This document shows, piece by piece, positions 1 through 64,000 of a stretch of 64,000 nucleotides of DNA. A model generated the notes under the pieces. It made no database searches and was not told the origin of the DNA. It was given only the letters and a program-made list of their open reading frames with translations. A program made the translations under genes and the position numbers. Position 1 is the first letter of the stretch. Each line of letters starts with the position of its first letter. This stretch comes from Rhodocyclaceae bacterium (lineage in GTDB: Bacteria > Pseudomonadota > Gammaproteobacteria > Burkholderiales > Rhodocyclaceae), in contig JAVBXY010000008.1 in the NCBI GenBank assembly GCA_030824275.1, forward strand, positions 62,001 through 126,000. The letters run 5' to 3'.

Positions 1-1
1 C

Positions 2-583
2 TGCCGCACCAAGCATGGTGCCGATGCACTGTCCAAGCGCCTCGACCAGTCCGGCATCCGCTCCGCAGCCCTGCACGGCAACAAGTCGCAGAACGCCCGT
101 ACCCGCGCCCTGGCCGACTTCAAGTCGGGCAAGCTCGCCGCGCTGGTGGCGACCGACATCGCCGCCCGTGGCATCGACATCGATTCCCTGCCCCGCGTGG
201 TGAACTTCGAGCTGCCCAACGTGCCGGAAGACTACGTGCACCGCATCGGCCGCACCGGCCGCGCCGGTTCCAGCGGCGAAGCCCTGTCCCTGGTCAGCAG
301 CGACGAGCGCATTCAACTGCGCGACATCGAGCGCCTGATCAAACGCGACATCAGCTCCTCGGTATTGCCTGGCTTCGAGCCGACCAACGCCCGCGAAAGC
401 GTGCCGCGCGCCGCGCCGCATCCCTCGCGCAAGCCGGCAGCGGCTCGTGCCAGCAGCGGTCGCAGCGGCGAAGGCCAGCGTAACGGTCAGCGCAGTGGCG
501 GCGGCGGTCGTGGTGATGGTGCCCGCACGGGCACGGGCGGCGCCAAGCCGGCCAGCCATCACAGCGGCCAGCGGCATCGCTAA
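2..583 (+). CDS. rhlE: DEAD-box ATP-dependent RNA helicase, C-terminal part (5' end outside window)
   Basis: This is the 3' part of a superfamily 2 RNA helicase. The open frame enters from the left edge and ends in TAA at 581-583. The visible protein is the second RecA-like domain: [10 protein letters not shown] (motif IV region), [13 protein letters not shown] (motif V) and [10 protein letters not shown] (motif VI, ATP and RNA contacts). After about residue 125 it becomes a basic, Gly/Arg/Ser-rich tail, the usual RNA-binding extension of RhlE-type helicases. Such enzymes act in ribosome assembly and RNA turnover. The family call is firm; RhlE rather than another DEAD-box paralogue is inferred from the tail, because the N-terminal half is not visible. 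The gene converges on topB across a shared terminator. Confidence 0.85.
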
Positions 584-602
584 GCTTCTGTTGATCGCCT
601 GA

Positions 603-636
603 AAAACAAAACGCCCCGCAAGGGGCGTTTTGTTTT
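603..636. terminator. Bidirectional rho-independent terminator
   Basis: The inverted repeat CAAAACGCCCC / GGGGCGTTTTG with a short loop lies between the convergent helicase and topB genes. Its A-rich left arm and T-rich right arm let it act on both strands. Confidence 0.85.
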
Positions 637-653
637 GCTGCGTCTGATCCGGG

Positions 654-3272
654 CTACCCGGCTTTCTTGGCAGCGGCCTTTTTGGCCGGTGCCTTCTTGG
701 CGGGCGCTTTGGCTGCCTTGGCCGCCGGTTTCTTCGCGGCCTTCTTCGGTGCTTCTTCTGCCGTTGCCGCCGTGTCGCCAGCGCCGACTTTTTCAGCCTT
801 CGGTGCAGCAGCCTTCTTCGGCGCGGCCTTGCGTTCCTCGAACTCGAAGCCGACCTTGCCGGTGGCGGCGTCGCGCACAAGATAAGCCGAGAACTTGCGC
901 TTGGTGCGGTTGGAGATGAAGCCCCGCATCAGGCTGGTCTTGCCGGTTTCCAGCAGCTTCTGCATTTCGGCCCGGGCGATTTCCTGTTGCAGGATTACCT
1001 TGCCGGAACGGAAGTCGCAACTCTTGGCCGGGCCGACCGCTTTCTCGCAGGTATAGGCCATGCCCTGTTCGAAGACCTTGCTGCCGCATTTGGGACAAGC
1101 GCCCAGGGGTTCCTGGCCGCTGAAGTCCACTTCTTCGGCATCGTCGCCGTCGGCGTTGCCAAAGTCGAACTCGGGTTTCTTCTCGGCATTGAGCTTGATC
1201 ATCGCCGCGAAGGCGCGGCCCATCTTGCTGCGGAAGCCCTGTAGCGGGCCGACGACGCCCTTGGTCAGCAGTTCTTCCATTTCCTCCGGTTCCCACTGCC
1301 GGCTGGCGACGACTTTCCACAGGCTGTAGTCGCAGGACTTGCACTCGAACTTGCGATAGCCCTCCTGGATGATGCCGCCGCATTTCGGGCAGGGCGTCTT
1401 CAGGTTCGAGAAGGCGGTTTCGGGCAGTTCGCCGGTCTTGATGCGCTCGACCATCTCCTGCGTCTTGCTCACGATGTGATTCATGAACTCGTCGCGGCCG
1501 AGACGCCCGTGTTCCATTTCCCTGAGCTTGAATTCCCAGTTGCCGGTGAGTTCCGGCGAACGGATTTCATCGACGCCGAGATTCTCCAGCGCGAACAGCA
1601 GCGAGAAGGCCTTGGCCGTCGGTTGCAGTTCGCGGCCGTTGCGGTGCACGTATTCTTCGGCGATCAGGCCTTCGATGGTGGCGGCGCGCGTCGCTGGCGT
1701 GCCGAGGCCGCGTTCGGACATGGCCTCGCGCAGTTCCTCGTCCTCGATCAGCTTGCCGGCGCCTTCCATGGCGGTCAGCAGCGTGGCTTCCGAGAAGCGC
1801 GGCGGTGGCTGGGTGGCCTTGGATTTGACCTCGACGTCCTTGGCCCAGACGCGCTCGTCCTTTTGCAGCAGCGGCAGGTTGGGATTTTCTTCGTCCTCAC
1901 TCACCGCTTCCTTGCCATACACGGCCAGCCAGCCCGGCGACACCAGCACCTTGCCCTCGGTCTTGAAGGCTTCCTTCTCCACCCGCGTGATGCGGGTGGT
2001 GATGTTGTATTCGGCGGCGGGGAAGAAGATGCCGAGGAAGCGCTTGGTGACCAGGTCGTAGATCTTCTGCTCGGGTTCCGAGAGATTCTTCGGCGTCGTG
2101 CCCGTGGGGATGATGGCGAAGTGGTCGCTGACTTTGGCGTTGTTGAAAATGCGCTTGTTCGGATGCACCCAGCCACTCTTCAGGATGTTGCCGGCGTGGG
2201 GCGCGTAAGGCGTGCCCGAGAAGGACTCCAGCGTCTCTTTGACGGTGGCGATGTAGTCCTCGGGCAGGTGCCGGGAATCGGTACGCGGATAGGTCAGGGC
2301 CTTGTGCTTTTCGTACAGGGCCTGGGCCAGGCCGAGGGTGTTCTTGGCGCTGAAACCGAAGCGGCCGTTGGCCTCGCGCTGGAGCGACGTGAGGTCGTAG
2401 AGCATCGGGCAGGCCTCGGTCTTGGGCTTGCTTTCCTCTTCGACGATACCGTGCTGGCCGAGGCAGGTCTTGCGGATGGCTTCGGCTTTGGCCTTGTCCC
2501 ACAGGCGCTCGGCGCGGGCATGCTCATCTTCGGCCTTCTTGAACTTCTCGTCGAACCAGCGACCCTTGTAAGTGCCGGCGACGCACTGGAATTCGGCCTC
2601 GACTTCCCAGTAGTCGCGGGAGTTGAAGTCCTTGATGCGCCGCTCGCGCTCGACCAGGATGGCCAGGGTCGGCGTTTGCACGCGGCCGACGGGAGTCTTG
2701 TAGAAACCGCTTTCCTTCGAGTTGAAGGCGGTCATGGCGCGGGTGCCGTTGATGCCGATCAGCCAGTCGGCTTCGGAACGGCAGCGGGCGGCGTCGGCCA
2801 GGGGGCGCATTTCATCGTCGGTGCGCAGGTGGGCGAAGCCTTCCTTGATCGCGGTGGCGGTCATGGATTGCAGCCACAGGCGGCGCACGGGTTTTTGCTT
2901 GTCGCCGAGGGCATGTTGCGCCACGTAGCGGAAAATCAGCTCGCCTTCGCGGCCCGCGTCACAGGCGTTCACCAGGCCGGTGACATCCTTGCGCTTGATC
3001 AGTCGCGTCAACAGTTTCAGGCGGTCGGCGGTACGCTCGATCGGGTTCAGGGCGAAGCGCGGCGGGATCATGGGCAGGTGGGTGAAGCTCCACTTGCCGC
3101 GCTTGACGTCGTATTCCTCGGGCACCGCCAGTTCGAGCAGGTGGCCGATGGCGGAAGACAGGACGTAATCCTCGCTCTCGAAGTAATCGCCCTCACGGGT
3201 GAATCCGCCGAGGGCCTTGGCAATATCCTGGGCGACGGAGGGCTTCTCGGCGATGATGAGCTGCTTGGACAT
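654..3272 (-). CDS. topB: DNA topoisomerase III (type IA)
   Basis: This 872-residue protein decatenates and relaxes negatively supercoiled DNA by transient single-strand cleavage. It opens with the Toprim signature IIAEKPSVAQDIA and has ACDAGREGE near residues 103-111 for metal binding. Tyr328 in LTYPRTDSR is the expected catalytic tyrosine. Two C-terminal Cys4-type zinc modules follow (CPKCGG...CKSC and CPKCGS), then a tail rich in Lys and Ala (about residues 835-872) that resembles a histone-like DNA-binding extension. A copy of the dispersed 24-bp motif encodes KVGAGDTA at about residues 828-835, exactly where this tail begins. Length matches the TopB family. The start is the ATG giving MSKQLIIAEKPS. 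Confidence 0.95.
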   Translation of the reverse strand: MSKQLIIAEKPSVAQDIAKALGGFTREGDYFESEDYVLSSAIGHLLELAVPEEYDVKRGKWSFTHLPMIPPRFALNPIERTADRLKLLTRLIKRKDVTGLVNACDAGREGELIFRYVAQHALGDKQKPVRRLWLQSMTATAIKEGFAHLRTDDEMRPLADAARCRSEADWLIGINGTRAMTAFNSKESGFYKTPVGRVQTPTLAILVERERRIKDFNSRDYWEVEAEFQCVAGTYKGRWFDEKFKKAEDEHARAERLWDKAKAEAIRKTCLGQHGIVEEESKPKTEACPMLYDLTSLQREANGRFGFSAKNTLGLAQALYEKHKALTYPRTDSRHLPEDYIATVKETLESFSGTPYAPHAGNILKSGWVHPNKRIFNNAKVSDHFAIIPTGTTPKNLSEPEQKIYDLVTKRFLGIFFPAAEYNITTRITRVEKEAFKTEGKVLVSPGWLAVYGKEAVSEDEENPNLPLLQKDERVWAKDVEVKSKATQPPPRFSEATLLTAMEGAGKLIEDEELREAMSERGLGTPATRAATIEGLIAEEYVHRNGRELQPTAKAFSLLFALENLGVDEIRSPELTGNWEFKLREMEHGRLGRDEFMNHIVSKTQEMVERIKTGELPETAFSNLKTPCPKCGGIIQEGYRKFECKSCDYSLWKVVASRQWEPEEMEELLTKGVVGPLQGFRSKMGRAFAAMIKLNAEKKPEFDFGNADGDDAEEVDFSGQEPLGACPKCGSKVFEQGMAYTCEKAVGPAKSCDFRSGKVILQQEIARAEMQKLLETGKTSLMRGFISNRTKRKFSAYLVRDAATGKVGFEFEERKAAPKKAAAPKAEKVGAGDTAATAEEAPKKAAKKPAAKAAKAPAKKAPAKKAAAKKAG
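769..792 (+). repeat. Dispersed 24-bp motif, copy 1
   Basis: One mismatch to the consensus. It lies antisense in topB and is read there as KVGAGDTA in the C-terminal tail. Confidence 0.85.
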
Positions 3273-3376
3273 ATTTAATGGGCGAGACCGGCGAATTGGC
3301 GTGCGGGGACGTACTAAGAGCGGCGCATCATAAGCGCGCCCTTATGAATTAGGCAAGCCGGGGTATTTTGGAGTGC

Positions 3377-3862
3377 TTAATTGAGCAGGACGCGGGTGAT
3401 GTCGTCGCCGACACCGAAATCCTCGTCGTCCATCTCCTCGGCGAGGAGTTCTTCGAGGATCAGCGCATCGACTTCGTGGCGAAAGCGCCAGATCACGGCC
3501 AGCACGATCACCTTCAGGCGATCCACGCTGACCACCGCATCCGGCAGGGCCAGGGCGCGCTCGATGATGGCCTCGCGCAGGGGTGCGTCGATGGCTTCGT
3601 GCTGTTCGAGGAAGGCGATGAAACCGCGCGCCTCGGCGGGCAGGCGATCCATTTCCTCCTCGTCGTAGATGCGGATGGCGGCACTGCCCGGCGCACGGCA
3701 GGGCGTGCGGCTATCGCCGGCGAGGCCGTCGAGCCAGGACAGGGCAGCCGTGATGTCGTCGCTCTCGAAACCGGCGGCCGAGAGTTTCTTGGCCAGCACG
3801 GCGGGTTCGGGACAGGCGTCCGGCAGGTAGTTTTCGAAGAGGTAAACCAGTATGTCGATCAT
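3377..3862 (-). CDS. smg: Smg family protein (DUF494)
   Basis: A 161-residue acidic protein opening with MIDILVYLFENYLPDA, the characteristic start of the Smg/DUF494 family. No catalytic motif is visible. The family is of unresolved role; it is habitually encoded directly after dprA, as here. Its ATG overlaps the dprA stop codon by four bases (3859-3862), which argues for translational coupling. The call is firm at family level, and nothing beyond that can be read from the sequence. Confidence 0.88.
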   Translation of the reverse strand: MIDILVYLFENYLPDACPEPAVLAKKLSAAGFESDDITAALSWLDGLAGDSRTPCRAPGSAAIRIYDEEEMDRLPAEARGFIAFLEQHEAIDAPLREAIIERALALPDAVVSVDRLKVIVLAVIWRFRHEVDALILEELLAEEMDDEDFGVGDDITRVLLN

Positions 3863-5004
3863 GAATGGAGCCTTTGATAGAGGCCACCCGGGAGGGTGGC
3901 AACGCGGCCGGCAAGTTCCATGGGCAACAGCATGGCAAGAAGGGCGGCGGGCGTCAAGCCGCTACGTTGGGCGAGGGTGTCAAGATCGCAAGGGGCGGCA
4001 CCTAACGCCGTGAGCACACGCTCCTCTTGCGGGTCTTGCGCCATCGCCGTATCACCATCACCGACTTTTTTCGATGTTGGTGCAGAGGCCTTGGGCGGCG
4101 TCCAGCGCAGTTCTTCGAGAATGTCCTGGGCCGACTCCACCAGCTTGGCGCCCTGGCGGATCAATTGGTGGCAGCCGCGCGACAGCGGTGAATGGATGGA
4201 ACCGGGAATGGCGAAGACCTCGCGTCCGGCCTCCGCCGCCAGCCGTGCCGTGATCAGCGAGCCACTGCGCGGTGCCGCTTCGACCACCAGGCAGCCGAGG
4301 CCAAGGCCGGCGATGATGCGGTTGCGGCGCGGAAAGTTGGCGGCCAGGGCCGGGGTGCCCAAGGGGAATTCGCTGAGGATCACGCCGTCGGCGACGATCT
4401 CGCGGGCCAGGGCTTCGTTGCGCGCCGGGTAGAGCCGGTCGGCGCCGGTGCCGATGATCGCTACGGTGCCTGCGCTGCCGGCCAGGGCGCCGCGATGGGC
4501 GGCAGCATCGATGCCCAGCGCGAGGCCGCTGACTACCGTCAGGCCGGCCTTGCCCAGGGCCTGCGAAAAGGCTTCCGCATCCCGTTCGCCCTGGGCGGTG
4601 GCGTTGCGGCTGCCGACCACGGCCAGCATGGGGCGTTGCAGGATCTCGATGCGGCCCTTGGCGTAGAGCAGCACCGGCGGATCGTCGCTGCTCAGCAGGC
4701 TTTGCGGATAGGCCGGATCGGCCAGGGTCAGCAGATGGTTGCCGGGCTCGCTGGCCCAGGCCAGCGCCGCGTCGACAGCGGCTGCGCAGTCGTGGCCAAG
4801 CAGGCGGTCGGCTGTTTCGCTGCCGATCACGCCGGCGATGGACGAACGACTGGCGGCGAAGATCGCTTCCGGCAGGCCGAAGGCCTTGAGCAGGGTGCGG
4901 CGGGTTTCGCCGCCGACGCCGGGAACCAGCGTCAGGCGCAGCCAGGCAGCAAGGCCGGCATCACCGCCGACCGTGGCGGCGAGATCGTCGCTGCCCGGCC
5001 TCAC
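3859..5004 (-). CDS. dprA: DNA processing protein DprA
   Basis: DprA binds incoming single-stranded DNA during natural transformation and loads RecA. The 381-residue protein has a helical N-terminal part. The Rossmann-like DprA fold runs over about residues 90-300 and includes VVGSRNATAQGE at 129-140, GLALGIDAAAHRGAL and FPRRNRIIAGL. A winged-helix DprA domain covers about 325-381. Between the last two domains, residues 312-320 (KKVGDGDTA) come from a copy of the dispersed motif. The gene lies just below the LysM gene and overlaps smg. With comM at 31753 it suggests that the organism is, or recently was, transformable. Confidence 0.95.
   Translation of the reverse strand: MRPGSDDLAATVGGDAGLAAWLRLTLVPGVGGETRRTLLKAFGLPEAIFAASRSSIAGVIGSETADRLLGHDCAAAVDAALAWASEPGNHLLTLADPAYPQSLLSSDDPPVLLYAKGRIEILQRPMLAVVGSRNATAQGERDAEAFSQALGKAGLTVVSGLALGIDAAAHRGALAGSAGTVAIIGTGADRLYPARNEALAREIVADGVILSEFPLGTPALAANFPRRNRIIAGLGLGCLVVEAAPRSGSLITARLAAEAGREVFAIPGSIHSPLSRGCHQLIRQGAKLVESAQDILEELRWTPPKASAPTSKKVGDGDTAMAQDPQEERVLTALGAAPCDLDTLAQRSGLTPAALLAMLLPMELAGRVATLPGGLYQRLHS
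4046..4069 (+). repeat. Dispersed 24-bp motif, copy 2
   Basis: Four mismatches to the consensus. It is antisense in dprA and encodes KVGDGDTA between the Rossmann core and the winged helix. Confidence 0.65.
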
Positions 5005-5011
5005 GATGGAA

Positions 5012-6040
5012 TCAGGGCGTATGGACCGTATCGCCGACGGCGATGGGCTTGTTCGCGTTCATCACCAGGGCGTAGGACACCCGGTCGAAGACACGGAAGA
5101 CGAAGAGCAGGCCATTACGCTGGTCGGGCAGCTTGTAGGTGGTTTTCTCGCCCTTATAGCGGTTATCCACGGACGCGCCGGCGGTGTCGGTGCTGAGCAC
5201 ATGACCGAGTTCGAGGCCGTCGACCTTTCCCTTGTTGATGGTGAGCACGGATTGCGGGCCGGTGAAATTGACGCCGCTGTAGATCGCCAGCACTTTGGCC
5301 TGGATCATCTTCTCCGGTGCGCGCGGCACGTAGTTGATGACGTCCTGGCGCGGCGAGGGCAGCAGGCGGTCGTCGCGAACGATCTCTTCCTTCGTCGTGG
5401 TGAGGACGAAGCTGGTCGGCTCGCCCTTGCGGGCGAGGCGAGCGGTGCCGAGGTAGCGGGCCTCGTGGCCGAGCACTTCCTTGGTGTCCGGGTCCAGCAG
5501 CGGCCGGCCGGGGCGGAAGACCTGCCAGGTCTTGGCGGTTTCCTTGGGCACGGTGGTGTAGACGGTGTCGCCGGCACCGGCGATGACCCGGTCGTCTTGG
5601 AGGGCAACCACGCGGGTGGCGGCTTCCAGGCTGACCATGTCGATCACGCGGGGTTCGCTGAGGAAGGGCTCGATGTCCTGGGCCGGGATGGTCGGGATGC
5701 CCTTTTTCAGCGGCTCGACGTACTCGCGGCGCTGCTCGCGGACGGTTTCCAGTTTCAAGCGCGGTTCGCCGCTGCTCTTGTCGAGCACGACCACCTGGCC
5801 GGGATAGATGCGATGCGGGTTCTTGATTTCCTCGGGGTTCAGTTTCCACAGCTCGCCCCAGCGATAGGGGTCCTTGAGGAACTTGGCAGAAATGCCCCAG
5901 AGCGTGTCGCCGGGAACCACGATGTGCCGTGCTGGCGCGCCCTCGGCCAGTTCCAGCGGCTTGCTGCCTTGCGCGAGCGCCGGTGCCAGCACGAGTGAGC
6001 TTGAAATGCTGATGAGCAGCGCAGATATAATGCGACGCAT
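5012..6040 (-). CDS. Secreted LysM peptidoglycan-binding protein
   Basis: A 342-residue exported protein. Residues 1-23 form a Sec signal peptide (hydrophobic core [16 protein letters not shown], cut after ALA). A LysM domain follows at about residues 40-88 ([14 protein letters not shown] ... YPGQVVVLD), so it should bind peptidoglycan in the periplasm. The remaining 250 residues have no motif I recognise. It is the first gene of the minus-strand lysM-dprA-smg group, an arrangement common in betaproteobacteria opposite def-fmt. A GGGAG ribosome-binding site precedes the ATG. The exact role, cell-wall remodelling or scaffolding, cannot be read from the sequence. Confidence 0.85.
6001..6031 (+). 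promoter_or_regulatory. Candidate sigma-70 promoter for def-fmt
   Basis: TTGAAA at 6001-6006 and a perfect TATAAT at 6026-6031 are separated by 19 bp, slightly long. The pair sits inside the start of the divergent LysM gene, about 105 bp before the def ATG. Confidence 0.45.
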
Positions 6041-6136
6041 GGCGTGATCTCCCGAATTCCTGAATTTGCTACTTTAGTGTCCGCCCGATTCTGCCCCACA
6101 ATCCCCCCGGCATCAAATCCTTTCAAGAGCGCTTTC

Positions 6137-6637
6137 ATGGCTTTATTGCAGATTTTGCGATACCCCGATCCCCGGCTGCACAAGAAGGCCGCTCCCGTGA
6201 CCGAAGTGGACGCGCGCATCCGCAAGCTGGCCGCCGACATGGCCGAAACCATGTACGGCGCGCCGGGCATCGGACTTGCCGCCACGCAGGTGGATCAGCA
6301 CATCCGCCTGATCGTGATCGACACCAGCGAAGACCGCTCGGAACTGCTGACCCTGATCAACCCCGAACTCATCACCAAATCCGGCGAATGCGAAGGCGAT
6401 GAAGGCTGCCTGTCGGTGCCCGGCATCTACGAGCCGGTGAAGCGCGCCGAGCAGGTTCGCGTGCGGGCGCTGGGTCTCGACGGCAAGCCCTTCGAGCTGG
6501 ACGCAGAAGGCCTGCTGGCCGTGTGCATCCAGCACGAGATGGATCACCTCGAAGGCAAGGTCTTCGTCCAGTACCTGTCGCAACTCAAGCAGACCCGCAT
6601 CAAGGCCAAGCTCGTCAAGCAGTCGCGAGCCATGTGA
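6137..6637 (+). CDS. def: Peptide deformylase
   Basis: Removes the N-formyl group from nascent proteins, using a bound metal ion. All three signatures are present: GIGLAATQV (motif I), EGCLSVPG (motif II, with the Cys ligand) and HEMDHLEG (motif III, two His ligands and catalytic Glu). The ATG at 6137 gives [18 protein letters not shown], the standard start of the family, and a 166-residue protein; an upstream in-frame ATG would add a non-homologous leader. The TGA overlaps the fmt ATG by one base, so def and fmt, which act at opposite ends of the formylation cycle, are coupled. Confidence 0.96.
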
Positions 6638-7551
6638 TGCGGCTGATCTTTGCCGGAACCCCCGAATTCGCCGCGCTGGCGCTGGAAGCCCTGATCGCCG
6701 CCGGCCACGACATTCCGCTGGTGCTGACCCAGCCTGACCGCCCCGCCGGACGTGGCATGCAGTTGCAGCCCTCGGCCGTGAAGAAGGTCGCGCTGGCCCA
6801 CGGCATCTCCGTCTTCCAGCCGGAAAAACTGCGCGACCCGGCGACCCATGAACCGATCCGCAACGCGGGCGCCGACATCATGGTGGTGGCCGCTTACGGC
6901 CTGATCCTGCCGCAGGCCGTGCTCGATATTCCGAAGCGTAGACCGGGCGGCTGCATCAACATCCACGGCTCGCTGCTGCCTCGCTGGCGCGGCGCGGCGC
7001 CGATCCAGCGCGCCATCGAAGCCGGCGACGACGAAACCGGCGTCACCATCATGCAGATGGAAGCCGGCCTCGATACCGGCCCCATGCTGCTGGCCGAAGC
7101 CTTGAAAGTCGGCGCTGGCGAGACGGCGGGTGAACTTCATGATCGCCTCGCCGCGCAGGGTGCGCGACTGATCGTCGACGCACTGGCCCGGCTCGACCAA
7201 TTACAGGCCGTGCCCCAACCCGAGGCCGGCGTCACCTACGCCGCCAAGATCGACAAGGCCGAAGCGCGCCTCGACTGGAATGCGCCCGCCGAGTTGCTGG
7301 CAAGAAAGATCCGCGCTTTCAATCCGTTCCCCGGCGCCACCTTGCCGCTGGCGGGCGAGACGGTGAAGATCTGGCGCGCCGAAGCCGTGGCCGGCTCGGG
7401 CAAGCCCGGCCAGGTGTTGGCGGCCAACGCCGACGGCATCGTTGTCGCTGCCAGCGAAGGCGCCCTGCGTCTCACCGAGCTGCAAAAGCCCGGTGGTCGC
7501 CGTCTCGCCAGCGCCGACTTTCTGCGCGGCACCCCACTTCGCGTGGATTGA
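6637..7551 (+). CDS. fmt: Methionyl-tRNA formyltransferase
   Basis: Transfers a formyl group from 10-formyl-tetrahydrofolate to initiator Met-tRNA. The 304-residue protein begins [16 protein letters not shown]. It carries the formyltransferase motif [13 protein letters not shown] at residues 110-122, with the catalytic Asn/His/Asp region. The C-terminal anticodon-side domain follows. Two copies of the dispersed motif lie in this one gene: KVGAGETA at about residues 157-164 (antisense orientation) and RRLASADF at about 288-295 (sense), near the C-terminus. That two copies in opposite orientations are tolerated in an essential enzyme is notable. Confidence 0.96.
7104..7127 (-). repeat. Dispersed 24-bp motif, copy 3
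   Basis: One mismatch, in the last base. It lies in fmt and is read as KVGAGETA. Confidence 0.9.
7499..7522 (+). repeat. Dispersed 24-bp motif, copy 4
   Basis: One mismatch, in the last base. It lies near the fmt 3' end and is read as RRLASADF. Confidence 0.9.
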
Positions 7552-7618
7552 ATCTTTCTCCCTCGTCCCCATCTAAACGCCTGCCCAATCGCGGGCTTAT
7601 ACGAGACGGAGCAAGACA

Positions 7619-8467
7619 ATGTTCGGCAACTGGCTGAAAACTTCCATCCTCATGGCCGGCATCATGGCGCTGTTCGGTGCCATCGGCGCCTACATCGGCG
7701 GCGCAACCGGCATGCTGCTGGCGCTGCTGCTTGGTGGCGCCATGAACGTGTTTTCCTACTGGTTCTCCGACCAGATGGTGCTGCGCATGTACAACGCGCA
7801 GGAAGTCGATGGGGCCAGCTCACCCTACCTCTACAACATGGTGGCGGAGCTGGCGCAGCGGGCCGACATGCCCATGCCGCGCGTCTACATCATCGACGAG
7901 GCCCAGCCTAATGCCTTCGCTACCGGCCGCAACCCGGACCACGCCGCCGTGGCGGCCACCACCGGCATCCTGCAAATGCTCTCGGCGCGCGAACTGCGCG
8001 GCGTCATGGCCCACGAGCTGGCCCACGTCAAGCACCGCGACATTTTGATTTCGACGATTTCCGCCACCATGGCCGGCGCGATTTCCATGCTCGCCAACTT
8101 CGCCATGTTCTTTGGCGGCCGCGATTCGGAAGGTCGACCGGCCAATCCTATCGCCTCGATTGCGATGATGATCCTGGCGCCGTTGGCCGCTTCGCTGATC
8201 CAGATGGCGATTTCCCGTTCCCGCGAATTCGAGGCAGACCGCGGCGGCGCTGAAATCTCTGGTGATCCGGTATCGCTGGCCAATGCCCTGGCCAAGATCG
8301 ACGCCTACGCCCGTGGCATTCCCATGCAGACCGCCGAGGCCCATCCCGAGACGGCGCAGATGATGATCATGAATCCGCTTTCCGGCGGCGGGCTGCGGGG
8401 CTTGTTCTCCACTCACCCGGCCACCGAGGAACGCATCGCGCGCCTGCACGCGCTGGCGCGGAGCTAA
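7619..8467 (+). CDS. htpX: Membrane zinc metalloprotease HtpX
   Basis: An M48-family inner-membrane protease that degrades misfolded membrane proteins. The 282-residue protein has two N-terminal membrane helices (about residues 5-25 and 28-48). The zinc site [10 protein letters not shown] follows, then two further hydrophobic segments and [10 protein letters not shown], which supplies the third ligand Glu. Length agrees with the family. It follows fmt after a 67-bp gap and ends at a hairpin shared with the convergent cytochrome gene. Confidence 0.95.
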
Positions 8468-8472
8468 GGGCT

Positions 8473-8496
8473 AAAAAGCCCGCGTCAGGGCTTTTT
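8473..8496. terminator. Terminator hairpin between htpX and cytochrome gene
   Basis: AAAAAGCCC and GGGCTTTTT flank a six-base loop. The structure overlaps the stop codon of the opposing cytochrome gene and can serve both strands. Confidence 0.8.
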
Positions 8497-9090
8497 CGGC
8501 GTCGATACCTTAGACACCATGAAGGACACGGCGGCGCGAATGTCCGTGTCGCTCATGTCGGCGAAGCCGCCGCGGGCGGGCATGCTGGTGTGGCCCTTGG
8601 TCGCCGAGGCCACCAGGCCTTCGACACCCTTTTGCAGGCGCGGTGTCCAGGCGTCGAGATCGCCGATCTTCGGCGCGCCGCCCTTGCCTTCCTTGTGGCA
8701 GCCGCCGCAGGCCTTGTCCACGATCTGCTCGCCGCTGCCCTGACTGGTCGTGGCGTAGGGCTTGGCGGTATCCGGCGTCTTGCCGCCGCTGAGCATGTAG
8801 GCGGTGGCACGACTCATCTCCAGGTCGCTGAGCTTGGCCTGTCCACCGTGGGCCGGCATCTTGCGCACGCCGGTGATGGCGTTCTGCGACAGCTTGTCCA
8901 GGCCCTTGGCCGCACGCGGAGCCCATTCCGCCGTGTTGCCAATGCGCGGTGCGCCATCCTTGCCGGTGCCGTGGCAGGCGATACAGACGGTCTCGACCAC
9001 TTCCTTGCCGCTGCGGTCTGCCGCGAGCAGGAGGGACGGAGTCAACAGCAGGGCGCCGAGGGCGACGCGGGTACGCAGAGGGGTGATCAT
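8485..9090 (-). CDS. Periplasmic diheme cytochrome c (c5 type)
   Basis: A 201-residue exported electron carrier. A signal peptide ends near residue 22 (LLLTPSLLLAA). Two tandem c5-like domains follow, each with one heme attachment site: CIACH and CGGCH. Each domain also has a downstream Met suitable as the sixth ligand (KMPAHGG and SMPARGG). The ATG at 9090 is chosen because it starts the signal peptide directly and has GGAG upstream; longer upstream frames have no signal sequence. It is transcribed alone between htpX and rsmB. The specific redox partner is not evident. Confidence 0.88.
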   Translation of the reverse strand: MITPLRTRVALGALLLTPSLLLAADRSGKEVVETVCIACHGTGKDGAPRIGNTAEWAPRAAKGLDKLSQNAITGVRKMPAHGGQAKLSDLEMSRATAYMLSGGKTPDTAKPYATTSQGSGEQIVDKACGGCHKEGKGGAPKIGDLDAWTPRLQKGVEGLVASATKGHTSMPARGGFADMSDTDIRAAVSFMVSKVSTPKKP

Positions 9091-9172
9091 CGGAGGTCTC
9101 CAGAGCGATGGGTCGGGGAATGGAGAAACTATACCGCGCCCTCTCCGGGCGGGACCAGTACACTGCGGGGCG

Positions 9173-10432
9173 ATGACTGCCCAATTCTCCCGTTCCGCTC
9201 CGCTGGCCGATGCCTTTCTCGGCGCTGCACAACTCGTCGCCGCCGTGATCGCCGGCCGCAATCTCGACGTCTCCCTAGCCAATGCCGGCTACACCGGCGT
9301 CACCCGTGCTGCCGTCATGGACCTGGCCTGGACAACCCTGCGCGCCTTTAGTCGTGGCGATTTCATCCTCTCGCGCCTGATGGCGAAACCGCTCAAGGAT
9401 GAGACGGCGCGCGGCCTGCTGCTGACGGCCCTGGCCCGGCTCGAAGCGAGGCCGGAAGACGCCCACACCACCGTCGATCAGGCCGTCACCGCCGCCGCGC
9501 GGATTGCCGGCGGGCGCTACAAGGGCGTGGTCAACGGCGTACTGCGCAGCTTCCTGCGTCAGCGTGAGGAATTGCTGACCGGCCTCGACGGGGTCGCCCG
9601 ATGGCAGCATCCGGCCTGGTGGATCGCCCGCTTGCGCAAGGATCATCCGCAGGAATGGGAGGCCATTCTCGCCGCCGGCAATCAGCATCCGCCGATGAGT
9701 CTGCGGGTGAATCATCGCCGTGTCACCAGCGCCGACTTTCTTGCGCAACTCGCCGTCGCCGAGATCGCCGCCCGGCCATTGGACAGCGGCGCCCTGCGTC
9801 TCGACAAGCCGCTGCCGGTCGAGCGCATCCCCGGTTTTCGCGAAGGCCTGTGTTCGGTGCAGGATGCCGGCGCGCAAGCCGCCGCCGGCCTGCTCGACCT
9901 GCGCGAGAGGCAGCGCGTGCTCGACGCCTGCGCCGCCCCCGGCGGCAAGGCCGCGCACATCCTGGAGACGGCGGCGCTCGATTTGCTAGCGCTGGACGCC
10001 GAGGCATCGCGGACTGCGCGCATTCGCGAGAACCTCGATCGCCTCGGCCTCGCCGCCACCATCCAGGTGGCCGACGCGCGCCACGTCGATGCCTGGTGGG
10101 ACGGTCGTCCTTTTGAGCGCATCCTTGCCGACGTGCCCTGTTCCGCCTCCGGTGTCGTCCGTCGCCATCCCGATGCCAAGTGGCTGCGCCGCGAAACCGA
10201 CATCGCCGGCTTCGCCGCCAGCCAGCGGGAGATTGTCGATGCCCTGTGGCGCACCCTCGCGCCCGGTGGCAAAATGCTTTATGCCACTTGTTCGGTATTC
10301 CGCGAGGAAAACGAAAACCAGATCGACGCCTTTGCCGCGCGCCACCCCGACGCCCGGTTGCTCACCACCCTGACCCTGCTCCCCGATGCCGACCACGACG
10401 GCTTTTATTACGCGCTGCTGCAAAAGACTTGA
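9173..10432 (+). CDS. rsmB: 16S rRNA (cytosine-967 C5)-methyltransferase
   Basis: The 419-residue protein has an N-terminal NusB-like RNA-binding domain (about residues 1-140) and a SAM-dependent m5C methyltransferase domain. Visible catalytic motifs are CAAPGGKAAHI (SAM binding), DVPCSASGVVRRHP (motif IV cysteine) and YATCSVFREEN (motif VI nucleophilic cysteine). The ATG at 9173 gives MTAQFSRSAPLADAF; the in-frame extension upstream overlaps the divergent cytochrome promoter and has no homologous look. A dispersed-motif copy encodes RVTSADFL near residue 184. It heads the rsmB-DUF4390-ntrY-ntrX-trkA-trkH string. Confidence 0.94.
   Translation: MTAQFSRSAPLADAFLGAAQLVAAVIAGRNLDVSLANAGYTGVTRAAVMDLAWTTLRAFSRGDFILSRLMAKPLKDETARGLLLTALARLEARPEDAHTTVDQAVTAAARIAGGRYKGVVNGVLRSFLRQREELLTGLDGVARWQHPAWWIARLRKDHPQEWEAILAAGNQHPPMSLRVNHRRVTSADFLAQLAVAEIAARPLDSGALRLDKPLPVERIPGFREGLCSVQDAGAQAAAGLLDLRERQRVLDACAAPGGKAAHILETAALDLLALDAEASRTARIRENLDRLGLAATIQVADARHVDAWWDGRPFERILADVPCSASGVVRRHPDAKWLRRETDIAGFAASQREIVDALWRTLAPGGKMLYATCSVFREENENQIDAFAARHPDARLLTTLTLLPDADHDGFYYALLQKT
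9717..9740 (+). repeat. Dispersed 24-bp motif, copy 5
   Basis: Three mismatches. It lies in rsmB and is read as RVTSADF. Confidence 0.75.
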
Positions 10433-10973
10433 GCATCTGCTGCTGGCGGCCGTGCTGCTGCTGGCAACGCTGGCCCATGCTGGCAGCATCGAGCCGAAGC
10501 GTGCCGCGCTGACTCCTGGCGACGACGGCTACACGCTCTCCGCCGAATTCAGCGTCGAGCTCGGCAACCGCCTCGAAGATGCCGTGACCCGGGGGGTCCC
10601 GCTCTACTTCAACCTCGAATTCGTCCTCGAACGCGGTCGCAAATACTGGGTGAACGAACACATCGCCACCCGTACCCTCAATTACCGCCTGGCCTACAGC
10701 AGCCTCATGCGGCAGTACCGTCTTTCCACCGGCAGCCTGCATCAGAACTTTGGCAGCCTGGCCGAAGCCTTGCGCGTGATCGGTCGCATCTCCGCCCTGC
10801 CGGTGGTCGACAAGGGCCTGCTGAAATCCGGCGAGGCCTACGAGGCCGTTGTGCGTCTGTCGCTGGATCGCAGCCAGTTGCCCAAGCCCTTCCAGGTCGA
10901 CGCGATGACCGACCGGGATTGGCACGTGGAGACGAAAGCCCTGCGCTGGCAGTTCGTCGCGCCGGCACCATGA
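10386..10973 (+). CDS. DUF4390 family exported protein
   Basis: A protein of up to 195 residues matching DUF4390, whose members sit between rsmB and ntrY in many betaproteobacteria. A hydrophobic stretch (HLLLAAVLLLATLAHA) makes a signal peptide. The mature part (GVPLYFNLEFVLERGRKYW, YRLAYSSLMRQYRLS) looks beta-rich and has no catalytic motif. The start is uncertain: ATG 10386 overlaps the rsmB end by 47 bases, and no good alternative ATG precedes the hydrophobic core. Its TGA overlaps the ntrY ATG. The role is unknown; position suggests it works with the NtrY sensor or the envelope. Confidence 0.75.
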   Translation: MPTTTAFITRCCKRLEHLLLAAVLLLATLAHAGSIEPKRAALTPGDDGYTLSAEFSVELGNRLEDAVTRGVPLYFNLEFVLERGRKYWVNEHIATRTLNYRLAYSSLMRQYRLSTGSLHQNFGSLAEALRVIGRISALPVVDKGLLKSGEAYEAVVRLSLDRSQLPKPFQVDAMTDRDWHVETKALRWQFVAPAP

Positions 10974-13084
10974 GGATTGCCTTAGCGGTCGCGGCGGCGC
11001 TCGGCGCCATCCTGCTCTTCCTGCTGGCTTCCGCTTCCGCCAATACGGCGCTTTTCGCCCAGCACTATCCCTGGCTGCTGGCCATCAATGGACTTGCTGC
11101 GCTGGCCTTGCTGGTCCTCGTCGGCATGCAGTTGATGCGCCTGCGCCGCGACTATCGCAGCGGTGTTTTCGGCTCGCGACTGAAGTCGCGTCTGCTGCTG
11201 ACGCTGGCGCTGATGGCCGTTCTGCCCGGTGCGCTGGTGTATGGCGTGTCGATGCAGTTCGCGGTGAAGAGCATCGATTCGTGGTTCGATGTGCGCGTCG
11301 ATACGGCCCTCGAAGGCGGACTCAATCTCGGCCGCAGCGTGCTCGACACGCTCCAGGCCGAACTGCTCGACAAGGCGCGCGGCGCGGCCCTCGAACTCGG
11401 TGATGGCAGTTTCGTCAGCGGCTCCCGCCTCAATCGCCTGCGTGAGCTGGCCGGCGCCCAGACGGCAGCGCTGTTGACCACCTCCGGCCAGGTGTTGGCC
11501 AGCAGTTCCGGCGAGATGGGCAATCTGCTGCCGCCGCTGCCAAGTCCTGGCCTGTTGCGCACGGCGCGGGGCGGTCGCGGCATGGCTGCGGTGGGCGATG
11601 CGGAAGGCGGCGGCCTGCTGTTGCGCGCCCTGGTCCCGGTTTCTGGCGGCCTGTCGCTGGAGCCGCGCATCCTGCAATTCACCCAGGCGGTACCGACGCA
11701 GATCGCGAAAAGTGCCGAGAGTGTCGAGGCTGCGCATCGCGATTACCAGGAGCTGCAACTGGGCCGTATCGGTCTCAAGCGCATCTACACCATGACATTG
11801 ACGCTGGCGCTGCTGCTGGCACTGTTCGCCGCTGTGGCCCTGGCCTTCTTCCTCGCCGAGCGCCTGGCGCGGCCGCTGCTGATCCTGGCCGAGGGCACGC
11901 AGGCGGTGGCTGCCGGCGATTTCACACCGCGCGCCACCGTGGAAGGCAATGACGAACTCGGTGTGCTGACCCATTCCTTCAACAGCATGACCCAGCAGCT
12001 CGGCGAGGCCCGCGCCCAGACCGAACACCACCGCGCCGAGGTGGAAGCGGCGCAGGCCTACCTGGAAAGCGTGCTGGCCAACCTCTCCGCCGGCGTGCTC
12101 GCCTTCGATCTGCGCTTTCGCCTGCGCGCCGCTAATCGAGGAGCCTTGAACATCCTGCGCGATGAACTCGACGGTTTTGAAAAACTCGCCGTGCAGGATT
12201 GGCCCCGCCATGAAACCCTGGCCGGCTCGATACTCGAAGGCTTCGCCCGGCGCGGCGGCGAATGGCAGGAGCAGCTTGAGATCCCCCGTCCCGACGGTAT
12301 CCCGCAGGCCCTGCTGGTGCGCGGCACGGCGCTGCCGGCGGCCGGCGGCGGCGGCTATGTGGTGGTCTTCGACGACATCACCCAGCTCATTGCCGCCCAG
12401 CGCTCCGCTGCCTGGGGCGAAGTGGCGCGGCGCCTCGCCCATGAGATCAAGAACCCGCTGACACCGATCCAGCTTTCCGCCGAGCGCTTGCAGATGAAGC
12501 TCGCCGACCGCCTCGACGACGCCGGTCGCGAACTGCTGCTGCGCTCCACCAATACGATCGTGAACCAGGTCGAGGCCATGAAAAACATGGTCAATGATTT
12601 CCGCGACTACGCCCGTACGCCGCCGCCGCAGCTGGTGTCGGTTGATCTCGATGCCCTCGTTGCCGACGTGCTGGCCCTGTACGAGAATGCCAAGGCGCCG
12701 GTCGCCGTCTCGCCAGCGCCGACTTTGCCGCCGGTCAAGGCCGATCCCAACCAGTTGCGTCAGGTGCTGCACAACCTGCTGGCCAACGCCCAGGACGCGC
12801 TGGCCGAGGTCGCCGATGCCCGCATCACGCTGACCACTGCCTTCGACGACCAACGTGCCCGGCTGACCCTGAGCGACAACGGCCCCGGCTTTCCGCCGCA
12901 GATCCTGTCGCGGGCCTTCGAGCCCTACGTCACGACCAAGGCCAAGGGCACCGGCCTGGGCCTGGCCATCGTCAAGAAAATCATGGATGACCACGGCGGC
13001 GAAATCCGCCTGGCCAACAACCCCGGTGGCGAGATCAGCCTGTGGCTGCCCCTCGCCAAGCCCGGCGCATCAACAGGAGCATAG
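10970..13084 (+). CDS. ntrY: NtrY-type sensor histidine kinase
   Basis: A 704-residue membrane kinase. Hydrophobic segments at about 5-25, 35-55 and 73-93, a periplasmic region to about 270 and a further helix at 275-297 are followed by HAMP (298-350) and PAS (about 362-480). The dimerisation/phosphorylation box has His491 in HEIKNPLTPIQLSAERL, and a HATPase domain carries NLLANAQDAL and SDNGPGFP. It should phosphorylate the adjacent NtrX in response to nitrogen, redox or envelope signals. A dispersed-motif copy encodes AVSPAPTL at 578-585, in the linker between the phosphorylation helices and the ATPase N-box. The ATG overlaps the upstream stop codon (ATGA). Confidence 0.92.
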   Translation: MRIALAVAAALGAILLFLLASASANTALFAQHYPWLLAINGLAALALLVLVGMQLMRLRRDYRSGVFGSRLKSRLLLTLALMAVLPGALVYGVSMQFAVKSIDSWFDVRVDTALEGGLNLGRSVLDTLQAELLDKARGAALELGDGSFVSGSRLNRLRELAGAQTAALLTTSGQVLASSSGEMGNLLPPLPSPGLLRTARGGRGMAAVGDAEGGGLLLRALVPVSGGLSLEPRILQFTQAVPTQIAKSAESVEAAHRDYQELQLGRIGLKRIYTMTLTLALLLALFAAVALAFFLAERLARPLLILAEGTQAVAAGDFTPRATVEGNDELGVLTHSFNSMTQQLGEARAQTEHHRAEVEAAQAYLESVLANLSAGVLAFDLRFRLRAANRGALNILRDELDGFEKLAVQDWPRHETLAGSILEGFARRGGEWQEQLEIPRPDGIPQALLVRGTALPAAGGGGYVVVFDDITQLIAAQRSAAWGEVARRLAHEIKNPLTPIQLSAERLQMKLADRLDDAGRELLLRSTNTIVNQVEAMKNMVNDFRDYARTPPPQLVSVDLDALVADVLALYENAKAPVAVSPAPTLPPVKADPNQLRQVLHNLLANAQDALAEVADARITLTTAFDDQRARLTLSDNGPGFPPQILSRAFEPYVTTKAKGTGLGLAIVKKIMDDHGGEIRLANNPGGEISLWLPLAKPGASTGA
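12704..12727 (+). repeat. Dispersed 24-bp motif, copy 6
   Basis: One mismatch, in the last base. It lies in ntrY and is read as AVSPAPTL. Confidence 0.9.
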
Positions 13085-13086
13085 AC

Positions 13087-14325
13087 ATGCCGAAAATTCT
13101 GGTCGTCGACGATGAAATGGGTATCCGCGAGCTGCTCTCGGAAATCCTCCGCGACGAAGGTCACGACGTCGAACTGGCCGAGCATGCCGCCGCCGCCCGA
13201 GCCGCCCGCGAGGCCGCCCGTCCCGATCTGGTGTTGCTCGACATCTGGATGCCCGACACCGACGGCATCACCCTGCTCAAGGAGTGGGCCGGCAACGGCC
13301 AGCTCAACATGCCGGTGGTGATGATGTCCGGCCACGCCACCATCGACACGGCGGTCGAGGCGACCAAGATCGGCGCCCTGGATTTCCTCGAAAAGCCCAT
13401 CGGCATGCAGAAGCTGCTGTCGGCGGTGAAGAAGGCGCTGGAGCGCGGTGTTCGCCCTGGCGAAGGCGGTCTTTCATTGGCGGCCTTCGCCCGCCCCGGC
13501 CCCCTGCGTGACATCAAGAAGCGTCTCGACCAGATGCTGGCCAAGAGCCGCCTGCTGCTGCTGCGCTCCGCCCCCGGCGGCATCGTCGAACTGGTGGCGC
13601 GCAGCGCCCAGGTGGCGGGCAAACCCTGGCTCGACCTGGCCCACGATCCGAACCCGCTGAGCCTGGAAGTGCTCGAACGTGCCAGCGGCGGCGTGCTCTG
13701 GTGCGAGGAGCTGGCGCGCCTGACCCGTCTGCAACAGAAGAATCTTCTGTTCGCCGCCGAGCGTCTCGACAAGTTCAATTTGCGCCTGCTTGCCGCCACC
13801 ACCCATTCCGGTGCCGAACTGGTGGCTCTGGGCTGGGATGAAGTCGGTCTCACCCGTCTATTCGACACGGCTCTCGGCGTGCCGGGCCTCGCCGATCTCA
13901 AGGACGAGGTGCCCGACATTGCCGCCCATCTGCTGACCCAACTGGCAGAGAGCGAGGAGGTGTCCTTGCGCCGTTTCTCCAGTGCGGCGCTCAATGCCCT
14001 GCGCCAGCATGCCTGGCCCGGCGGCTTCGGCGAGTTGCGTGGTGCCGTCAAGTCGCTGGCTCTGGCAGCGCTGGGCGAGGAGATCGGTGAGGATGACGTG
14101 CATCGTCTGCTGGCCCCGGCCGGTGAGACCGAATTACTGCCCGCCGGACTCGCTCCCGAGGTCATTGACCTGCCTTTGCGCGAAGCTCGCGAAGCCTTCG
14201 AACGCATGTACTTCGACTATCACCTGAAAAAAGACGGCGGCAACATGACGCGACTGGCGGAGAAGACCGGGCTGGAACGTACCCATCTCTATCGCAAGCT
14301 CAAGGACCTGGGGCTAAGGGGATAA
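13087..14325 (+). CDS. ntrX: NtrX-type response regulator with degenerate AAA+ domain
   Basis: A 412-residue regulator. The receiver domain is intact (acidic pair at 8-9, phosphoacceptor Asp52 in LLDIWMPD, Lys103). A Fis-type helix-turn-helix closes the protein (NMTRLAEKTGLERTHLYRKL). The middle (about 130-350) aligns by position with a sigma-54-activator AAA+ domain, but no Walker A loop and no GAFTGA loop can be found. Weakened remnants such as ASGGVLWCEELARL (Walker B position) and RLLAATTHS remain. It is therefore unlikely to hydrolyse ATP or open sigma-54 promoters, and may act as a sigma-70 repressor or activator. It is partnered with NtrY two bases upstream. Confidence 0.88.
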   Translation: MPKILVVDDEMGIRELLSEILRDEGHDVELAEHAAAARAAREAARPDLVLLDIWMPDTDGITLLKEWAGNGQLNMPVVMMSGHATIDTAVEATKIGALDFLEKPIGMQKLLSAVKKALERGVRPGEGGLSLAAFARPGPLRDIKKRLDQMLAKSRLLLLRSAPGGIVELVARSAQVAGKPWLDLAHDPNPLSLEVLERASGGVLWCEELARLTRLQQKNLLFAAERLDKFNLRLLAATTHSGAELVALGWDEVGLTRLFDTALGVPGLADLKDEVPDIAAHLLTQLAESEEVSLRRFSSAALNALRQHAWPGGFGELRGAVKSLALAALGEEIGEDDVHRLLAPAGETELLPAGLAPEVIDLPLREAREAFERMYFDYHLKKDGGNMTRLAEKTGLERTHLYRKLKDLGLRG

Positions 14326-14329
14326 AGGG

Positions 14330-15757
14330 ATGAAAATCGTCATCCTCGGCGCCGGCCAGGTCGGCGCTTCCGTGGCGGAAGCGCTGGCGTCGGAAGCCAA
14401 CGACATCACCATCGTGGACCAGAACGGCGCCTATCTGTCCCAGCTCGCCGACCGCCTCGACGTGCGCACGGTGACCGGCAATGCGGCCCTGCCATCGGTA
14501 TTGGCCACCGCCGGTCTCGACGATGCCGACATGCTGGTGGCGGTAACGCAATCGGATCAGACCAATCTGGTCGCCTGCCGTATCGCGCGCAGCCTGTTCA
14601 ACACACCGACCCGCATTGCCCGCCTGCGTTCGGCGGACTTTCTTGAGGACGAGCGCCTGCTGGCCGAGGAAAATTTCGCGGTCAGTCACGCCATCTGCCC
14701 AGAGCAGGAGATCACCGACTACATCCAGCGTCTGATCGAGTTTCCCGAGGCGCTCCAGGTACTGGAGTTCGCCGAGGGGCGTGTCACCCTGGTGTGCGTG
14801 CGTGCCTATGAAGGCGGGCTGCTCGTCGGCAAACCGATACGTGCCATGCGCGAACACCTGCCATCTGGTGTCGATGCCCGCATCGCCGCCGTCTTTCGCG
14901 ACCATCAGCCACTGGAGCCGGAGGGTGGCACCATCATCGAGGCCGGCGACGAAGTCTTTCTGCTCGCCGCCAGCGAACATATCCGCTCGGTCATGTGCGA
15001 ATTGCGTCGCATGCTGAAGCCGGTGAAGCGGATCATGATCGCCGGCGGCGGCAACATCGGTTCGCGGGTGGCTGGTGCCTTGGAGAGCGACTATCAGGTC
15101 AAGATCCTCGAACGCGACGGCGCCCGCGCGGAACTGGTGGCCGGGCGCCTGAGCAGCACGCTGGTACTGCACGGCGAGGCCACGGACGAGACCCTGCTGG
15201 CCCAGGAGAACATCGACGAGATGGACATGTTCCTCGCCCTGACCAATGACGACGAAGACAACATCATGGCCGCGTCGCTGGCCAAACGCCTGGGCTGCAA
15301 GCGCGTGCTGGCGTTGATCAATCGCCGCGCCTATGCCGACATGGTGCAGGGCGGTCCCATCGATATCGGCCTGTCGCCGGCCCAGGTCTCCATCGGTTCG
15401 CTGCTGGCTTTTGTCCGCCGTGGCGATGTGGTGCGGGTGCACAGCCTGCGCCGGGGTGCGGCCGAGGCGCTGGAGCTGATCGTGCATGGCGACCGCGACA
15501 CTTCCAAGGTGACCGGCCGCCGCATCAACGAACTGCCGACGATCAAGGGTGCCCGCATCGCTGCCATCGTCCGTCAGGGAGCACCGGCTGTACGTTATCA
15601 GGACGGTCTGCCGACCAATACCTCGGGGCACCATGTGATCATTCCCCACCACGATACGGTGGTGGAAGAGGGCGACCACGTCATCATCTTCTGCACCCGC
15701 AAGTCGCAAGTGCCACAGGTGGAAAAACTGTTCCAGGTCAGCGCCGGATTTTTCTGA
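14330..15757 (+). CDS. trkA: Trk system potassium uptake regulatory protein TrkA
   Basis: The peripheral nucleotide-binding regulator of the Trk K+ channel. The 475-residue protein holds two RCK modules. Each has a Rossmann signature (ILGAGQVGASVAEAL at the N-terminus and MIAGGGNIGSRVAGAL in the middle) followed by a TrkA-C domain. Length is that of full two-repeat TrkA. It sits between ntrX and trkH, with its stop codon overlapping the trkH start by one base, so regulator and channel are made together. Confidence 0.96.
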   Translation: MKIVILGAGQVGASVAEALASEANDITIVDQNGAYLSQLADRLDVRTVTGNAALPSVLATAGLDDADMLVAVTQSDQTNLVACRIARSLFNTPTRIARLRSADFLEDERLLAEENFAVSHAICPEQEITDYIQRLIEFPEALQVLEFAEGRVTLVCVRAYEGGLLVGKPIRAMREHLPSGVDARIAAVFRDHQPLEPEGGTIIEAGDEVFLLAASEHIRSVMCELRRMLKPVKRIMIAGGGNIGSRVAGALESDYQVKILERDGARAELVAGRLSSTLVLHGEATDETLLAQENIDEMDMFLALTNDDEDNIMAASLAKRLGCKRVLALINRRAYADMVQGGPIDIGLSPAQVSIGSLLAFVRRGDVVRVHSLRRGAAEALELIVHGDRDTSKVTGRRINELPTIKGARIAAIVRQGAPAVRYQDGLPTNTSGHHVIIPHHDTVVEEGDHVIIFCTRKSQVPQVEKLFQVSAGFF

Positions 15758-17217
15758 TGTTCTATCGCCTGCTCCCGGTCAGCCACGTCCTCGGCGCCAT
15801 GCTGATGTTCTTTAGCATCACTTACCTGATGCCCATCGCTGGCGCCCTGATCTTCGACGACGGCACCCTGGTCGACTTCGTTGACGCGATGCTGATTGCA
15901 CTGGGCAGCGGGTTCATCCTCTGGTTCGGCACCCGCCGCCACAAGCGGGAACTCAAGCCGCGCGACGGCTTCCTGCTGGTGACGCTGGCCTGGATATTGA
16001 TGGCCGCCATCGCCACGGTGCCGCTGCTGCTGGTCATCGACGGGCTATCTTTCACCGACGCCTTCTTCGAGACCATGTCCGGCTTGACCACGACCGGCGC
16101 GACCACCCTGAGCGGCCTGGAAAAACTGCCGCCCTCGATCAATCTCTGGCGCCACGAACTGAACTGGCTGGGTGGCATGGGCATCATCGTGCTGGCCGTG
16201 GCCATCCTGCCCCTGCTCGGTGTCGGCGGCATGCAGCTTTACAAGGCCGAGACGCCCGGGCCGATGAAGGACGCGAAGCTGACGGCACGCATCGCCGACA
16301 CCGCCAAGGCTCTCTGGCTGGTGTATTTCGCCATCACCGTGGCCTGCATCCTGGCCCTGCGCGCGGTTGGCATGAACTGGTTCGACGCCATCTGCCATGC
16401 CTTCGCCACCCTGTCCCTGGGTGGATTTTCCACCTACGATTCGAGCGTCGGCCAGTTCAATTCGCCGGCCATTGAGGCCGTGCTGATCTTCTTCATGATG
16501 GTGGCTGGCATCAACTTTGCCACCCACTTCGTGGCCTGGCGCGGCCGCTCACTGCGGACCTACTGGAGCGACACCGAAGCCAAGGCCTTCGTCGCCCTGA
16601 TCGCCAGCAGTACCCTGATCTGCACCGTTTATCTATATGCGAAGGGCACCTACCCCGACTTCCCGACCACCCTCCGTCATGTCTCCTTCAACCTGGTGTC
16701 GATTGCCACCGACAGCGGTTTTGCCAGTCAGGACTACGACAAGTGGCCGATTTTCGTTCCGCTGTGGATGCTCTTCCTGTCCTGCATCTCGGTCAGCTCC
16801 GGTTCCACCGGCGGCGGCATCAAGATGATCCGTACCCTGATCCTCGCCCAGCAGGGGCTGCTCGAATTGAAGCGTCTGGTCCATCCCCAACTCGCCGCTC
16901 CGCTGCGTGTGGGGCGCACGGCAATTTCGCGGCAGATCGCCGGCGCCGTGCTCGGTTTCATCTTTCTCTACATACTGGCCGTGGGCGAGCTGAGTTTCTT
17001 CCTCATCGCCTCGGGGCTGGATTTCACCTCCTCGATCACCGCCATCGTCGCCTGCATCAACAACGCCGGCCCGGGCCTCAACGTCGTCGGCCCGGCGCAG
17101 AATTACGCGCCGCTGACGGACTTCCAGACCTGGGTGTGCACCTTCGCCATGCTGCTCGGGCGTCTGGAGGTGCTGTCGGTGTTCGTGCTGTTTACACCGG
17201 CCTTCTGGCGCAGATGA
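15757..17217 (+). CDS. trkH: Trk potassium channel subunit TrkH
   Basis: A 486-residue inner-membrane K+ translocator with about ten to twelve hydrophobic segments. Selectivity-filter loops of the four pseudo-repeats are visible, for example SGLTTTGATTL, TLSLGGFSTYDSS, TDSGFASQDY and CINNAGPGLNVVGP. It needs TrkA, encoded just upstream, for gating. It closes the rsmB-to-trkH run; hemE follows after 47 bp. Confidence 0.96.
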   Translation: MFYRLLPVSHVLGAMLMFFSITYLMPIAGALIFDDGTLVDFVDAMLIALGSGFILWFGTRRHKRELKPRDGFLLVTLAWILMAAIATVPLLLVIDGLSFTDAFFETMSGLTTTGATTLSGLEKLPPSINLWRHELNWLGGMGIIVLAVAILPLLGVGGMQLYKAETPGPMKDAKLTARIADTAKALWLVYFAITVACILALRAVGMNWFDAICHAFATLSLGGFSTYDSSVGQFNSPAIEAVLIFFMMVAGINFATHFVAWRGRSLRTYWSDTEAKAFVALIASSTLICTVYLYAKGTYPDFPTTLRHVSFNLVSIATDSGFASQDYDKWPIFVPLWMLFLSCISVSSGSTGGGIKMIRTLILAQQGLLELKRLVHPQLAAPLRVGRTAISRQIAGAVLGFIFLYILAVGELSFFLIASGLDFTSSITAIVACINNAGPGLNVVGPAQNYAPLTDFQTWVCTFAMLLGRLEVLSVFVLFTPAFWRR

Positions 17218-17264
17218 GCCGGCCGCCGGTGCGATAATCGAGGTTTTCCGCAACGGAGCGCCCC

Positions 17265-18335
17265 ATGGCCCGCCCCAAGAACGACACCTTCCTTCGCGCC
17301 CTGCTGCGCGAGCCCGTGGACTACACCCCCGTCTGGCTGATGCGCCAGGCCGGTCGCTACCTGCCGGAATACTGCGAGACCCGCCGCCGCGCCGGCAGCT
17401 TCCTCAATCTGTGCAAGAACCCGCAGCTGGCCTGCGAGGTCACCCTGCAACCCCTGGCGCGCTACGAACTGGACGCTGCCATTCTGTTCTCCGACATCCT
17501 CACCGTGCCGGACGCCATGGGCCTGGGCCTGTATTTCGCCGAGGGCGAGGGGCCGAAGTTCGAGCGGCCCTTGCGCGACGAGTGGGAAATCCGCGACCTC
17601 ACCGCGCCCGATCCCTACCAGCACCTGCGCTACGTCATGGACGCCGTGGCCGAGATCCGCCGCGCCCTGGACAACTCCGTGCCCCTGATCGGCTTCTCCG
17701 GCAGCCCCTGGACGCTGGCCTGCTACATGGTCGAGGGCGGTTCCTCGGACGACTACCGCACGGTCAAGACCATGCTCTACGACCGCCCCGACCTGATGCA
17801 CCGCATCCTCGATGTCACCGCCCAGTCGGTGACCAGCTATCTCAACGCCCAGATCGAATCCGGCGCCCAGGCCGTGATGATCTTCGACTCCTGGGGCGGC
17901 GCCCTGTCCCACGCGGCCTACAAGGAATTCTCGCTGGCCTACATGCAACGCATCGTCGCCGGCTTGAAGCGTGAGCACGACGGCGAGCGTGTGCCCTGCA
18001 TTGTGTTCACCAAGGGCGGCGGGCAGTGGATCGAATCCATTGCCGATATCGGTTGCGATGCCATCGGCCTCGACTGGACCACGGATCTGGGCGAGGCCCG
18101 GCGCAAGGTCGGCGACCGTGTTGCATTGCAAGGCAACTTCGATCCGATGGCGCTTTTCGCTTCGCCGGAAGCGGTGGCGGCGGAAGCCCGCCGCGTGCTG
18201 GACAACTATGGAACCGGCAGCGGCCATGTCTTCAATCTGGGTCACGGCATCAATCAATTTACCCCGCCGGAAAACGTCGAAGTTCTGGTTGACACCGTGC
18301 ACAGCCACAGCCGGCGCGGGTCGGCGCGGAGCTGA
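17265..18335 (+). CDS. hemE: Uroporphyrinogen decarboxylase
   Basis: Converts uroporphyrinogen III to coproporphyrinogen III in heme synthesis by removing four carboxyl groups. The 356-residue protein opens with the diagnostic [15 protein letters not shown]. It also carries [15 protein letters not shown], with a catalytic Asp, and [13 protein letters not shown]. Near the end [10 protein letters not shown] and [12 protein letters not shown] match the family. Length is standard. AACGGAG precedes the ATG. A possible GATAAT -10 element lies at about 17231, but I see no convincing -35. Confidence 0.97.
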
Positions 18336-18439
18336 TTTCTTCCGGGCAGCAGGGGCGCGGCACGCGCGCCACCTATGCCCGGAAAAGGCCGTCCCGCAAG
18401 GCTTGCCGCAGATGCGAAAAAACCCCTTCCGGTGTTGAC

Positions 18440-18448
18440 TTATTCACA
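18440..18448 (+). promoter_or_regulatory. DnaA-box-like 9-mer
   Basis: TTATTCACA differs from the TTATCCACA consensus at one position. It lies 156 bp from the next similar box. Confidence 0.45.
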
Positions 18449-18603
18449 GAAATCCGTAGGACAGCGCAAGTCCTTAGCTTAGAAGGGGTATTTTCATGTC
18501 GGCCTTGCACTCTGTTGTTTATAAACAGTTTTTTTCTGGTCAAATATTGCGCAAAGATGAAAATCACCTTGCCGCACGGTCACTTAGGCCTATCCAGCAA
18601 GCC

Positions 18604-18624
18604 TTATTCACAAAGTTATCCACA
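18604..18624 (+). promoter_or_regulatory. Tandem DnaA-box pair
   Basis: TTATTCACA (18604-18612) and TTATCCACA (18616-18624) lie in the same orientation, three bases apart, about one helical turn start to start. The second is a perfect consensus box. Confidence 0.55.
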
Positions 18625-18720
18625 GAAATTGTGAGTAATCTATTTTCTCTTTTGCGGCAATGGCTTGGCGCTGAATGTCAAGAAAGCATTGAGCTTGTGC
18701 CGGCAAGCGACTGACGCAGC

Positions 18721-20711
<1,991 letters not shown>

Positions 20712-20715
<4 letters not shown>

Positions 20716-22010
20716 GTCGCCGTATCCGTACGGGTGGCGAGTACTTCATCGACCCGGTTGTGGTCCATGTCCACTACCTCGAACTCCCATTCGCCATAGC
20801 GGAATTTCTCGGCGCGCTTGGGAATCTTGCCCATGTGGGCGACCACGAAGCCGCCTACCGTGTGGTACAGCGCCTGCGTCTCCCCGGCCAGGCTGGCGAG
20901 TCCGAGTTTTTCCGCCAGTTCGTCGATGGGCAGCAGGCCGTCCAGTAGCCAGGAGCCATCGTCGCGTTGCACCGCCAGCGCCAGGGCCGGGTCGTCGGCC
21001 CCCGGCATCATGCTGCCGGCCATGGTCTGGAACAGGTCGCTCATGGTCACCACGCCATCGGTCACGCCGAATTCGTTGACCACCAGCGCAAAGTCGGTGC
21101 TGTGCTCGCGAAAGGTCCGCAGCAATTCCATCAGAGTCAGCGACTCGGGCACATACAGCGGAAGCGTCGTCGGCAGATCGACGAAGCTCAGTTCGCCGGC
21201 CAGCGCCGCGCGCAGCAGGCTGCGACTTTCGGCCAGACCGACCACTTGTTGCAGGTTGCCCCGGCAGATCGGATAGCGACCGTGGGGCCGTTCGCGCAGG
21301 ACGTGCAGGTTTTCGTTGTGGGAGCGATCGATATCGATGAAGGCGACATCCTTCAGCGGAGTCATCACGGCGGCGATGTGTCGGTCCTCCAGCAGGAATA
21401 TGTTGCCGAGCAGGTGGCTCTCCTCGGGCGCGATGGCGCCCGAGCGCTCGCCCTCGCCGACCACCGCCAGAATGTCCTCGATGCCAGTGACTTCCGGCGC
21501 CGAGCGGAAGGGCAGCAGCTTGAGCACCATGTCCGCCGACCAGGACAGCAGGCGGATCGCCGGCGCCAGCACGCGGATGAAGCCTTCCATGAAGGGCGCG
21601 ACCAGACTGGCCACCTGTTCCGGGTAGGCCAGGGCGATGCGCTTGGGCACGATTTCACCGAAAACGATGGCGAAGGCGGTCACCACCACTACTGTCGTCG
21701 TGATCGCCACCTCGGCGCGGATCGGTGCCAGCAGCGGCAGCGAGACCTCGATGAATTGCTCGATATGGCCGGCCAGGGCGCTTTCGCCGAAGATGCCGGC
21801 GAGCAGGCTGGCCGCCGTCAAGCCGGTTTGCGTGGCGGCGATGAAGCGCGAGGGCATCGCCTTGATCCGCAGCGCCCGGCTGGCGGATTGGTTGCCGGCA
21901 TCCACCAGCACTTGCAGGCGTGAGCGGCGCGACGAAGCCAGGGCCATTTCGGCCAGGGCAAAAAAGCCACACGTCAGGATCAGCAGGACGAGTATCACTA
22001 GCGAGTTCAT
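20712..22010 (-). CDS. CNNM/CBS-domain membrane protein (CorC/HlyC family)
   Basis: A 432-residue protein with the CNNM membrane domain at the N-terminus: hydrophobic segments at about 5-22, 60-80, 95-120 and 130-150, including FFALAEMALASSRRSRLQ and FGEIVPKRIAL. Two CBS domains (about 200-335) and a C-terminal CorC_HlyC domain (GSWLLDGLLPIDELAEKL) follow. Relatives take part in Mg2+/Co2+ homeostasis or efflux, and the older hemolysin label is unreliable. Its 3' end overlaps the priA 3' end by four bases. It is the last gene of the long minus-strand series. Confidence 0.88.
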
Positions 22011-22019
22011 TCCGCCATC

Positions 22020-23219
22020 CTAAACGAGTGGTCGATCCCTATCCCGCAGATACCACAGCCAGCTTGCCACTTGCGCCATCAGCAGGCCGCCGAAAGTGAT
22101 TTGGTAGGCGCTGCGGGCATCATGGCCGGCGGCCTGCAAGGCATCGACGGCGGCACCGAAACCCCACTGGATGCCGAAGGCGCCGACGAAGACCATCAGG
22201 TTCAGCGCCGTGTTCACCCGTCCGGCGAGGCTGCCCGTGTAGTGGGCTTGAAGCAGGGCATAGGCGAGATTGCCAACCGAGAAGACGAAGCCGTAGAAAC
22301 ACCACAGGGGCTCGCTGGGGCCGATGCCGGCGACGATGCAGAAGGTGGCGGCGAGTCCCAGGCCCATGCCGACCTGGAGCAGGCGTTCGGCGGAAATGCC
22401 GCGTCGGGCCAGCGGCGCCACGCCGATGGCGAGGGTGATGAAGCCGATCAGCATGCCGCCGCCCATCAGCAAGAGATGGTGGGCAGCGGCGGCCCGGTCC
22501 AGTCCCGAGAAATTGATCAGCCAAGGCACGGCCCAAAGCCCTTGCAGGGCGACAAAGCCGCCGATCACCAGCGTCGATTGCGGCGCGTAGCGCCAGAAGG
22601 CGCGGCTCTTGAGCACGCCGACGAGGCCGGCGAGTTGCTGTGCCAAGGGTTCCACTTGGGCGCTGCCGGGTTTTTCCGGCGTCGTGAATACCGCTACGGC
22701 GGCGGCCACGCCGGCCACGGCGAGAACGATGAAGACCGCGCGCCAGCCGAACTGGGGAATCGCCCAGGCCAAGGGTGTCGAAGCGGTCAGCGCGCCGAGG
22801 CCGCCAGCGGCCATGATCGCGGCATTGAGCGAGGCCTGGCGGGCGACGCCGAACCACTGGCCGAAGGCCTTGAAGGCGGCCATCAGGCAGGCCGAGACGC
22901 CAAGGCCGATGAGGGCGCGGCCGATGACGAGCTCGGTCAGCGAGGTACCGACAGCGAAGCTGCCGCAGCCGGCGGCGGCGATCAGCAGCAATACGGCTTC
23001 AACGCGGCGTGGGCCGTAGCGGTCCAGCGCGATGCCGAGCGGCAGTTGCACGGCGCCGAAGGCCAGCAGGTAGGCGCTGGTGAGCAGGCCGAGATCGGCG
23101 GCGCCGACGCCGAGTTCGCGCGTGAGTTCGGGTGCGATCACCGCATTCACGTTGCGCAGGAAATACGAGAAGTAGTAGCCCGCCGCGAAGGGCAGGAAGA
23201 TGCGCAGCCAGAGATTCAT
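22020..23219 (-). CDS. Major facilitator superfamily transporter
   Basis: A 399-residue protein with twelve predicted membrane helices. The first cytoplasmic-loop motif of the MFS is present as GIALDRYGPRRVEA. It begins MNLWLRIFLPFAAGYYFSYFLRNVNAVIAPEL, typical of anion/sugar-phosphate-like carriers, but the substrate cannot be told. It sits between the MOSC gene (five-base gap) and the CNNM gene. It carries one of three copies of a 14-bp repeat (22936-22949), read as GTSLT. Confidence 0.85.
   Translation of the reverse strand: MNLWLRIFLPFAAGYYFSYFLRNVNAVIAPELTRELGVGAADLGLLTSAYLLAFGAVQLPLGIALDRYGPRRVEAVLLLIAAAGCGSFAVGTSLTELVIGRALIGLGVSACLMAAFKAFGQWFGVARQASLNAAIMAAGGLGALTASTPLAWAIPQFGWRAVFIVLAVAGVAAAVAVFTTPEKPGSAQVEPLAQQLAGLVGVLKSRAFWRYAPQSTLVIGGFVALQGLWAVPWLINFSGLDRAAAAHHLLLMGGGMLIGFITLAIGVAPLARRGISAERLLQVGMGLGLAATFCIVAGIGPSEPLWCFYGFVFSVGNLAYALLQAHYTGSLAGRVNTALNLMVFVGAFGIQWGFGAAVDALQAAGHDARSAYQITFGGLLMAQVASWLWYLRDRDRPLV
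22936..22949 (+). repeat. 14-bp repeat GTCAGCGAGGTACC, copy 1
   Basis: An exact 14-mer found three times in the window. Here it is antisense in the MFS gene, read as GTSLT. Confidence 0.6.
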
Positions 23220-23223
23220 CGGT

Positions 23224-23898
23224 TCAGCTCGGTGGATTGGACAGCGGATTCCTGCGCAGCCAGTCGGCGCGCTCTTCGAGCTTGCGCCGCTTGTCGGGCG
23301 CGAGGCCGGGTGCGGCGATGATGCGGGCGAGGCGTTCCGGGGACGGGCGTGCCTCGTTCTTCAGACTCCAGTAATCGGCCAGCGTTACCGCTCCTTCGGG
23401 GCGATGCACGAGGCGCAGCGCATCGCCGGCAGCAATGTCGCCGGGCGTAATGACGCGGAAATACCAGCCGGTGAGCCCATGCAGCGCGACGTAGGAGGCG
23501 ACGCCATCGACGCCGGTGCGATGGTCGATCTTCCAGCAGGGCGCGCGGGGTTGCGAGACTTCGACGAGGGCGTTGCCGATGGCGTAGCGGTCGCCGAGGC
23601 AGACCGCATCCTCGACCATTCCCCGCGTCGAAATGTTTTCGCCGAGGCCGCCGGGAAACAGATTCTGCGCATCGGGAAAGGCAGCGGCGAGGCGCGCGTA
23701 ATGCTCGGCCGGGTAGAGGTGCAGCGCCTTCTCTGCGCCGCCATGGACGTCGGGGTCGGCGTGGGCGTCGCCGCTCAGGCCCTTGATGCCGAGATGGCAG
23801 AGGCCGGTGACCGGTGATTTGACGATGGCACTGCTGCGACTGTCATTGGCCAGCCGCGCGATGGCGCCAACGAAGACGGCGTCGATGAGCGTGCTCAT
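23224..23898 (-). CDS. MOSC domain protein (YiiM-like)
   Basis: A 224-residue MOSC-fold protein related to YiiM and to the C-terminal part of molybdenum-cofactor sulfurases. Features of the family are [36 protein letters not shown] and [22 protein letters not shown], the last with the conserved cysteine. YiiM-like proteins reduce N-hydroxylated compounds together with molybdenum cofactor; that activity is inferred. The ATG at 23898 overlaps the stop of the ROK gene by four bases. A longer in-frame upstream extension lies entirely inside the ROK gene and is rejected. Confidence 0.85.
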
Positions 23899-24734
23899 GG
23901 CGACAGGGGCCATAGCCAGGCGGCGCCGCGCACGCCGGAGGAATCGCCATGGCGGTGCTTCACCAGCTTCGTCGCCACCGTGTCGGAGAACACATGCTGG
24001 CCCCACAGACGTGGCACGTTTTCGTACAAGCGGTCGATGTTGGAGACGCCGCCGCCAAGGACGATCACGTCCGGGTCGAGCAGGTTGATGACGCCGGCGA
24101 GCGATCTCGCCAGGCGCGTTTCGTAGCGTTGCATGGCATCCTCCGATTCGGCGCCACCGTCCGCCGCCAGCGCCGGGCCCGAGAGATAGGTCTCGATGCA
24201 GCCCTTGCGCCCGCAGTAGCAGAGCGTCTTGTGATGTTCGCCCGGGAGCGGGTTATGGCCCCATTCACCGGCGATGGCATTGGCGCCGGTGAGTGGCCTG
24301 CCGTCGATGACGATGCCGCCACCGACACCGGTGCCGAGAATGACGCCGAAGACCACGCGGGCACCTGCCGCCGCGCCATCGGCCGCTTCGGACAGGGCGA
24401 AGCAGTTGGCGTCGTTGGTCAGGCGCACCGGGCGGCCGAGGGCCGCTTCGAGATCGGCGCGCAAGGGCTTACCGATCAGCCAGGTGGAGTTGGCGTTCTT
24501 GATCAGGCCGGTGGCGAGGGATTCGGCGCCGGGAATGCCGACGCCAACACTGGCCGCCGTCCCACCAGAGCCGACTTTTCGTTCTGTCGCTGCGACCAGA
24601 TTTGCAATTGCTGCCACCGTCGCCGGATAGTCGTCACGCGGCGTGGCGACACGCTCTCGCAGCAAGACCGCGCCTTCGTCGCCGAGGGCGATGACTTCGA
24701 TCTTGGTGCCGCCGAGGTCAATTCCGATGCGCAT
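23895..24734 (-). CDS. ROK-family sugar kinase (fructokinase-like)
   Basis: A 279-residue ATP-dependent hexose kinase. The N-terminal phosphate loop [17 protein letters not shown], the second motif [16 protein letters not shown] and the zinc motif [18 protein letters not shown] are all present. GEWGHNPL contains the zinc-ligand His. Fructokinase or N-acetylhexosamine kinase are the likely substrate classes; sequence alone does not decide. A dispersed-motif copy encodes KVGSGGTA at about 53-60. It is the first gene after an AT-rich gap and is coupled to the MOSC gene. Confidence 0.87.
24556..24579 (+). repeat. Dispersed 24-bp motif, copy 8
   Basis: Three mismatches. It is antisense in the ROK gene and read as KVGSGGTA. 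Confidence 0.75.
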
Positions 24735-24759
24735 CCATTAGCTCATTCATTGGTCCAAG

Positions 24760-24890
24760 TTTGGCTCATTCCTCTTGCGCAGTTAATGTGTAACTACTTG
24801 AAAAATAGGATCCGAGAAATTTGTACCTGCTTGTTTGGCTCATTTTGATCATGCAATAGAAGGGGATTCGAGAAGTTTTGAGCCAAATGA
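24760..24890. repeat. Cluster of short direct and inverted repeats in AT-rich gap
   Basis: TTTGGCTCATT occurs at 24760-24770 and 24834-24844, and its core recurs inverted as TGAGCCAAA at 24879-24887. A second pair of near-identical direct repeats, GGATCCGAGAAATTT (24808-24822) and GGATTCGAGAAGTTT (24864-24878), is interleaved. The region lies between the AlbA-type gene end and the ROK gene start. It may be an operator, a terminator hairpin or a scar of gene acquisition. Confidence 0.45.
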
Positions 24891-24897
24891 AAATGCA

Positions 24898-26538
24898 TCA
24901 TTTCCCAAGTAGCAACTGGTAGCGAGCCCCATTCAACTTGCCTTCCATGCGTACTACGGAAAGGGCTACCAGTTCCGTCAATGCCCGCTTAAGCTGAGAA
25001 CGTTTTACTTCGGGGCCGATACGGCTGCTGATCTCGCCAATTTTTGAATGCGGGTAGCGCCGCAAATCCTCTCGTATCAGTTCCATCAACCGGTGTGGCT
25101 CTATTCGCAACAAGGTGGTGGGAAGTTTCAAATTTGCACCACGCAGTAAATCTGGATCGACAAAGTAGCGGGTTGCTTGGGTACGTCCAACACTTTTCAC
25201 CAGTGCCAGCATTTGCAATCGCCCCAACCAAACTGCCAGTTCCTGTGCTCCCTCGGTCTCCAGCGCCATGCCTAATTCCCGTGCGGTCATGCCTTCCGTC
25301 TGCGCCAACACACCGAGGGTGATGCGTTCCCGTTGAGTTAGTTGGAATCGCTCGTCCGCTTCCGTCAGCAGGTGCATTACCTCGGGTTTGGCTATACGAC
25401 GCTGAATCGTGACCCTGACCCAGTCAGTGCCCTCTTCTGGCACGGGCGCCGGACGGCCCTGCGACAACAAACGGTCGTAGATCAGGTCAAATCCGCTGCC
25501 CTCGCGCTCCATGAGACCGAGGTCGTGAAATACGCGTGCCAAACCATCGTTGCGACGACGGCTGGCATGCAGGATATTCCGTGGCGTGACCCCGAGAGGC
25601 AAGCGGCCAGGGTTAACCACCACTAAGCGATCAGGGTATAGGTTGAGATAAATGTCGCCTTGTTGGGTGTAGGGCCTATGCACCAAGGCATTGACTAACA
25701 GCTCGCGCACAACCTTTTCGTCATAGGCCGGCACGCTGCGCCGATACAAACCTTCGGCAATCTCGTAGCTTTCGCGAAAATCCGGCACCTCCCGCCAGAT
25801 CGCATCCACCAATTCGACAGGGGAGAGCGAGCAATCGTCCCAAACCCACTTGTTAACCTTTTTGCCCTGTTCGTCGTACTTGATCGCCTGTACCAGAGGC
25901 GCTGTGCCAAGTGCCCGCCGGTCGGTGGCTGTGCCGAGAAGGAGCACGCCTAAGCGGGTCAGCGAGGTACCTGCGGCCAAGCCGTAATGGGTCAGCAACT
26001 CATCAGAACTTTTCTCTTTGACCGAATCTTTCACCCGGTCGGAGGCGCCGATCTCTTGAACGAAACGTGCAAGCTTGTCTGAGGCAGCGGAATTGCGCGG
26101 AACTTCGCTATTCATCGCCTCCCACGGGCGCCCTGGCCGTTCGTTGGCCAAGCGCAGCACATCATCACCAGTGACTGGCTGGCAAGTATCACTTACACGG
26201 AGAAAATATCGCCCATCACATGTCGATGCCACGCCAGCTGATCGGTCAATGGCGAGATCGATGAACTCGCCACCATTGGTTGCGCGCTGCAAACTTGGTA
26301 AAACCTGTACATTGATAGTCAGTTCACCGATGCGTTTGCGCAAACTGTCCAGTAAATCCGCAAAAATTCTCTGTTCAGCAGGCGGCAAGAGTTCTCCATC
26401 CTCTATGCCGATCAGCAAATGTCCACCTGCACCATTGGCAAAACAGACGCAGTCCTTTGCTAGCGCATCCCAGTCGGCACTCTTGCCTGTGACAACGCGA
26501 AGGGACTTGCGATCAGTGTGCTGATCTTCAAGGGCCAT
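24898..26538 (-). CDS. AlbA_2/HATPase_c_4 (Schlafen-type) putative regulator
   Basis: A protein of about 546 residues (ATG 26538; a GTG at 26559 would add seven). The N-terminal part (E-x-K-like DRKSLRV..., then CFANGAGGHLLIGIEDG) is the AlbA_2 nucleic-acid-binding domain shared with Schlafen proteins. The middle (ELLVNALVHRPYTQQGDIYLNLYPDRL ... REGSGFDLIYD) is the HATPase_c_4 domain found after it in RecG-like regulators. The C-terminus looks winged-helix. Base composition is visibly lower in GC than in neighbours, which suggests acquisition. Relatives occur as transcription regulators and in defence islands; no partner gene is evident here, so the function stays open. Confidence 0.75.
   Translation of the reverse strand: MALEDQHTDRKSLRVVTGKSADWDALAKDCVCFANGAGGHLLIGIEDGELLPPAEQRIFADLLDSLRKRIGELTINVQVLPSLQRATNGGEFIDLAIDRSAGVASTCDGRYFLRVSDTCQPVTGDDVLRLANERPGRPWEAMNSEVPRNSAASDKLARFVQEIGASDRVKDSVKEKSSDELLTHYGLAAGTSLTRLGVLLLGTATDRRALGTAPLVQAIKYDEQGKKVNKWVWDDCSLSPVELVDAIWREVPDFRESYEIAEGLYRRSVPAYDEKVVRELLVNALVHRPYTQQGDIYLNLYPDRLVVVNPGRLPLGVTPRNILHASRRRNDGLARVFHDLGLMEREGSGFDLIYDRLLSQGRPAPVPEEGTDWVRVTIQRRIAKPEVMHLLTEADERFQLTQRERITLGVLAQTEGMTARELGMALETEGAQELAVWLGRLQMLALVKSVGRTQATRYFVDPDLLRGANLKLPTTLLRIEPHRLMELIREDLRRYPHSKIGEISSRIGPEVKRSQLKRALTELVALSVVRMEGKLNGARYQLLLGK
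25958..25971 (+). repeat. 14-bp repeat GTCAGCGAGGTACC, copy 2
   Basis: Exact copy, antisense in the AlbA-type gene, read as GTSLT. Confidence 0.6.
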
Positions 26539-26574
26539 GATTTGGGTTCGGTACGACACTTGATATCACGGCAA

Positions 26575-27228
26575 TCATGCGCCACTGATGGTGGACAGCG
26601 CCTTCCAGTAGGCCGGCTCGACATCAGTGGTGGCGGAGGCCGCCAAGCCCGTGTCGCGCAGCAGGCCGTCGCTGAGGCCGTAGATCCAGCCATGCACCGT
26701 GAGTTCCTGACCGCGCGCCCAGGCGTCGCGCACCAGCGTGGTCTGGCAGAGATTCACCGTCTGCTCCACCACATTGAGTTCGCAGAGCCGGTCCCAGCGG
26801 GCTTCTGCATCCGGCGCGCCGTCGAGGAAGTTGCGATGCTTGTCACGCACGTCCTGGATATGTCGCAGCCAGTTGTCCACCAGGCCCAGGCGCATGTTCT
26901 CCAGCGCCGCGCGCACGCCGCCGCAGCCGTAGTGGCCGACCACCATGATGTGCCGCACCTTGAGCACGTCGATGGCGAACTGGACCACCGACAGACAGTT
27001 GAGATCGGTATGCACGACGACGTTGGCGACGTTGCGATGGACGAAGACCTCGCCGGGCAGCAGGCCGGTGATCTGGTTGGCCGGCACCCGCGAGTCGGAG
27101 CAGCCGATCCACAGATATTCCGGGTTTTGCAGATGGGCCAGCTTGTCGAAAAAGCTCGGGTCTTCGGCCCGAATGCGCTCGGCCCAGTCGCGGTTGGCGG
27201 CGAACAGCCGGGAAATGTCCTTGCTCAT
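26575..27228 (-). CDS. can: Beta-class carbonic anhydrase
   Basis: Interconverts CO2 and bicarbonate. The 217-residue protein has the zinc ligands and catalytic dyad of the beta class: WIGCSDSRVP (Cys, Asp-Arg) and VGHYGCGGVRAAL (His and Cys). Length and the C-terminal IYGLSDGLL match E. coli Can. Its ATG overlaps the end of the asmA-like gene by four bases, so it is probably translated from the same message. Confidence 0.96.
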   Translation of the reverse strand: MSKDISRLFAANRDWAERIRAEDPSFFDKLAHLQNPEYLWIGCSDSRVPANQITGLLPGEVFVHRNVANVVVHTDLNCLSVVQFAIDVLKVRHIMVVGHYGCGGVRAALENMRLGLVDNWLRHIQDVRDKHRNFLDGAPDAEARWDRLCELNVVEQTVNLCQTTLVRDAWARGQELTVHGWIYGLSDGLLRDTGLAASATTDVEPAYWKALSTISGA

Positions 27229-29267
27229 TTTTTGAACAGCCCCTTGAGTTTGTCCTTCACTTTTTCCTCGGCCTTCTGCTTCACTTCCTGTTTCTTTTCT
27301 TCCACCTTGGCCTTGGCCGCGTCGGCGACGAGATTGCCGAGTTCGATTTTGTAGGAGAGCTTGTCGAAGGGGCCGGTGATGCGTACCGGCACCGTCAGGC
27401 CCTTCAGGTGGTCGAGATCCTTGCCGCCCTGGCCGGCGGTGGTGCTGACCACGCTGGCCTTGGCCAGGTAGTTCATCTGGCCGTTGCCGATGTCGATGTC
27501 GCCGGCACCGGCCATGCGCAGGAAGGGCGACTTCATCGCCAGATCCTCGTTGTGGGCGACGCCGTTGGCGATCTTGAGTGAGGCGGTGAGTTCGGAGAAG
27601 TCGGTCTTGTCGCCGGCCTTGGCTTGTTGTGTCGAGTCCTGCTTGGCGCCGAGCTTGCCCTTCAGATCACGGAAGGACTGGGCGAGGTTGATGCCCTTCA
27701 GCGCGCCGTCCTTGAGGCTGAGGGAGGCGGCACCGCCGAGTGCTTTCTTCATGGCGGTGACGGTGTCGCCGCGAGTCGTCACGTCGAGAGCGACGCTGCC
27801 CTTGCCTTCGATCAGATCCTTGTCAGCCAGATCCTTCATCAGCGGATTGATGTTGATGCCGGCCAGGTTCTGCTTCACGCTCACGGCATTGCCGTTGGCG
27901 TTCAGCGACAGGCTGCCGTTGGCCGAGCCTTCGTAGAGGTTCAGCGTCAGCGGAGCGACATCGAGGCGGCCACCGGCGGCGTTGATCTTCGCGTTGAGGT
28001 TGGCGATCTTCATCTTGCTGATTTGTAGGGCGCCGATGCGGACATTGCCGCTGGCATTGAGTGCCTTGAGCGCGGAGAAGTCGAGCTTGCCTTCGGCGGC
28101 GGGCTTGGCGTCCGGCACCGGCGGCGGCAGATACTTGTCCAGGTTGAGGCGGTCGATGGCGAGGTCGATGACCAAGGCCAGGGGGGCGAATTTCGGCACG
28201 CCGAGCTTGAGGCCGATTTTCGATTCGTCGAATTGGGTATCGAGGCGCAGGTCGGCGGATTGCTTCGCCATGTCGGCGTGCAGGGCGCCGGCCAGCGGCA
28301 GTTTCACCTGCTTCATCGGCATCGCCGGATGAGCGATGTCGAGGCTGCCGGCGAGCTTGTCGAGGGCCATGGTCTGGGCGGCGACATTCACCGCCAGCGG
28401 CGATTCGAGGCGGCCCTTCACTGTGCTGTCGCCAGACTGTGCGTCAATGTCGAGGACGAATTTCGCCACCGAGAGTTTTTCCGCATTGCCTTCGACGCCG
28501 CTCAAGCTCGCAGTGGCCGTTGCCTTGCGGCCGGTGCCGGTGAGCGAGGCAGCGAGGCGAATGGATTCGCCCGTGGCCTTGTCGGGTGTGATGGCGAGTT
28601 TGGGCGCATCGATACTCAGTTCGAAATTGTCGCTGCCGCTCTTGCCCTTGGCCTTGAAGGTGACGGCATTGGCCGCGAGGCTGCGCTTGCCGGTGTCGGC
28701 CTCGACATGGCCGGTGCTGAAGTCGAGATTGGACAGGGCCGTGCTGCTGCCGCTCTTTTCGTCGCGCCAGGTGAGCTGGGCGTTGGCCAGCTTGATGCCG
28801 GCGACGTCGATGTGCAGGGGCGCGCTTTCATTCACCGTCTTGCCAGCGCCGACTTTTTTCTCGTCGCCACTACCGACCAGGTTGGCAATGTTGAGGCTGC
28901 CGTCCTTCTTCTTGATCAGCGTGGCCTTCAGGCCTTGCACGTCCACTGCTCGCACCTCCACCTGCTTGGACAGCAGCGGCATCACGGCGACGGCGACGCG
29001 GGCGGAATCGAGGGCGAGGAATTCGGTGTTGCTGTTCGGTTCGGAGAGCGTCAGCCGGCCGAGCTTGATGCCGACGTCGGGCCACAGGGAAAGCGAAAGT
29101 TCGCCGCTGATGTCGAGCTTGCGCTGGGTTTTTTCCTGCACTGCGCGAGTGATTTCGCTCTTGATTTTCGCGCCGTCGAAGAGGGTGTAAAGGGCAGCGG
29201 CGGCGACAGCGAGAATGGCCAGAAGAATGCCGATGGCAAGACCAAGGATGCGCAGTGTTTTTTTCAT
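27225..29267 (-). CDS. AsmA family envelope protein
   Basis: A 680-residue inner-membrane-anchored protein with one N-terminal helix (LRILGLAIGILLAILAVAAAALYTLF) and a long, beta-rich periplasmic part. The N-terminal AsmA domain and the C-terminal LKDGALKGINLAQSFRD belong to this family of TAM/VPS13-like lipid-transfer proteins. Its very end is charged and coiled (about residues 655-680, KVEEKKQEVKQKAEEKVKDKL). The start at 29267 directly precedes the membrane helix and has GAGG twelve bases upstream. A dispersed-motif copy encodes KKVGAGKT at about 137-144. Confidence 0.87.
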   Translation of the reverse strand: MKKTLRILGLAIGILLAILAVAAAALYTLFDGAKIKSEITRAVQEKTQRKLDISGELSLSLWPDVGIKLGRLTLSEPNSNTEFLALDSARVAVAVMPLLSKQVEVRAVDVQGLKATLIKKKDGSLNIANLVGSGDEKKVGAGKTVNESAPLHIDVAGIKLANAQLTWRDEKSGSSTALSNLDFSTGHVEADTGKRSLAANAVTFKAKGKSGSDNFELSIDAPKLAITPDKATGESIRLAASLTGTGRKATATASLSGVEGNAEKLSVAKFVLDIDAQSGDSTVKGRLESPLAVNVAAQTMALDKLAGSLDIAHPAMPMKQVKLPLAGALHADMAKQSADLRLDTQFDESKIGLKLGVPKFAPLALVIDLAIDRLNLDKYLPPPVPDAKPAAEGKLDFSALKALNASGNVRIGALQISKMKIANLNAKINAAGGRLDVAPLTLNLYEGSANGSLSLNANGNAVSVKQNLAGININPLMKDLADKDLIEGKGSVALDVTTRGDTVTAMKKALGGAASLSLKDGALKGINLAQSFRDLKGKLGAKQDSTQQAKAGDKTDFSELTASLKIANGVAHNEDLAMKSPFLRMAGAGDIDIGNGQMNYLAKASVVSTTAGQGGKDLDHLKGLTVPVRITGPFDKLSYKIELGNLVADAAKAKVEEKKQEVKQKAEEKVKDKLKGLFKK
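28834..28857 (+). repeat. Dispersed 24-bp motif, copy 9
   Basis: Two mismatches. It is antisense in the asmA-like gene and read as KVGAGKT. Confidence 0.85.
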
Positions 29268-29272
29268 TATGT

Positions 29273-31093
29273 TTACCTCAACGTCCACCAGACCGCGACG
29301 GTGAAGATGATCACCGCGATAACGGCATACAGCGCCCAGGGGCGCTCTTTTTCCGCGTAGGGGTCGGTCAGCGCGCGCTCGGCGCCGGCGGGAAGCTGGG
29401 CGAGTTGCGTCAGCGAGGTACCGAAGGGAATGTTGATGCGCGCCCTCGCATTCACCGCCCAGCCGTTGGCGTCGAGGATCGGGCCGAGATTGCGGCTGCG
29501 CAGCTTGAACCAGGCCAGGATCACGGCGGGACCGGAGATCAGCAGCAGCAGGCCGGCAAAGGCCAGCGGCAATTGCCACCATTTGAGGGCGAACAGGCCG
29601 GTGGCCACCGAGGCCAGGGCGCCGCCGATGGCGCCGAGGGCGAGACCGATGGCGGCGAAGATGCCGGCGAACTTGCCGACATCGAAGGCTTGTTGAGCGG
29701 GCGGCTTGGCGGGCGCATCTACCTTCTTCGCCGTATCGACGGCAGCCTCCGCGAGCTTGGTTTCGACGCCGGTGGCCTTGCTGGCAGCGAGCTTCTGCAA
29801 CTGTTCACCGACCATGCGCGCCAGTTTCTTGTAGGGCGACCAGAAGGCCTGGCGCAGGCTGATCGGATGATCGACGATCTTGGTGATGGTGGCGTTCCAG
29901 TCGCGGCCCTGGCGGTCGTAGAAGACGCCGTTGCGGCCGACCATCAACTGGTCCGAGTCACCGGATGTGAAGGCGGCGGCAATGGAGATTTTTTCGCCGT
30001 TGCGTGCGCAATCGCAATAGACCAGACAGATGCGCGAGAGCGCGGCCAGCGCCGCATGCTTGGCGTCGTCGGGGACGGCGACGACCAGCTCGGCCGAGCG
30101 GCCGTCCAGATACAGCGTGCCGATCTGGAAGATGGCCTTGCCCTGATGGGTATAGAAATCGCGGAAGGCGACGAAGTTATTGGCCAGCGGCAGCAAGTCG
30201 CGCACGTAGCGGGCGAGACGCTCGAGATCACGCACGGCTTCGGCCTCGGCGGGTAGGCCTTCGGGCTTGGCGGCCTGCCAGGCGGTGTAGGGCACTAGTT
30301 TGTCCTGCACTGCTTGCCAGTCGGCTTCCGACAGGGAGTCGATGGTGCCGAGCAGCGGCGTTAGGGCGTCGTCACGCAACGTCGTCATGCGCGCGGCCCA
30401 GGCGGGATTGAGGCCGGAAGTCAGCGGAATCGCCGTCCCGCCAGCGCCGACTTTTGCCAGCGGCAGCGCGGCAAGGGCCTCGGCATCGGTGGTCAGCGTG
30501 ACGGCGCCGAGCGCTTTCAGGACGTCGTCGGAGGCATTCATGGCCTCACTGGCGCGGCCATCGAAGGCGGCCAGGCGGCAGCGGACGAAGAAGTCATCCA
30601 CCTTTTCCTTGACGGCGGCGACGGCGGCACAGGCGGCTTCGGTAGCATCGCCCAGCGGGCGCACATCGGCGCCGGAGGCTTCCCAGGCGGCCAGGGCGCG
30701 GGCGCTGTAGTCGACTTCTGCGGCGCTGGCGACGTCGACGCTGACCAGCGTCTCGCCGTCCTTCAGCAAACCGCGCGCAACGGTTGCGACCGCCTCGTCG
30801 GCGATGGCACCTAAGGGCACGCCGGCGAGTTTTTGCTCCAGCACGCCGCTGTCGGACAGGCGCGCCGCCGCCCAGGCGATGGCGGCGAGCAGTTCCGGCG
30901 CGCGGATGTGGCCGTCATTATCGGTATCGAGCAGGGCCAGGCTGCGGGCGTCGAACTCGATGCCCTTGGTCGGGCAGGAGAGTGCGACCCACAGTTTCTG
31001 GTCGAGGTCCTTCAGGTTCAGCAGATCGGCGGCGGTGTCGATGCGCACCTGGTCGAAGCCGCCGGCACGGAAGAATTTCCAGGTGTGGCTCAT
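29273..31093 (-). CDS. Unrecognised membrane protein with an EF-hand
   Basis: A 606-residue protein I cannot assign to a named family. Residues 56-67 ([12 protein letters not shown]) form a canonical 12-position EF-hand calcium loop, with Asp at 1, 3 and 5, Gly at 6, Ile at 8 and Glu at 12. The long middle is soluble-looking. Near the C-terminus are three hydrophobic stretches (about residues 465-500, 510-530 and 590-604), so the C-terminus is membrane-anchored. It lies five bases before the asmA-like gene and overlaps the MBL gene by four, which suggests co-expression. A dispersed-motif copy encodes KVGAGGTA near residue 213, and a 14-bp repeat encodes GTSLT. Confidence 0.7.
29409..29422 (+). 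repeat. 14-bp repeat GTCAGCGAGGTACC, copy 3
   Basis: Exact copy, antisense in the EF-hand gene, read as GTSLT. Confidence 0.6.
30432..30455 (+). repeat. Dispersed 24-bp motif, copy 10
   Basis: One mismatch. It is antisense in the EF-hand gene and read as KVGAGGTA. Confidence 0.9.
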
Positions 31094-31728
31094 GCGTGAT
31101 CTCCGACGAAGGGATTGTTGTTGCGCTCCTCGCCGAAGGTGGACATGGGGCCGTGACCGGGGATGAATTCGACGTCGTTGCCCAGCGGCCAGAGCTTGTT
31201 CTTGATCGAGTCGATCAGGGTCTGGTGGTTGCCGCGCGGGAAGTCGGTGCGGCCGATGCTGCCGGCGAAGAGTACGTCGCCGACGATGGCGAGTTTCGAG
31301 GGAGCGTGGAAGAAGCAGACATGGCCGGGGGTGTGGCCCGGCGTGAAAATGACTTGCAGAGTTTCATTGCCGACCGTCACCGTGTCGCCATCGTTGAGCC
31401 AGCGATCCGGCGTGAAGGGCTGGGCCGGGGCGAAGCCGAAGCGCTGGCTTTGAGCGGCCAGTTGGTCGAGCCAGAAGGCTTCCTCGCGCTGCGGGCCTTC
31501 GATGGGTACACCCAGGCGCATGGCCAACTCGCCAGCGCCACCGGCGTGATCGATGTGGCCGTGGGTCAGCAGCAGCTTTTCAATCGTCACGCCGAACTGG
31601 GCGGCGGCGGCCAGCAGTTGTTCGAGGTCACCACCCGGATCGACGAAGGCGCCCTTCATGGTTTCGGTGCACCAGAGCAGGGTGCAGTTCTGTTCGAAGG
31701 GGGTGACGGGAATGATGCGGTAGTCCAT
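31090..31728 (-). CDS. MBL-fold hydrolase (glyoxalase II-like, YcbL type)
   Basis: A 212-residue metallo-beta-lactamase-fold hydrolase. The metal motif [10 protein letters not shown], the downstream His in FTPGHTPGH and the Asp in [17 protein letters not shown] are intact. The protein is shorter than GloB and lacks its C-terminal substrate domain, like YcbL. Thioester or glyoxalase-II-like activity is the best guess. It overlaps the EF-hand gene by four bases. Confidence 0.87.
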
Positions 31729-31752
31729 GGCGTGTCCTTGATCTCTGCGCGG

Positions 31753-33267
31753 TCAATTGTTGATGCCGCGCCGGTAGTGAATGGCTTCGGCAATGTGGGC
31801 GGTGGCGACCTGCTCGCTGGCGGCGAGATCGGCAATGCTGCGGGCGACGCGCAGGATGCGATGATAAGCCCGCGCCGAGAGCGAGAGTCGCTCCATGGCC
31901 TGCTTCAGCAGTTGCGCGCCGGCCTCGTCGGGGCGGGCATGGAGGTCGATTTCGTCTGGTGTCAGCCGGGCGTTGGTCTTGCCCTGGCGTGCGACTTGCC
32001 GCTGGCGGGCGGCGATCACGCGCTCGCGCACCACGGCGGAAGTTTCGCCGTCGCCGCGCGTGGAAAGTTCGCTTTCGCTGACGGCCGGCACGTCGAGCAT
32101 CAGGTCGATGCGATCAAGCAGCGGGCCGGAGAGTTTTCCCCGGTAGCGCGAAATCTGGTCGGGCGTGCAGCGGCATTTGCCGCTGGCATGGCTGAGCCAG
32201 CCGCAGGGGCAGGGGTTCATCGCCGCGACGAGCTGGAAGCGGGCGGGAAATTCGGCCCGCTTGGCGGCGCGGGCGATGTGGATGTGGCCGGTTTCCAGTG
32301 GCTCGCGCAGGGCTTCGAGGGCATTGCGCGGAAACTCGGGGAGTTCGTCGAGGAACAGCACGCCGCAATGGGCCAGCGAGATTTCGCCAGGGCGTGGCGG
32401 ATTGCCGCCGCCGACCAGGGCCGGCGCCGAGGACGTGTGGTGCGGCGAGCGCGTTTCCCGGACGCCGAAGCGTTCCAGTTTGAAGCTGCCGGCCAGCGAT
32501 TGCACGGCGGCGGCTTCCAGGGCTTCTTCATGGTTCAGCGGCGGCAACAGGCCGGGCAGGCGTTGCGCCAGCATGGATTTGCCGGCGCCCGGCGGGCCGC
32601 TCATCAGCAGGCTGTGACCGCCGGCGGCCGCCACTTCCAATGCGCGCTTGGCCTGGGCCTGGCCTTTGACTTCGGCGAGGTCGGGATAGTGCACAAAAGT
32701 CGGCGCTGGCGAGACGGCGAAAGGGGCGATGGTGTCGCGGCCGGCGAGATGAGCGCAGACCTGGAGCAGGCTCTGCGCCGGCAGGATGGCGATGTCGCCG
32801 ATCAGCGCGGCTTCGGGGGCGGAATCCAGCGGCAGGACGAAGGCCCGGCGGGCTTTGTCGTCTTTCCGACCGTCGCGGCGCATGGCGGCGCACATGGCCA
32901 GGGCGCCACGCACAGCCCGCAGCTCGCCGGAGAGCGCCAGTTCGCCAGCGAATTCATGGGCGTCGAGTTCCGGCGCCTTGAGCTGGCCGGAGGCGATCAG
33001 AATGCCCAGCGCAATCGGCAGGTCGAAGCGACCGGATTCCTTGGGCAGATCCGCTGGCGCGAGGTTTACCGTGATCCGACGCTGAGGAAATTCAAAACCA
33101 CAATTCTGGATCGCCGCCCGCACGCGGTCACGGGCTTCCTTGACTTCGGTATCGGGCAGGCCGACGAGAGTGAAGGAGGGCAGGCCGGCGGCGAGATGCA
33201 CTTCCACCGTGACTTCCGGTGCCGTCAGGCCGGCCAGCGCCCGTGAGCGGAGGACGGCAAGGGCCAT
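31753..33267 (-). CDS. comM: ComM/YifB family AAA+ helicase
   Basis: ComM promotes branch migration of incoming DNA during natural transformation. The 504-residue protein has an N-terminal Lon-protease-like fold (about 1-175) and a Mg-chelatase-type AAA+ domain with Walker A GPPGAGKS at 224-231 and Walker B LFLDELPEF. A Cys-containing segment (CPCGW ... CRCTPDQISRY) and the C-terminal Mg-chelatase domain follow. A perfect dispersed-motif copy encodes AVSPAPTF at about 184-191, in the linker between the two domains. ATG 33267 gives the family start MALAVLRSRALAG. It lies five bases after ubiK. Confidence 0.94.
   Translation of the reverse strand: MALAVLRSRALAGLTAPEVTVEVHLAAGLPSFTLVGLPDTEVKEARDRVRAAIQNCGFEFPQRRITVNLAPADLPKESGRFDLPIALGILIASGQLKAPELDAHEFAGELALSGELRAVRGALAMCAAMRRDGRKDDKARRAFVLPLDSAPEAALIGDIAILPAQSLLQVCAHLAGRDTIAPFAVSPAPTFVHYPDLAEVKGQAQAKRALEVAAAGGHSLLMSGPPGAGKSMLAQRLPGLLPPLNHEEALEAAAVQSLAGSFKLERFGVRETRSPHHTSSAPALVGGGNPPRPGEISLAHCGVLFLDELPEFPRNALEALREPLETGHIHIARAAKRAEFPARFQLVAAMNPCPCGWLSHASGKCRCTPDQISRYRGKLSGPLLDRIDLMLDVPAVSESELSTRGDGETSAVVRERVIAARQRQVARQGKTNARLTPDEIDLHARPDEAGAQLLKQAMERLSLSARAYHRILRVARSIADLAASEQVATAHIAEAIHYRRGINN
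32695..32718 (-). repeat. Dispersed 24-bp motif, copy 11 (perfect)
   Basis: Matches the consensus at all 24 positions. It lies in comM, in the coding orientation, and is read as AVSPAPTF. Confidence 0.95.
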
Positions 33268-33272
33268 GGGAC

Positions 33273-33509
33273 TTATTTGCCGCGCGCTTCCAGTTCGGCG
33301 ACGCGGGCCTCGAGCTGGGTGAGTTTTTCGCGGGTGCGGGCGAGGACTTCCCGTTGTACGTCGAACTCCTCGCGGGTGACGAGGTCGAGCTTGGCGAACA
33401 GGCTGGCCATTACGGCACGCAGATTCTTTTCGATGTCGCCGGCGGGAGTCGCCGCCAGCAGCGAGGCAGCGCGGGCGGAAAGTTCGTCGAGCAGCTTGGG
33501 ATTGAGCAT
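33273..33509 (-). CDS. ubiK: Ubiquinone biosynthesis accessory factor UbiK (BMFP domain)
   Basis: A 78-residue protein: a short N-terminal helix (NPKLLDELSARAASLL) followed by a coiled coil of heptads (residues about 45-76, EFDVQREVLARTREKLTQLE). This is the BMFP/YqiC family, whose E. coli member aids the soluble ubiquinone-synthesis complex. It is the first gene of the minus-strand series and divergent from the nitrogen-regulated porin gene. Confidence 0.85.
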   Translation of the reverse strand: MLNPKLLDELSARAASLLAATPAGDIEKNLRAVMASLFAKLDLVTREEFDVQREVLARTREKLTQLEARVAELEARGK

Positions 33510-33570
33510 GGCGGCATTTCCTTGAAGGGCCGAGGCAGTCTAGCACAGCGATCCGGGCCGAATTCCCATT

Positions 33571-33585
33571 GCACCAGCATGGTGC
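33571..33585. promoter_or_regulatory. NtrC-type enhancer site
   Basis: GCACC-AGCAT-GGTGC is an exact match to the NtrC pattern GCACC-N5-GGTGC. It lies about 100 bp upstream of the sigma-54 promoter elements, a normal enhancer distance. Confidence 0.75.
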
Positions 33586-33647
33586 GATTCGTCCCCGCGT
33601 GCTACCCGCTGTAGTGCAGGGCTAAAGCTTTGCATTGCCTGTAAATA

Positions 33648-33670
33648 TCCATATGTTTGAAATATATGGA
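33648..33670. repeat. Inverted repeat TCCATAT / ATATGGA
   Basis: Seven-base arms with a nine-base spacer lie just upstream of the sigma-54 -24 element. This may be a further regulator or IHF-like bending site. Confidence 0.4.
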
Positions 33671-33680
33671 CTTTTGTTGT

Positions 33681-33696
33681 TGGCACGGTCTCTGCA
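33681..33696 (+). promoter_or_regulatory. Sigma-54 promoter for porin-glnK-amtB
   Basis: TGGCACG (-24) is followed after four bases by CTGCA (-12), one base away from the usual TTGCA, with the GG and GC cores in correct spacing. It lies 41 bp before the porin ATG. Confidence 0.75.
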
Positions 33697-33736
33697 TTAA
33701 CCGTCCTGCAATCTTTACCCAAACAGGAGAACAACC

Positions 33737-34585
33737 ATGCGCAAGACCCTCATCGCCGCCGCAGTAGCTGGAGTCCTTTCCCTTCCGTCCGTCGTGATGG
33801 CCGCTGATGCCGCCCCGGCCTCGCCCCATACCTTCACGGGCAACGTTGGCCTTGTGTCCAACTACGTGTTCCGCGGTATCACCCAATCCGCTGCCAAGCC
33901 GGCGATTCAGGGTGGCTTCGACTATGCGCATTCGAGCGGCTTCTATGCTGGTACCTGGGCCTCGAACGTGAGCTGGGTGGCCGACAACAACTGGTCCGCC
34001 ACCAGTGCTGCCTCCAACAGCCTTGAGCTCGACCTGTACGGCGGCTACAAGGGCACGATCAGTGGCGATCTGGGCTTCGATGTCGGCCTCATCAGCTACG
34101 TCTACCCGGGCAGCAACACCAGCGTTGGCGGCACTTTCATCAAGCCCGACAGCACGGAAGTGTATGGCGCCCTGACCTACAAGTGGCTGACCGTCAAGTA
34201 CTCCCAGTCCACCACTTCCCTGTTCGGCTGGAACAAGTTTGGCGGCACGGTGAATGACAAGACCAATGGCAGCGGCTACCTGGAATTCAATGGTGCCTTT
34301 GATCTGGGCAATGGCTGGGGCGTTACCGGTCATGCCGGTCACCAGACGATCAAGGGCAACGGCCCGGCGTCTTACACCGATTACAAGATCGGCGTGACCA
34401 AGGATGTCGGTTTTGGTGTCGTCGGCCTTGCTGCCACCAGCTCGAATGCCAATGACAGCTGCACGGCCAATGCCGGCACGACCGCCAACGACGTCTATTG
34501 CTGGGGTGCCGTCGCCGGTTCCGGCAAGACCGCCTACAGCGCTGGCAAGTCCGCCGCCGTGCTCAGCTTCAACAAGTCGTTCTAA
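33737..34585 (+). CDS. TorF-family (Gcw_chp) putative outer-membrane porin
   Basis: A 282-residue exported protein. A signal peptide (residues 1-23, ending VVMAAD) is followed by TGNVGLVSNYVFRGITQSAAKPAIQGGFDY, the hallmark start of the Gcw_chp/TorF family. Alternating aromatic strands and a C-terminal AVLSFNKSF, ending in Phe, suggest a beta barrel. The sigma-54 promoter and NtrC site upstream, and glnK-amtB downstream, suggest it is made under nitrogen limitation, perhaps to let ammonium or small nitrogen compounds through the outer membrane. That role is inference from position. Confidence 0.85.
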   Translation: MRKTLIAAAVAGVLSLPSVVMAADAAPASPHTFTGNVGLVSNYVFRGITQSAAKPAIQGGFDYAHSSGFYAGTWASNVSWVADNNWSATSAASNSLELDLYGGYKGTISGDLGFDVGLISYVYPGSNTSVGGTFIKPDSTEVYGALTYKWLTVKYSQSTTSLFGWNKFGGTVNDKTNGSGYLEFNGAFDLGNGWGVTGHAGHQTIKGNGPASYTDYKIGVTKDVGFGVVGLAATSSNANDSCTANAGTTANDVYCWGAVAGSGKTAYSAGKSAAVLSFNKSF

Positions 34586-34602
34586 GCAAACTTTGAAACA
34601 AA

Positions 34603-34637
34603 TCCCGCCGCCGACCCGGCCGGCGTCGGCGGGATTC
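34603..34637. terminator. Strong GC hairpin between porin gene and glnK
   Basis: ATCCCGCCG and CGGCGGGAT frame a GC-rich loop in the 89-bp gap. It has no T-run, so it is more likely an attenuator or mRNA-stabilising element than a full stop. Confidence 0.5.
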
Positions 34638-34662
34638 ACCCAAAAAACCTCCTCATTGCTAA

Positions 34663-35013
<351 letters not shown>

Positions 35014-35026
35014 GGGAGAGCCGAAA

Positions 35027-36535
35027 ATGAAAAAATACCTTTCGATCCTGCTCGCGGCCTGCGCCATCGGCCTGACGGGCGGCGCCTTCGCCGAGGACAA
35101 GCCGGCGGCTGCGCCTGCCGCTGCGGCTGCTCCCGCCGCTGAGGCTGCCAAGCCTGCTGAAGCTGCTGCCCCGGCTGCCGCTCCGGCCGCTGCCGCTGCG
35201 GCACCCGCTGCCGCCGCACCGGCACCGACGGTCAACAAGGGCGATACCGCCTGGATGTTGGTCGCCACCGCCATGGTCACGCTGATGACCATTCCCGGCC
35301 TGGCGCTGTTCTACGGTGGCCTGGTGCGCACCAAGAACATGTTGTCGGTGCTGATGCAGGTCTTCGTGATCTTCTCGTTGCTGGGCGTGCTGTGGGTGGT
35401 TTATGGCTACTCCGTCGCCTTCACCGAGGGCAACGCCTTCTTCGGCAGTCTCGACAAGCTCTTCCTCAAGGGCGTCACCGTCGATACGCTGGCGGCCACC
35501 TTCAGCAAGGGTGTGGCGATTCCCGAGTTCGTCTACGTGATTTTCCAGCTGACGTTTGCTGCGATCACCCCCGCCCTGATCATCGGCGCCTTCGCCGAGC
35601 GCATGAAGTTCTCCGCTGTGCTGCTGTTCATGGTGCTGTGGTTCACCTTCAGCTACCTGCCGATGGCCCACATGGTGTGGTACTGGGCGGGTCCGGACGG
35701 CTACACGAGTGCTGAAGCGGCTGAGAAGCTGGGTGCCACTGCTGGCTTCCTGTTCCAGAAGGGTGCTCTCGACTTCGCCGGCGGTACCGTGGTGCATATC
35801 AACGCCGCCATGGCCGGCATCGTTGGTGCCTTCATGGTTGGCAAGCGCATCGGCTACGGCAAGGAATCCATGGCCCCGCACAGCCTGACCATGACCATGA
35901 TCGGTGCCTCGATGCTGTGGTTCGGCTGGTTCGGCTTCAACGCCGGCTCCAACCTGGAAGCCAACGGCCTGACCGCCCTGGTGATGCTCAACACCATGAT
36001 CGCTGCCGGTGCTGCAACTGTCTCCTGGACCTTCGCCGAGTGGATGCTCAAGGGCAAGCCCTCGATGCTGGGCGCCGCTTCCGGTGCCGTTGCCGGTCTG
36101 GTGGCCATCACTCCGGCTTGCGGCTGGGTGGGCCCGGTGGGCGCGATCGTGATCGGCCTGCTGGCTGGCGTGATCTGTCTGTGGGCGGTGAATGGCCTGA
36201 AGAAGATGCTGGGCATGGACGACTCCCTGGACGTGTTTGGTGTCCATGGCGTGGGCGGCATTCTCGGCGCCATCCTGACCGGCGTGTTTGTCTCGCCGGA
36301 TCTGGGCGGTACGGGTGTGTATGACTACGTGGCCAACAAGGTCGGCGACTTCGACATGATGACGCAAGTCACCAGCCAGGTCTGGGGTGTTGCTGTTGCC
36401 GTGATCTGGTCGGGCGTGGTTTCCTTCATCTGCTACAAGCTGGTCGACATCTTCATCGGCCTGCGTGTGCCGGAAGAGGAAGAGCGCGAGGGCCTCGACG
36501 TTACGGCCCACGGCGAATCCGCTTACCACCATTGA
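35027..36535 (+). CDS. amtB: Ammonium transporter AmtB
   Basis: Conducts ammonia/ammonium across the inner membrane. The 502-residue precursor has a signal peptide (about 1-22), a periplasmic Ala/Pro-rich stretch (about 23-62, almost only Ala, Pro, Glu and Lys) and then eleven membrane helices starting at DTAWMLVATAMVTLM. The channel's twin histidines are visible in YLPMAHMVW and VFGVHGVGGILGA. The C-terminal tail (VPEEEEREGLDVTAHGESAYHH) is the GlnK-interacting part. The Ala-rich N-terminal insert is unusual. The start with GGGAG upstream gives the signal peptide. Expression is presumably from the sigma-54 promoter at 33681. Confidence 0.95.
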   Translation: MKKYLSILLAACAIGLTGGAFAEDKPAAAPAAAAAPAAEAAKPAEAAAPAAAPAAAAAAPAAAAPAPTVNKGDTAWMLVATAMVTLMTIPGLALFYGGLVRTKNMLSVLMQVFVIFSLLGVLWVVYGYSVAFTEGNAFFGSLDKLFLKGVTVDTLAATFSKGVAIPEFVYVIFQLTFAAITPALIIGAFAERMKFSAVLLFMVLWFTFSYLPMAHMVWYWAGPDGYTSAEAAEKLGATAGFLFQKGALDFAGGTVVHINAAMAGIVGAFMVGKRIGYGKESMAPHSLTMTMIGASMLWFGWFGFNAGSNLEANGLTALVMLNTMIAAGAATVSWTFAEWMLKGKPSMLGAASGAVAGLVAITPACGWVGPVGAIVIGLLAGVICLWAVNGLKKMLGMDDSLDVFGVHGVGGILGAILTGVFVSPDLGGTGVYDYVANKVGDFDMMTQVTSQVWGVAVAVIWSGVVSFICYKLVDIFIGLRVPEEEEREGLDVTAHGESAYHH

Positions 36536-36542
36536 TGTACCC

Positions 36543-36564
36543 GGCCCCCGCTGCGGCGGGGGCC
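36543..36564. terminator. GC hairpin after amtB
   Basis: GGCCCCCGC and GCGGGGGCC pair around a four-base loop, directly after the amtB stop codon. Confidence 0.6.
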
Positions 36565-36600
36565 ATGCTGTAGCAGTTTGTTTCCTCCTCACTGTGGTTC

Positions 36601-36634
36601 GGGCGTTCTCACCAAGAGAACGCCCTCTTTTTTT
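36601..36634 (+). terminator. Rho-independent terminator of porin-glnK-amtB
   Basis: GGGCGTTCTC and GAGAACGCCC form a perfect ten-pair stem with a five-base loop, followed by a T-run. Confidence 0.92.
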
Positions 36635-36642
36635 GTGCGAGC

Positions 36643-36670
36643 GGAATAAACTCAAGAGCCGATCCGTATA
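36643..36670 (+). promoter_or_regulatory. Candidate ECF-sigma promoter
   Basis: GGAATAA (36643-36649) and CGTATA (36665-36670) are 15 bp apart, the layout of ECF promoters, 37 bp before the lipoprotein ATG. It suggests autoregulation by the sigma factor encoded two genes on. Confidence 0.5.
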
Positions 36671-36706
36671 CCAGGTGCAAGGCCCCTAACCTGAACGGAG
36701 ACTCCC

Positions 36707-37093
36707 ATGAAAATCCGCAAGCTCGCCCTCAGCCTCACCATTGCCGCCCTCTTACCGCTGGCAGCATGTTCTGCTTACGACACCCGTCCTGCGGCACCTG
36801 CCCGCATGGCCGATGGCGTGCTCGTCGGCAGCAATGGCATGACGCTCTACACTTTCGACAAGGACATGGCCGGCAAGAGTGCCTGCAACGGCCCCTGTGC
36901 CACCAACTGGCCGCCGCTTTTCGCCATGGACGGCGACATGCCCTCCGGCGACTACAGCATCGTCGTCCGCGACGACGGCAAAAAGCAGTGGGCCCTCAAG
37001 GGCAAGCCGCTCTACTTCTGGGCCAAGGACCAGAAGCCGGGTGACAAGACCGGCGATGGCTTCAACAAGATCTGGCACGTCGTCACGCCCTGA
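36707..37093 (+). CDS. Small lipoprotein of the COG4315 (Lipoprotein_15) family
   Basis: A 128-residue lipoprotein. The signal peptide ends in the lipobox LPLAAC, lipidated at Cys21. Two family repeats follow: GSNGMTLYTFDKDMAGKSACNGPCATNWPPL and ALKGKPLYFWAKDQKPGDKTGDGFNKIWHVV. The protein is often encoded with an ECF sigma factor and its anti-sigma, as here. No biochemical function is established. It is probably the first gene and main target of the cassette, given the ECF-like promoter directly upstream. Confidence 0.88.
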   Translation: MKIRKLALSLTIAALLPLAACSAYDTRPAAPARMADGVLVGSNGMTLYTFDKDMAGKSACNGPCATNWPPLFAMDGDMPSGDYSIVVRDDGKKQWALKGKPLYFWAKDQKPGDKTGDGFNKIWHVVTP

Positions 37094-37099
37094 TCCTTC

Positions 37100-37597
37100 G
37101 TGAACGCGCGCGACGCCCTGCTCGCTGAAATCCCCCGCCTGCGCCGCTACGCGCGGGCATTGACGGGGCAGGCGGCGCGCGCCGACGATCTGGTGCAGGA
37201 CACGCTGGAGCGCGCCCTCGCCAAATGGCGCTTCTGGCAGCGCGAACGGAATCTGCGCCCCTGGCTGTTCGCCATCATGCACAACCTGCACGTGGATCAG
37301 TGCCGGATGGAGCGCATCGAGTACCGGCCCGATGACGAACTGCCGGAGGTAGTGCAGCGCGCCGAGCAGCAGGATGGCCTCGAACTGCGCGATCTGGACC
37401 GGGCTCTGGATCTACTGCCGCTGGAGCAGCGCGAAGTGTTGCTGCTGGTGGCGCTGGAAGAATTGTCCTATGCCGACGTGGCGATTGCCCTCGGCATTCC
37501 CCAGGGCACAGTGATGTCGCGCCTGGCCCGGGCGCGGACACGACTGCAACAGATTTTGAACGGGGAGCGAACGGCTTTGCTGAAGGTGGTGAAATGA
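37100..37597 (+). CDS. ECF-family RNA polymerase sigma factor
   Basis: A 165-residue sigma-70-family factor with only region 2 (RYARALTGQAARADDLVQDTLERALAKW ... RPWLFAIMHNLHVDQCR) and region 4 (DLLPLEQREVLLLVALEELSYADVAIALG ... GTVMSRLARAR). It starts with GTG seven bases after the lipoprotein stop codon. Its stop codon overlaps the anti-sigma ATG. The anti-sigma gene downstream shows the usual pairing for control by release. Confidence 0.92.
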   Translation: MNARDALLAEIPRLRRYARALTGQAARADDLVQDTLERALAKWRFWQRERNLRPWLFAIMHNLHVDQCRMERIEYRPDDELPEVVQRAEQQDGLELRDLDRALDLLPLEQREVLLLVALEELSYADVAIALGIPQGTVMSRLARARTRLQQILNGERTALLKVVK

Positions 37598-38364
37598 ATA
37601 CGCCGATTACGGAAGACGAACTGCATGCCCATGCCGATGGCCGGCTCGATGCCGCGCGGCAAGCCGAGGTGGAGGCCTGGCTGTCCGCGCATCCCGAACG
37701 CCGCGCCGAAGTGGATGCATGGCGGGCCCAGGGTGCCTTGTTGCATCGCCAGTTTGATCAGGTGCTCGACGAACCCATACCGGCGCGCTTCACGGCCCTG
37801 GCCGTACCATCCGCCCGGCCCTGGTTCGATGCGCGCATCGCCGCTGCCCTCGGCGGTGTAATGGTCGGCGTGCTGGCCGGCTATCTTCTGCGTGGCCAAG
37901 CGACGATGGCGCCGGCGATGGCATCTCTGCCCAGGCAAGCTGCCGTGGCCCATGCGGTGTATGTGCCGGAAGTCCGTCATCCCGTCGAGGTCGGCGCCGA
38001 TCAGCAGGCCCATCTCGTCACCTGGCTGTCCAAGCGCCTGGGCAGCGAACTCAAGCCGCCCGTTCTCGACAGCGTCGGCTATCAATTGGTGGGCGGTCGC
38101 CTCCTGCCCGGCGACAGTCAGGGCGTGGCCCAGTTCATGTACGAAAATGCCGCCAAATCGCGGCTGACGCTGTATGTCCGGCCCGATACGGCGACGGTCG
38201 GCAGCACCGGTTTCCGCTACGCGCGGGAGAACGGCGTCGATGTGTTCTATTGGGTCGATGGCCGCTTTGGCTACGCCCTGTCGGGCACCACCGGACGCGA
38301 GGACATGCTGCGGCTGGCGACACTGGTGTATCGGGCGCCGTCACCCCTACGGGTGATTCCATAG
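37594..38364 (+). CDS. Transmembrane anti-sigma factor
   Basis: A 256-residue protein with a cytoplasmic N-terminal anti-sigma domain (residues about 1-75; ITEDELHAHADGRL is the typical opening). One membrane helix at about 89-107 (IAAALGGVMVGVLAGYLL) and a periplasmic sensor part follow. The zinc motif HxxxCxxC of the ZAS group is absent. It overlaps the sigma gene by four bases and should hold that sigma factor inactive at the membrane. The TAG stop sits inside a dispersed-motif copy. Confidence 0.85.
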   Translation: MNTPITEDELHAHADGRLDAARQAEVEAWLSAHPERRAEVDAWRAQGALLHRQFDQVLDEPIPARFTALAVPSARPWFDARIAAALGGVMVGVLAGYLLRGQATMAPAMASLPRQAAVAHAVYVPEVRHPVEVGADQQAHLVTWLSKRLGSELKPPVLDSVGYQLVGGRLLPGDSQGVAQFMYENAAKSRLTLYVRPDTATVGSTGFRYARENGVDVFYWVDGRFGYALSGTTGREDMLRLATLVYRAPSPLRVIP

Positions 38365-38381
38365 CGCCAGCGCCGACTTTT
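38358..38381 (+). repeat. Dispersed 24-bp motif, copy 12 (on a stop codon)
   Basis: Four mismatches, all in the first seven bases; positions 8-24 are perfect. It covers the anti-sigma stop codon and reaches the stop of the convergent acetyltransferase, and is the only copy not wholly inside a coding region. Confidence 0.7.
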
Positions 38382-38833
38382 TAAAGCATCAAGCGCCGCG
38401 CGCCGAGCCGCGTCGGCTGCCAGCCCAGGCGGTTGTAGAAAGCCAGAGCCGGCGTGTTGTCGAGGTCGGCCAGCAGTTGTGCACGGGTAGCACCCTGTGC
38501 TCGCGCCCAATTCAAGGCCGTATCGAGCAGCAGGCGGCCTAAACCTTTGCCGCGCCATTCCTCGCGGATCACCACGTCCTCGATCCAGGCCGAGGGTGCG
38601 CCCTCGGCCGTCGAAATCACCAGTTGCGCCGTGACCATGCCAATGGCGCGGCCCACATCGTCGCGGGCGATGGCGACATGGCCTTGCGGCGAGGCCAGCA
38701 GGGTGGCAAGGCCGCGCTGCTGCTTCTCCGTGTCCGGCGTGAAATCCTGTTCAATGGAAAACAGTACGCCGAGCAGTTCGATCAGCTCTGGAATGTCGCC
38801 GACCGTGGCCGTGGTAATGGCGGGGGCCGTCAC
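38381..38833 (-). CDS. GNAT-family N-acetyltransferase
   Basis: A 150-residue acetyl-CoA-dependent acetyltransferase. The acetyl-CoA loop is REEWRGKGLGRLLLDTAL (R/Q-x-x-G-x-G/A), preceded by the strand WIEDVVI and followed by DNTPALAFYNRLGWQ. The substrate is unknown. Its ATG overlaps the stop of the XRE-cupin regulator, so it is likely co-transcribed with the regulator of the methylamine cassette. Confidence 0.87.
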   Translation of the reverse strand: MTAPAITTATVGDIPELIELLGVLFSIEQDFTPDTEKQQRGLATLLASPQGHVAIARDDVGRAIGMVTAQLVISTAEGAPSAWIEDVVIREEWRGKGLGRLLLDTALNWARAQGATRAQLLADLDNTPALAFYNRLGWQPTRLGARRLML

Positions 38834-39459
38834 GATTCGATGGGCGTCGGATAAACGATGGTGGCGAGGAAGCGGATCGGCAGTTCGATCAGTTTCTCCG
38901 GCCCGTGGGGCACCTCGCCGCGAAAGGTCAGCGAGTCGCCGGGGCCGAGCGGATAGGTGTGCTGGCCGTGGCGATATTCCATGCGGCCTTCCAGCATGTG
39001 GATGAATTCGGTGCCCGGATGCTCGAAGACCGGAAAGGTCGCCGCTTCCGAATCGATGGTGATCAGGAAGGGCTCGAAGACCTTGGTCGGCCCCTGGTCG
39101 TAAGCCAGCAGATGGTAAGTGTGGCCGCGTTTGGTGCCGCGCCGCACCACCTCCATGCCCTCGCCCTTCTTCACCAGCTGGGCGCTGCCATCGGGCACGT
39201 CGTAATTGCGGAACAGGGTGGAGAGCGACACGCCCAAAGCCTGGGCCAGGCGGGTCAGGGTATCGAGGCTGGTGGCCGTCTGCGCGTTCTCGATCTTCGA
39301 CAGCATGCCGCGGCTGATGGCGGCCCGGTCCGCTACCTCGGCGATGGTCAGGCCATGGCGCAGGCGCAGCTCGCGGATCGCATTGCCGAGATAACGCTCC
39401 AGCGCCCCCGACTGGGCTTCCGTGGTTTCGGCGTCCTGAGATTCCGATGTGGTGTCCAT
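38830..39459 (-). CDS. XRE-family regulator with cupin sensor domain
   Basis: A 209-residue regulator. An N-terminal XRE helix-turn-helix (about 28-83, IRELRLRHGLTIAEVADRAAISRGMLSKIE) is joined to a C-terminal cupin (about 125-200, HPGTEFIHMLEGRMEYRHG ... YPLGPGDSLTFRGEVPHG) that should bind a small ligand or metal. It is divergent from the purU-mgd-gmaS-mgs-folD cassette across a 109-bp gap holding two similar inverted repeats. It is the obvious candidate local regulator of methylamine use and of itself. Confidence 0.88.
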   Translation of the reverse strand: MDTTSESQDAETTEAQSGALERYLGNAIRELRLRHGLTIAEVADRAAISRGMLSKIENAQTATSLDTLTRLAQALGVSLSTLFRNYDVPDGSAQLVKKGEGMEVVRRGTKRGHTYHLLAYDQGPTKVFEPFLITIDSEAATFPVFEHPGTEFIHMLEGRMEYRHGQHTYPLGPGDSLTFRGEVPHGPEKLIELPIRFLATIVYPTPIES

Positions 39460-39485
39460 GGCGGAATTATGGCACGGCGAAAATG

Positions 39486-39500
39486 TTTCCTGTGAGGAAA
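39486..39500. promoter_or_regulatory. Candidate operator 1 (TTTCC-N5-GGAAA)
   Basis: A perfect five-base inverted repeat with a five-base spacer, five bases upstream of the -35 box. It is closely similar to the site at 39547. Confidence 0.55.
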
Positions 39501-39505
39501 AATAG

Positions 39506-39535
39506 TTGACTTAAGTTCGCTTGATGGTGCATAGT
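39506..39535 (+). promoter_or_regulatory. Candidate sigma-70 promoter of the methylamine cassette
   Basis: TTGACT (39506-39511) and CATAGT (39530-39535) are spaced by 18 bp and flanked by the two operator-like repeats. Confidence 0.5.
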
Positions 39536-39546
39536 ATTCACAAATG

Positions 39547-39561
39547 TTTCATTGAGAGAAA
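39547..39561. promoter_or_regulatory. Candidate operator 2 (TTTC-N7-GAAA)
   Basis: TTTCA-TTGAG-AGAAA aligns with operator 1. It lies 61 bp downstream of it, about six helical turns, and just before the purU start codon. Confidence 0.5.
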
Positions 39562-39568
39562 TCGCTTC

Positions 39569-40429
39569 ATGGCTTCCGCCCGCCGCTACACCCTCAGTCT
39601 TTCCTGTCCCGACCGGGTCGGCATTGTTGCCGCCGTGGCCAGTTTCGTCGCCGGTCACAAGGGCTGGATTGTCGAGGCCAACCACCACGCCGACGAGCTG
39701 ACCCAGCACTTCTTCATGCGCCAGGAAATCCTCGCCGATTCACTGTCCTTTGGCGTCGATGAATTGCGTGCCAAGTTCGCCCCCATCGCCGCCGAATTCA
39801 ACATGGACTGGCGCATCAGCGATTCCGCCGTGAAGAAACGGGTGGTGATCCTGGTCAGCAAACAGGAGCATTGTTTGTACGACCTGCTGGCCCGCTGGCA
39901 GTCCAAGGAGCTGGACATCGAGATACCCTGCGTGATCTCGAACCACGACACCTTCAAGGGCTTCGTCGAGTGGCACGGCATTCCCTTCCACCATGTGCCG
40001 GTCAATCCCGAGAACAAGCCGGCGGCCTACGCCGAGGTGCAGCGTTTGTTTGACGAGTCCCACGGCGACTCCATGGTGCTGGCGCGCTACATGCAGATTC
40101 TCTCCCCCGAGCTGTGCCGCGACTATCCGGGGCGGATCATCAACATCCATCACAGCTTCCTGCCCAGCTTCGTCGGTGCCAAGCCCTATCATCAGGCCTA
40201 TGCCCGGGGCGTGAAGCTGATCGGTGCCACCTGCCATTACGTCACCGAAGAACTCGACCAAGGCCCGATCATTGAGCAGGACGTGATCCGCATCGACCAT
40301 TCGGATTCGCCCGAGGACATGGTGCGCTACGGCAAGGACATCGAGAAGATGGTACTGGCTCGCGGCCTGCGTTACCACCTCGAAGACCGCGTGCTCACCC
40401 ACGGCAACAAGACCGTGGTTTTCCGGTAA
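39569..40429 (+). CDS. purU: Formyltetrahydrofolate deformylase
   Basis: Hydrolyses 10-formyl-tetrahydrofolate to formate and tetrahydrofolate. The 286-residue protein has an N-terminal ACT domain (SCPDRVGIVAAVASFVAGHKGW) and a formyltransferase-type catalytic domain with NIHHSFLPSFVGAKPYHQAY and GATCHYVTEELDQGPII (catalytic Asn, His and Asp). ATG 39569 starts in the ACT domain; the upstream in-frame ATG overlaps the promoter. As first gene of the cassette it gives the C1 unit leaving MgdABCD and FolD an exit as formate and regenerates free tetrahydrofolate. Confidence 0.94.
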   Translation: MASARRYTLSLSCPDRVGIVAAVASFVAGHKGWIVEANHHADELTQHFFMRQEILADSLSFGVDELRAKFAPIAAEFNMDWRISDSAVKKRVVILVSKQEHCLYDLLARWQSKELDIEIPCVISNHDTFKGFVEWHGIPFHHVPVNPENKPAAYAEVQRLFDESHGDSMVLARYMQILSPELCRDYPGRIINIHHSFLPSFVGAKPYHQAYARGVKLIGATCHYVTEELDQGPIIEQDVIRIDHSDSPEDMVRYGKDIEKMVLARGLRYHLEDRVLTHGNKTVVFR

Positions 40430-40435
40430 GCAATC

Positions 40436-41677
40436 ATGCCTTGGCGACTGCTCCGCTTTGCGCTGGCCCAGAAACATCCGGAACCCCGGATGTTCACCCG
40501 CCACGATGAACTTAAATCCGCCTACGACGTGGTCATCATCGGTGCCGGCGGCCACGGCCTCGCTGCTGCCTACTATCTGGCCCGCGACCATGGCATCACC
40601 AATGTCTGCGTGCTGGAGAAGGGCTATATCGGCGGCGGCAACACTGGGCGCAACACCACCATCATCCGTTCCAACTATCTGACTCCCGAGGGCGTCAAGT
40701 TCTACGACGAGTCGGTACGTCTGTGGCAAGACCTGTCGCAGGACTTCGACCTCAATCTCTTCTACTCGAATCGCGGCCACTTCACCCTTGCCCACACGGA
40801 TGCCGCCATGCGCACCAGCCGCTGGCGCGCCGAGGTGAATAAACATTACGGCATCGAGTCCGAAGTCGTCGGCCCCGACTTCGTCAAGAAGGCGGCGCCG
40901 ATGATCGACCTCTCCTGCGGTGGTCACGCGCCCATTATGGGTGGCCTGTATCACGCGCCCGGCGCTGTCGCCCGTCACGATGCCGTGGCCTGGGGTTACG
41001 GCCGGGGCGCCGACATGCGCGGCGTGGAAATCCACCAGCGCACCGAAGTCACCGGCATCGACGTGGTCGGCGGCAAGGTCACCGGCGTACAGACCTCACG
41101 CGGACGCATCGCCACCAACAAAGTGCTCTGCGCCGTCGCCGGCTCGACGCCGCGTATCCTGAAGATGATCGATGTGCGCACGCCGCTCTACATCCATCCG
41201 CTGCAAGCCATGGTCAGCGAGCCGGTCAAGCCCTGGCTTGATCCCATCCTGGTCTCCGGCAGCCTGCACATCTACATCTCCCAGTCCTCCCGTGGCGAGT
41301 TGGTGATGGGCGCGTCGCTTGATCCCTACGAGGTCCACAGCACACGCTCCACTCTTGATTTCCCCGAAGGCCTTTCCGCTCACATGCTGGACATGTTCCC
41401 CTTCCTGTCCAACGTGAAAGTCATGCGCCAGTGGGCCGGCATGGCCGACATGACACCGGACTTCGCACCCATCATGGGCAAGACCCCGGTCGAGGGTTTC
41501 TACCTCGACGCCGGTTGGGGCACCTGGGGTTTCAAGGCGACGCCGGTCTGCGGCAAGACCATGTCCTGGACCGTCGCAAACGACCGCAACCACGAACTCA
41601 TCACCGGCTTCACCCTCGACCGTTTCCGCGACTACGCGCTGACGGGCGAAAAGGGCGCCGCCTCCGTGGGCCACTAG
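40436..41677 (+). CDS. mgdA: N-methylglutamate dehydrogenase, SoxB-like (beta-type) subunit
   Basis: A 413-residue FAD-dependent oxidoreductase resembling the beta subunit of heterotetrameric sarcosine oxidase. The dinucleotide fold VVIIGAGGHGLAAAYYLA is at about 31-48, GGGNTGRNTTIIRSNYL follows, and the C-terminal half holds the substrate site (WAGMADMTPDFAPIMG, LDAGWGTWGFKATP). Taken alone it would be called soxB. The context with gmaS and mgsABC makes the N-methylglutamate dehydrogenase subunit more likely, oxidising the N-methyl group of N-methylglutamate. The letter follows gene order as used in methylotrophs. It lies six bases after purU. Confidence 0.88.
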   Translation: MPWRLLRFALAQKHPEPRMFTRHDELKSAYDVVIIGAGGHGLAAAYYLARDHGITNVCVLEKGYIGGGNTGRNTTIIRSNYLTPEGVKFYDESVRLWQDLSQDFDLNLFYSNRGHFTLAHTDAAMRTSRWRAEVNKHYGIESEVVGPDFVKKAAPMIDLSCGGHAPIMGGLYHAPGAVARHDAVAWGYGRGADMRGVEIHQRTEVTGIDVVGGKVTGVQTSRGRIATNKVLCAVAGSTPRILKMIDVRTPLYIHPLQAMVSEPVKPWLDPILVSGSLHIYISQSSRGELVMGASLDPYEVHSTRSTLDFPEGLSAHMLDMFPFLSNVKVMRQWAGMADMTPDFAPIMGKTPVEGFYLDAGWGTWGFKATPVCGKTMSWTVANDRNHELITGFTLDRFRDYALTGEKGAASVGH

Positions 41678-41679
41678 CC

Positions 41680-41937
41680 ATGAAGATCATGACCTGCCCC
41701 ATCAACGGCCCCCGCGCCATTACCGAATTTGCCTACGGCGGCGAGATCCGCCCCATGCCCGATCCCGCTGCGGCGAGTGACGACCAATGGGCCGACTATG
41801 TCTTCAATCGCAATGGCGCCCCCGGCGTGAAGCAGGAGTGGTGGTGCCACACGCCCTCCAACACCTGGTTCGTCGCCGAGCGCGATACGGAGCGTGATGC
41901 GATTTTGCGCACCTACCTCTACACGGGAGAAGCCTGA
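41680..41937 (+). CDS. mgdB: N-methylglutamate dehydrogenase, SoxD-like (delta-type) subunit
   Basis: An 85-residue small subunit of the sarcosine-oxidase delta family (CPINGPRAITEFAYGGE and EWWCHTPSNTWFVAERDT). In heterotetrameric sarcosine oxidases this subunit binds zinc through three cysteines and a histidine. Here Cys6 and His57 remain, but the other two ligand positions read Asn9 and Asn61, so zinc binding in the usual way is doubtful. It lies two bases after mgdA, and its stop overlaps the mgdC ATG by one base. Confidence 0.87.
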   Translation: MKIMTCPINGPRAITEFAYGGEIRPMPDPAAASDDQWADYVFNRNGAPGVKQEWWCHTPSNTWFVAERDTERDAILRTYLYTGEA

Positions 41938-44750
41938 TGCGTTTGCCTCCCAAACAGGGCGAGTGGATCGACCGTAACCACCCCCTGCGCTTCCGCTTCG
42001 AGGGTCGCGATTACGACGGCTGTGCCGGCGACACCATCGCCAGCGCCCTGGCCGCCAACGGCGTCAAGGTGCTCGGCCGCTCCTTCAAGTATCACCGTCC
42101 GCGCGGTCTGATGTCGGTGGCCAACCACGACGTGAATGCCGTCATGCAATGGGGCGGCATGCCCAATGTGCGCGCCGATGCCACTCCCCTGGTGGCCGGC
42201 ATGGATCTCACGGCGGTGAACACCTTTGGTGGCGTGGATAAGGACAAGGCCCGCATCCTCGGTTGGTTCTCCCGCTTCCTGCCCGTCGGCTTCTACTACA
42301 AGGCATTCCACAGCAAGCGCCTGTTTCCGCTGTGGGAAAAGATGTTCCGCATGACCACGGGCCTGGGCAAGGTGGATTTCGCCACGCCCCATCTGCGCAC
42401 ACCCAAGCGTTACGGCTTCTGCGACGTGCTGGTGATCGGCGCCGGAACCTCCGGCCTGTCTGCCGCACTGGCGGCGGCGGAGCAGGGCGCCGACGTGGCG
42501 ATCGTTGATGAGAACGCCAAGCCCGGCGGTAGCACGCACGGAGCGAGCGAGTTGGTGGCCCGCGTCGTCGCTCATCCGAGGGTTCGCGTCATCACCGACA
42601 CCTACGCCGCCGGCTATTACACCGACCACTGGGTACCGCTGATCGAGCGCGGCCGCATGACCAAGATGCGAGCCAGGGCCGTGGTGGTCGCCAGCGGCGG
42701 CTACGAACAACCGGCCGTGTTCCGCAACAATGACCTGCCCGGAATCATGCTGGCCTCGGGCGCCCAGCGGCTGATCCGCCGCTGGTCGGTAAAGCCGGCC
42801 CAGCGCATCGTGCTGCTGGCGGCCAATGCCGACGCCTATCTGGCAGCGGAGGATTTCCTCGCTGCCGGGATCGAGATCGCCGCCGTGGTCGATTTGCGCG
42901 ATGTCGTACCGGAGGCCCAAAAGTCGGCGCTGGCGGCACGGCGAATTCCAGTGCATGCGGGCGACTGCATCCTCGAAGCCATCCCGACCGCCGATGGCAA
43001 TAGCGTTGCCAGCGTGCGGACCAAGTCTGGCGAGATTACCTGCGACGGCGTCTTCGTCAGCGTTGGCTGGGCGCCTGCCGCGCCGCTGCTGTACCAGGCC
43101 GGAACGAAGATGCGCTACGACGACAGCGTGCACCAGTTCGTCCCCGAGAAACTTCCAGACGGCGCCTTCGCCTGCGGTCGCGTCAATGGCATCCACACGG
43201 CGCGCAGCCTCGACGGCGAGCGGGCCGGCAGCGCCGCCGCGGCCCACTGCGGCTTCGGTGTGGACCGGGCCATCTTCGTCCCCGCCGAGACCGAATCCCC
43301 CACCCACCCCTGGCCCATCGTCGCCCACCCGCAGGGCAAGAACTTCCTCGACTTCGACGAAGACCTGCAAGTCGCCGACCTCGAAAACGCCATCCAGGAA
43401 GGCTTCGACAACATCGAGTTGATGAAGCGGTATTCCACCGTCGGCATGGGCCCCAGCCAGGGCAAGCACTCGAACATGAACGCCCTGCGCGTGCTGGCCC
43501 GCTGCACCGGCAGCACGCCGGGCGAAGTGGGCACCACCACGGCGCGGCCCTTCTTCCATCCCGTGCCCATGTCCCATTTGGCCGGTCGCGGTTTCGCCCC
43601 CGAGCGGCGCACGCCCATGCACGCGCGCCACGAAGCCGCCGGCGCGGTGTGGATGAGTGCCGGCGTCTGGCAGCGGCCCGAGTACTACGCCGTGTCTGGT
43701 CAATCGCGCCTGGACTGCATCCGTGGCGAAGCCGATGCCGTGCGCAATGGCGTCGGCCTCATCGACGTCGGCACTCTGGGCAAGCTGGAAATACGCGGCC
43801 CGCAGGCGGCGGAATTTTTGGAGCGCGTCTACATCTCCAAATACGCCGGTCTGAAAGTCGGCATGACGCGCTATGCCGTGATGTGCGACGAATCCGGCGT
43901 GGTCATCGACGACGGTGTCGTGGCGCGGCTGGCCGAGGATCATTTCTACTTCACCACCACCACCTCCGGCGCCGCGCTGATCTACCGCGAGCTGTCGCGC
44001 TGGAACACGATCTGGAAGCTGGACTGCGGCATCGTCAATCTCACCGGCGCCATGGCGGCGATGAACCTCGCCGGCCCCAAGGCCAAGGCGGTGCTCGCCG
44101 GACTCACGGACGTCGATCTCTCACTGCCTTATCTCGCCGTGCGCGAGGGCATGGTCTGCGGAGTCTCTGCGCGACTAATGCGCGTCGGTTTCGTCGGCGA
44201 ATGGGGCGTCGAAATCCACGTCCCCTTTGAACACGGTGCGGCGGTCTGGGATGCGCTGATGGCCGCCGGCAAGTCGGCCGGCATCCGCCCTTTCGGCGTC
44301 GAGGCCCAGCGTCTGCTGCGCCTGGAGAAGGGCCACATCATCATCGGCCAAGACACCGACGGTCTCACTACGCCGGGCGAGGCGGCGCTGGACTGGGCCG
44401 TAAAACTGGACAAGCCCTTCTTCGTCGGCCAGCGCAGCCTGCAAGCCATCGCACGCAAGCCGCGTCGCCAGCAACTGGTGGGCTTCATGCTGCCGGCAGA
44501 GCACACCGCTGAAGCGCCGAAAGAATGTCACCTCGTGATCGAGGACGGCGAGATTGCCGGTCGCGTTACCAGCATCGCCTGGTCGCCGAGTCTGTCGCGT
44601 TACATCGGCCTGGCCTACGTCCGCAGCGACATGGCGACCGCAGACCGCAAGTTCCACATCCGCCTCACCGGCGGCACGCTGGTCGCAGCGCGGGTGGCGA
44701 AGACGCCTTTCTACGATCCCGAAAACCTGCGGCAGAAGGAGTCGGCATGA
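41937..44750 (+). CDS. mgdC: N-methylglutamate dehydrogenase, SoxA-like (alpha-type) subunit
   Basis: A 937-residue large subunit. The N-terminal ferredoxin-like fold (about 1-100), an NAD-type dinucleotide domain (VLVIGAGTSGLSAALAAAEQGADV, about 164-187) and a C-terminal GcvT-type aminomethyl/folate domain (about 560-937) match sarcosine oxidase alpha. The GcvT part takes the methylene group onto tetrahydrofolate, giving 5,10-methylene-THF. A dispersed-motif copy encodes KSALAARR at about 328-335, the only copy in that frame. mgdD starts four bases before this gene ends. Confidence 0.9.
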   Translation: MRLPPKQGEWIDRNHPLRFRFEGRDYDGCAGDTIASALAANGVKVLGRSFKYHRPRGLMSVANHDVNAVMQWGGMPNVRADATPLVAGMDLTAVNTFGGVDKDKARILGWFSRFLPVGFYYKAFHSKRLFPLWEKMFRMTTGLGKVDFATPHLRTPKRYGFCDVLVIGAGTSGLSAALAAAEQGADVAIVDENAKPGGSTHGASELVARVVAHPRVRVITDTYAAGYYTDHWVPLIERGRMTKMRARAVVVASGGYEQPAVFRNNDLPGIMLASGAQRLIRRWSVKPAQRIVLLAANADAYLAAEDFLAAGIEIAAVVDLRDVVPEAQKSALAARRIPVHAGDCILEAIPTADGNSVASVRTKSGEITCDGVFVSVGWAPAAPLLYQAGTKMRYDDSVHQFVPEKLPDGAFACGRVNGIHTARSLDGERAGSAAAAHCGFGVDRAIFVPAETESPTHPWPIVAHPQGKNFLDFDEDLQVADLENAIQEGFDNIELMKRYSTVGMGPSQGKHSNMNALRVLARCTGSTPGEVGTTTARPFFHPVPMSHLAGRGFAPERRTPMHARHEAAGAVWMSAGVWQRPEYYAVSGQSRLDCIRGEADAVRNGVGLIDVGTLGKLEIRGPQAAEFLERVYISKYAGLKVGMTRYAVMCDESGVVIDDGVVARLAEDHFYFTTTTSGAALIYRELSRWNTIWKLDCGIVNLTGAMAAMNLAGPKAKAVLAGLTDVDLSLPYLAVREGMVCGVSARLMRVGFVGEWGVEIHVPFEHGAAVWDALMAAGKSAGIRPFGVEAQRLLRLEKGHIIIGQDTDGLTTPGEAALDWAVKLDKPFFVGQRSLQAIARKPRRQQLVGFMLPAEHTAEAPKECHLVIEDGEIAGRVTSIAWSPSLSRYIGLAYVRSDMATADRKFHIRLTGGTLVAARVAKTPFYDPENLRQKESA
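42919..42942 (-). repeat. Dispersed 24-bp motif, copy 13
   Basis: Two mismatches. It lies in mgdC and is read as KSALAARR. Confidence 0.8.
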
Positions 44751-45226
44751 GCGTCCAATTCCAAGACCTGTCGACCACCCCGCGCGCTGGCGTCAAGGGG
44801 CCGGGCGCTGCCGAGTGGCTAAAACAACTCGGCCTGCCGGTGCCGGATGTGCCCAACACCTGGCTGCCCTTGGGGGGCGCGTTGGGCGGCGGCCTCATCG
44901 CCCGCCTCGGCAATACCGAGTTCCTCGTCGAAGGGCCGGAGTCAGTCAAGCTGGCGGCACCAATCAGTCACGGCGTCTACCCGGTGCTGCGCCAGGACAC
45001 CGCACTGGTGCTCAAAGGCGCACGCCTCAATGACCTGCTGCTGGAAACATGCAGCGTGAATTTCCTCGCCATCAACCGCACGACGCGCCCCGCGCTGCTG
45101 ACCTCAATAGTCGGCGTTGGCGTGACGGCGATTCCCGATGGCGATGAACTGCGCCTGTGGTGCGACAGCACCTATGGCGAATGGTTTCTCGACACTCTGC
45201 GCACCATCGCAGCCGAACTTGCATAA
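44747..45226 (+). CDS. mgdD: N-methylglutamate dehydrogenase, SoxG-like (gamma-type) subunit
   Basis: A 159-residue protein of the sarcosine oxidase gamma family, itself a reduced GcvT-like fold ([30 protein letters not shown] strand, then [19 protein letters not shown]). It has no active-site motif of its own and stabilises the alpha subunit in known complexes. It overlaps mgdC by four bases and precedes gmaS by 16. A dispersed-motif copy encodes VGVGVTA near residues 122-128. Confidence 0.85.
45106..45129 (-). repeat. Dispersed 24-bp motif, copy 14
   Basis: Three mismatches. It lies in mgdD and is read as VGVGVTA. Confidence 0.7.
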
Positions 45227-45242
45227 CAACCTGGAGACCCCC

Positions 45243-46571
45243 ATGAACCTTGCCGAAGCCAAGAAGTTTCTCGCCAAGAACAACGTGAAGTCGGTCCTGG
45301 CCCAGTTCGTGGACATCCACGGCACGGCCAAGGCCAAGTCGGTGCCGGCCTCGCATTTCGAGGACATCCTCAAGGCAGGCGCAGGTTTTGCCGGCTTCGC
45401 CGTCTGGGGCCTAGGCATTGAGCCCCACGGCCCCGACTACATGGCCGTCGGCGACCTGACCACCCTGTCGCTGGTGCCCTGGCAACCGGGCTATGCGCGC
45501 ATCGTCTGCGACGGCCACGTGCACGGCAAGCCCTGGGACTACGACGCCCGCGTCGCGCTGAAAAAGCAGATCGCTCGCCTCGACAAGCTGGGCATGACGC
45601 TGATGACCGGCCTCGAACCCGAGTTCTCCCTGCTCAAGCGCAGCATGACCGGCAAGATCGTGCCCTGCGAAGACAGCGACACGCTGGCCAAGCCCTGTTA
45701 CGACTACAAGGGCCTGTCGCGCTCGCGGGCCTTCCTCGACAAGCTGGTGGACAGCCTGGTCGCCGTCGGTATCGACGTCTATCAGGTGGACCACGAGGAC
45801 GCCAACGGCCAGTTCGAGATCAACTACACCTACGCCGACTGCCTGACCTCCTGCGACCACTACATCTTCTTCAAGATGGCCGCCGCCGAGATCGCCAACG
45901 AGATGGGCCTGATTTGTTCCTTCATGCCCAAGCCCTTCGCCAACCGGCCGGGCAATGGCATGCACATGCACATGAGTTTGTCGGATGGAAAGCGCAACCT
46001 TTTCCTCGACAAGAAGGACAAGCGTGGCCTCGACCTCTCTCCCCTGGCCTACCAGTTCACTGCCGGCCTGCTCAAGCACGGCCCGGCCCTGGCGGCGATC
46101 TGCGCGCCGACGGTGAATTCCTACAAGCGCCTCGTCGTCGGCCGTTCGCTGACGGGCGCCACCTGGGCGCCGGCCTACATCAGCTACGGCGACAACAACC
46201 GCTCCTCCATGGTGCGCATCCCCGGTGGCCGCCTCGAGCTGCGCCTGCCCGACGGCGCCTGCAATCCCTATCTGGCGACGGCGGCGGTGATCGCCGCCGG
46301 CCTCGACGGCATCGAGAACAAGCTCGATCCGGGCGAGCCGCACAACATGAATCTCTACGAGCTTTCCGATGCGCAGCTGAAGAAGGAGAAGATTTCCATC
46401 CTGCCGCAGAACCTGCACGAGGCGCTCACCGCGCTGGAGAAGGACAAGGTGATCCGCGACGCATTGAATCCCGTCGCCGACGAGTTCCTCCGGCTCAAGC
46501 ACATGGAGTGGGTCGAATACATGCGTCACGTCTCCGAGTGGGAGATGGACAGCTACCTCGAATTTTTCTGA
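45243..46571 (+). CDS. gmaS: Gamma-glutamylmethylamide synthetase (glutamine-synthetase fold)
   Basis: Ligates methylamine to glutamate with ATP. The 442-residue protein is a class III glutamine synthetase homologue: [18 protein letters not shown] (beta-grasp), GLEPEFSLL (metal-binding Glu), [29 protein letters not shown] and the ATP loop [13 protein letters not shown]. By family alone it could be a glnT-type synthetase. Placement between mgdABCD and mgsABC makes the methylamine enzyme of the N-methylglutamate pathway the best call. The start has a GGAG site eight bases upstream. Purified activity would be needed to exclude glutamine synthesis. Confidence 0.88.
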
Positions 46572-46584
46572 AAGGACGATCGCA

Positions 46585-47493
46585 ATGTGTGGAATTGTCG
46601 GACTGCTGGTGAAAAGCCCGGCGCTCAAGGCCCGGCTCGGCGAACTGATGGTGCCGATGCTGATCGGCATGACCGAGCGCGGCCCCGATTCGGCCGGCCT
46701 CGCCGTGTTCACCGAGCCCCTGGCCGAGGGCGAGCGCAAGATCAGCCTCTACTCGGGACTGACGGATGAGGGCGCAGATTTCAACTGGCTCGGGCTCGGC
46801 CATGAGCTTAAGGAACATCTGGGCATCGAGACGAAGATGGTGGTGCAGGGCAACCATGCCGTTCTCACCGTGAGCATCGCGCCAGAACCGGTGAAGCGCT
46901 GGATCAAGGAGCATCACCCCAAGCTGCACATCCTGTCCACCGGCCGCGCCATCGACCTCTACAAGGACATTGGCACGCCCTCCGAAGTGTCGAACCGCTA
47001 CGACTTCAAGCATCTGACCGGCAGCCACCTCGTCGGTCACACCCGCATGGCCACCGAGTCCGCCGTGACGCCGGATCGCGCCCACCCCTTCACCGCCGGC
47101 GAGGATTTCTGCCTGGTGCACAACGGCTCCCTTTCGAACCCCTACGGCGTGCGCCGCATGCTGGAGCCGCGCGGCATCAAGTTCGAGACCGACAACGACA
47201 CCGAGGCCGCCTGCCGCTTCCTCGAATGGCGGCTGCGCGAGGGCGACGACTTGGAAACCGCGTTGCAAAAAGGCTTCGAGGAACTGGACGGCTTCTATAC
47301 CTTCCTCATGGGCACGGCCGACAAGCTGGCCCTGATCCGCGACCCCTTCGCTTGCAAGCCCGCCGTGGTGGCGGAGAATGACGACTACGTGGCCATCGCC
47401 TCCGAGTTCCGCTCGCTGGCGCATTTGCCGGACATCAAGAACGCCAGGGTCTTCGAACCGGCGCCCGAGGAGATGTACGTATGGACAGCCTGA
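46585..47493 (+). CDS. mgsA: N-methylglutamate synthase subunit A (class II glutamine amidotransferase)
   Basis: A 302-residue Ntn-type amidotransferase. Cys2 after the initiator Met (MCGIVGLL) is the catalytic nucleophile. GHTRMATESAVTPDRAHPF and LVHNGSLSNPYGVRRML form the glutamine-binding site. It corresponds to GlxB and to the N-terminal domain of glutamate synthase. In the N-methylglutamate synthase complex it should release the amine for transfer to the MgsC site. It overlaps mgsB by 13 bases. Confidence 0.9.
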   Translation: MCGIVGLLVKSPALKARLGELMVPMLIGMTERGPDSAGLAVFTEPLAEGERKISLYSGLTDEGADFNWLGLGHELKEHLGIETKMVVQGNHAVLTVSIAPEPVKRWIKEHHPKLHILSTGRAIDLYKDIGTPSEVSNRYDFKHLTGSHLVGHTRMATESAVTPDRAHPFTAGEDFCLVHNGSLSNPYGVRRMLEPRGIKFETDNDTEAACRFLEWRLREGDDLETALQKGFEELDGFYTFLMGTADKLALIRDPFACKPAVVAENDDYVAIASEFRSLAHLPDIKNARVFEPAPEEMYVWTA

Positions 47494-48170
47494 ACTTTGA
47501 TCTCGCGGAGATTCCTCTGCGCACCGTGAACACCTTTCTGCACAAGGAAGCGCCCGGCCAGAGCGTGAAGAAAGTCGTCATCACCAACCCGGACGGTGCC
47601 CACAACATCGCCGTCGGCCTCGATTTCCCGGTGGACATCGAAGTGGTCGGCCATGCCGGCTACTACGCCGGTGGCATGAACAAGACGGCCAGCATCACCG
47701 TCACCGGCAGCGCCGGCACCGGCGTCGCCGAGAACATGATGTCGGGTCGCGTCCATGTGAAGGGCTTCGCCTCCAACGGCGCCGGCGCCTCGGCCCACGG
47801 CGGCCTGCTGGTGATCGACGGCGATGCCGGCCTGCGCTGCGGTATCTCGCTCAAGGGCGGCGACATCGTCGTCGGCGGCTCGGTCGGCAGCTTCTCCGCC
47901 TTCATGGCCCAGGCCGGCCGTATGGTGATCTGCGGCGATGCCGGCGACGCGCTGGGCGACTCGCTCTACGAAGCGGTGCTCTACGTCAAGGGCAACATCA
48001 AGTCCCTCGGCGCCGATGCGCAGATCGAGCCGATGAGCGCGGCCGACCTTGCTACCGTCAAGGAACTGCTCGCTGCTGCCGGCATGGATCACGACCCGAA
48101 AGACTTCAAGCGCGTGGCCTCGGCCCGCAGCCTCTATCACTGGAACGCTGACGCCAATCAGGAATACTGA
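47481..48170 (+). CDS. mgsB: N-methylglutamate synthase subunit B (GXGXG domain)
   Basis: A 229-residue right-handed beta-helix protein with the repeated Gly motifs of the glutamate-synthase C-terminal domain (GSAGTGVAENMMSGRVHVKG, GASAHGGLLVIDGDAGLRCG, KGGDIVVGGSVGSFSAFMAQ). It corresponds to GlxC and is structural rather than catalytic. The start inside the mgsA end couples their translation. Confidence 0.9.
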   Translation: MDSLNFDLAEIPLRTVNTFLHKEAPGQSVKKVVITNPDGAHNIAVGLDFPVDIEVVGHAGYYAGGMNKTASITVTGSAGTGVAENMMSGRVHVKGFASNGAGASAHGGLLVIDGDAGLRCGISLKGGDIVVGGSVGSFSAFMAQAGRMVICGDAGDALGDSLYEAVLYVKGNIKSLGADAQIEPMSAADLATVKELLAAAGMDHDPKDFKRVASARSLYHWNADANQEY

Positions 48171-48185
48171 GCAGGAGCATTGACC

Positions 48186-49535
48186 ATGTCTGAAAAACCG
48201 ATTTCCCGCGAAGAGTCCTTCGGCTACGACCGCAAGACCATCGACTACATCCGCAACGCCGCCGCCCATGGCCTCTACGAGATTCGCGGCATGGGCGCCA
48301 AGCGCAAGCTGCCCAACTTCGACGACCTCGTCTTCCTCGGTGCTTCGCTCTCGCGCTACGCCCTCGAAGGCTACCGCGAGAAGTGCAGCACCAAGACCAT
48401 CCTTGGCACGCGCTACGCCAAGAAGCCCATCGAGCTGGACATCCCCATCACCATCGCCGGCATGAGCTTCGGTTCGCTCTCGGCCAATGTGAAGGAAGCA
48501 TTGGGTCGCGCCGCCACGGAAGTCGGCACCTCGACCACCACCGGCGACGGCGGCATGACGCCGGAGGAGCGCCAGTCCTCCAAGACTCTCGTCTATCAGT
48601 GCCTGCCCTCCCGCTACGGCTTCAACCCGGACGACGTGCGCCGCGCCGACGCCATCGAAGTGGTGATCGGCCAGGGCGCTAAGCCCGGCGGCGGCGGCAT
48701 GCTGCTGGGGCAGAAAGTTTCCGCCCGCGTCGCCGGCATGCGCACCCTGCCCGAGGGCATCGACCAGCGCTCGGCCTGCCGCCACCCGGACTGGACCGGC
48801 CCCGACGACCTCGCCATCAAGATCCAGGAACTGCGCGAGATGACCGACTGGGAGAAGCCTATCTACGTCAAGGTCGGCGCCACCCGCACCTTCAACGACG
48901 TCAAGCTGGCGGTGCACGCCGGTGCCGACGTGGTGGTGGTGGACGGCATGCAGGGCGGCACCGCCGCGACCCAGACCTGCTTCATCGAGCACATCGGCAT
49001 CCCGACGCTGGCGGCCGTGCGTCAGGCGGTGGACGCACTGGAAGATCTCGACATGAAGGGCAAGGTCCAGCTCATCGTCTCCGGCGGCATCCGTACCGGC
49101 CCCGATGTGGCCAAGGCCCTGGCCATGGGCGCCGATGCCGTAGCCATCGGCCAGGGTGTGCTGATCGCGCTGGGCTGCAACCACGACAGCTATTTCCAGA
49201 ACGGCGAACACCGTCCCGCCAGCGCCGACTATTCGGCCCTCGGCACCGCGCCCGGTTTCTGCCATCACTGCCACACCGGCAAGTGCCCCGTCGGCATCAC
49301 GACGCAGGACGCGATGCTCGAACAGCGCCTGACGCCCGAGTTTGGCGCCAAGCATCTGAAGAATTATCTGAAGACGCTGAACATGGAACTGACCACCATC
49401 GCCCGCGCCTGCGGCAAGCAGAACGTGCATCACCTGGAGCGCGAGGACTTGGTGGCGCTGACGCTGGAAGCGGCAGCCATGGCGAAAGTGCCGCTGGCCG
49501 GCACGAGCTGGATTCCTGGAGTCGGCAACATCTGA
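48186..49535 (+). CDS. mgsC: N-methylglutamate synthase subunit C (FMN-binding glutamate synthase domain)
   Basis: A 449-residue flavoprotein equal to the FMN/iron-sulfur domain of glutamate synthase. It has the FMN barrel ([63 protein letters not shown]). A cysteine cluster for a 3Fe-4S centre follows ([12 protein letters not shown]). It should reduce the imine formed from 2-oxoglutarate and methylamine to N-methylglutamate. The ATG at 48186, with CAGGAG upstream, is preferred over an in-frame TTG. A dispersed-motif copy encodes RPASADYS immediately before the cysteine cluster. Its stop overlaps the folD start. Confidence 0.92.
49210..49233 (+). repeat. Dispersed 24-bp motif, copy 15
   Basis: Three mismatches. 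It lies in mgsC and is read as RPASADYS. Confidence 0.7.
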
Positions 49536-50425
49536 TGACTGCGCAGATCATCGACGGCAAGGCGCTCTCGCAGCGCCTGCGCGTCGGTTTCAGGGAGCGC
49601 GTCGCCGTGCTGCGCGAGCGCGGCGTAACACCCGGCCTTGCCGTGATCCTGGTTGGCGACAACCCGGCCTCGAAGGTTTACGTCGGCAACAAGATCAAGG
49701 CTTGCGCAGACTGCGGCGTCGCCTCCTTCCACCACGCCCTGCCCGCCGATGTCGGCGAGGCTGAGGTACTGGCCTGCATCGGGCAACTCAACGTCGATCC
49801 GACGGTGCATGGCATTCTGATTCAACTGCCGCTGCCGCCGCAGATCGACGTGCGCCGCGTGCTCGAGGCCATCGATGTGCACAAGGACGTGGACGGCTTC
49901 CACCTCTACAACGTCGGCGGCCTCGTCGTCGGCAACACCATCTTCCCGCCCTGCACGCCCTACGGCGTGCAACTGCTGCTGGAAACCACGGGCATCGATG
50001 TCGCCGGCAAGAACGCCGTGGTGGTCGGCGCCAGCAACATCGTCGGCAAACCCATGGCCCTGATGCTGTTGCAGAAGGAAGCCACGGTCACCATCTGCCA
50101 TGCCAGAACCCGCGACCTGGCCCAGCACACCATCCTGGCCGACATCCTCATCGTCGCTGCCGGCAAGCCGGGCCTGATCGTGCCGCAGATGGTCAAGCGC
50201 GGTGCCATCGTCATTGATGTCGGCATCAACCGCCTGCCCGACAACCGCATCGTCGGCGATGTGGATTTCGAGGGCGTGAAGCAGGTCGCCTCCTGGATCA
50301 CCCCGGTCCCCGGCGGCGTCGGGCCGATGACGGTGACCATGCTGATCGAGAACACCCTGCGCTCCGCCGAGCGAAAGGGCATCGTGCACGATGCCTGGGA
50401 TGCGCCGACGGTGGATGTGGCCTGA
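49535..50425 (+). CDS. folD: Methylenetetrahydrofolate dehydrogenase/cyclohydrolase
   Basis: Oxidises 5,10-methylene-THF to methenyl-THF and hydrolyses it to 10-formyl-THF. The 296-residue bifunctional enzyme shows [20 protein letters not shown] (catalytic Lys), [17 protein letters not shown] and the NADP loop [17 protein letters not shown], plus [15 protein letters not shown] at the end. Being the last gene of the cassette, one base into mgsC, it links methylene-THF made by MgdABCD to PurU at the front of the same operon. Confidence 0.95.
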
Positions 50426-50444
50426 GCGGCCGTGACATTCTTCC

Positions 50445-50472
50445 TTGACCCGCTGGTTCCGCCCGCTATCCT
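50445..50472 (+). promoter_or_regulatory. Sigma-70 promoter ahead of the c-di-GMP riboswitch
   Basis: TTGACC (50445-50450) and TATCCT (50467-50472) with a 16-bp spacer place the transcript start about ten bases before the aptamer. Confidence 0.6.
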
Positions 50473-50481
50473 GCGCTGATT

Positions 50482-50574
50482 GACAGGCAAACCCGTCGAA
50501 AGGCGGGGACGCAAAGCCACGGGGCTTAAAGGAACTGCGCGGATGCAGATGTCCATATGCCAGCCGGGTTGCCG
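50482..50574 (+). ncRNA. Cyclic-di-GMP class I (GEMM) riboswitch
   Basis: The RNA holds the invariant aptamer blocks in order: AGGCAAACC, a GAAA tetraloop-type hairpin, GGGGACGCAAAGCC and a closing strand GGGTTGCC that pairs with GGCAAACC. A variable second helix (GGATGCAGATGTCC region) lies between. These are the hallmarks of GEMM-I. A GGCAGG/CCTGCC hairpin at 50604-50618 and the ribosome-binding site at 50649 form the likely expression platform. It precedes a diguanylate cyclase gene by about 85 bases. Confidence 0.92.
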
Positions 50575-50658
50575 CTTCCGGGTTCTTTCCACCGGAATCG
50601 TCAGGCAGGATTCCTGCCCTTTGCTGTCCTCCGCGCGAATGGCGGGAAGGAGATGGCA

Positions 50659-52554
50659 ATGCCCGATTCGACCCGGCGTCGTTTCGAAGAACTGAAAGCC
50701 GGCGGCCTGCTGCCCTCGCCCAAGGGCGTGGCGCTGACCGTGCTGGACATGACCGGACGACCCAACGCCAGCATCCACGACATCACGCGCCTGGTGCAGG
50801 TGGACCCGGCCATGGCGGGGCGCATCCTGCGCTATGCCAATGCTGCTCAGGGCGGTGCCCTGCGCCACATCGTTTCCCTGCAACACGCCATCACCTTTCT
50901 CGGCCTGTTCCGCGTGCGGCAGATCGCCCTCGGGTTTTCGCTGATGGATCGCTATCGCTCGGGCGTGTGCCGGGCCTTCGATTACACGGCCTACTGGACG
51001 GAGTCGCTGGCTACCGCCATCGCCGCGCAACGCCTGGCCGTCGAGGCGCAGAGCCCGCCCGACGAAAGCTTTACCTGCGGCCTGCTCTCGGGCATCGGGC
51101 GCCTGGCCCTGGCCACCAGCTATCCGAAACAATATGGCGTGGTTCTTCAAGCCAATCTGGCCGGGCAGATATTGATGGACGCCGAGCGCGAACACTTCGG
51201 CATCGACCATGCGAACCTTTCCGCCGAAATGCTGCTCGGCTGGGGCTTGCCGGAAATCTTCACCGATGCGGTGCGCTATCACGAGGAGCCGGCGGACGCG
51301 CCGTTTCCGCCGGGCACCCGCGCCCAAGCGCTGACCGCCGCGCTGCATCTGGCTGCCCGCATCGGCGAACTGCTCAATCTCGACGAGGCGCGTCGCTGGG
51401 AAAAGATTCCCTCCCTGTATCACGCGGCGGCCCGGCTTGGCATGGAGGCCGCCGAGGTGCCGTCGCTGGTGGCAGACGTCGTCGTCGGCTGGCAGGGCTG
51501 GGCGCGGGAACTCAATCTGCCGGCGCGCAGCCATGTGGACGTGCAATCCCTGCTCGCCTCGCCGCCGGCCCAAGCCGGCGAGGGCGATGGCACAGGAGCG
51601 AGTTTCATCCCCTTGCGCGTGATGCAGGTAATGGCGTCATCCGAACGGCAGGCGGCATTGGCGACGACCCTGAGTGCGCTGGGTGCCTTAGTGGAGCAGG
51701 CGGAAAATCCGGCGGACGCCGTGCGCATGGATGACAGCAACCCGCCGGACGTGGCGATCATCGATCTGGAAACCGCCGGCACGGACGCCATGGATCGTGT
51801 GCGGGCCTTGCGTGCCGCCGCCGGCAATGCGCTGCACGTCATCGCGCTGATACCGGCAAGCGCCGAATCCGATGTTGCCCGCCTGCTGCAAGCCGGCGTG
51901 TCCGACTACCTGCTCTACGAGCATACCGAGGCGGCGCTGGTGGCGCGCCTGTCCAATGCCCAGCAACTGGTGTCCCTGCGCGGTGCCGTGCGGGCGGAAC
52001 GCGAGCTGGCGGTGAGTTCTTCCGGCGACTGGGCACGGGCCAATCGTCGATTGCTGCATGAGGCCTTGACCGATCCCCTGACCCAGTTGGCGAACCGGCG
52101 CTACGGCTTGGATCGCTTCGCCCAAGAATGGTCGGTCGCGTCGAGCAACGAGCTTCCGCTCAGTTGCATGATGTTCGACATCGACCATTTCAAGCGGGTC
52201 AACGACGAGCGCGGCCACGATGTTGGCGACCTGGTGTTGCAACAGGTGGCGGCGGTCATCGGCCGGGACTGCCGGCGCAGCGACATCGTCTTTCGTTACG
52301 GCGGCGAAGAGTTCTGCTGCATCTGCCCCAACACCGGCATGACTGAAGCCTTCCAGCTCGCGGAGCGCATCGCGGCAACCATACGTGAGGGCCGCTACGG
52401 TCTGGCCGAGGATCGCTTTGCGCTGACCATGAGCATAGGCGTCGCTGTCCGGGCCGACGACACGGCCGATCCGGCCGCGCTGATCGTCAAGGCCGACCGG
52501 GCCTTGTATGCCGCCAAGCATGGCGGCCGCGACCGGGTGGTCGCCGCTTCGTAA
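50659..52554 (+). CDS. HDOD-receiver-like-GGDEF diguanylate cyclase
   Basis: A 631-residue signalling protein. An HDOD domain spans about 12-215 (VQVDPAMAGRILRYANAAQ, LLSGIGRLAL). A receiver-like module without a full acidic pocket follows at about 317-435 (DVAIIDLETAG, LQAGVSDYLLY). The GGDEF domain carries intact GGEEF at 548-552, FDIDHFKRVND, and an I-site RRSD at 539-542, exactly five residues before it. It should make c-di-GMP from GTP under product inhibition. ATG 50659 is chosen because AAGGAG is correctly spaced; the ATG two codons earlier overlaps that site. The riboswitch in its leader adds RNA-level feedback. Confidence 0.92.
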   Translation: MPDSTRRRFEELKAGGLLPSPKGVALTVLDMTGRPNASIHDITRLVQVDPAMAGRILRYANAAQGGALRHIVSLQHAITFLGLFRVRQIALGFSLMDRYRSGVCRAFDYTAYWTESLATAIAAQRLAVEAQSPPDESFTCGLLSGIGRLALATSYPKQYGVVLQANLAGQILMDAEREHFGIDHANLSAEMLLGWGLPEIFTDAVRYHEEPADAPFPPGTRAQALTAALHLAARIGELLNLDEARRWEKIPSLYHAAARLGMEAAEVPSLVADVVVGWQGWARELNLPARSHVDVQSLLASPPAQAGEGDGTGASFIPLRVMQVMASSERQAALATTLSALGALVEQAENPADAVRMDDSNPPDVAIIDLETAGTDAMDRVRALRAAAGNALHVIALIPASAESDVARLLQAGVSDYLLYEHTEAALVARLSNAQQLVSLRGAVRAERELAVSSSGDWARANRRLLHEALTDPLTQLANRRYGLDRFAQEWSVASSNELPLSCMMFDIDHFKRVNDERGHDVGDLVLQQVAAVIGRDCRRSDIVFRYGGEEFCCICPNTGMTEAFQLAERIAATIREGRYGLAEDRFALTMSIGVAVRADDTADPAALIVKADRALYAAKHGGRDRVVAAS

Positions 52555-52584
52555 CGCAAACTACCGGCAGCGGGTAAACGCGGG

Positions 52585-52600
52585 CGGCAGGACTTGCCGC
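52585..52600 (+). terminator. Weak hairpin after the diguanylate cyclase gene
   Basis: CGGCA and TGCCG arms with a short loop, 30 bases after the stop codon, without a clear T-run. The rest of the gap 52555-52773 shows no further gene or motif. Confidence 0.35.
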
Positions 52601-52773
52601 ATGGTGCTCGCAAGGGCCTCGCATTTCGTCTCGCCGAGCGCCGCGATGTGGGTCAATCCGGTGAACAGCGATGGATGTCGGCCGCATTTCCGTTTTGACG
52701 ATGATTCAGGAGCCTCTGGGCACAGGGCTTGCAGAGCGGCGTCCATGAACAACAAAACGGAAGAGGACTGATC

Positions 52774-52971
52774 ATGGACCCCAAAGAATCCGTGGACCCA
52801 ACCCGCATCGGCATCGACGACGATGCATGGCAGGCCACGCTGTCCCGCGACGCGGCGCAGTCCCTGCTGCGCATGTGCTCGGCACCCGGTGTCGATGAGC
52901 GCACCTACACCAACGTGCAATTGCTGTCGGTGCCCAACGGCAGCAACCTCTACATCAAGTCCTTCGCCTGA
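52774..52971 (+). CDS. Small hypothetical protein
   Basis: A 65-residue ORF ([20 protein letters not shown] ... LYIKSFA) with GAAGAGGA upstream of the ATG. It has no signal peptide, membrane segment or cysteine pattern; the N-terminus is acidic and the centre helical ([13 protein letters not shown]). It lies alone after the diguanylate cyclase gene, and its 3' end overlaps the convergent photolyase gene by 22 bases. I do not recognise it. Coding is plausible from the ribosome-binding site and normal codon use, but not proven. Confidence 0.5.
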
Positions 52972-54365
52972 TCCCTGGCCGGGCTGACGGCCTTGAAGCG
53001 CGCCAGCGTGCGTTCCCGCGCCAGGGCATGGTCGATGATGGGCGGCGGATAGTTTTTCGCGCCGCCTGTCTTCCAGGGTGCGTGGATGAGCTTGTCCGGC
53101 AAGTGGGCCAGCTCGGGCACATAGCGGCGGATGAAGGTACCCGCCGGATCGAATTTCTCCGACTGCGTCACCGGATTGAAAATGCGGAACCAGGGTTGCG
53201 CATCGCAGCCTGTAGAGGCCGCCCACTGCCAGCCGCCGTTGTTGGCGGCCAGGTCATAGTCGAGCAGTTTTCCGGCGAACCAGGCCTCGCCCCGGCGCCA
53301 GTCGATACCCAAATCCTTGGTCAGAAAACTCGCCACCACCATGCGCAGGCGGTTGTGCATCCAGCCCGAGGCCAGCAACTGACGCATCGCCGAATCGACC
53401 AACGGATAGCCGGTGCGCCCCGCTTGCCAGGCCGCCAATAGTTCGGGGGCATCATCCCAGCGTAGTCCGTCGAGGGCCGGCTTGTAGCAATGACTGACGA
53501 CGTCCGGCCGTTGCCAGAGGATCATCTGGTAGAACTCGCGCCAGATCAGTTCCGACAGCCAGGTTTCCGCACCCCGGCCACCGGTGCCATGGGCATGGGC
53601 GGCGAGCTGACGGATGGAAATCGTGCCGAAGCGCAGATGGGCCGACAGGTAGGACGGCCCCTTCACCGCCGGGTAGTCGCGGGTATCGGCGTAGGCGTCG
53701 ATGCGCTCGATGAAGTCGCGGAACAGGGCCTGCGCGCCGCTCATGCCGGTGGGCAGTTTCAGGGCGGCAAGGTCGGTGGGCGCGAAGCCCAGTTGTTCCA
53801 GCGTCGGCAGCGACGCGGATTTTTCCGGCGCGGCGAGGTGATGCAGATACGGCTCGATGGGCCAGGAGTTCAGGCAAGTCCCATCGAGTTTCGCCAGCCA
53901 GGCGCGCTTGTAGGGCGTGAATACGGCGAAGGGCGTGCCGCCCTGGGTCAGCACTTCATTGCGCTCGAAGACGACCTGATCCTTGAAATCGAAAAAGTCG
54001 GCTCTGGTTAGACGGCGTTTTACTTCCCCGTCGCGGGCAATCGCGCTCGGTTCGTAGTCCCGGTTGGCGTAGACGGCGGTGACGCCAAGTTCGGCGGCGA
54101 GACGGGGAATATCGACCACCGGATCACCGTGGCGCACGATCAGAGCGCCGCCATGGGCACGCAGGACGGTATCCAGTTCTTCGAGCGCCCGCAGGATGAA
54201 TTCGACGCGGCGGTCCCGGCGCGGCAGGGCGTCGAGGATGGTGGTGTCGAAGACGAAGGCGCAATACACGCGCTCGTGACGGGCCAGCGCATGGTGCAGG
54301 GCGGCGTGATCGTCGAGGCGCAGATCGCGGCGGAACCACACCAGGGCAGAGGAGGCAGCGGACAT
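52950..54365 (-). CDS. phr: Deoxyribodipyrimidine photolyase (cryptochrome/photolyase family)
   Basis: A 471-residue light-driven DNA repair flavoprotein. The N-terminal antenna domain starts [20 protein letters not shown]. The FAD-binding helical domain shows [69 protein letters not shown] and [30 protein letters not shown], the CPD class I signature. ATG 54365 starts right before the fold; a longer upstream frame overlaps the divergent yqgE. A dispersed-motif copy encodes RLTRADFF near residues 117-124. Confidence 0.94.
53993..54016 (-). repeat. Dispersed 24-bp motif, copy 16
   Basis: Three mismatches. It lies in the photolyase gene, in coding orientation, and is read as RLTRADFF. Confidence 0.7.
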
Positions 54366-54399
54366 GGTGGCAAGCACGGGAAGGGAGCGACAGATTACA

Positions 54400-54981
54400 A
54401 TGATGCCCGTGAATACCGTCAGCCTCGCCAACCACTTCCTGATCGCCATGCCCGCCATGGCCGACCCGAATTTTTCCCGCACGCTGACCTACATCTGCGA
54501 GCACAACGCCGACGGCGCCCTGGGCATCATCGTCAATCGGCCCATCGACATGAACCTCGCCGGTCTTTTCGACCGGGTCAGCATCGAACTCGACGAGGGT
54601 GACGCGCAAATCCGCTATGCCAACCTGCCGGTGTATTTCGGCGGCCCGGTGCAGACGGATCGCGGCTTCGTCCTGCATCGTCCGGCGGGCCACTGGCAGT
54701 CCTCGCTCAACGTCAATGAAGAACTGGCGCTGACCAGTTCCCGCGACATCCTCCAGGCCATGGGCAGCACCGGCGAGCCGGCCGAGGTGCTGGTCACTCT
54801 CGGCTATGCCGGCTGGACGGCGGGGCAACTGGAATGGGAGCTGGCGCAGAACGCCTGGCTGACGGTCGAGGCCGATCCTGCCATCATGTTCGAGCTGCCA
54901 CCCGAAGAGCGCCTGGCCGCCGCCATGCAGTTGCTCGGCGTCGATTTTGCCAATCTCTCCGAAGTCGCCGGGCATGCGTGA
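54400..54981 (+). CDS. yqgE: YqgE/AlgH family protein (DUF179)
   Basis: A 193-residue member of DUF179: [40 protein letters not shown] and [16 protein letters not shown] are diagnostic. The molecular role is not established. Its usual position directly before ruvX and the pyr genes is kept here. Two adjacent ATGs exist at 54400 and 54403; AGGGAG upstream fits either. It overlaps ruvX by eight bases. Confidence 0.92.
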
Positions 54982-55411
54982 TGAAACGCTGCTGGCTTTC
55001 GATTTCGGCGTGAAGCGCATCGGCGTGGCGGTCGGCGAGGTCCGCCTCGGCAGCGCACGCCCCCTGGCCACCATCGATGCCGAGGCGAACGATGCGCGCT
55101 TCGCCGCCATCGGCAAGCTGATTGCCGAATGGCAGCCCGCCCGGCTGATCGTCGGCCGGCCACTCAACGAGGATGGCACATCCCACGACATGACCGCCCG
55201 CGCCGAACGCTTCACCAATCAATTGCGCGGCCGCTTCAGCCTGCCGGTGGAATCGGTGGATGAACGTTTCACGTCCGTCGAGGCCGAATCGGCGTTGCGC
55301 CAGAGCCGACTTTCCTGGCAGCAGAGCAAGACCAAGGTCGACGCCGAGGCTGCCCGCATCATTCTCGAAAGCTGGTTCGAACAACAGAAAATCGCCCATG
55401 CCCATACCTGA
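54974..55411 (+). CDS. ruvX: Putative Holliday junction resolvase / pre-16S rRNA nuclease (YqgF)
   Basis: A 145-residue RNase-H-fold nuclease. The first catalytic Asp lies in [26 protein letters not shown] and [15 protein letters not shown] supply further active-site residues, and [13 protein letters not shown] ends the fold. E. coli YqgF processes 16S rRNA 5' ends; a junction-resolving role is also proposed for the family. ATG 54974 is the family-like start. The weakest dispersed-motif copy falls at LRQSRLSW. Confidence 0.9.
55291..55314 (+). repeat. Dispersed 24-bp motif, copy 17 (weak)
   Basis: Five mismatches; the CCA and GCCGACTTT parts are kept. It lies in ruvX, read as LRQSRLSW, and could be chance. 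Confidence 0.4.
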
Positions 55412-55895
55412 TGCCGAAGCCCTGATCACCGCCCTGGCCGATGCCATGCGGCCCCACGTCGACCCGGCGCGCACCGCCCTGGTCGGCATCCACACCGGCG
55501 GCGTCTGGATTGCCCAGCGCCTGCAAGCCGCCCTCGGCCTGAAGACGGCATCCGGCGCCATCGACGTCTCCTTCTATCGCGACGACTACAGCCAGCGCGG
55601 CCTGCATGCCGGCGCCAAGTCCTCGCAGATTCCCTTCGATGTCGACGGCGCCCACATCGTCATCGTCGACGACGTGCTCTACACCGGCCGCACCATCCGC
55701 GCAGCGATGAACGAACTCTTTGATTACGGACGCCCGGCCAAGGTGGAACTCGCCGTGCTGGCCGACCGCGGTGGCCGCGAGCTGCCCATCGCGCCGACCT
55801 ATTGTCCCCATGTCCTCTCCCTGCCCGTGGCGCAGATGCTGGCGCTGGAAAAGGCGGAGGATGGAAAACTTTCCTTCCGGCTGATCGAGAAATGA
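55398..55895 (+). CDS. pyrR: PyrR: pyrimidine operon regulator / uracil phosphoribosyltransferase
   Basis: A 165-residue PRTase-fold protein. The PRPP loop is [19 protein letters not shown], with [14 protein letters not shown] upstream and [16 protein letters not shown] after. In many bacteria PyrR is both a weak uracil PRTase and an attenuation regulator of pyr genes. No obvious anti-antiterminator structure is visible upstream here, so the regulatory mode is uncertain. It overlaps ruvX by 14 bases and pyrB by four. Confidence 0.92.
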
Positions 55896-56875
55896 GCCCC
55901 GTGCGAAACACCGCCAATCCGCAACTCAATGCCCATGGCGAGCTGCAACATCTGCTCACCATCGAGGGCCTGCCCCGCGATGTGCTGACGCGCATCCTCG
56001 ACACCGCCGCGCCCTTCACCGAAGTGGCCGAGCGCGAGGTGAAGAAGGTGCCGCTGCTGCGCGGCAAGAGCGTATTCAATCTGTTCTTCGAGAACTCCAC
56101 GCGCACCCGCACCACCTTCGAGATCGCCGCCAAGCGCCTTTCTGCCGACGTCATCAATCTCAATATCAACACCTCGTCGGCGGCCAAGGGCGAGAGCCTG
56201 CTCGACACCGCCGACAATCTCGCCGCCATGCAGGCCGACATGTTCGTCGTCCGCCACGCCTCCAGCGGCGCGCCCTACCTGATCGCGCAACACCTGGCCG
56301 CCACCGGCCGCGACCACATCCACGTCGTCAACGCCGGCGACGGTCGCCATGCCCACCCGACCCAAGGCCTGCTGGACATGTACACCATCCGGCACTACAA
56401 GAAGGACTTCAGCAACCTCACCATCGCCATCGTCGGCGATGTGCTGCACTCCCGCGTCGCCCGCTCGCAGATCCATGCATTGACCACCCTCGGCGTACCG
56501 GAAGTGCGCGTCATCGCACCGAAGACCCTGCTGCCCACCGGCGTCGAACGCATGGGCGTGCGCGTCTTCAACGACATGAAGGAAGGCCTGCGCGGCGTCG
56601 ATGTGGTGATGATGCTGCGGCTACAGAACGAGCGCATGCAAGGCGCCTTGTTGCCCAGCCCGCAGGAATACTTCAAGTCCTACGGCCTGACGCCGGACAA
56701 GCTGGCCCTGGCCAAGCCCGACGCCATCGTCATGCATCCGGGACCGATGAACCGGGGCGTCGAAATCGATTCCTCGGTGGCCGACGGCAAGCAGGCGGTG
56801 ATCCTGCCCCAGGTCACTTTCGGCATCGCCGTGCGCATGGCCGTGATGGCCATGCTGGGAGGAGCAAACGCATGA
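55892..56875 (+). CDS. pyrB: Aspartate carbamoyltransferase catalytic subunit
   Basis: Makes N-carbamoyl-aspartate, the first committed step of pyrimidine synthesis. The 327-residue protein shows [19 protein letters not shown] (carbamoyl-phosphate site), [19 protein letters not shown], and [12 protein letters not shown] near the end. A regulatory pyrI gene is absent. Its partner is the dihydroorotase-like gene directly downstream, with a four-base overlap, as in dodecameric ATCase/pseudo-dihydroorotase complexes. Confidence 0.96.
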
Positions 56876-58164
56876 ACATGCGCATCCACATCAAGGGCGG
56901 CCGCGTCATCGACCCGGCCAGCAACACCGACCGCGAGGCCGATCTTTTCATCGCCAACGGCAAAATAGTCGGCGTTGGCGATACGGCACCGGCGGGCTTC
57001 GAAAGCAACAGCATTCTCGATGCGACCGGCTGCATCGTCTGCCCCGGCCTCGTCGATCTCTCCGCCCGCCTGCGCGAACCGGGCTACGAATACAAGGCCA
57101 CGCTGGAGTCCGAAATGGCCGCCGCCGCCGCCGGCGGCGTCACCCGTCTGGCCTGCCCGCCGGACACCGACCCGGTGCTCGACGAACCCGGCCTGGTCGA
57201 GATGCTGACCCATCGCGCGCGTCTGCCCGAGTTCGCCCACGTCCATCCGGTCGGCGCCCTGACGGTGCAGCTTGAAGGCAAGGCCCTGACCGAGATGGCT
57301 GAACTGCACGAGGCCGGCTGCATCGCCTTCGGCCAGGCCAATCGGGCCATCGTCGACACCCAGGTGCTGCTGCGCGCCATGCAGTACGCCGCCACTTTCG
57401 ATTTCCCGGTCTGGCTCCAGGCCCAGGACCCCTTCCTCGCCAAGAAGGGCGTCGCCCACGACGGCGAAGTCGCTGCCCGTCTCGGCCTCGTCGGCATCCC
57501 CGTCGCCGCCGAGACCATCGCCCTGGCCACCATCCTGCACCTGGCCCGCGAGACCGGCGCCCGCGTGCATCTGACGCGCATCTCCTCGGCCGCCGGCCTG
57601 GAGATGATCGTCGCCGCCCGCGCCGCCGGCATCGCCGTCACCTGCGACATCTCCGCCCATCATCTGCACCTGTCGGAAATGGACATCGGCTTCTTCAACG
57701 CCCACGCCCGCCTCGACCCACCGCTGCGCAGCCAGCGCGACCGCGACGCGCTGCGTGCGGGCCTCGCCAGTGGCGCCATCAATGCGCTGTGTTCGGATCA
57801 CACGCCGGTGGACGATGACGCCAAGCAGACGCCCTTCGACGAAGCCGAACCGGGCGCCACCGGCCTTGAGCTGCTGCTGCCGCTGACCCTGAAATGGGCG
57901 CAGGAAATGAAGCTGCCGCTGGTCACCGCACTGGCCCGCGTCACCTCCGATCCGGCCCGCGTGCTGGGGCTGGATGCGGGACAACTGGCCATCGGCGCCG
58001 CCGCCGACATCTGCGTCTTCGATCCCCGCGCCGGCTTCGTCGTCACCCGCGACGCCCTGCGCAGCCAGGGCAAGAACACGCCCTTCCTCGGCCTCGAACT
58101 GCCGGGCCGCGTCCGCTACACGCTGATCGACGGGCATCTGGCCCACGATGGCGCGTGGGGCTGA
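56872..58164 (+). CDS. pyrC': Dihydroorotase-like non-catalytic subunit (PyrC')
   Basis: A 430-residue amidohydrolase-fold protein. The position where active dihydroorotases have the metal pair HxH before LREPG reads Ser63-Ala-Arg65 ([13 protein letters not shown]), and the later H-A-E-D site reads QAQDP, so the metal site is lost. CSDHTP and DPARVLGL survive. It is thus the structural partner of PyrB, known from pseudomonads. An active PyrC must be encoded elsewhere. A dispersed-motif copy encodes VGVGDTA at residues 33-39. Confidence 0.9.
56964..56987 (-). repeat. Dispersed 24-bp motif, copy 18
   Basis: Three mismatches. It lies in pyrC' and is read as VGVGDTA. Confidence 0.7.
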
Positions 58165-58840
58165 ACTCCTTCTTGCGCTGATTTTCTCCCTGGCGCTGCC
58201 CGCCCTGGCAGCGCCGCCGGAGGCCGAGCGTATCCGCGACGAAGAGATCGCCGTCTGCCGTGACGGCGATCTCGCCACCTGGCCCGACGGCCGCGATCAG
58301 ACCGCGCCGCTGCGTCCCCCGCGCTTCGCCTACAAGTCCCTCGGCGCACCCGTCGAGATGGGCGAAACCCTGGTCACGCAACTGCTCCAGCAAGCCCTGC
58401 GCGCCTGGTCCGGTTGTGGCATCGGCGGCGAACTCCTGCCCTGGCAGCCGGGCATCGAGGAACGCCGCGACGTGGTGGTCGTACTTTGGTCCGAGGCCGA
58501 AAGCCGGGGCAACTTCGGCCTCGCCAATCTGACCCAGCGCCGCCTGGCCCTGAGCCCGGCTACCTTCCGCCTGCTGCGGGAGCGCAATCCCAAACACGAC
58601 TACCGGCAGACCATGCAGATGGCGCTGTCCCACGAGATGGGCCACTTCTACGGCCTCATGGCCCATTCCCGCCGCTGCATCGACGTCACCTCCTACTATC
58701 ACGACGGTCGCGGCGACCAGGGCGAGCAATGCCGCACGCGCAACCCGGCGGGGCGCAAGGCCTTCGTCGAGTATCGCCACGTGCTGCCGACGGCCTGCGA
58801 TATTCGTCGCTGCCGGATTGCCAACGGCATTGACCCCTGA
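58148..58840 (+). CDS. Exported matrixin-like metalloprotein
   Basis: A 230-residue protein with a signal peptide ([17 protein letters not shown], cut near residue 22). Residues 162-173 read HEMGHFYGLMAH. This resembles the metzincin site HExxHxxGxxH, but the third His is one residue further along. The mature part has six or more cysteines, so disulfides are likely. It may be a small secreted protease or an inactive relative. The start lies within the last 17 bases of pyrC', which suggests read-through expression, although no metabolic link to pyrimidines is visible. Confidence 0.65.
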   Translation: MARGAELLLALIFSLALPALAAPPEAERIRDEEIAVCRDGDLATWPDGRDQTAPLRPPRFAYKSLGAPVEMGETLVTQLLQQALRAWSGCGIGGELLPWQPGIEERRDVVVVLWSEAESRGNFGLANLTQRRLALSPATFRLLRERNPKHDYRQTMQMALSHEMGHFYGLMAHSRRCIDVTSYYHDGRGDQGEQCRTRNPAGRKAFVEYRHVLPTACDIRRCRIANGIDP

Positions 58841-58897
58841 CGGAATTGTTGCGCTGCGGTACCATCGGGGCATAACGAAAACAAGTTGGAGCCCCCA

Positions 58898-60058
58898 GTG
58901 AACAGCGAGCCGTCCCCGTTGTCATCCTTTTTGCGCCGCCTTGGCTGGCGCAAACTTGTCCTTCTCCTTGTCGCTGTCGGCCTCATCGCCGGCATCAGTT
59001 TCATAGCGACACGGGGCGGCAGCAAGGATACCGCCGCCCAGAACGCTGCCAAGCCCGCCGCCCGCCCGGCCCTCAGCGTTGCGCTGATTACGCCGCAACA
59101 GGAGGACTGGCCACGCAGCGTCAGCGCCAACGGTAACGTGGCCGCCTGGCAGGAAGTGCAGATCGGTCCCGAGATCGGTGGGCAGCGTATCGCCGAGGTG
59201 CTGGTCAATGTCGGCGACGCGGTGAAGAAGGGCCAGTTGCTGGCCCGCATCGCCAGCGAGAACGTGGCCGCCGATCTGGAGCAGGCGCGGGGCGCCCTGG
59301 CCGAAGCCGAAGCCAATGCCGCCGAGGCCGCCGCCAACGCGACGCGGGCCCGCCACCTCAAGGACCAAGGCTTCTACAGCGCGCAGCAGGCCAGCCAGAT
59401 TTTGACCGCCGAGCAGACCGCGCTGGCGCGTCTGGCCTCGGCCCGCGCCCGCATGGGCACCGAGGAACTACGCCTGGCCCAGACCCGGGTGCTGGCACCG
59501 GACAGCGGCACGATTTCGACGCGCCTGGCGACCGTGGGTTCGCTGGCCCAGCCGGGACAGGAACTCTTCCGTCTCGTACGTGGCAACCGTCTCGAGTGGC
59601 GGGCCGAAGTCACCGCCGCCGAGATCGGCCGCATCCAGCCGGGCATGCACGTGAGCCTGGCCTTGCCGGGGCAGGATCAGGCGCGCGTCGAAGGCAAGGT
59701 GCGGGCGGTGGCACCGACCATCGACGCGCAGACCCGCAACGCATTGGTCTACGTGGACCTGCCCGCCGCTTCGCCGGCCCGCGCCGGCATGTTCGCGCGC
59801 GGCGAGTTCGACGCGGGCCGTGCCGCCGCATTGACCCTGCCGCAGACCGCCGTGCTGTTGCGCGACGGCTTCAGCTACGTCTATCGGGTGGCTGCTGATA
59901 ATCGCGTGGCCCAGGTCAAGGTCGGCATCGGCCGCCGGCTGGGCGGACGCATCGAGATCGTTGCCGGCCTCGATCCGGCGACCCGTGTGGTGGCCGAGGG
60001 CGTCGGCTTCCTCGCCGACGGCGATCTGGTCCGCGTCGTCGCGTCGCCCGCCCGATGA
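58898..60058 (+). CDS. RND efflux periplasmic adaptor (membrane fusion protein)
   Basis: A 386-residue HlyD/AcrA-type adaptor. One N-terminal helix at about 18-36 (KLVLLLVAVGLIAGISFIA) anchors it. A lipoyl half-motif (IAEVLVNVGDAVKKGQLLARI), a coiled-coil hairpin (about 115-170, DLEQARGALAEAEANAAEAAA) and beta-barrel segments follow. The GTG at 58898 is favoured because GGAG lies six bases upstream; a TTG four codons earlier overlaps that site. It overlaps the pump gene by four bases. Confidence 0.9.
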   Translation: MNSEPSPLSSFLRRLGWRKLVLLLVAVGLIAGISFIATRGGSKDTAAQNAAKPAARPALSVALITPQQEDWPRSVSANGNVAAWQEVQIGPEIGGQRIAEVLVNVGDAVKKGQLLARIASENVAADLEQARGALAEAEANAAEAAANATRARHLKDQGFYSAQQASQILTAEQTALARLASARARMGTEELRLAQTRVLAPDSGTISTRLATVGSLAQPGQELFRLVRGNRLEWRAEVTAAEIGRIQPGMHVSLALPGQDQARVEGKVRAVAPTIDAQTRNALVYVDLPAASPARAGMFARGEFDAGRAAALTLPQTAVLLRDGFSYVYRVAADNRVAQVKVGIGRRLGGRIEIVAGLDPATRVVAEGVGFLADGDLVRVVASPAR

Positions 60059-63000
60059 ACGTCTCCGCCTGGTCGATCCGGAATCCGATTCCGGCCGTGA
60101 TGCTCTTCGTCATGCTCACCCTGGTGGGCGTGATGTCCTTCCGCTGGATGAAGATTCAGCAGTTCCCCGACATCGACCTGCCCACGGTGTCGGTGGTGGC
60201 TTCACTGCCCGGCGCCGCGCCGGCGCAGATGGAAACCGAGGTGGCGCGCAAGATCGAGAATTCCGTCGCCACCTTGCAGGGCATCAAGCACATTTACACC
60301 AAGGTGCAGGACGGCACCGCCACGGTGACCGTCGAGTTCCGCCTCGAGAAGCCGACGCAGGAAGCGGTGGACGACGTCCGTGATGCCGTCTCGCGCATCC
60401 GCGCCGACCTGCCCGGCGATCTGCGCGACCCGGTGGTGTCGCGTATGAATCTGGCCGGTTCGCCCATCCTCACCTACACCGTCGCCTCCTCGCGCATGGA
60501 CGACGAAGCCCTGTCCTGGTTCGTGGACAACACGGTGACGCGGCGCATGCTGGCGGTGCGCGGCGTCGGTGCCGTGGCGCGGGTGGGCGGCGTGGATCGC
60601 GAGATCCGCATCGAACCCGATCCGCTGCGCATGCTGGCCCTCGGCGTCACCGCCGCCGACATCTCGCGCCAGCTGCGCCAGGTGCAGGGCGAGGCCTCCG
60701 GTGGCCGTGTCGACATCGGTGGCGCCGAGCAGTCGGTGCGCACCATCTCTACCGCGAGTTCGGCGGAAGAGTTGGGTGCCATCGAAATTCCCCTTGCTGG
60801 CAGCGGTCGCCGCGTACGGCTGGATCAGGTCGCCTCCGTGGCCGATACCGTGGCCGAGATCCGCTCCGCCGCGCTACTCAACGGCAAGCGCGTGGTCGGC
60901 TTCGAGATCACGCGCAGTCGTGGTGCCAGCGAGGTCGAGGTCGCCAATGGTGTGCGCGAACAGTTGCAGCATCTCAAGGCCGACCATCCGGACGTGCAGG
61001 TGGTCGAGGCCTTCAATTTCGTGGACCCGGTGGAGGAGAACTTCAGCGGTTCCATGGCCCTGCTGATCGAAGGCGCCGTGCTCGCCGTCATCGTAGTCTG
61101 GTTCTTCCTGCGCGACTGGCGGGCCACGCTGGTCTCGGCGGCGGCCCTGCCGCTGTCCATCATCCCGGCCTTTGCCGTCATGTACTTCATGGGCTTCACC
61201 CTCAACGTGGTGACCCTGCTGTCGCTCTCGCTGGTGGTCGGCATCCTGGTGGACGACGCCATCGTCGAGATCGAGAACATCATGCGCCACCTGGCCATGG
61301 GCAAGTCGCCCTGGGACGCGGCCATGGAGGCGGCGGACGAAATCGGCCTGGCGGTGATCGCCACCACCTTCACCCTGATCGCAGTCTTTCTGCCCACCGC
61401 CTTCATGAGCGGCGTGCCGGGCAAGTTCTTCGTCCAGTTCGGCTGGACGGCGGCCATCGCCGTGTTCTTCTCGTTGGTGGTGGCGCGCATGCTCACCCCC
61501 ATGATGGCGGCCTACATCCTGCGTCCGCCGAAAGGCGAGCCGCGTACCCAGCGCTGGCTGCGCGTGGTCATGGACTGGACGGCCTGGTGCATCCGTCATC
61601 GCTTTCTCACCACGCTGGCCGCAGCCGGCTTCTTCGTCGGTTCCTTCGCCCTCGTGCCGCTGCTGCCCACCGGTTTCATCCCGCCCGACGATCTGTCGCA
61701 GACGCAGGTCTATCTGACTCTGCCGCCGGGCAGCACCTTCGACCAGACCCTGGCCACGGCGGAACGGGCCCGCGCCATCGTCGAAAAGAATCCGCATGTG
61801 AAGCTGATCTACACCGCCATCGGCGGCGGCGCTGCCGGCAGTGATCCCTTTGCCCCGCGCGGCGCTGCCGAAGCGCGCAAGGCGACGCTGACCATCAACC
61901 TTACCCCGCGTGGCGAGCGCGGCGGCGTGAAAAAGCAGGATGTCGAGCGCGAGCTGCGGGCGGCACTGACGGCGCTGCCCGGCGTGCGCGTGACTGTCGG
62001 TTTCGGCGGTTCCTCGGAAAAATACATCCTCGTCCTCGCCAGCGAGAACGGCGAAGTGCTGGCCGAGCATGCGCGCCTGGTGGAGCGCGAGCTGCGCACC
62101 ATTCCCGGCATCGGCAACGTGAACACCACGGCCAGTCTGGTGCGGCCGGAACTGGTGATCCGCCCCGACTTCGCCGCCGCCGCCGACCTCGGCGTCACCT
62201 CGACGGCCATGGCCGACACCCTGCGCATCGCCACCGCCGGCGACTACAGCCAGGCCCTGGCCAAGCTCAATCTCGCCCAGCGCCAGGTGCCCATCGTGGT
62301 CAAGCTGCCGGCCGCGGCGCGGCAGGACCTGGCCCTGCTCGAACGCCTGACTGTGCCCGGCCGCAACGGCCCGGTAATGCTCGCCAACGTCGCGCATCTG
62401 TCGGTGGATAGCGGCCCGGCGGAAATCGACCGCTACGACCGCCTGCGCAACGTGAACTTCGAGATCGAGCTCAACCAGCAACCTCTTGGCCTCGTCGAAA
62501 GCCAGGCCATGGCCCTGCCCAGCCTGAGCAAGCTGCCCCCCGGCGTGATCCAGACCACGGTGGGCGACGCCGAAGCCATGAACGAACTTTTCGCCAGCTT
62601 CGGCCTCGCCATGCTCACCGGTGTGCTCTGCATCTACATCGTGCTGGTGCTGCTGTTCAAGGATTTCATCCAGCCGGCGACCATCCTCGCCGCGCTGGTG
62701 CTGTCCATCCCCGGCGCCTTTCTCGCTCTATTCGTCACCCACACGGCAGTGTCCATGCCCTCGATGATCGGCCTGATCATGCTGATGGGCATCGCGACCA
62801 AAAACTCCATCCTGCTCATCGACTACGTGGTCCTCGCCCGCCGCGAACACGGCCTCGACCGCTGGGATGCCCTGCTTGACGCCTGCCGCAAGCGCGCCCG
62901 CCCCATCGTCATGACCACCGTCGCCATGGGCGCCGGCATGCTGCCCATCGCCATCGGCCTCGGCACCGACCCCAGCTTCCGCGCCCCGATGGCCATCGTC

Positions 63001-63126
63001 GTCATCGGCGGCCTGATCACCTCCACCTTCCTCAGCCTGCTGGTGATCCCCGTCGTCTATACCTACGTCGATGACGGCATCAGCTGGTTGCGGCGACGGG
63101 TGACGAAGCGGGTGGTGGAGGTTTAG
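60055..63126 (+). CDS. RND-family efflux permease
   Basis: A 1023-residue inner-membrane proton-driven pump with twelve expected helices and two large periplasmic loops. VVGILVDDAIVEIENIMRH in the first half carries the proton-relay Asp pair of TM4, and GIATKNSILLIDYVV marks TM10. It belongs to the broad AcrB/MdtB-like group rather than CusA, whose methionine cluster is missing. The substrate is unknown. No outer-membrane channel gene follows in the window, so it must borrow one. Confidence 0.93.
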   Translation: MNVSAWSIRNPIPAVMLFVMLTLVGVMSFRWMKIQQFPDIDLPTVSVVASLPGAAPAQMETEVARKIENSVATLQGIKHIYTKVQDGTATVTVEFRLEKPTQEAVDDVRDAVSRIRADLPGDLRDPVVSRMNLAGSPILTYTVASSRMDDEALSWFVDNTVTRRMLAVRGVGAVARVGGVDREIRIEPDPLRMLALGVTAADISRQLRQVQGEASGGRVDIGGAEQSVRTISTASSAEELGAIEIPLAGSGRRVRLDQVASVADTVAEIRSAALLNGKRVVGFEITRSRGASEVEVANGVREQLQHLKADHPDVQVVEAFNFVDPVEENFSGSMALLIEGAVLAVIVVWFFLRDWRATLVSAAALPLSIIPAFAVMYFMGFTLNVVTLLSLSLVVGILVDDAIVEIENIMRHLAMGKSPWDAAMEAADEIGLAVIATTFTLIAVFLPTAFMSGVPGKFFVQFGWTAAIAVFFSLVVARMLTPMMAAYILRPPKGEPRTQRWLRVVMDWTAWCIRHRFLTTLAAAGFFVGSFALVPLLPTGFIPPDDLSQTQVYLTLPPGSTFDQTLATAERARAIVEKNPHVKLIYTAIGGGAAGSDPFAPRGAAEARKATLTINLTPRGERGGVKKQDVERELRAALTALPGVRVTVGFGGSSEKYILVLASENGEVLAEHARLVERELRTIPGIGNVNTTASLVRPELVIRPDFAAAADLGVTSTAMADTLRIATAGDYSQALAKLNLAQRQVPIVVKLPAAARQDLALLERLTVPGRNGPVMLANVAHLSVDSGPAEIDRYDRLRNVNFEIELNQQPLGLVESQAMALPSLSKLPPGVIQTTVGDAEAMNELFASFGLAMLTGVLCIYIVLVLLFKDFIQPATILAALVLSIPGAFLALFVTHTAVSMPSMIGLIMLMGIATKNSILLIDYVVLARREHGLDRWDALLDACRKRARPIVMTTVAMGAGMLPIAIGLGTDPSFRAPMAIVVIGGLITSTFLSLLVIPVVYTYVDDGISWLRRRVTKRVVEV

Positions 63127-63155
63127 CGGGGAGTCGTTGCGGGGGGCTGGCGGCT

Positions 63156-63392
63156 CAGAAAAGTCGGCGAGGGAACTGCTACGACAACGCGGTTGCCGAG
63201 AGTTTCTTCCAGTTACTCAAGCGCGAGCGCATCCGTCGAAAAGTCTATGCGGACCGTGAGGCGGCGCGCCGTGACATCTTTGAATACATCGAGATGTTCT
63301 ACAACCCGAAACGTCGTCACAGCTATGCCAACAACGTTTCTCCGGTACAGTTCGAACAGCAGCATTTCAACAGGCTTCACAGTGTCTACTGA
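63156..63392 (+). pseudogene. IS3-family transposase C-terminal remnant
   Basis: The frame reads SRRGNCYDNAVAESFFQLLK, then RRDIFEYIEMFYNPKRRHS and SPVQFEQQ, ending at TGA 63390-63392. This is the last 75 or so residues of an OrfB DDE transposase, including the third catalytic Glu in AESFF. The upstream part of the gene is gone and the join is near 63158. No start codon, inverted repeats or OrfA are seen. The 30 bases between the pump stop codon and the join show nothing recognisable. Confidence 0.85.
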
Positions 63393-63464
63393 AGCCGGGG
63401 CGATTCAGTCGAGCTATTGACGCGGTGATATATCAGGGGTAGGCGACGATTTGCTGCCCGTCTA

Positions 63465-63502
63465 TTGACCTTGGGGAGTGATAGCCATATGCTAGGCATA
63501 TG
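63465..63502 (+). promoter_or_regulatory. vapBC promoter with overlapping operator
   Basis: TTGACC (63465-63470) and TATGCT (63488-63493) are 17 bp apart. CATATG occurs at 63486-63491 and again at 63497-63502, so the -10 box lies within a paired palindrome suited to VapBC autorepression. The start codon follows at 63526. Confidence 0.6.
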
Positions 63503-63525
63503 CTTATCCATGGAGGCCCATTCCG

Positions 63526-63762
63526 ATGATCGAAGAACGCCATGTTTCGTTGTTCCGCAACGGGCGCAATCAGGCCATCCGGATTCCGCGTGACTTCGAG
63601 TTGCCGGGGACCGAGGCCATCGTCCGCAAGGAAGGAGAGCGCCTGATCATCGAGCCGCTGCCGCAAAACCGCCTGTTGTCGCTGCTGGCGGGGTGGGCAC
63701 CGCTTGAGGTGGACTTTCCGGAGATCGCCGATCCGTCGTTGGTGCCGGAGGATGTGTTTTGA
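63526..63762 (+). CDS. vapB: VapB-type antitoxin
   Basis: A 78-residue SpoVT/AbrB-fold antitoxin. The N-terminal DNA-binding part HVSLFRNGRNQAIRIPRDFEL is typical, followed by VRKEGERLIIEPL and a flexible C-terminal toxin-binding tail (PLEVDFPEIADPSLVPEDVF). GGAGG precedes the ATG. It overlaps the toxin gene by four bases. Confidence 0.92.
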   Translation: MIEERHVSLFRNGRNQAIRIPRDFELPGTEAIVRKEGERLIIEPLPQNRLLSLLAGWAPLEVDFPEIADPSLVPEDVF

Positions 63763-64000
63763 CGGTGGTGCGCTATCTGCTCGACACCAACATCCTTTCG
63801 CCGTTGATCCGCGATCCGCACGGCCCGGTTGCTCGCCGAGTGGAGCTGGTGGGTGCCGGGGTGATCTGCACCAGCATCGTGGTGGCCTGTGAGTTGCGTT
63901 ACGGCGCGGCGAAACGCGCTGCGCCGGTGTTGACGCAACGGGTCGAGGATTTGCTCGATAGCTTGCCGGTGTTGCCTTTCGACGCCGATGCGGATCGGCA
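63759..64000 (+). CDS. vapC: VapC-type PIN-domain toxin, 5' part
   Basis: The visible 80 residues begin (TTG start) TVVRYLLDTNILSPLIRD, with the first catalytic Asp of the PIN nuclease fold in LLDTN, and continue ICTSIVVACELRYGAAK, with the next acidic residue Glu. VapC toxins cleave RNA, often tRNA, when freed from VapB. The TTG overlaps the vapB stop (TTGA); GTG codons at 63765 and 63768 are alternatives. The gene runs off the right edge. Confidence 0.88.
   Translation, partial: MTVVRYLLDTNILSPLIRDPHGPVARRVELVGAGVICTSIVVACELRYGAAKRAAPVLTQRVEDLLDSLPVLPFDADADR

Follow-up and report, generated by a model that had tools for sequence, protein, structure and literature searches.

An asymmetric 26-bp motif, of which the genome under study contains 772 copies and six other genera contain variants with a different spelling, is likely a DNA uptake sequence; based on the sequences, the probability of this interpretation is about 0.83. 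It is also quite probable that a third bacterial family (Rhodocyclaceae/Sterolibacteriaceae-type) has independently evolved recognition of self-DNA. The 26-bp code would be shared by seven genera in genus dialects and hundreds of copies per genome, and no longer or more information-rich uptake code without gaps would be known. It would be read by a putative pilus receptor and would have stayed at the same positions within genes since the genera diverged. Nowhere is it clearer than in uptake sequences that bacteria choose their partners for genetic exchange. If the interpretation is true, a fresh comparative system would be available for how uptake codes start, spread, change their spelling and vanish, and its assets would be free-living betaproteobacteria, dialects, positive as well as negative sister species, and shared positions. 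Natural competence is predicted for the motif-positive genera.

Motif Copies in the Window

The window, i.e., the whole analysed stretch of 64,000 nucleotides, contains 18 copies of the motif, and all positions and strands listed in the initial annotation were exact. Its count of mismatches (two perfect copies, five with one mismatch, the rest with two to five) was wrong and too pessimistic: five copies are perfect, seven have one mismatch, five have two, and one has three. That chance cannot account for these copies was confirmed, as no copy was present in any of 100 shuffles. The copies are:

769..792, plus strand, no mismatch, in topB (DNA topoisomerase III)
4046..4069, plus strand, two mismatches, in dprA
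7104..7127, minus strand, one mismatch, in fmt
7499..7522, plus strand, one mismatch, in fmt
9717..9740, plus strand, one mismatch, in rsmB
12704..12727, plus strand, one mismatch, in a sensor histidine kinase gene (called ntrY)
19066..19089, plus strand, no mismatch, in priA
24556..24579, plus strand, one mismatch, in a ROK-sugar-kinase-like gene (below every curated cut-off)
28834..28857, plus strand, one mismatch, in an asmA-like gene (below cut-off)
30432..30455, plus strand, no mismatch, in a gene without NCBIfam or Pfam match
32695..32718, minus strand, no mismatch, in the yifB/comM gene
38358..38381, plus strand, two mismatches, spanning a gene end and the adjoining gap before the next gene, which is convergent
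42919..42942, minus strand, no mismatch, in a sarcosine-oxidase-alpha-like gene (below cut-off)
45106..45129, minus strand, two mismatches, in a gene for 159 aa without NCBIfam or Pfam match
49210..49233, plus strand, two mismatches, in a gene with a glutamate-synthase-like domain (below cut-off)
53993..54016, minus strand, one mismatch, in a DNA photolyase gene
55291..55314, plus strand, three mismatches, in ruvX
56964..56987, minus strand, two mismatches, in an amidohydrolase gene

Form of the Motif

Consensus, placement and strand order were derived from 106 copies in a 464-kb sample of the same genome (G000). The full motif has a length of 26 bp, because GCCGT is usually preceded by TC (T in 59% and C in 86% of the 106 copies), and it is asymmetric, TCGCCGT-V-Y-C-R-CCAGCGCCGACTTTT. 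Its information content is about 37 bits. The edges of the consensus are sharp on both sides and no longer unit is visible; beyond TTTT there are no AT-rich flanking tracts. The four bases after GCCGT had been described as variable, which is true for bases 6 and 7, but was too loose for the other two, i.e., base 8 is C in 91% of the copies and base 9 is G or A.

Abundance and Placement in the Genome

In the assembly of 3.58 Mb, 772 motif copies were found at up to three mismatches, in comparison to four for the reversed pattern. The presence of fewer than about 200 copies, or a restriction to the window, had been named as evidence against a genome-wide signal, and the number found lies beyond both limits. 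The 464-kb sample contained 103 copies of the motif, none of the reversed motif, and zero or one of each of 12 shuffled motifs. In addition, a blind count of 12-mers revealed that the core of the motif is the most over-represented one (61 observed versus 0.24 expected).

The initial annotation had located the copies almost always inside genes. This is true of the window, with 17 of 18 copies, but not of the 464-kb sample, in which 72 of the 106 copies lie within genes, 28 are intergenic, and six extend over a gene edge. The sample is 92% coding according to a gene caller made for this analysis, and intergenic DNA is thus favoured, with 28 of 106 copies in about 8% of the sequence. The density is highest between convergent genes. 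Within genes, the motif is read in several frames and on both strands. In each of three stretches, the copies were spaced more regularly than expected at random (P = 0.005, 0.007 and 0.001), and close inverted pairs were nearly absent (one among 106 copies). The strands are mixed: the 300-kb stretch C1 contains 34 copies on the plus strand and 32 on the minus strand, and the strand order in the 464 kb of the sample revealed no polarity.

Distribution in the Family

The motif is abundant in 37 of the 297 sampled genomes of the family. These belong to seven genera, including the one studied here, and contain 271-831 copies each; the remaining genomes never contain more than 56. Two genomes that nearly lack the motif are G265 (56 copies), a species nested within a motif-positive genus, and G270 (two copies). 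The spelling of the motif differs by genus, and these dialects are provisional, as they are based on 11-106 copies per genus, in part pooled over several species, and some letters are present at only 53-62%.

A 12-mer count in about 240 kb each of G265 and G029 did not reveal a replacement motif. The top 12-mer of G265 was rejected, because it is repeated within a single locus. Also in 98 kb of the motif-positive genome G171 no 12-mer reached the threshold of eight copies, showing that only tightly spelled dialects are picked up by the blind count.

The distribution and the strand order bear on two other functions. A site for chromosome organisation or segregation (comparable to KOPS, matS or the sites of nucleoid proteins), which would be bound by a cytoplasmic protein, had been offered earlier as an alternative, and a long, well-conserved motif with evenly spaced copies all over the genome would be in accord with it. 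However, it fares badly and is unlikely. One orientation of KOPS- or Chi-like signals dominates per replichore, in contrast to the mixed strands in the 300-kb stretch, and abundance in 37 of 297 genomes together with the near-absence from G265 would be unexpected if the motif served a core function of the chromosome. These objections leave some probability for a nucleoid protein without polarity. A Chi-type recombination hotspot, which would act after uptake instead of at the receptor, is very unlikely. The motif is over-represented, asymmetric and located in genes, and several recombination and repair genes of the window contain copies, but known Chi sites are far shorter than 26 bp, strand polarity is absent, and the motif is abundant in seven genera only.

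Origin by Substitution and Shared Positions

The two sites in fmt and the site in rsmB are conserved, and all 198 orthologues without the motif, which stem from motif-poor or motif-free relatives, could be aligned without a gap. At these three sites the motif replaced existing sequence without an insertion, and it is thus not an inserted repeat there. The sites in topB, dprA and ntrY (gapless alignments for 22 of 46, 28 of 72 and 27 of 46 orthologues, respectively) were uninformative in this respect, because all of them are located in variable regions. A spreading mini-repeat or mobile-element remnant that inserted into genes, the second alternative of the initial annotation, could explain many near-identical copies across several genera, but it is contradicted by the gapless alignments at the three conserved sites and by the sharp ends of a consensus without a visible longer unit, and it is the least credible explanation of all. 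Overall, the findings speak against a signal of chromosome polarity and against mini-repeats that were inserted.

Conservation at orthologous positions, another proposed check, was observed. Over six sites, the motif was present at the same position in 33 of 65 site-genome pairs of motif-positive relatives, compared to 0 of 362 for motif-poor or motif-free relatives. For the fmt site at 7104..7127 the numbers were 4 of 11 versus 0 of 80, for the fmt site at 7499..7522 they were 8 of 11 versus 0 of 79, and for the rsmB site at 9717..9740 they were 10 of 14 versus 0 of 39. HtpX was dropped as a synteny marker, as close copies were missing from several motif-positive genera, and RsmB was used instead.

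Competence Genes and Receptor Candidates

The presence of two competence genes in the window had been noted before, and both proteins scored above the family cut-offs:

3859..5004, minus strand, dprA (TIGR00732, 250.9 bits, cut-off 191.15)
31753..33267, minus strand, gene for a YifB-family ATPase (TIGR00368, 593.6 bits, cut-off 362.4)

DprA protects and processes the incoming single-stranded DNA in transformation, and the YifB-family ATPase is presumably ComM, the branch-migration helicase of transformation. The genome under study carries genes for ComEC, PilQ, DprA and minor pilins. ComEC was above the cut-off in 45 of 45 genomes and PilQ in 43 of 45, including this one in both cases; they are equally present in motif-free relatives and therefore do not discriminate. 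Both were retained above cut-off also in G265 and G270, which does not support the idea that these two lost the motif because they had lost competence.

Two proteins of the genome were above the cut-off of the Pfam family ComP_DUS (69.3 and 47.9 bits). However, such pilins were found in 39 of 40 genomes irrespective of the motif, and the sole genome without a match, G068, is motif-positive, so that the family provides a receptor candidate only. The charge of the minor pilins did not differ visibly between motif-positive and motif-free groups, and both groups were mixed in a tree of pilins of 120-162 residues. No receptor candidate emerged when the G265 pilins were compared with those of two congeners, among part of 30 of 47 matches, and the comparison of two pilins with solved structures yielded general pilin matches only.

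The interpretation as an uptake sequence, which the initial annotation had favoured, fits nearly every test that sequences alone allow, i.e., the genome-wide excess, the lack of strand polarity, the even spacing, the origin by substitution, the shared positions, the lineage dialects and the competence genes. The exceptions are the near-absence of inverted pairs and the lack of a receptor that tracks the motif. The motif on free DNA is predicted to be bound by a type IV pilus receptor, which would give DNA of the cells' own kind preference in uptake. The motif may be read by a minor pilin at the tip of the pilus; the motif-bearing DNA would then pass PilQ and ComEC, be handled by DprA and recombine. 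Over many generations, a bias of the uptake towards alleles with the motif would have placed the copies and would maintain them, and they would persist wherever the gene tolerates the encoded peptide. Among the records listed in a literature search by family name, there was no uptake experiment or competence report for these genera.

Comparison with Known Uptake Sequences

The known families with uptake sequences are mostly of animal hosts. Inverted pairs are common in known uptake sequences, where they often, though not always, double as terminators, in contrast to their near-absence here. The canonical neisserial DUS contains GCCGTCT, which is a minority spelling in the genome under study (15 of 106 copies); in the g20 dialect, the letters in the majority lengthen the match to TGCCGTCT.

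In a publication of 2025, uptake sequences are stated to be known only from Neisseriaceae and Pasteurellaceae (PMC12616744). The neisserial DUS is described in PMC3630211 as present in hundreds to thousands of asymmetric copies, with lineage dialects and some relatives without it, and the motif resembles it in all three respects. According to the same publication, a CTG core plus A at +10 (CTGNA) is common to all eight DUS dialects; this is not kept here (one of 106 copies, either strand). The copies are also fewer, i.e., 772 at up to three mismatches versus about 1,900 exact DUS 10-mers in the meningococcus (PMC3630211). With 26 bp and about 37 bits the motif is longer than the DUS, for which up to about 13 nt are given in PMC12616744. 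The two ComP_DUS-family proteins are a likeness to the neisserial ComP system, but here the family is present regardless of the motif.

The GCGG core of the Pasteurellacean USS is invariant according to PMC12616744; here GCGG is not conserved and is found, on one strand or the other, in 48 of the 106 copies, where a variable base happens to create it. Also unlike the USS, AT-rich flanking tracts are absent beyond TTTT, and the bacterial class is different. The receptor of the Pasteurellaceae was addressed by genome-wide co-variation of orthogroups (PMC12616744). The Pasteurellaceae USS is described as up to 32 nt long with its flanks, genome-wide, and of types that differ by lineage (PMC12616744), and the motif is likewise long, genome-wide and diversified into lineage types.

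Abundance and shape of the motif

The initial annotation had described 18 copies of GCCGTNNNNCCAGCGCCGACTTTT in the window. All 18 were recovered at their positions and on their strands, and none was found in 100 dinucleotide-shuffled controls. The copies are thus real, but the mismatch tally given for them was too pessimistic: five are perfect, seven have one mismatch, five have two, and one has three. The window represents bases 62001-126000 of contig C5 of its own genome, G000 (3,577,214 bases, 38 contigs, 85% complete). Counting throughout this assembly bore out a genome-wide signal. The core CCAGCGCCGACTTTT with at most two mismatches had 795 matches, versus 18 for the reversed pattern, and the 24-mer with at most three mismatches had 772, versus 4 for the reversed control. 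In a 464-kb sample, i.e., the window plus 400 kb of contigs C1 and C4, 103 copies of the real motif with at most three mismatches were found, none of the reversed motif, and 0 or 1 of each of 12 letter-shuffled motifs. A blind count of 12-mers also ranked the motif core first, with AGCGCCGACTTT observed 61 times versus an expected 0.24. The core likewise ranked first in 98 kb of G092 (genus g2), and in 98 kb of G171, which is also motif-positive, no 12-mer occurred as many as 8 times.

The consensus of 106 copies with up to 4 mismatches is TCGCCGT-V-Y-C-R-CCAGCGCCGACTTTT, which has 26 bp and is, as had been noted, not palindromic. The column sum of the information content is about 37 bits, slightly inflated because the copies were chosen by similarity, and directly outside of the 26 bp the information is at the background level.

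Majority letters of the motif by genus (percentages in brackets) and number of copies used
g1 (genus of G000): 106 copies
g2: end TTC (C 74%); 23 copies
g9: CCAGC(A, 62%)CCGACTTTT; 16 copies
g20: (G, 57%)TGCCGT..CGCCAGCGCCGACTTT(C, 50%); 28 copies
g69: CCAGCG(T, 82%)CGACTTTT; 11 copies
g70: CC(G, 53%)GCGCCGAC; 19 copies
g88: 26 copies

The dialect differences are provisional, because the G000 motif served as the search seed and the copies of several genera come from more than one species. The majority letters of g20 contain TGCCGTCT, eight bases that also occur in the neisserial uptake sequence. This overlap is either coincidental or may point to related receptors.

Placement, strand and spacing

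The 106 copies comprise 36 intragenic sense, 36 intragenic antisense and 28 intergenic copies, and 6 that span a gene edge. As 92.3% of the DNA is coding according to our own simple gene caller, intergenic DNA is preferred about 3.4-fold. The intergenic density was highest between convergent genes (2.04 per kb), followed by tandem (0.83) and divergent genes (0.35). The intragenic copies occupy all three frames on both strands, but unevenly: the frame encoding KVGAG(D/E)TA-like peptides holds 29 of the 36 antisense copies, and that encoding AV-PAPTF-like peptides holds 21 of the 36 sense copies, indicating that the protein restricts the sites that tolerate the DNA motif.

The two strands are intermingled, with 34 plus and 32 minus copies on C1, 7 and 15 on C4, and 12 and 6 in the window. 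The spacing was more even than random, with coefficients of variation of 0.73 (C1), 0.59 (C4) and 0.50 (window); an equally low variation was reached in 0.5%, 0.7% and 0.1% of 5,000 simulations, respectively. The only close inverted pair in the 464-kb sample lies within one gene of the record L016, at 9456(+) and 9496(-), 40 bases apart. In the window, 17 intragenic copies are distributed over 16 genes. By raw count, six of these genes (topB, dprA, priA, yifB/comM, photolyase, ruvX) function in the recombination, repair or topology of DNA. One window gene differs in composition:

24898-26538 (-): Schlafen/AlbA_2 and RecG-C-terminal-like gene, poor codon fit, motif absent

The 4-kb bin holding this gene has a lower G+C content, and the gene was possibly acquired.

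Conservation at orthologous positions

Six window sites were compared with their orthologues in 14 motif-positive loci, 2 motif-poor loci (G265, G023) and 84 loci without abundant motif. The latter comprise 79 named loci, judged solely by stretches of at most 20.8 kb, plus five judged by genome, with motif counts of 1, 2, 6, 10 and 16. Loci were counted only when the gene match had at least 45% identity and the site was covered. Conservation of position was indeed observed: of the 65 covered motif-positive cases, 33 had the motif (at most three mismatches) at the position seen in G000, versus 0 of 362 in loci without abundant motif and 0 of 8 in motif-poor loci. The motif-positive relatives were all from genera other than that of G000, and one was a Rugosibacter record. 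At a density of about one copy per 4.6 kb, such coincidences would be rare by chance, and, thus, the copies are either old or were re-established at the same tolerated places.

In loci without abundant motif the alignments were gapless at the two fmt sites (80/80 and 79/79) and the rsmB site (39/39), and all of these sequences were at least five mismatches away from the motif. The motif-positive relatives were gapless in 22/22 cases at the fmt sites and in 10/14 at rsmB. Therefore, the motif overwrote existing codons at these sites, e.g., KRLPAADFL of Fmt in G010 and Methyloversatilis corresponds to RRLASADFL in G000. Because the sequence around the topB, dprA and ntrY sites is variable, these three are uninformative on insertion versus substitution. 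In the window htpX adjoins fmt; in the searched g2, g9, g20, g69 and g70 genomes it had no close counterpart, only distant HtpX-like matches.

Distribution among relatives

The family was sampled evenly with 297 genomes, of which 37 had 271 to 831 copies; the next highest count was 56. The positive genomes belong to seven genera: g1 (1/1), g2 (11/12), g9 (1/1), g20 (10/11), g69 (1/1), g70 (4/4) and g88 (9/9). In an order-wide sample of 399 genomes, 4 of the 13 family members were positive, and the remaining 386 lacked an abundant motif (maximum 7 copies). One genome of family f38, G377, carries five copies (C5:60970, C34:277115, C34:285457, C67:48858, C1:435271), three of them perfect and the other two with one and two mismatches, respectively, which suggests DNA import from a motif-positive relative or contamination. 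Small counts that nevertheless exceeded the control were seen in g24 (52 in G023), g90 (at most 16) and g11 (at most 14); these copies may be relics or have been imported.

Of the 80 named loci, only the Rugosibacter record L024 had full matches, with 2 copies in 9.4 kb. Across 3 kb its DNA shares 93% identity with G087, and, thus, g88 includes that Rugosibacter. At NCBI Rugosibacter belongs to the Sterolibacteriaceae; the GTDB name of the family is Rhodocyclaceae. No copies were present in the loci named as Thauera, Zoogloea, Azospira, Methyloversatilis or Accumulibacter, each of which spans at most 20.8 kb.

In a tree built from Fmt, RsmB and NtrX (32 taxa; G068 of g69 left out), the positives formed two groups, {g70, g20} (0.991) and {g9, g2, g1, g88} (1.000). 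Near these groups branch g30, which is motif-free, and g24 and g90, which are motif-poor, and with one joint at only 0.459 a single gain with losses is indistinguishable from two gains. In IMG/VR, 112 viral-contig stretches exactly match a 24-base form of the motif, mostly once or twice each among the 80 listed (L256-L335). These matches may stem from motif-bearing phages or prophages of such hosts, or from included host flanks.

Competence machinery and receptor candidates

ComEC (PF03772) was above the cut-off in all 45 genomes tested and PilQ (TIGR02515) in 43, the two below being motif-positive G161 and motif-free G013; both genes are thus present with and without the motif. G000 additionally encodes dprA and yifB/comM in the window, PilV, and minor pilin clusters including two pilins of the ComP_DUS family, the Pfam family of the DUS-binding minor pilin, showing that the general machinery is present. 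A receptor that would read the motif on DNA is a predicted step.

No gene or feature tracking the motif was found among ComEC, PilQ, ComP_DUS, pilin charge and pilin clades. ComP_DUS was present in 39 of 40 genomes, absent (E 1e-5) only from motif-positive G068; pilin charge did not differ visibly between positive and other genomes, and no clade of the pilin tree separated the groups. The motif-poor genomes G265 (g2) and G270 (g20, 87% complete) retain ComEC and PilQ, and, thus, the motif code can vanish without loss of these genes, a pattern that does not help the uptake reading. A replacement motif was looked for in 242 kb of G265, and none was found.

Comparison with known uptake sequences

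In the open-licence literature, no paper was found that links uptake sequences with Rhodocyclales, Rhodocyclaceae, Sterolibacteri-, Rugosibacter, Sulfuritalea or Georgfuchsia, and the motif core had no match in the full texts; an earlier description of an uptake sequence in this family was thus not found. Zoogloea in mixed culture is reported to have been transformed by a foreign plasmid (PMC10257627), and was motif-free in the loci examined here. This fits code-free uptake in relatives and is no test of the present motif.

Taken together, the motif is, by its sequence features, real, genome-wide and lineage-limited, and bears most of the signature of uptake sequences, the DUS features for comparison being taken from PMC3630211. 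As read here, it putatively works like the DUS of Neisseriaceae and the USS of Pasteurellaceae, yet belongs to neither.
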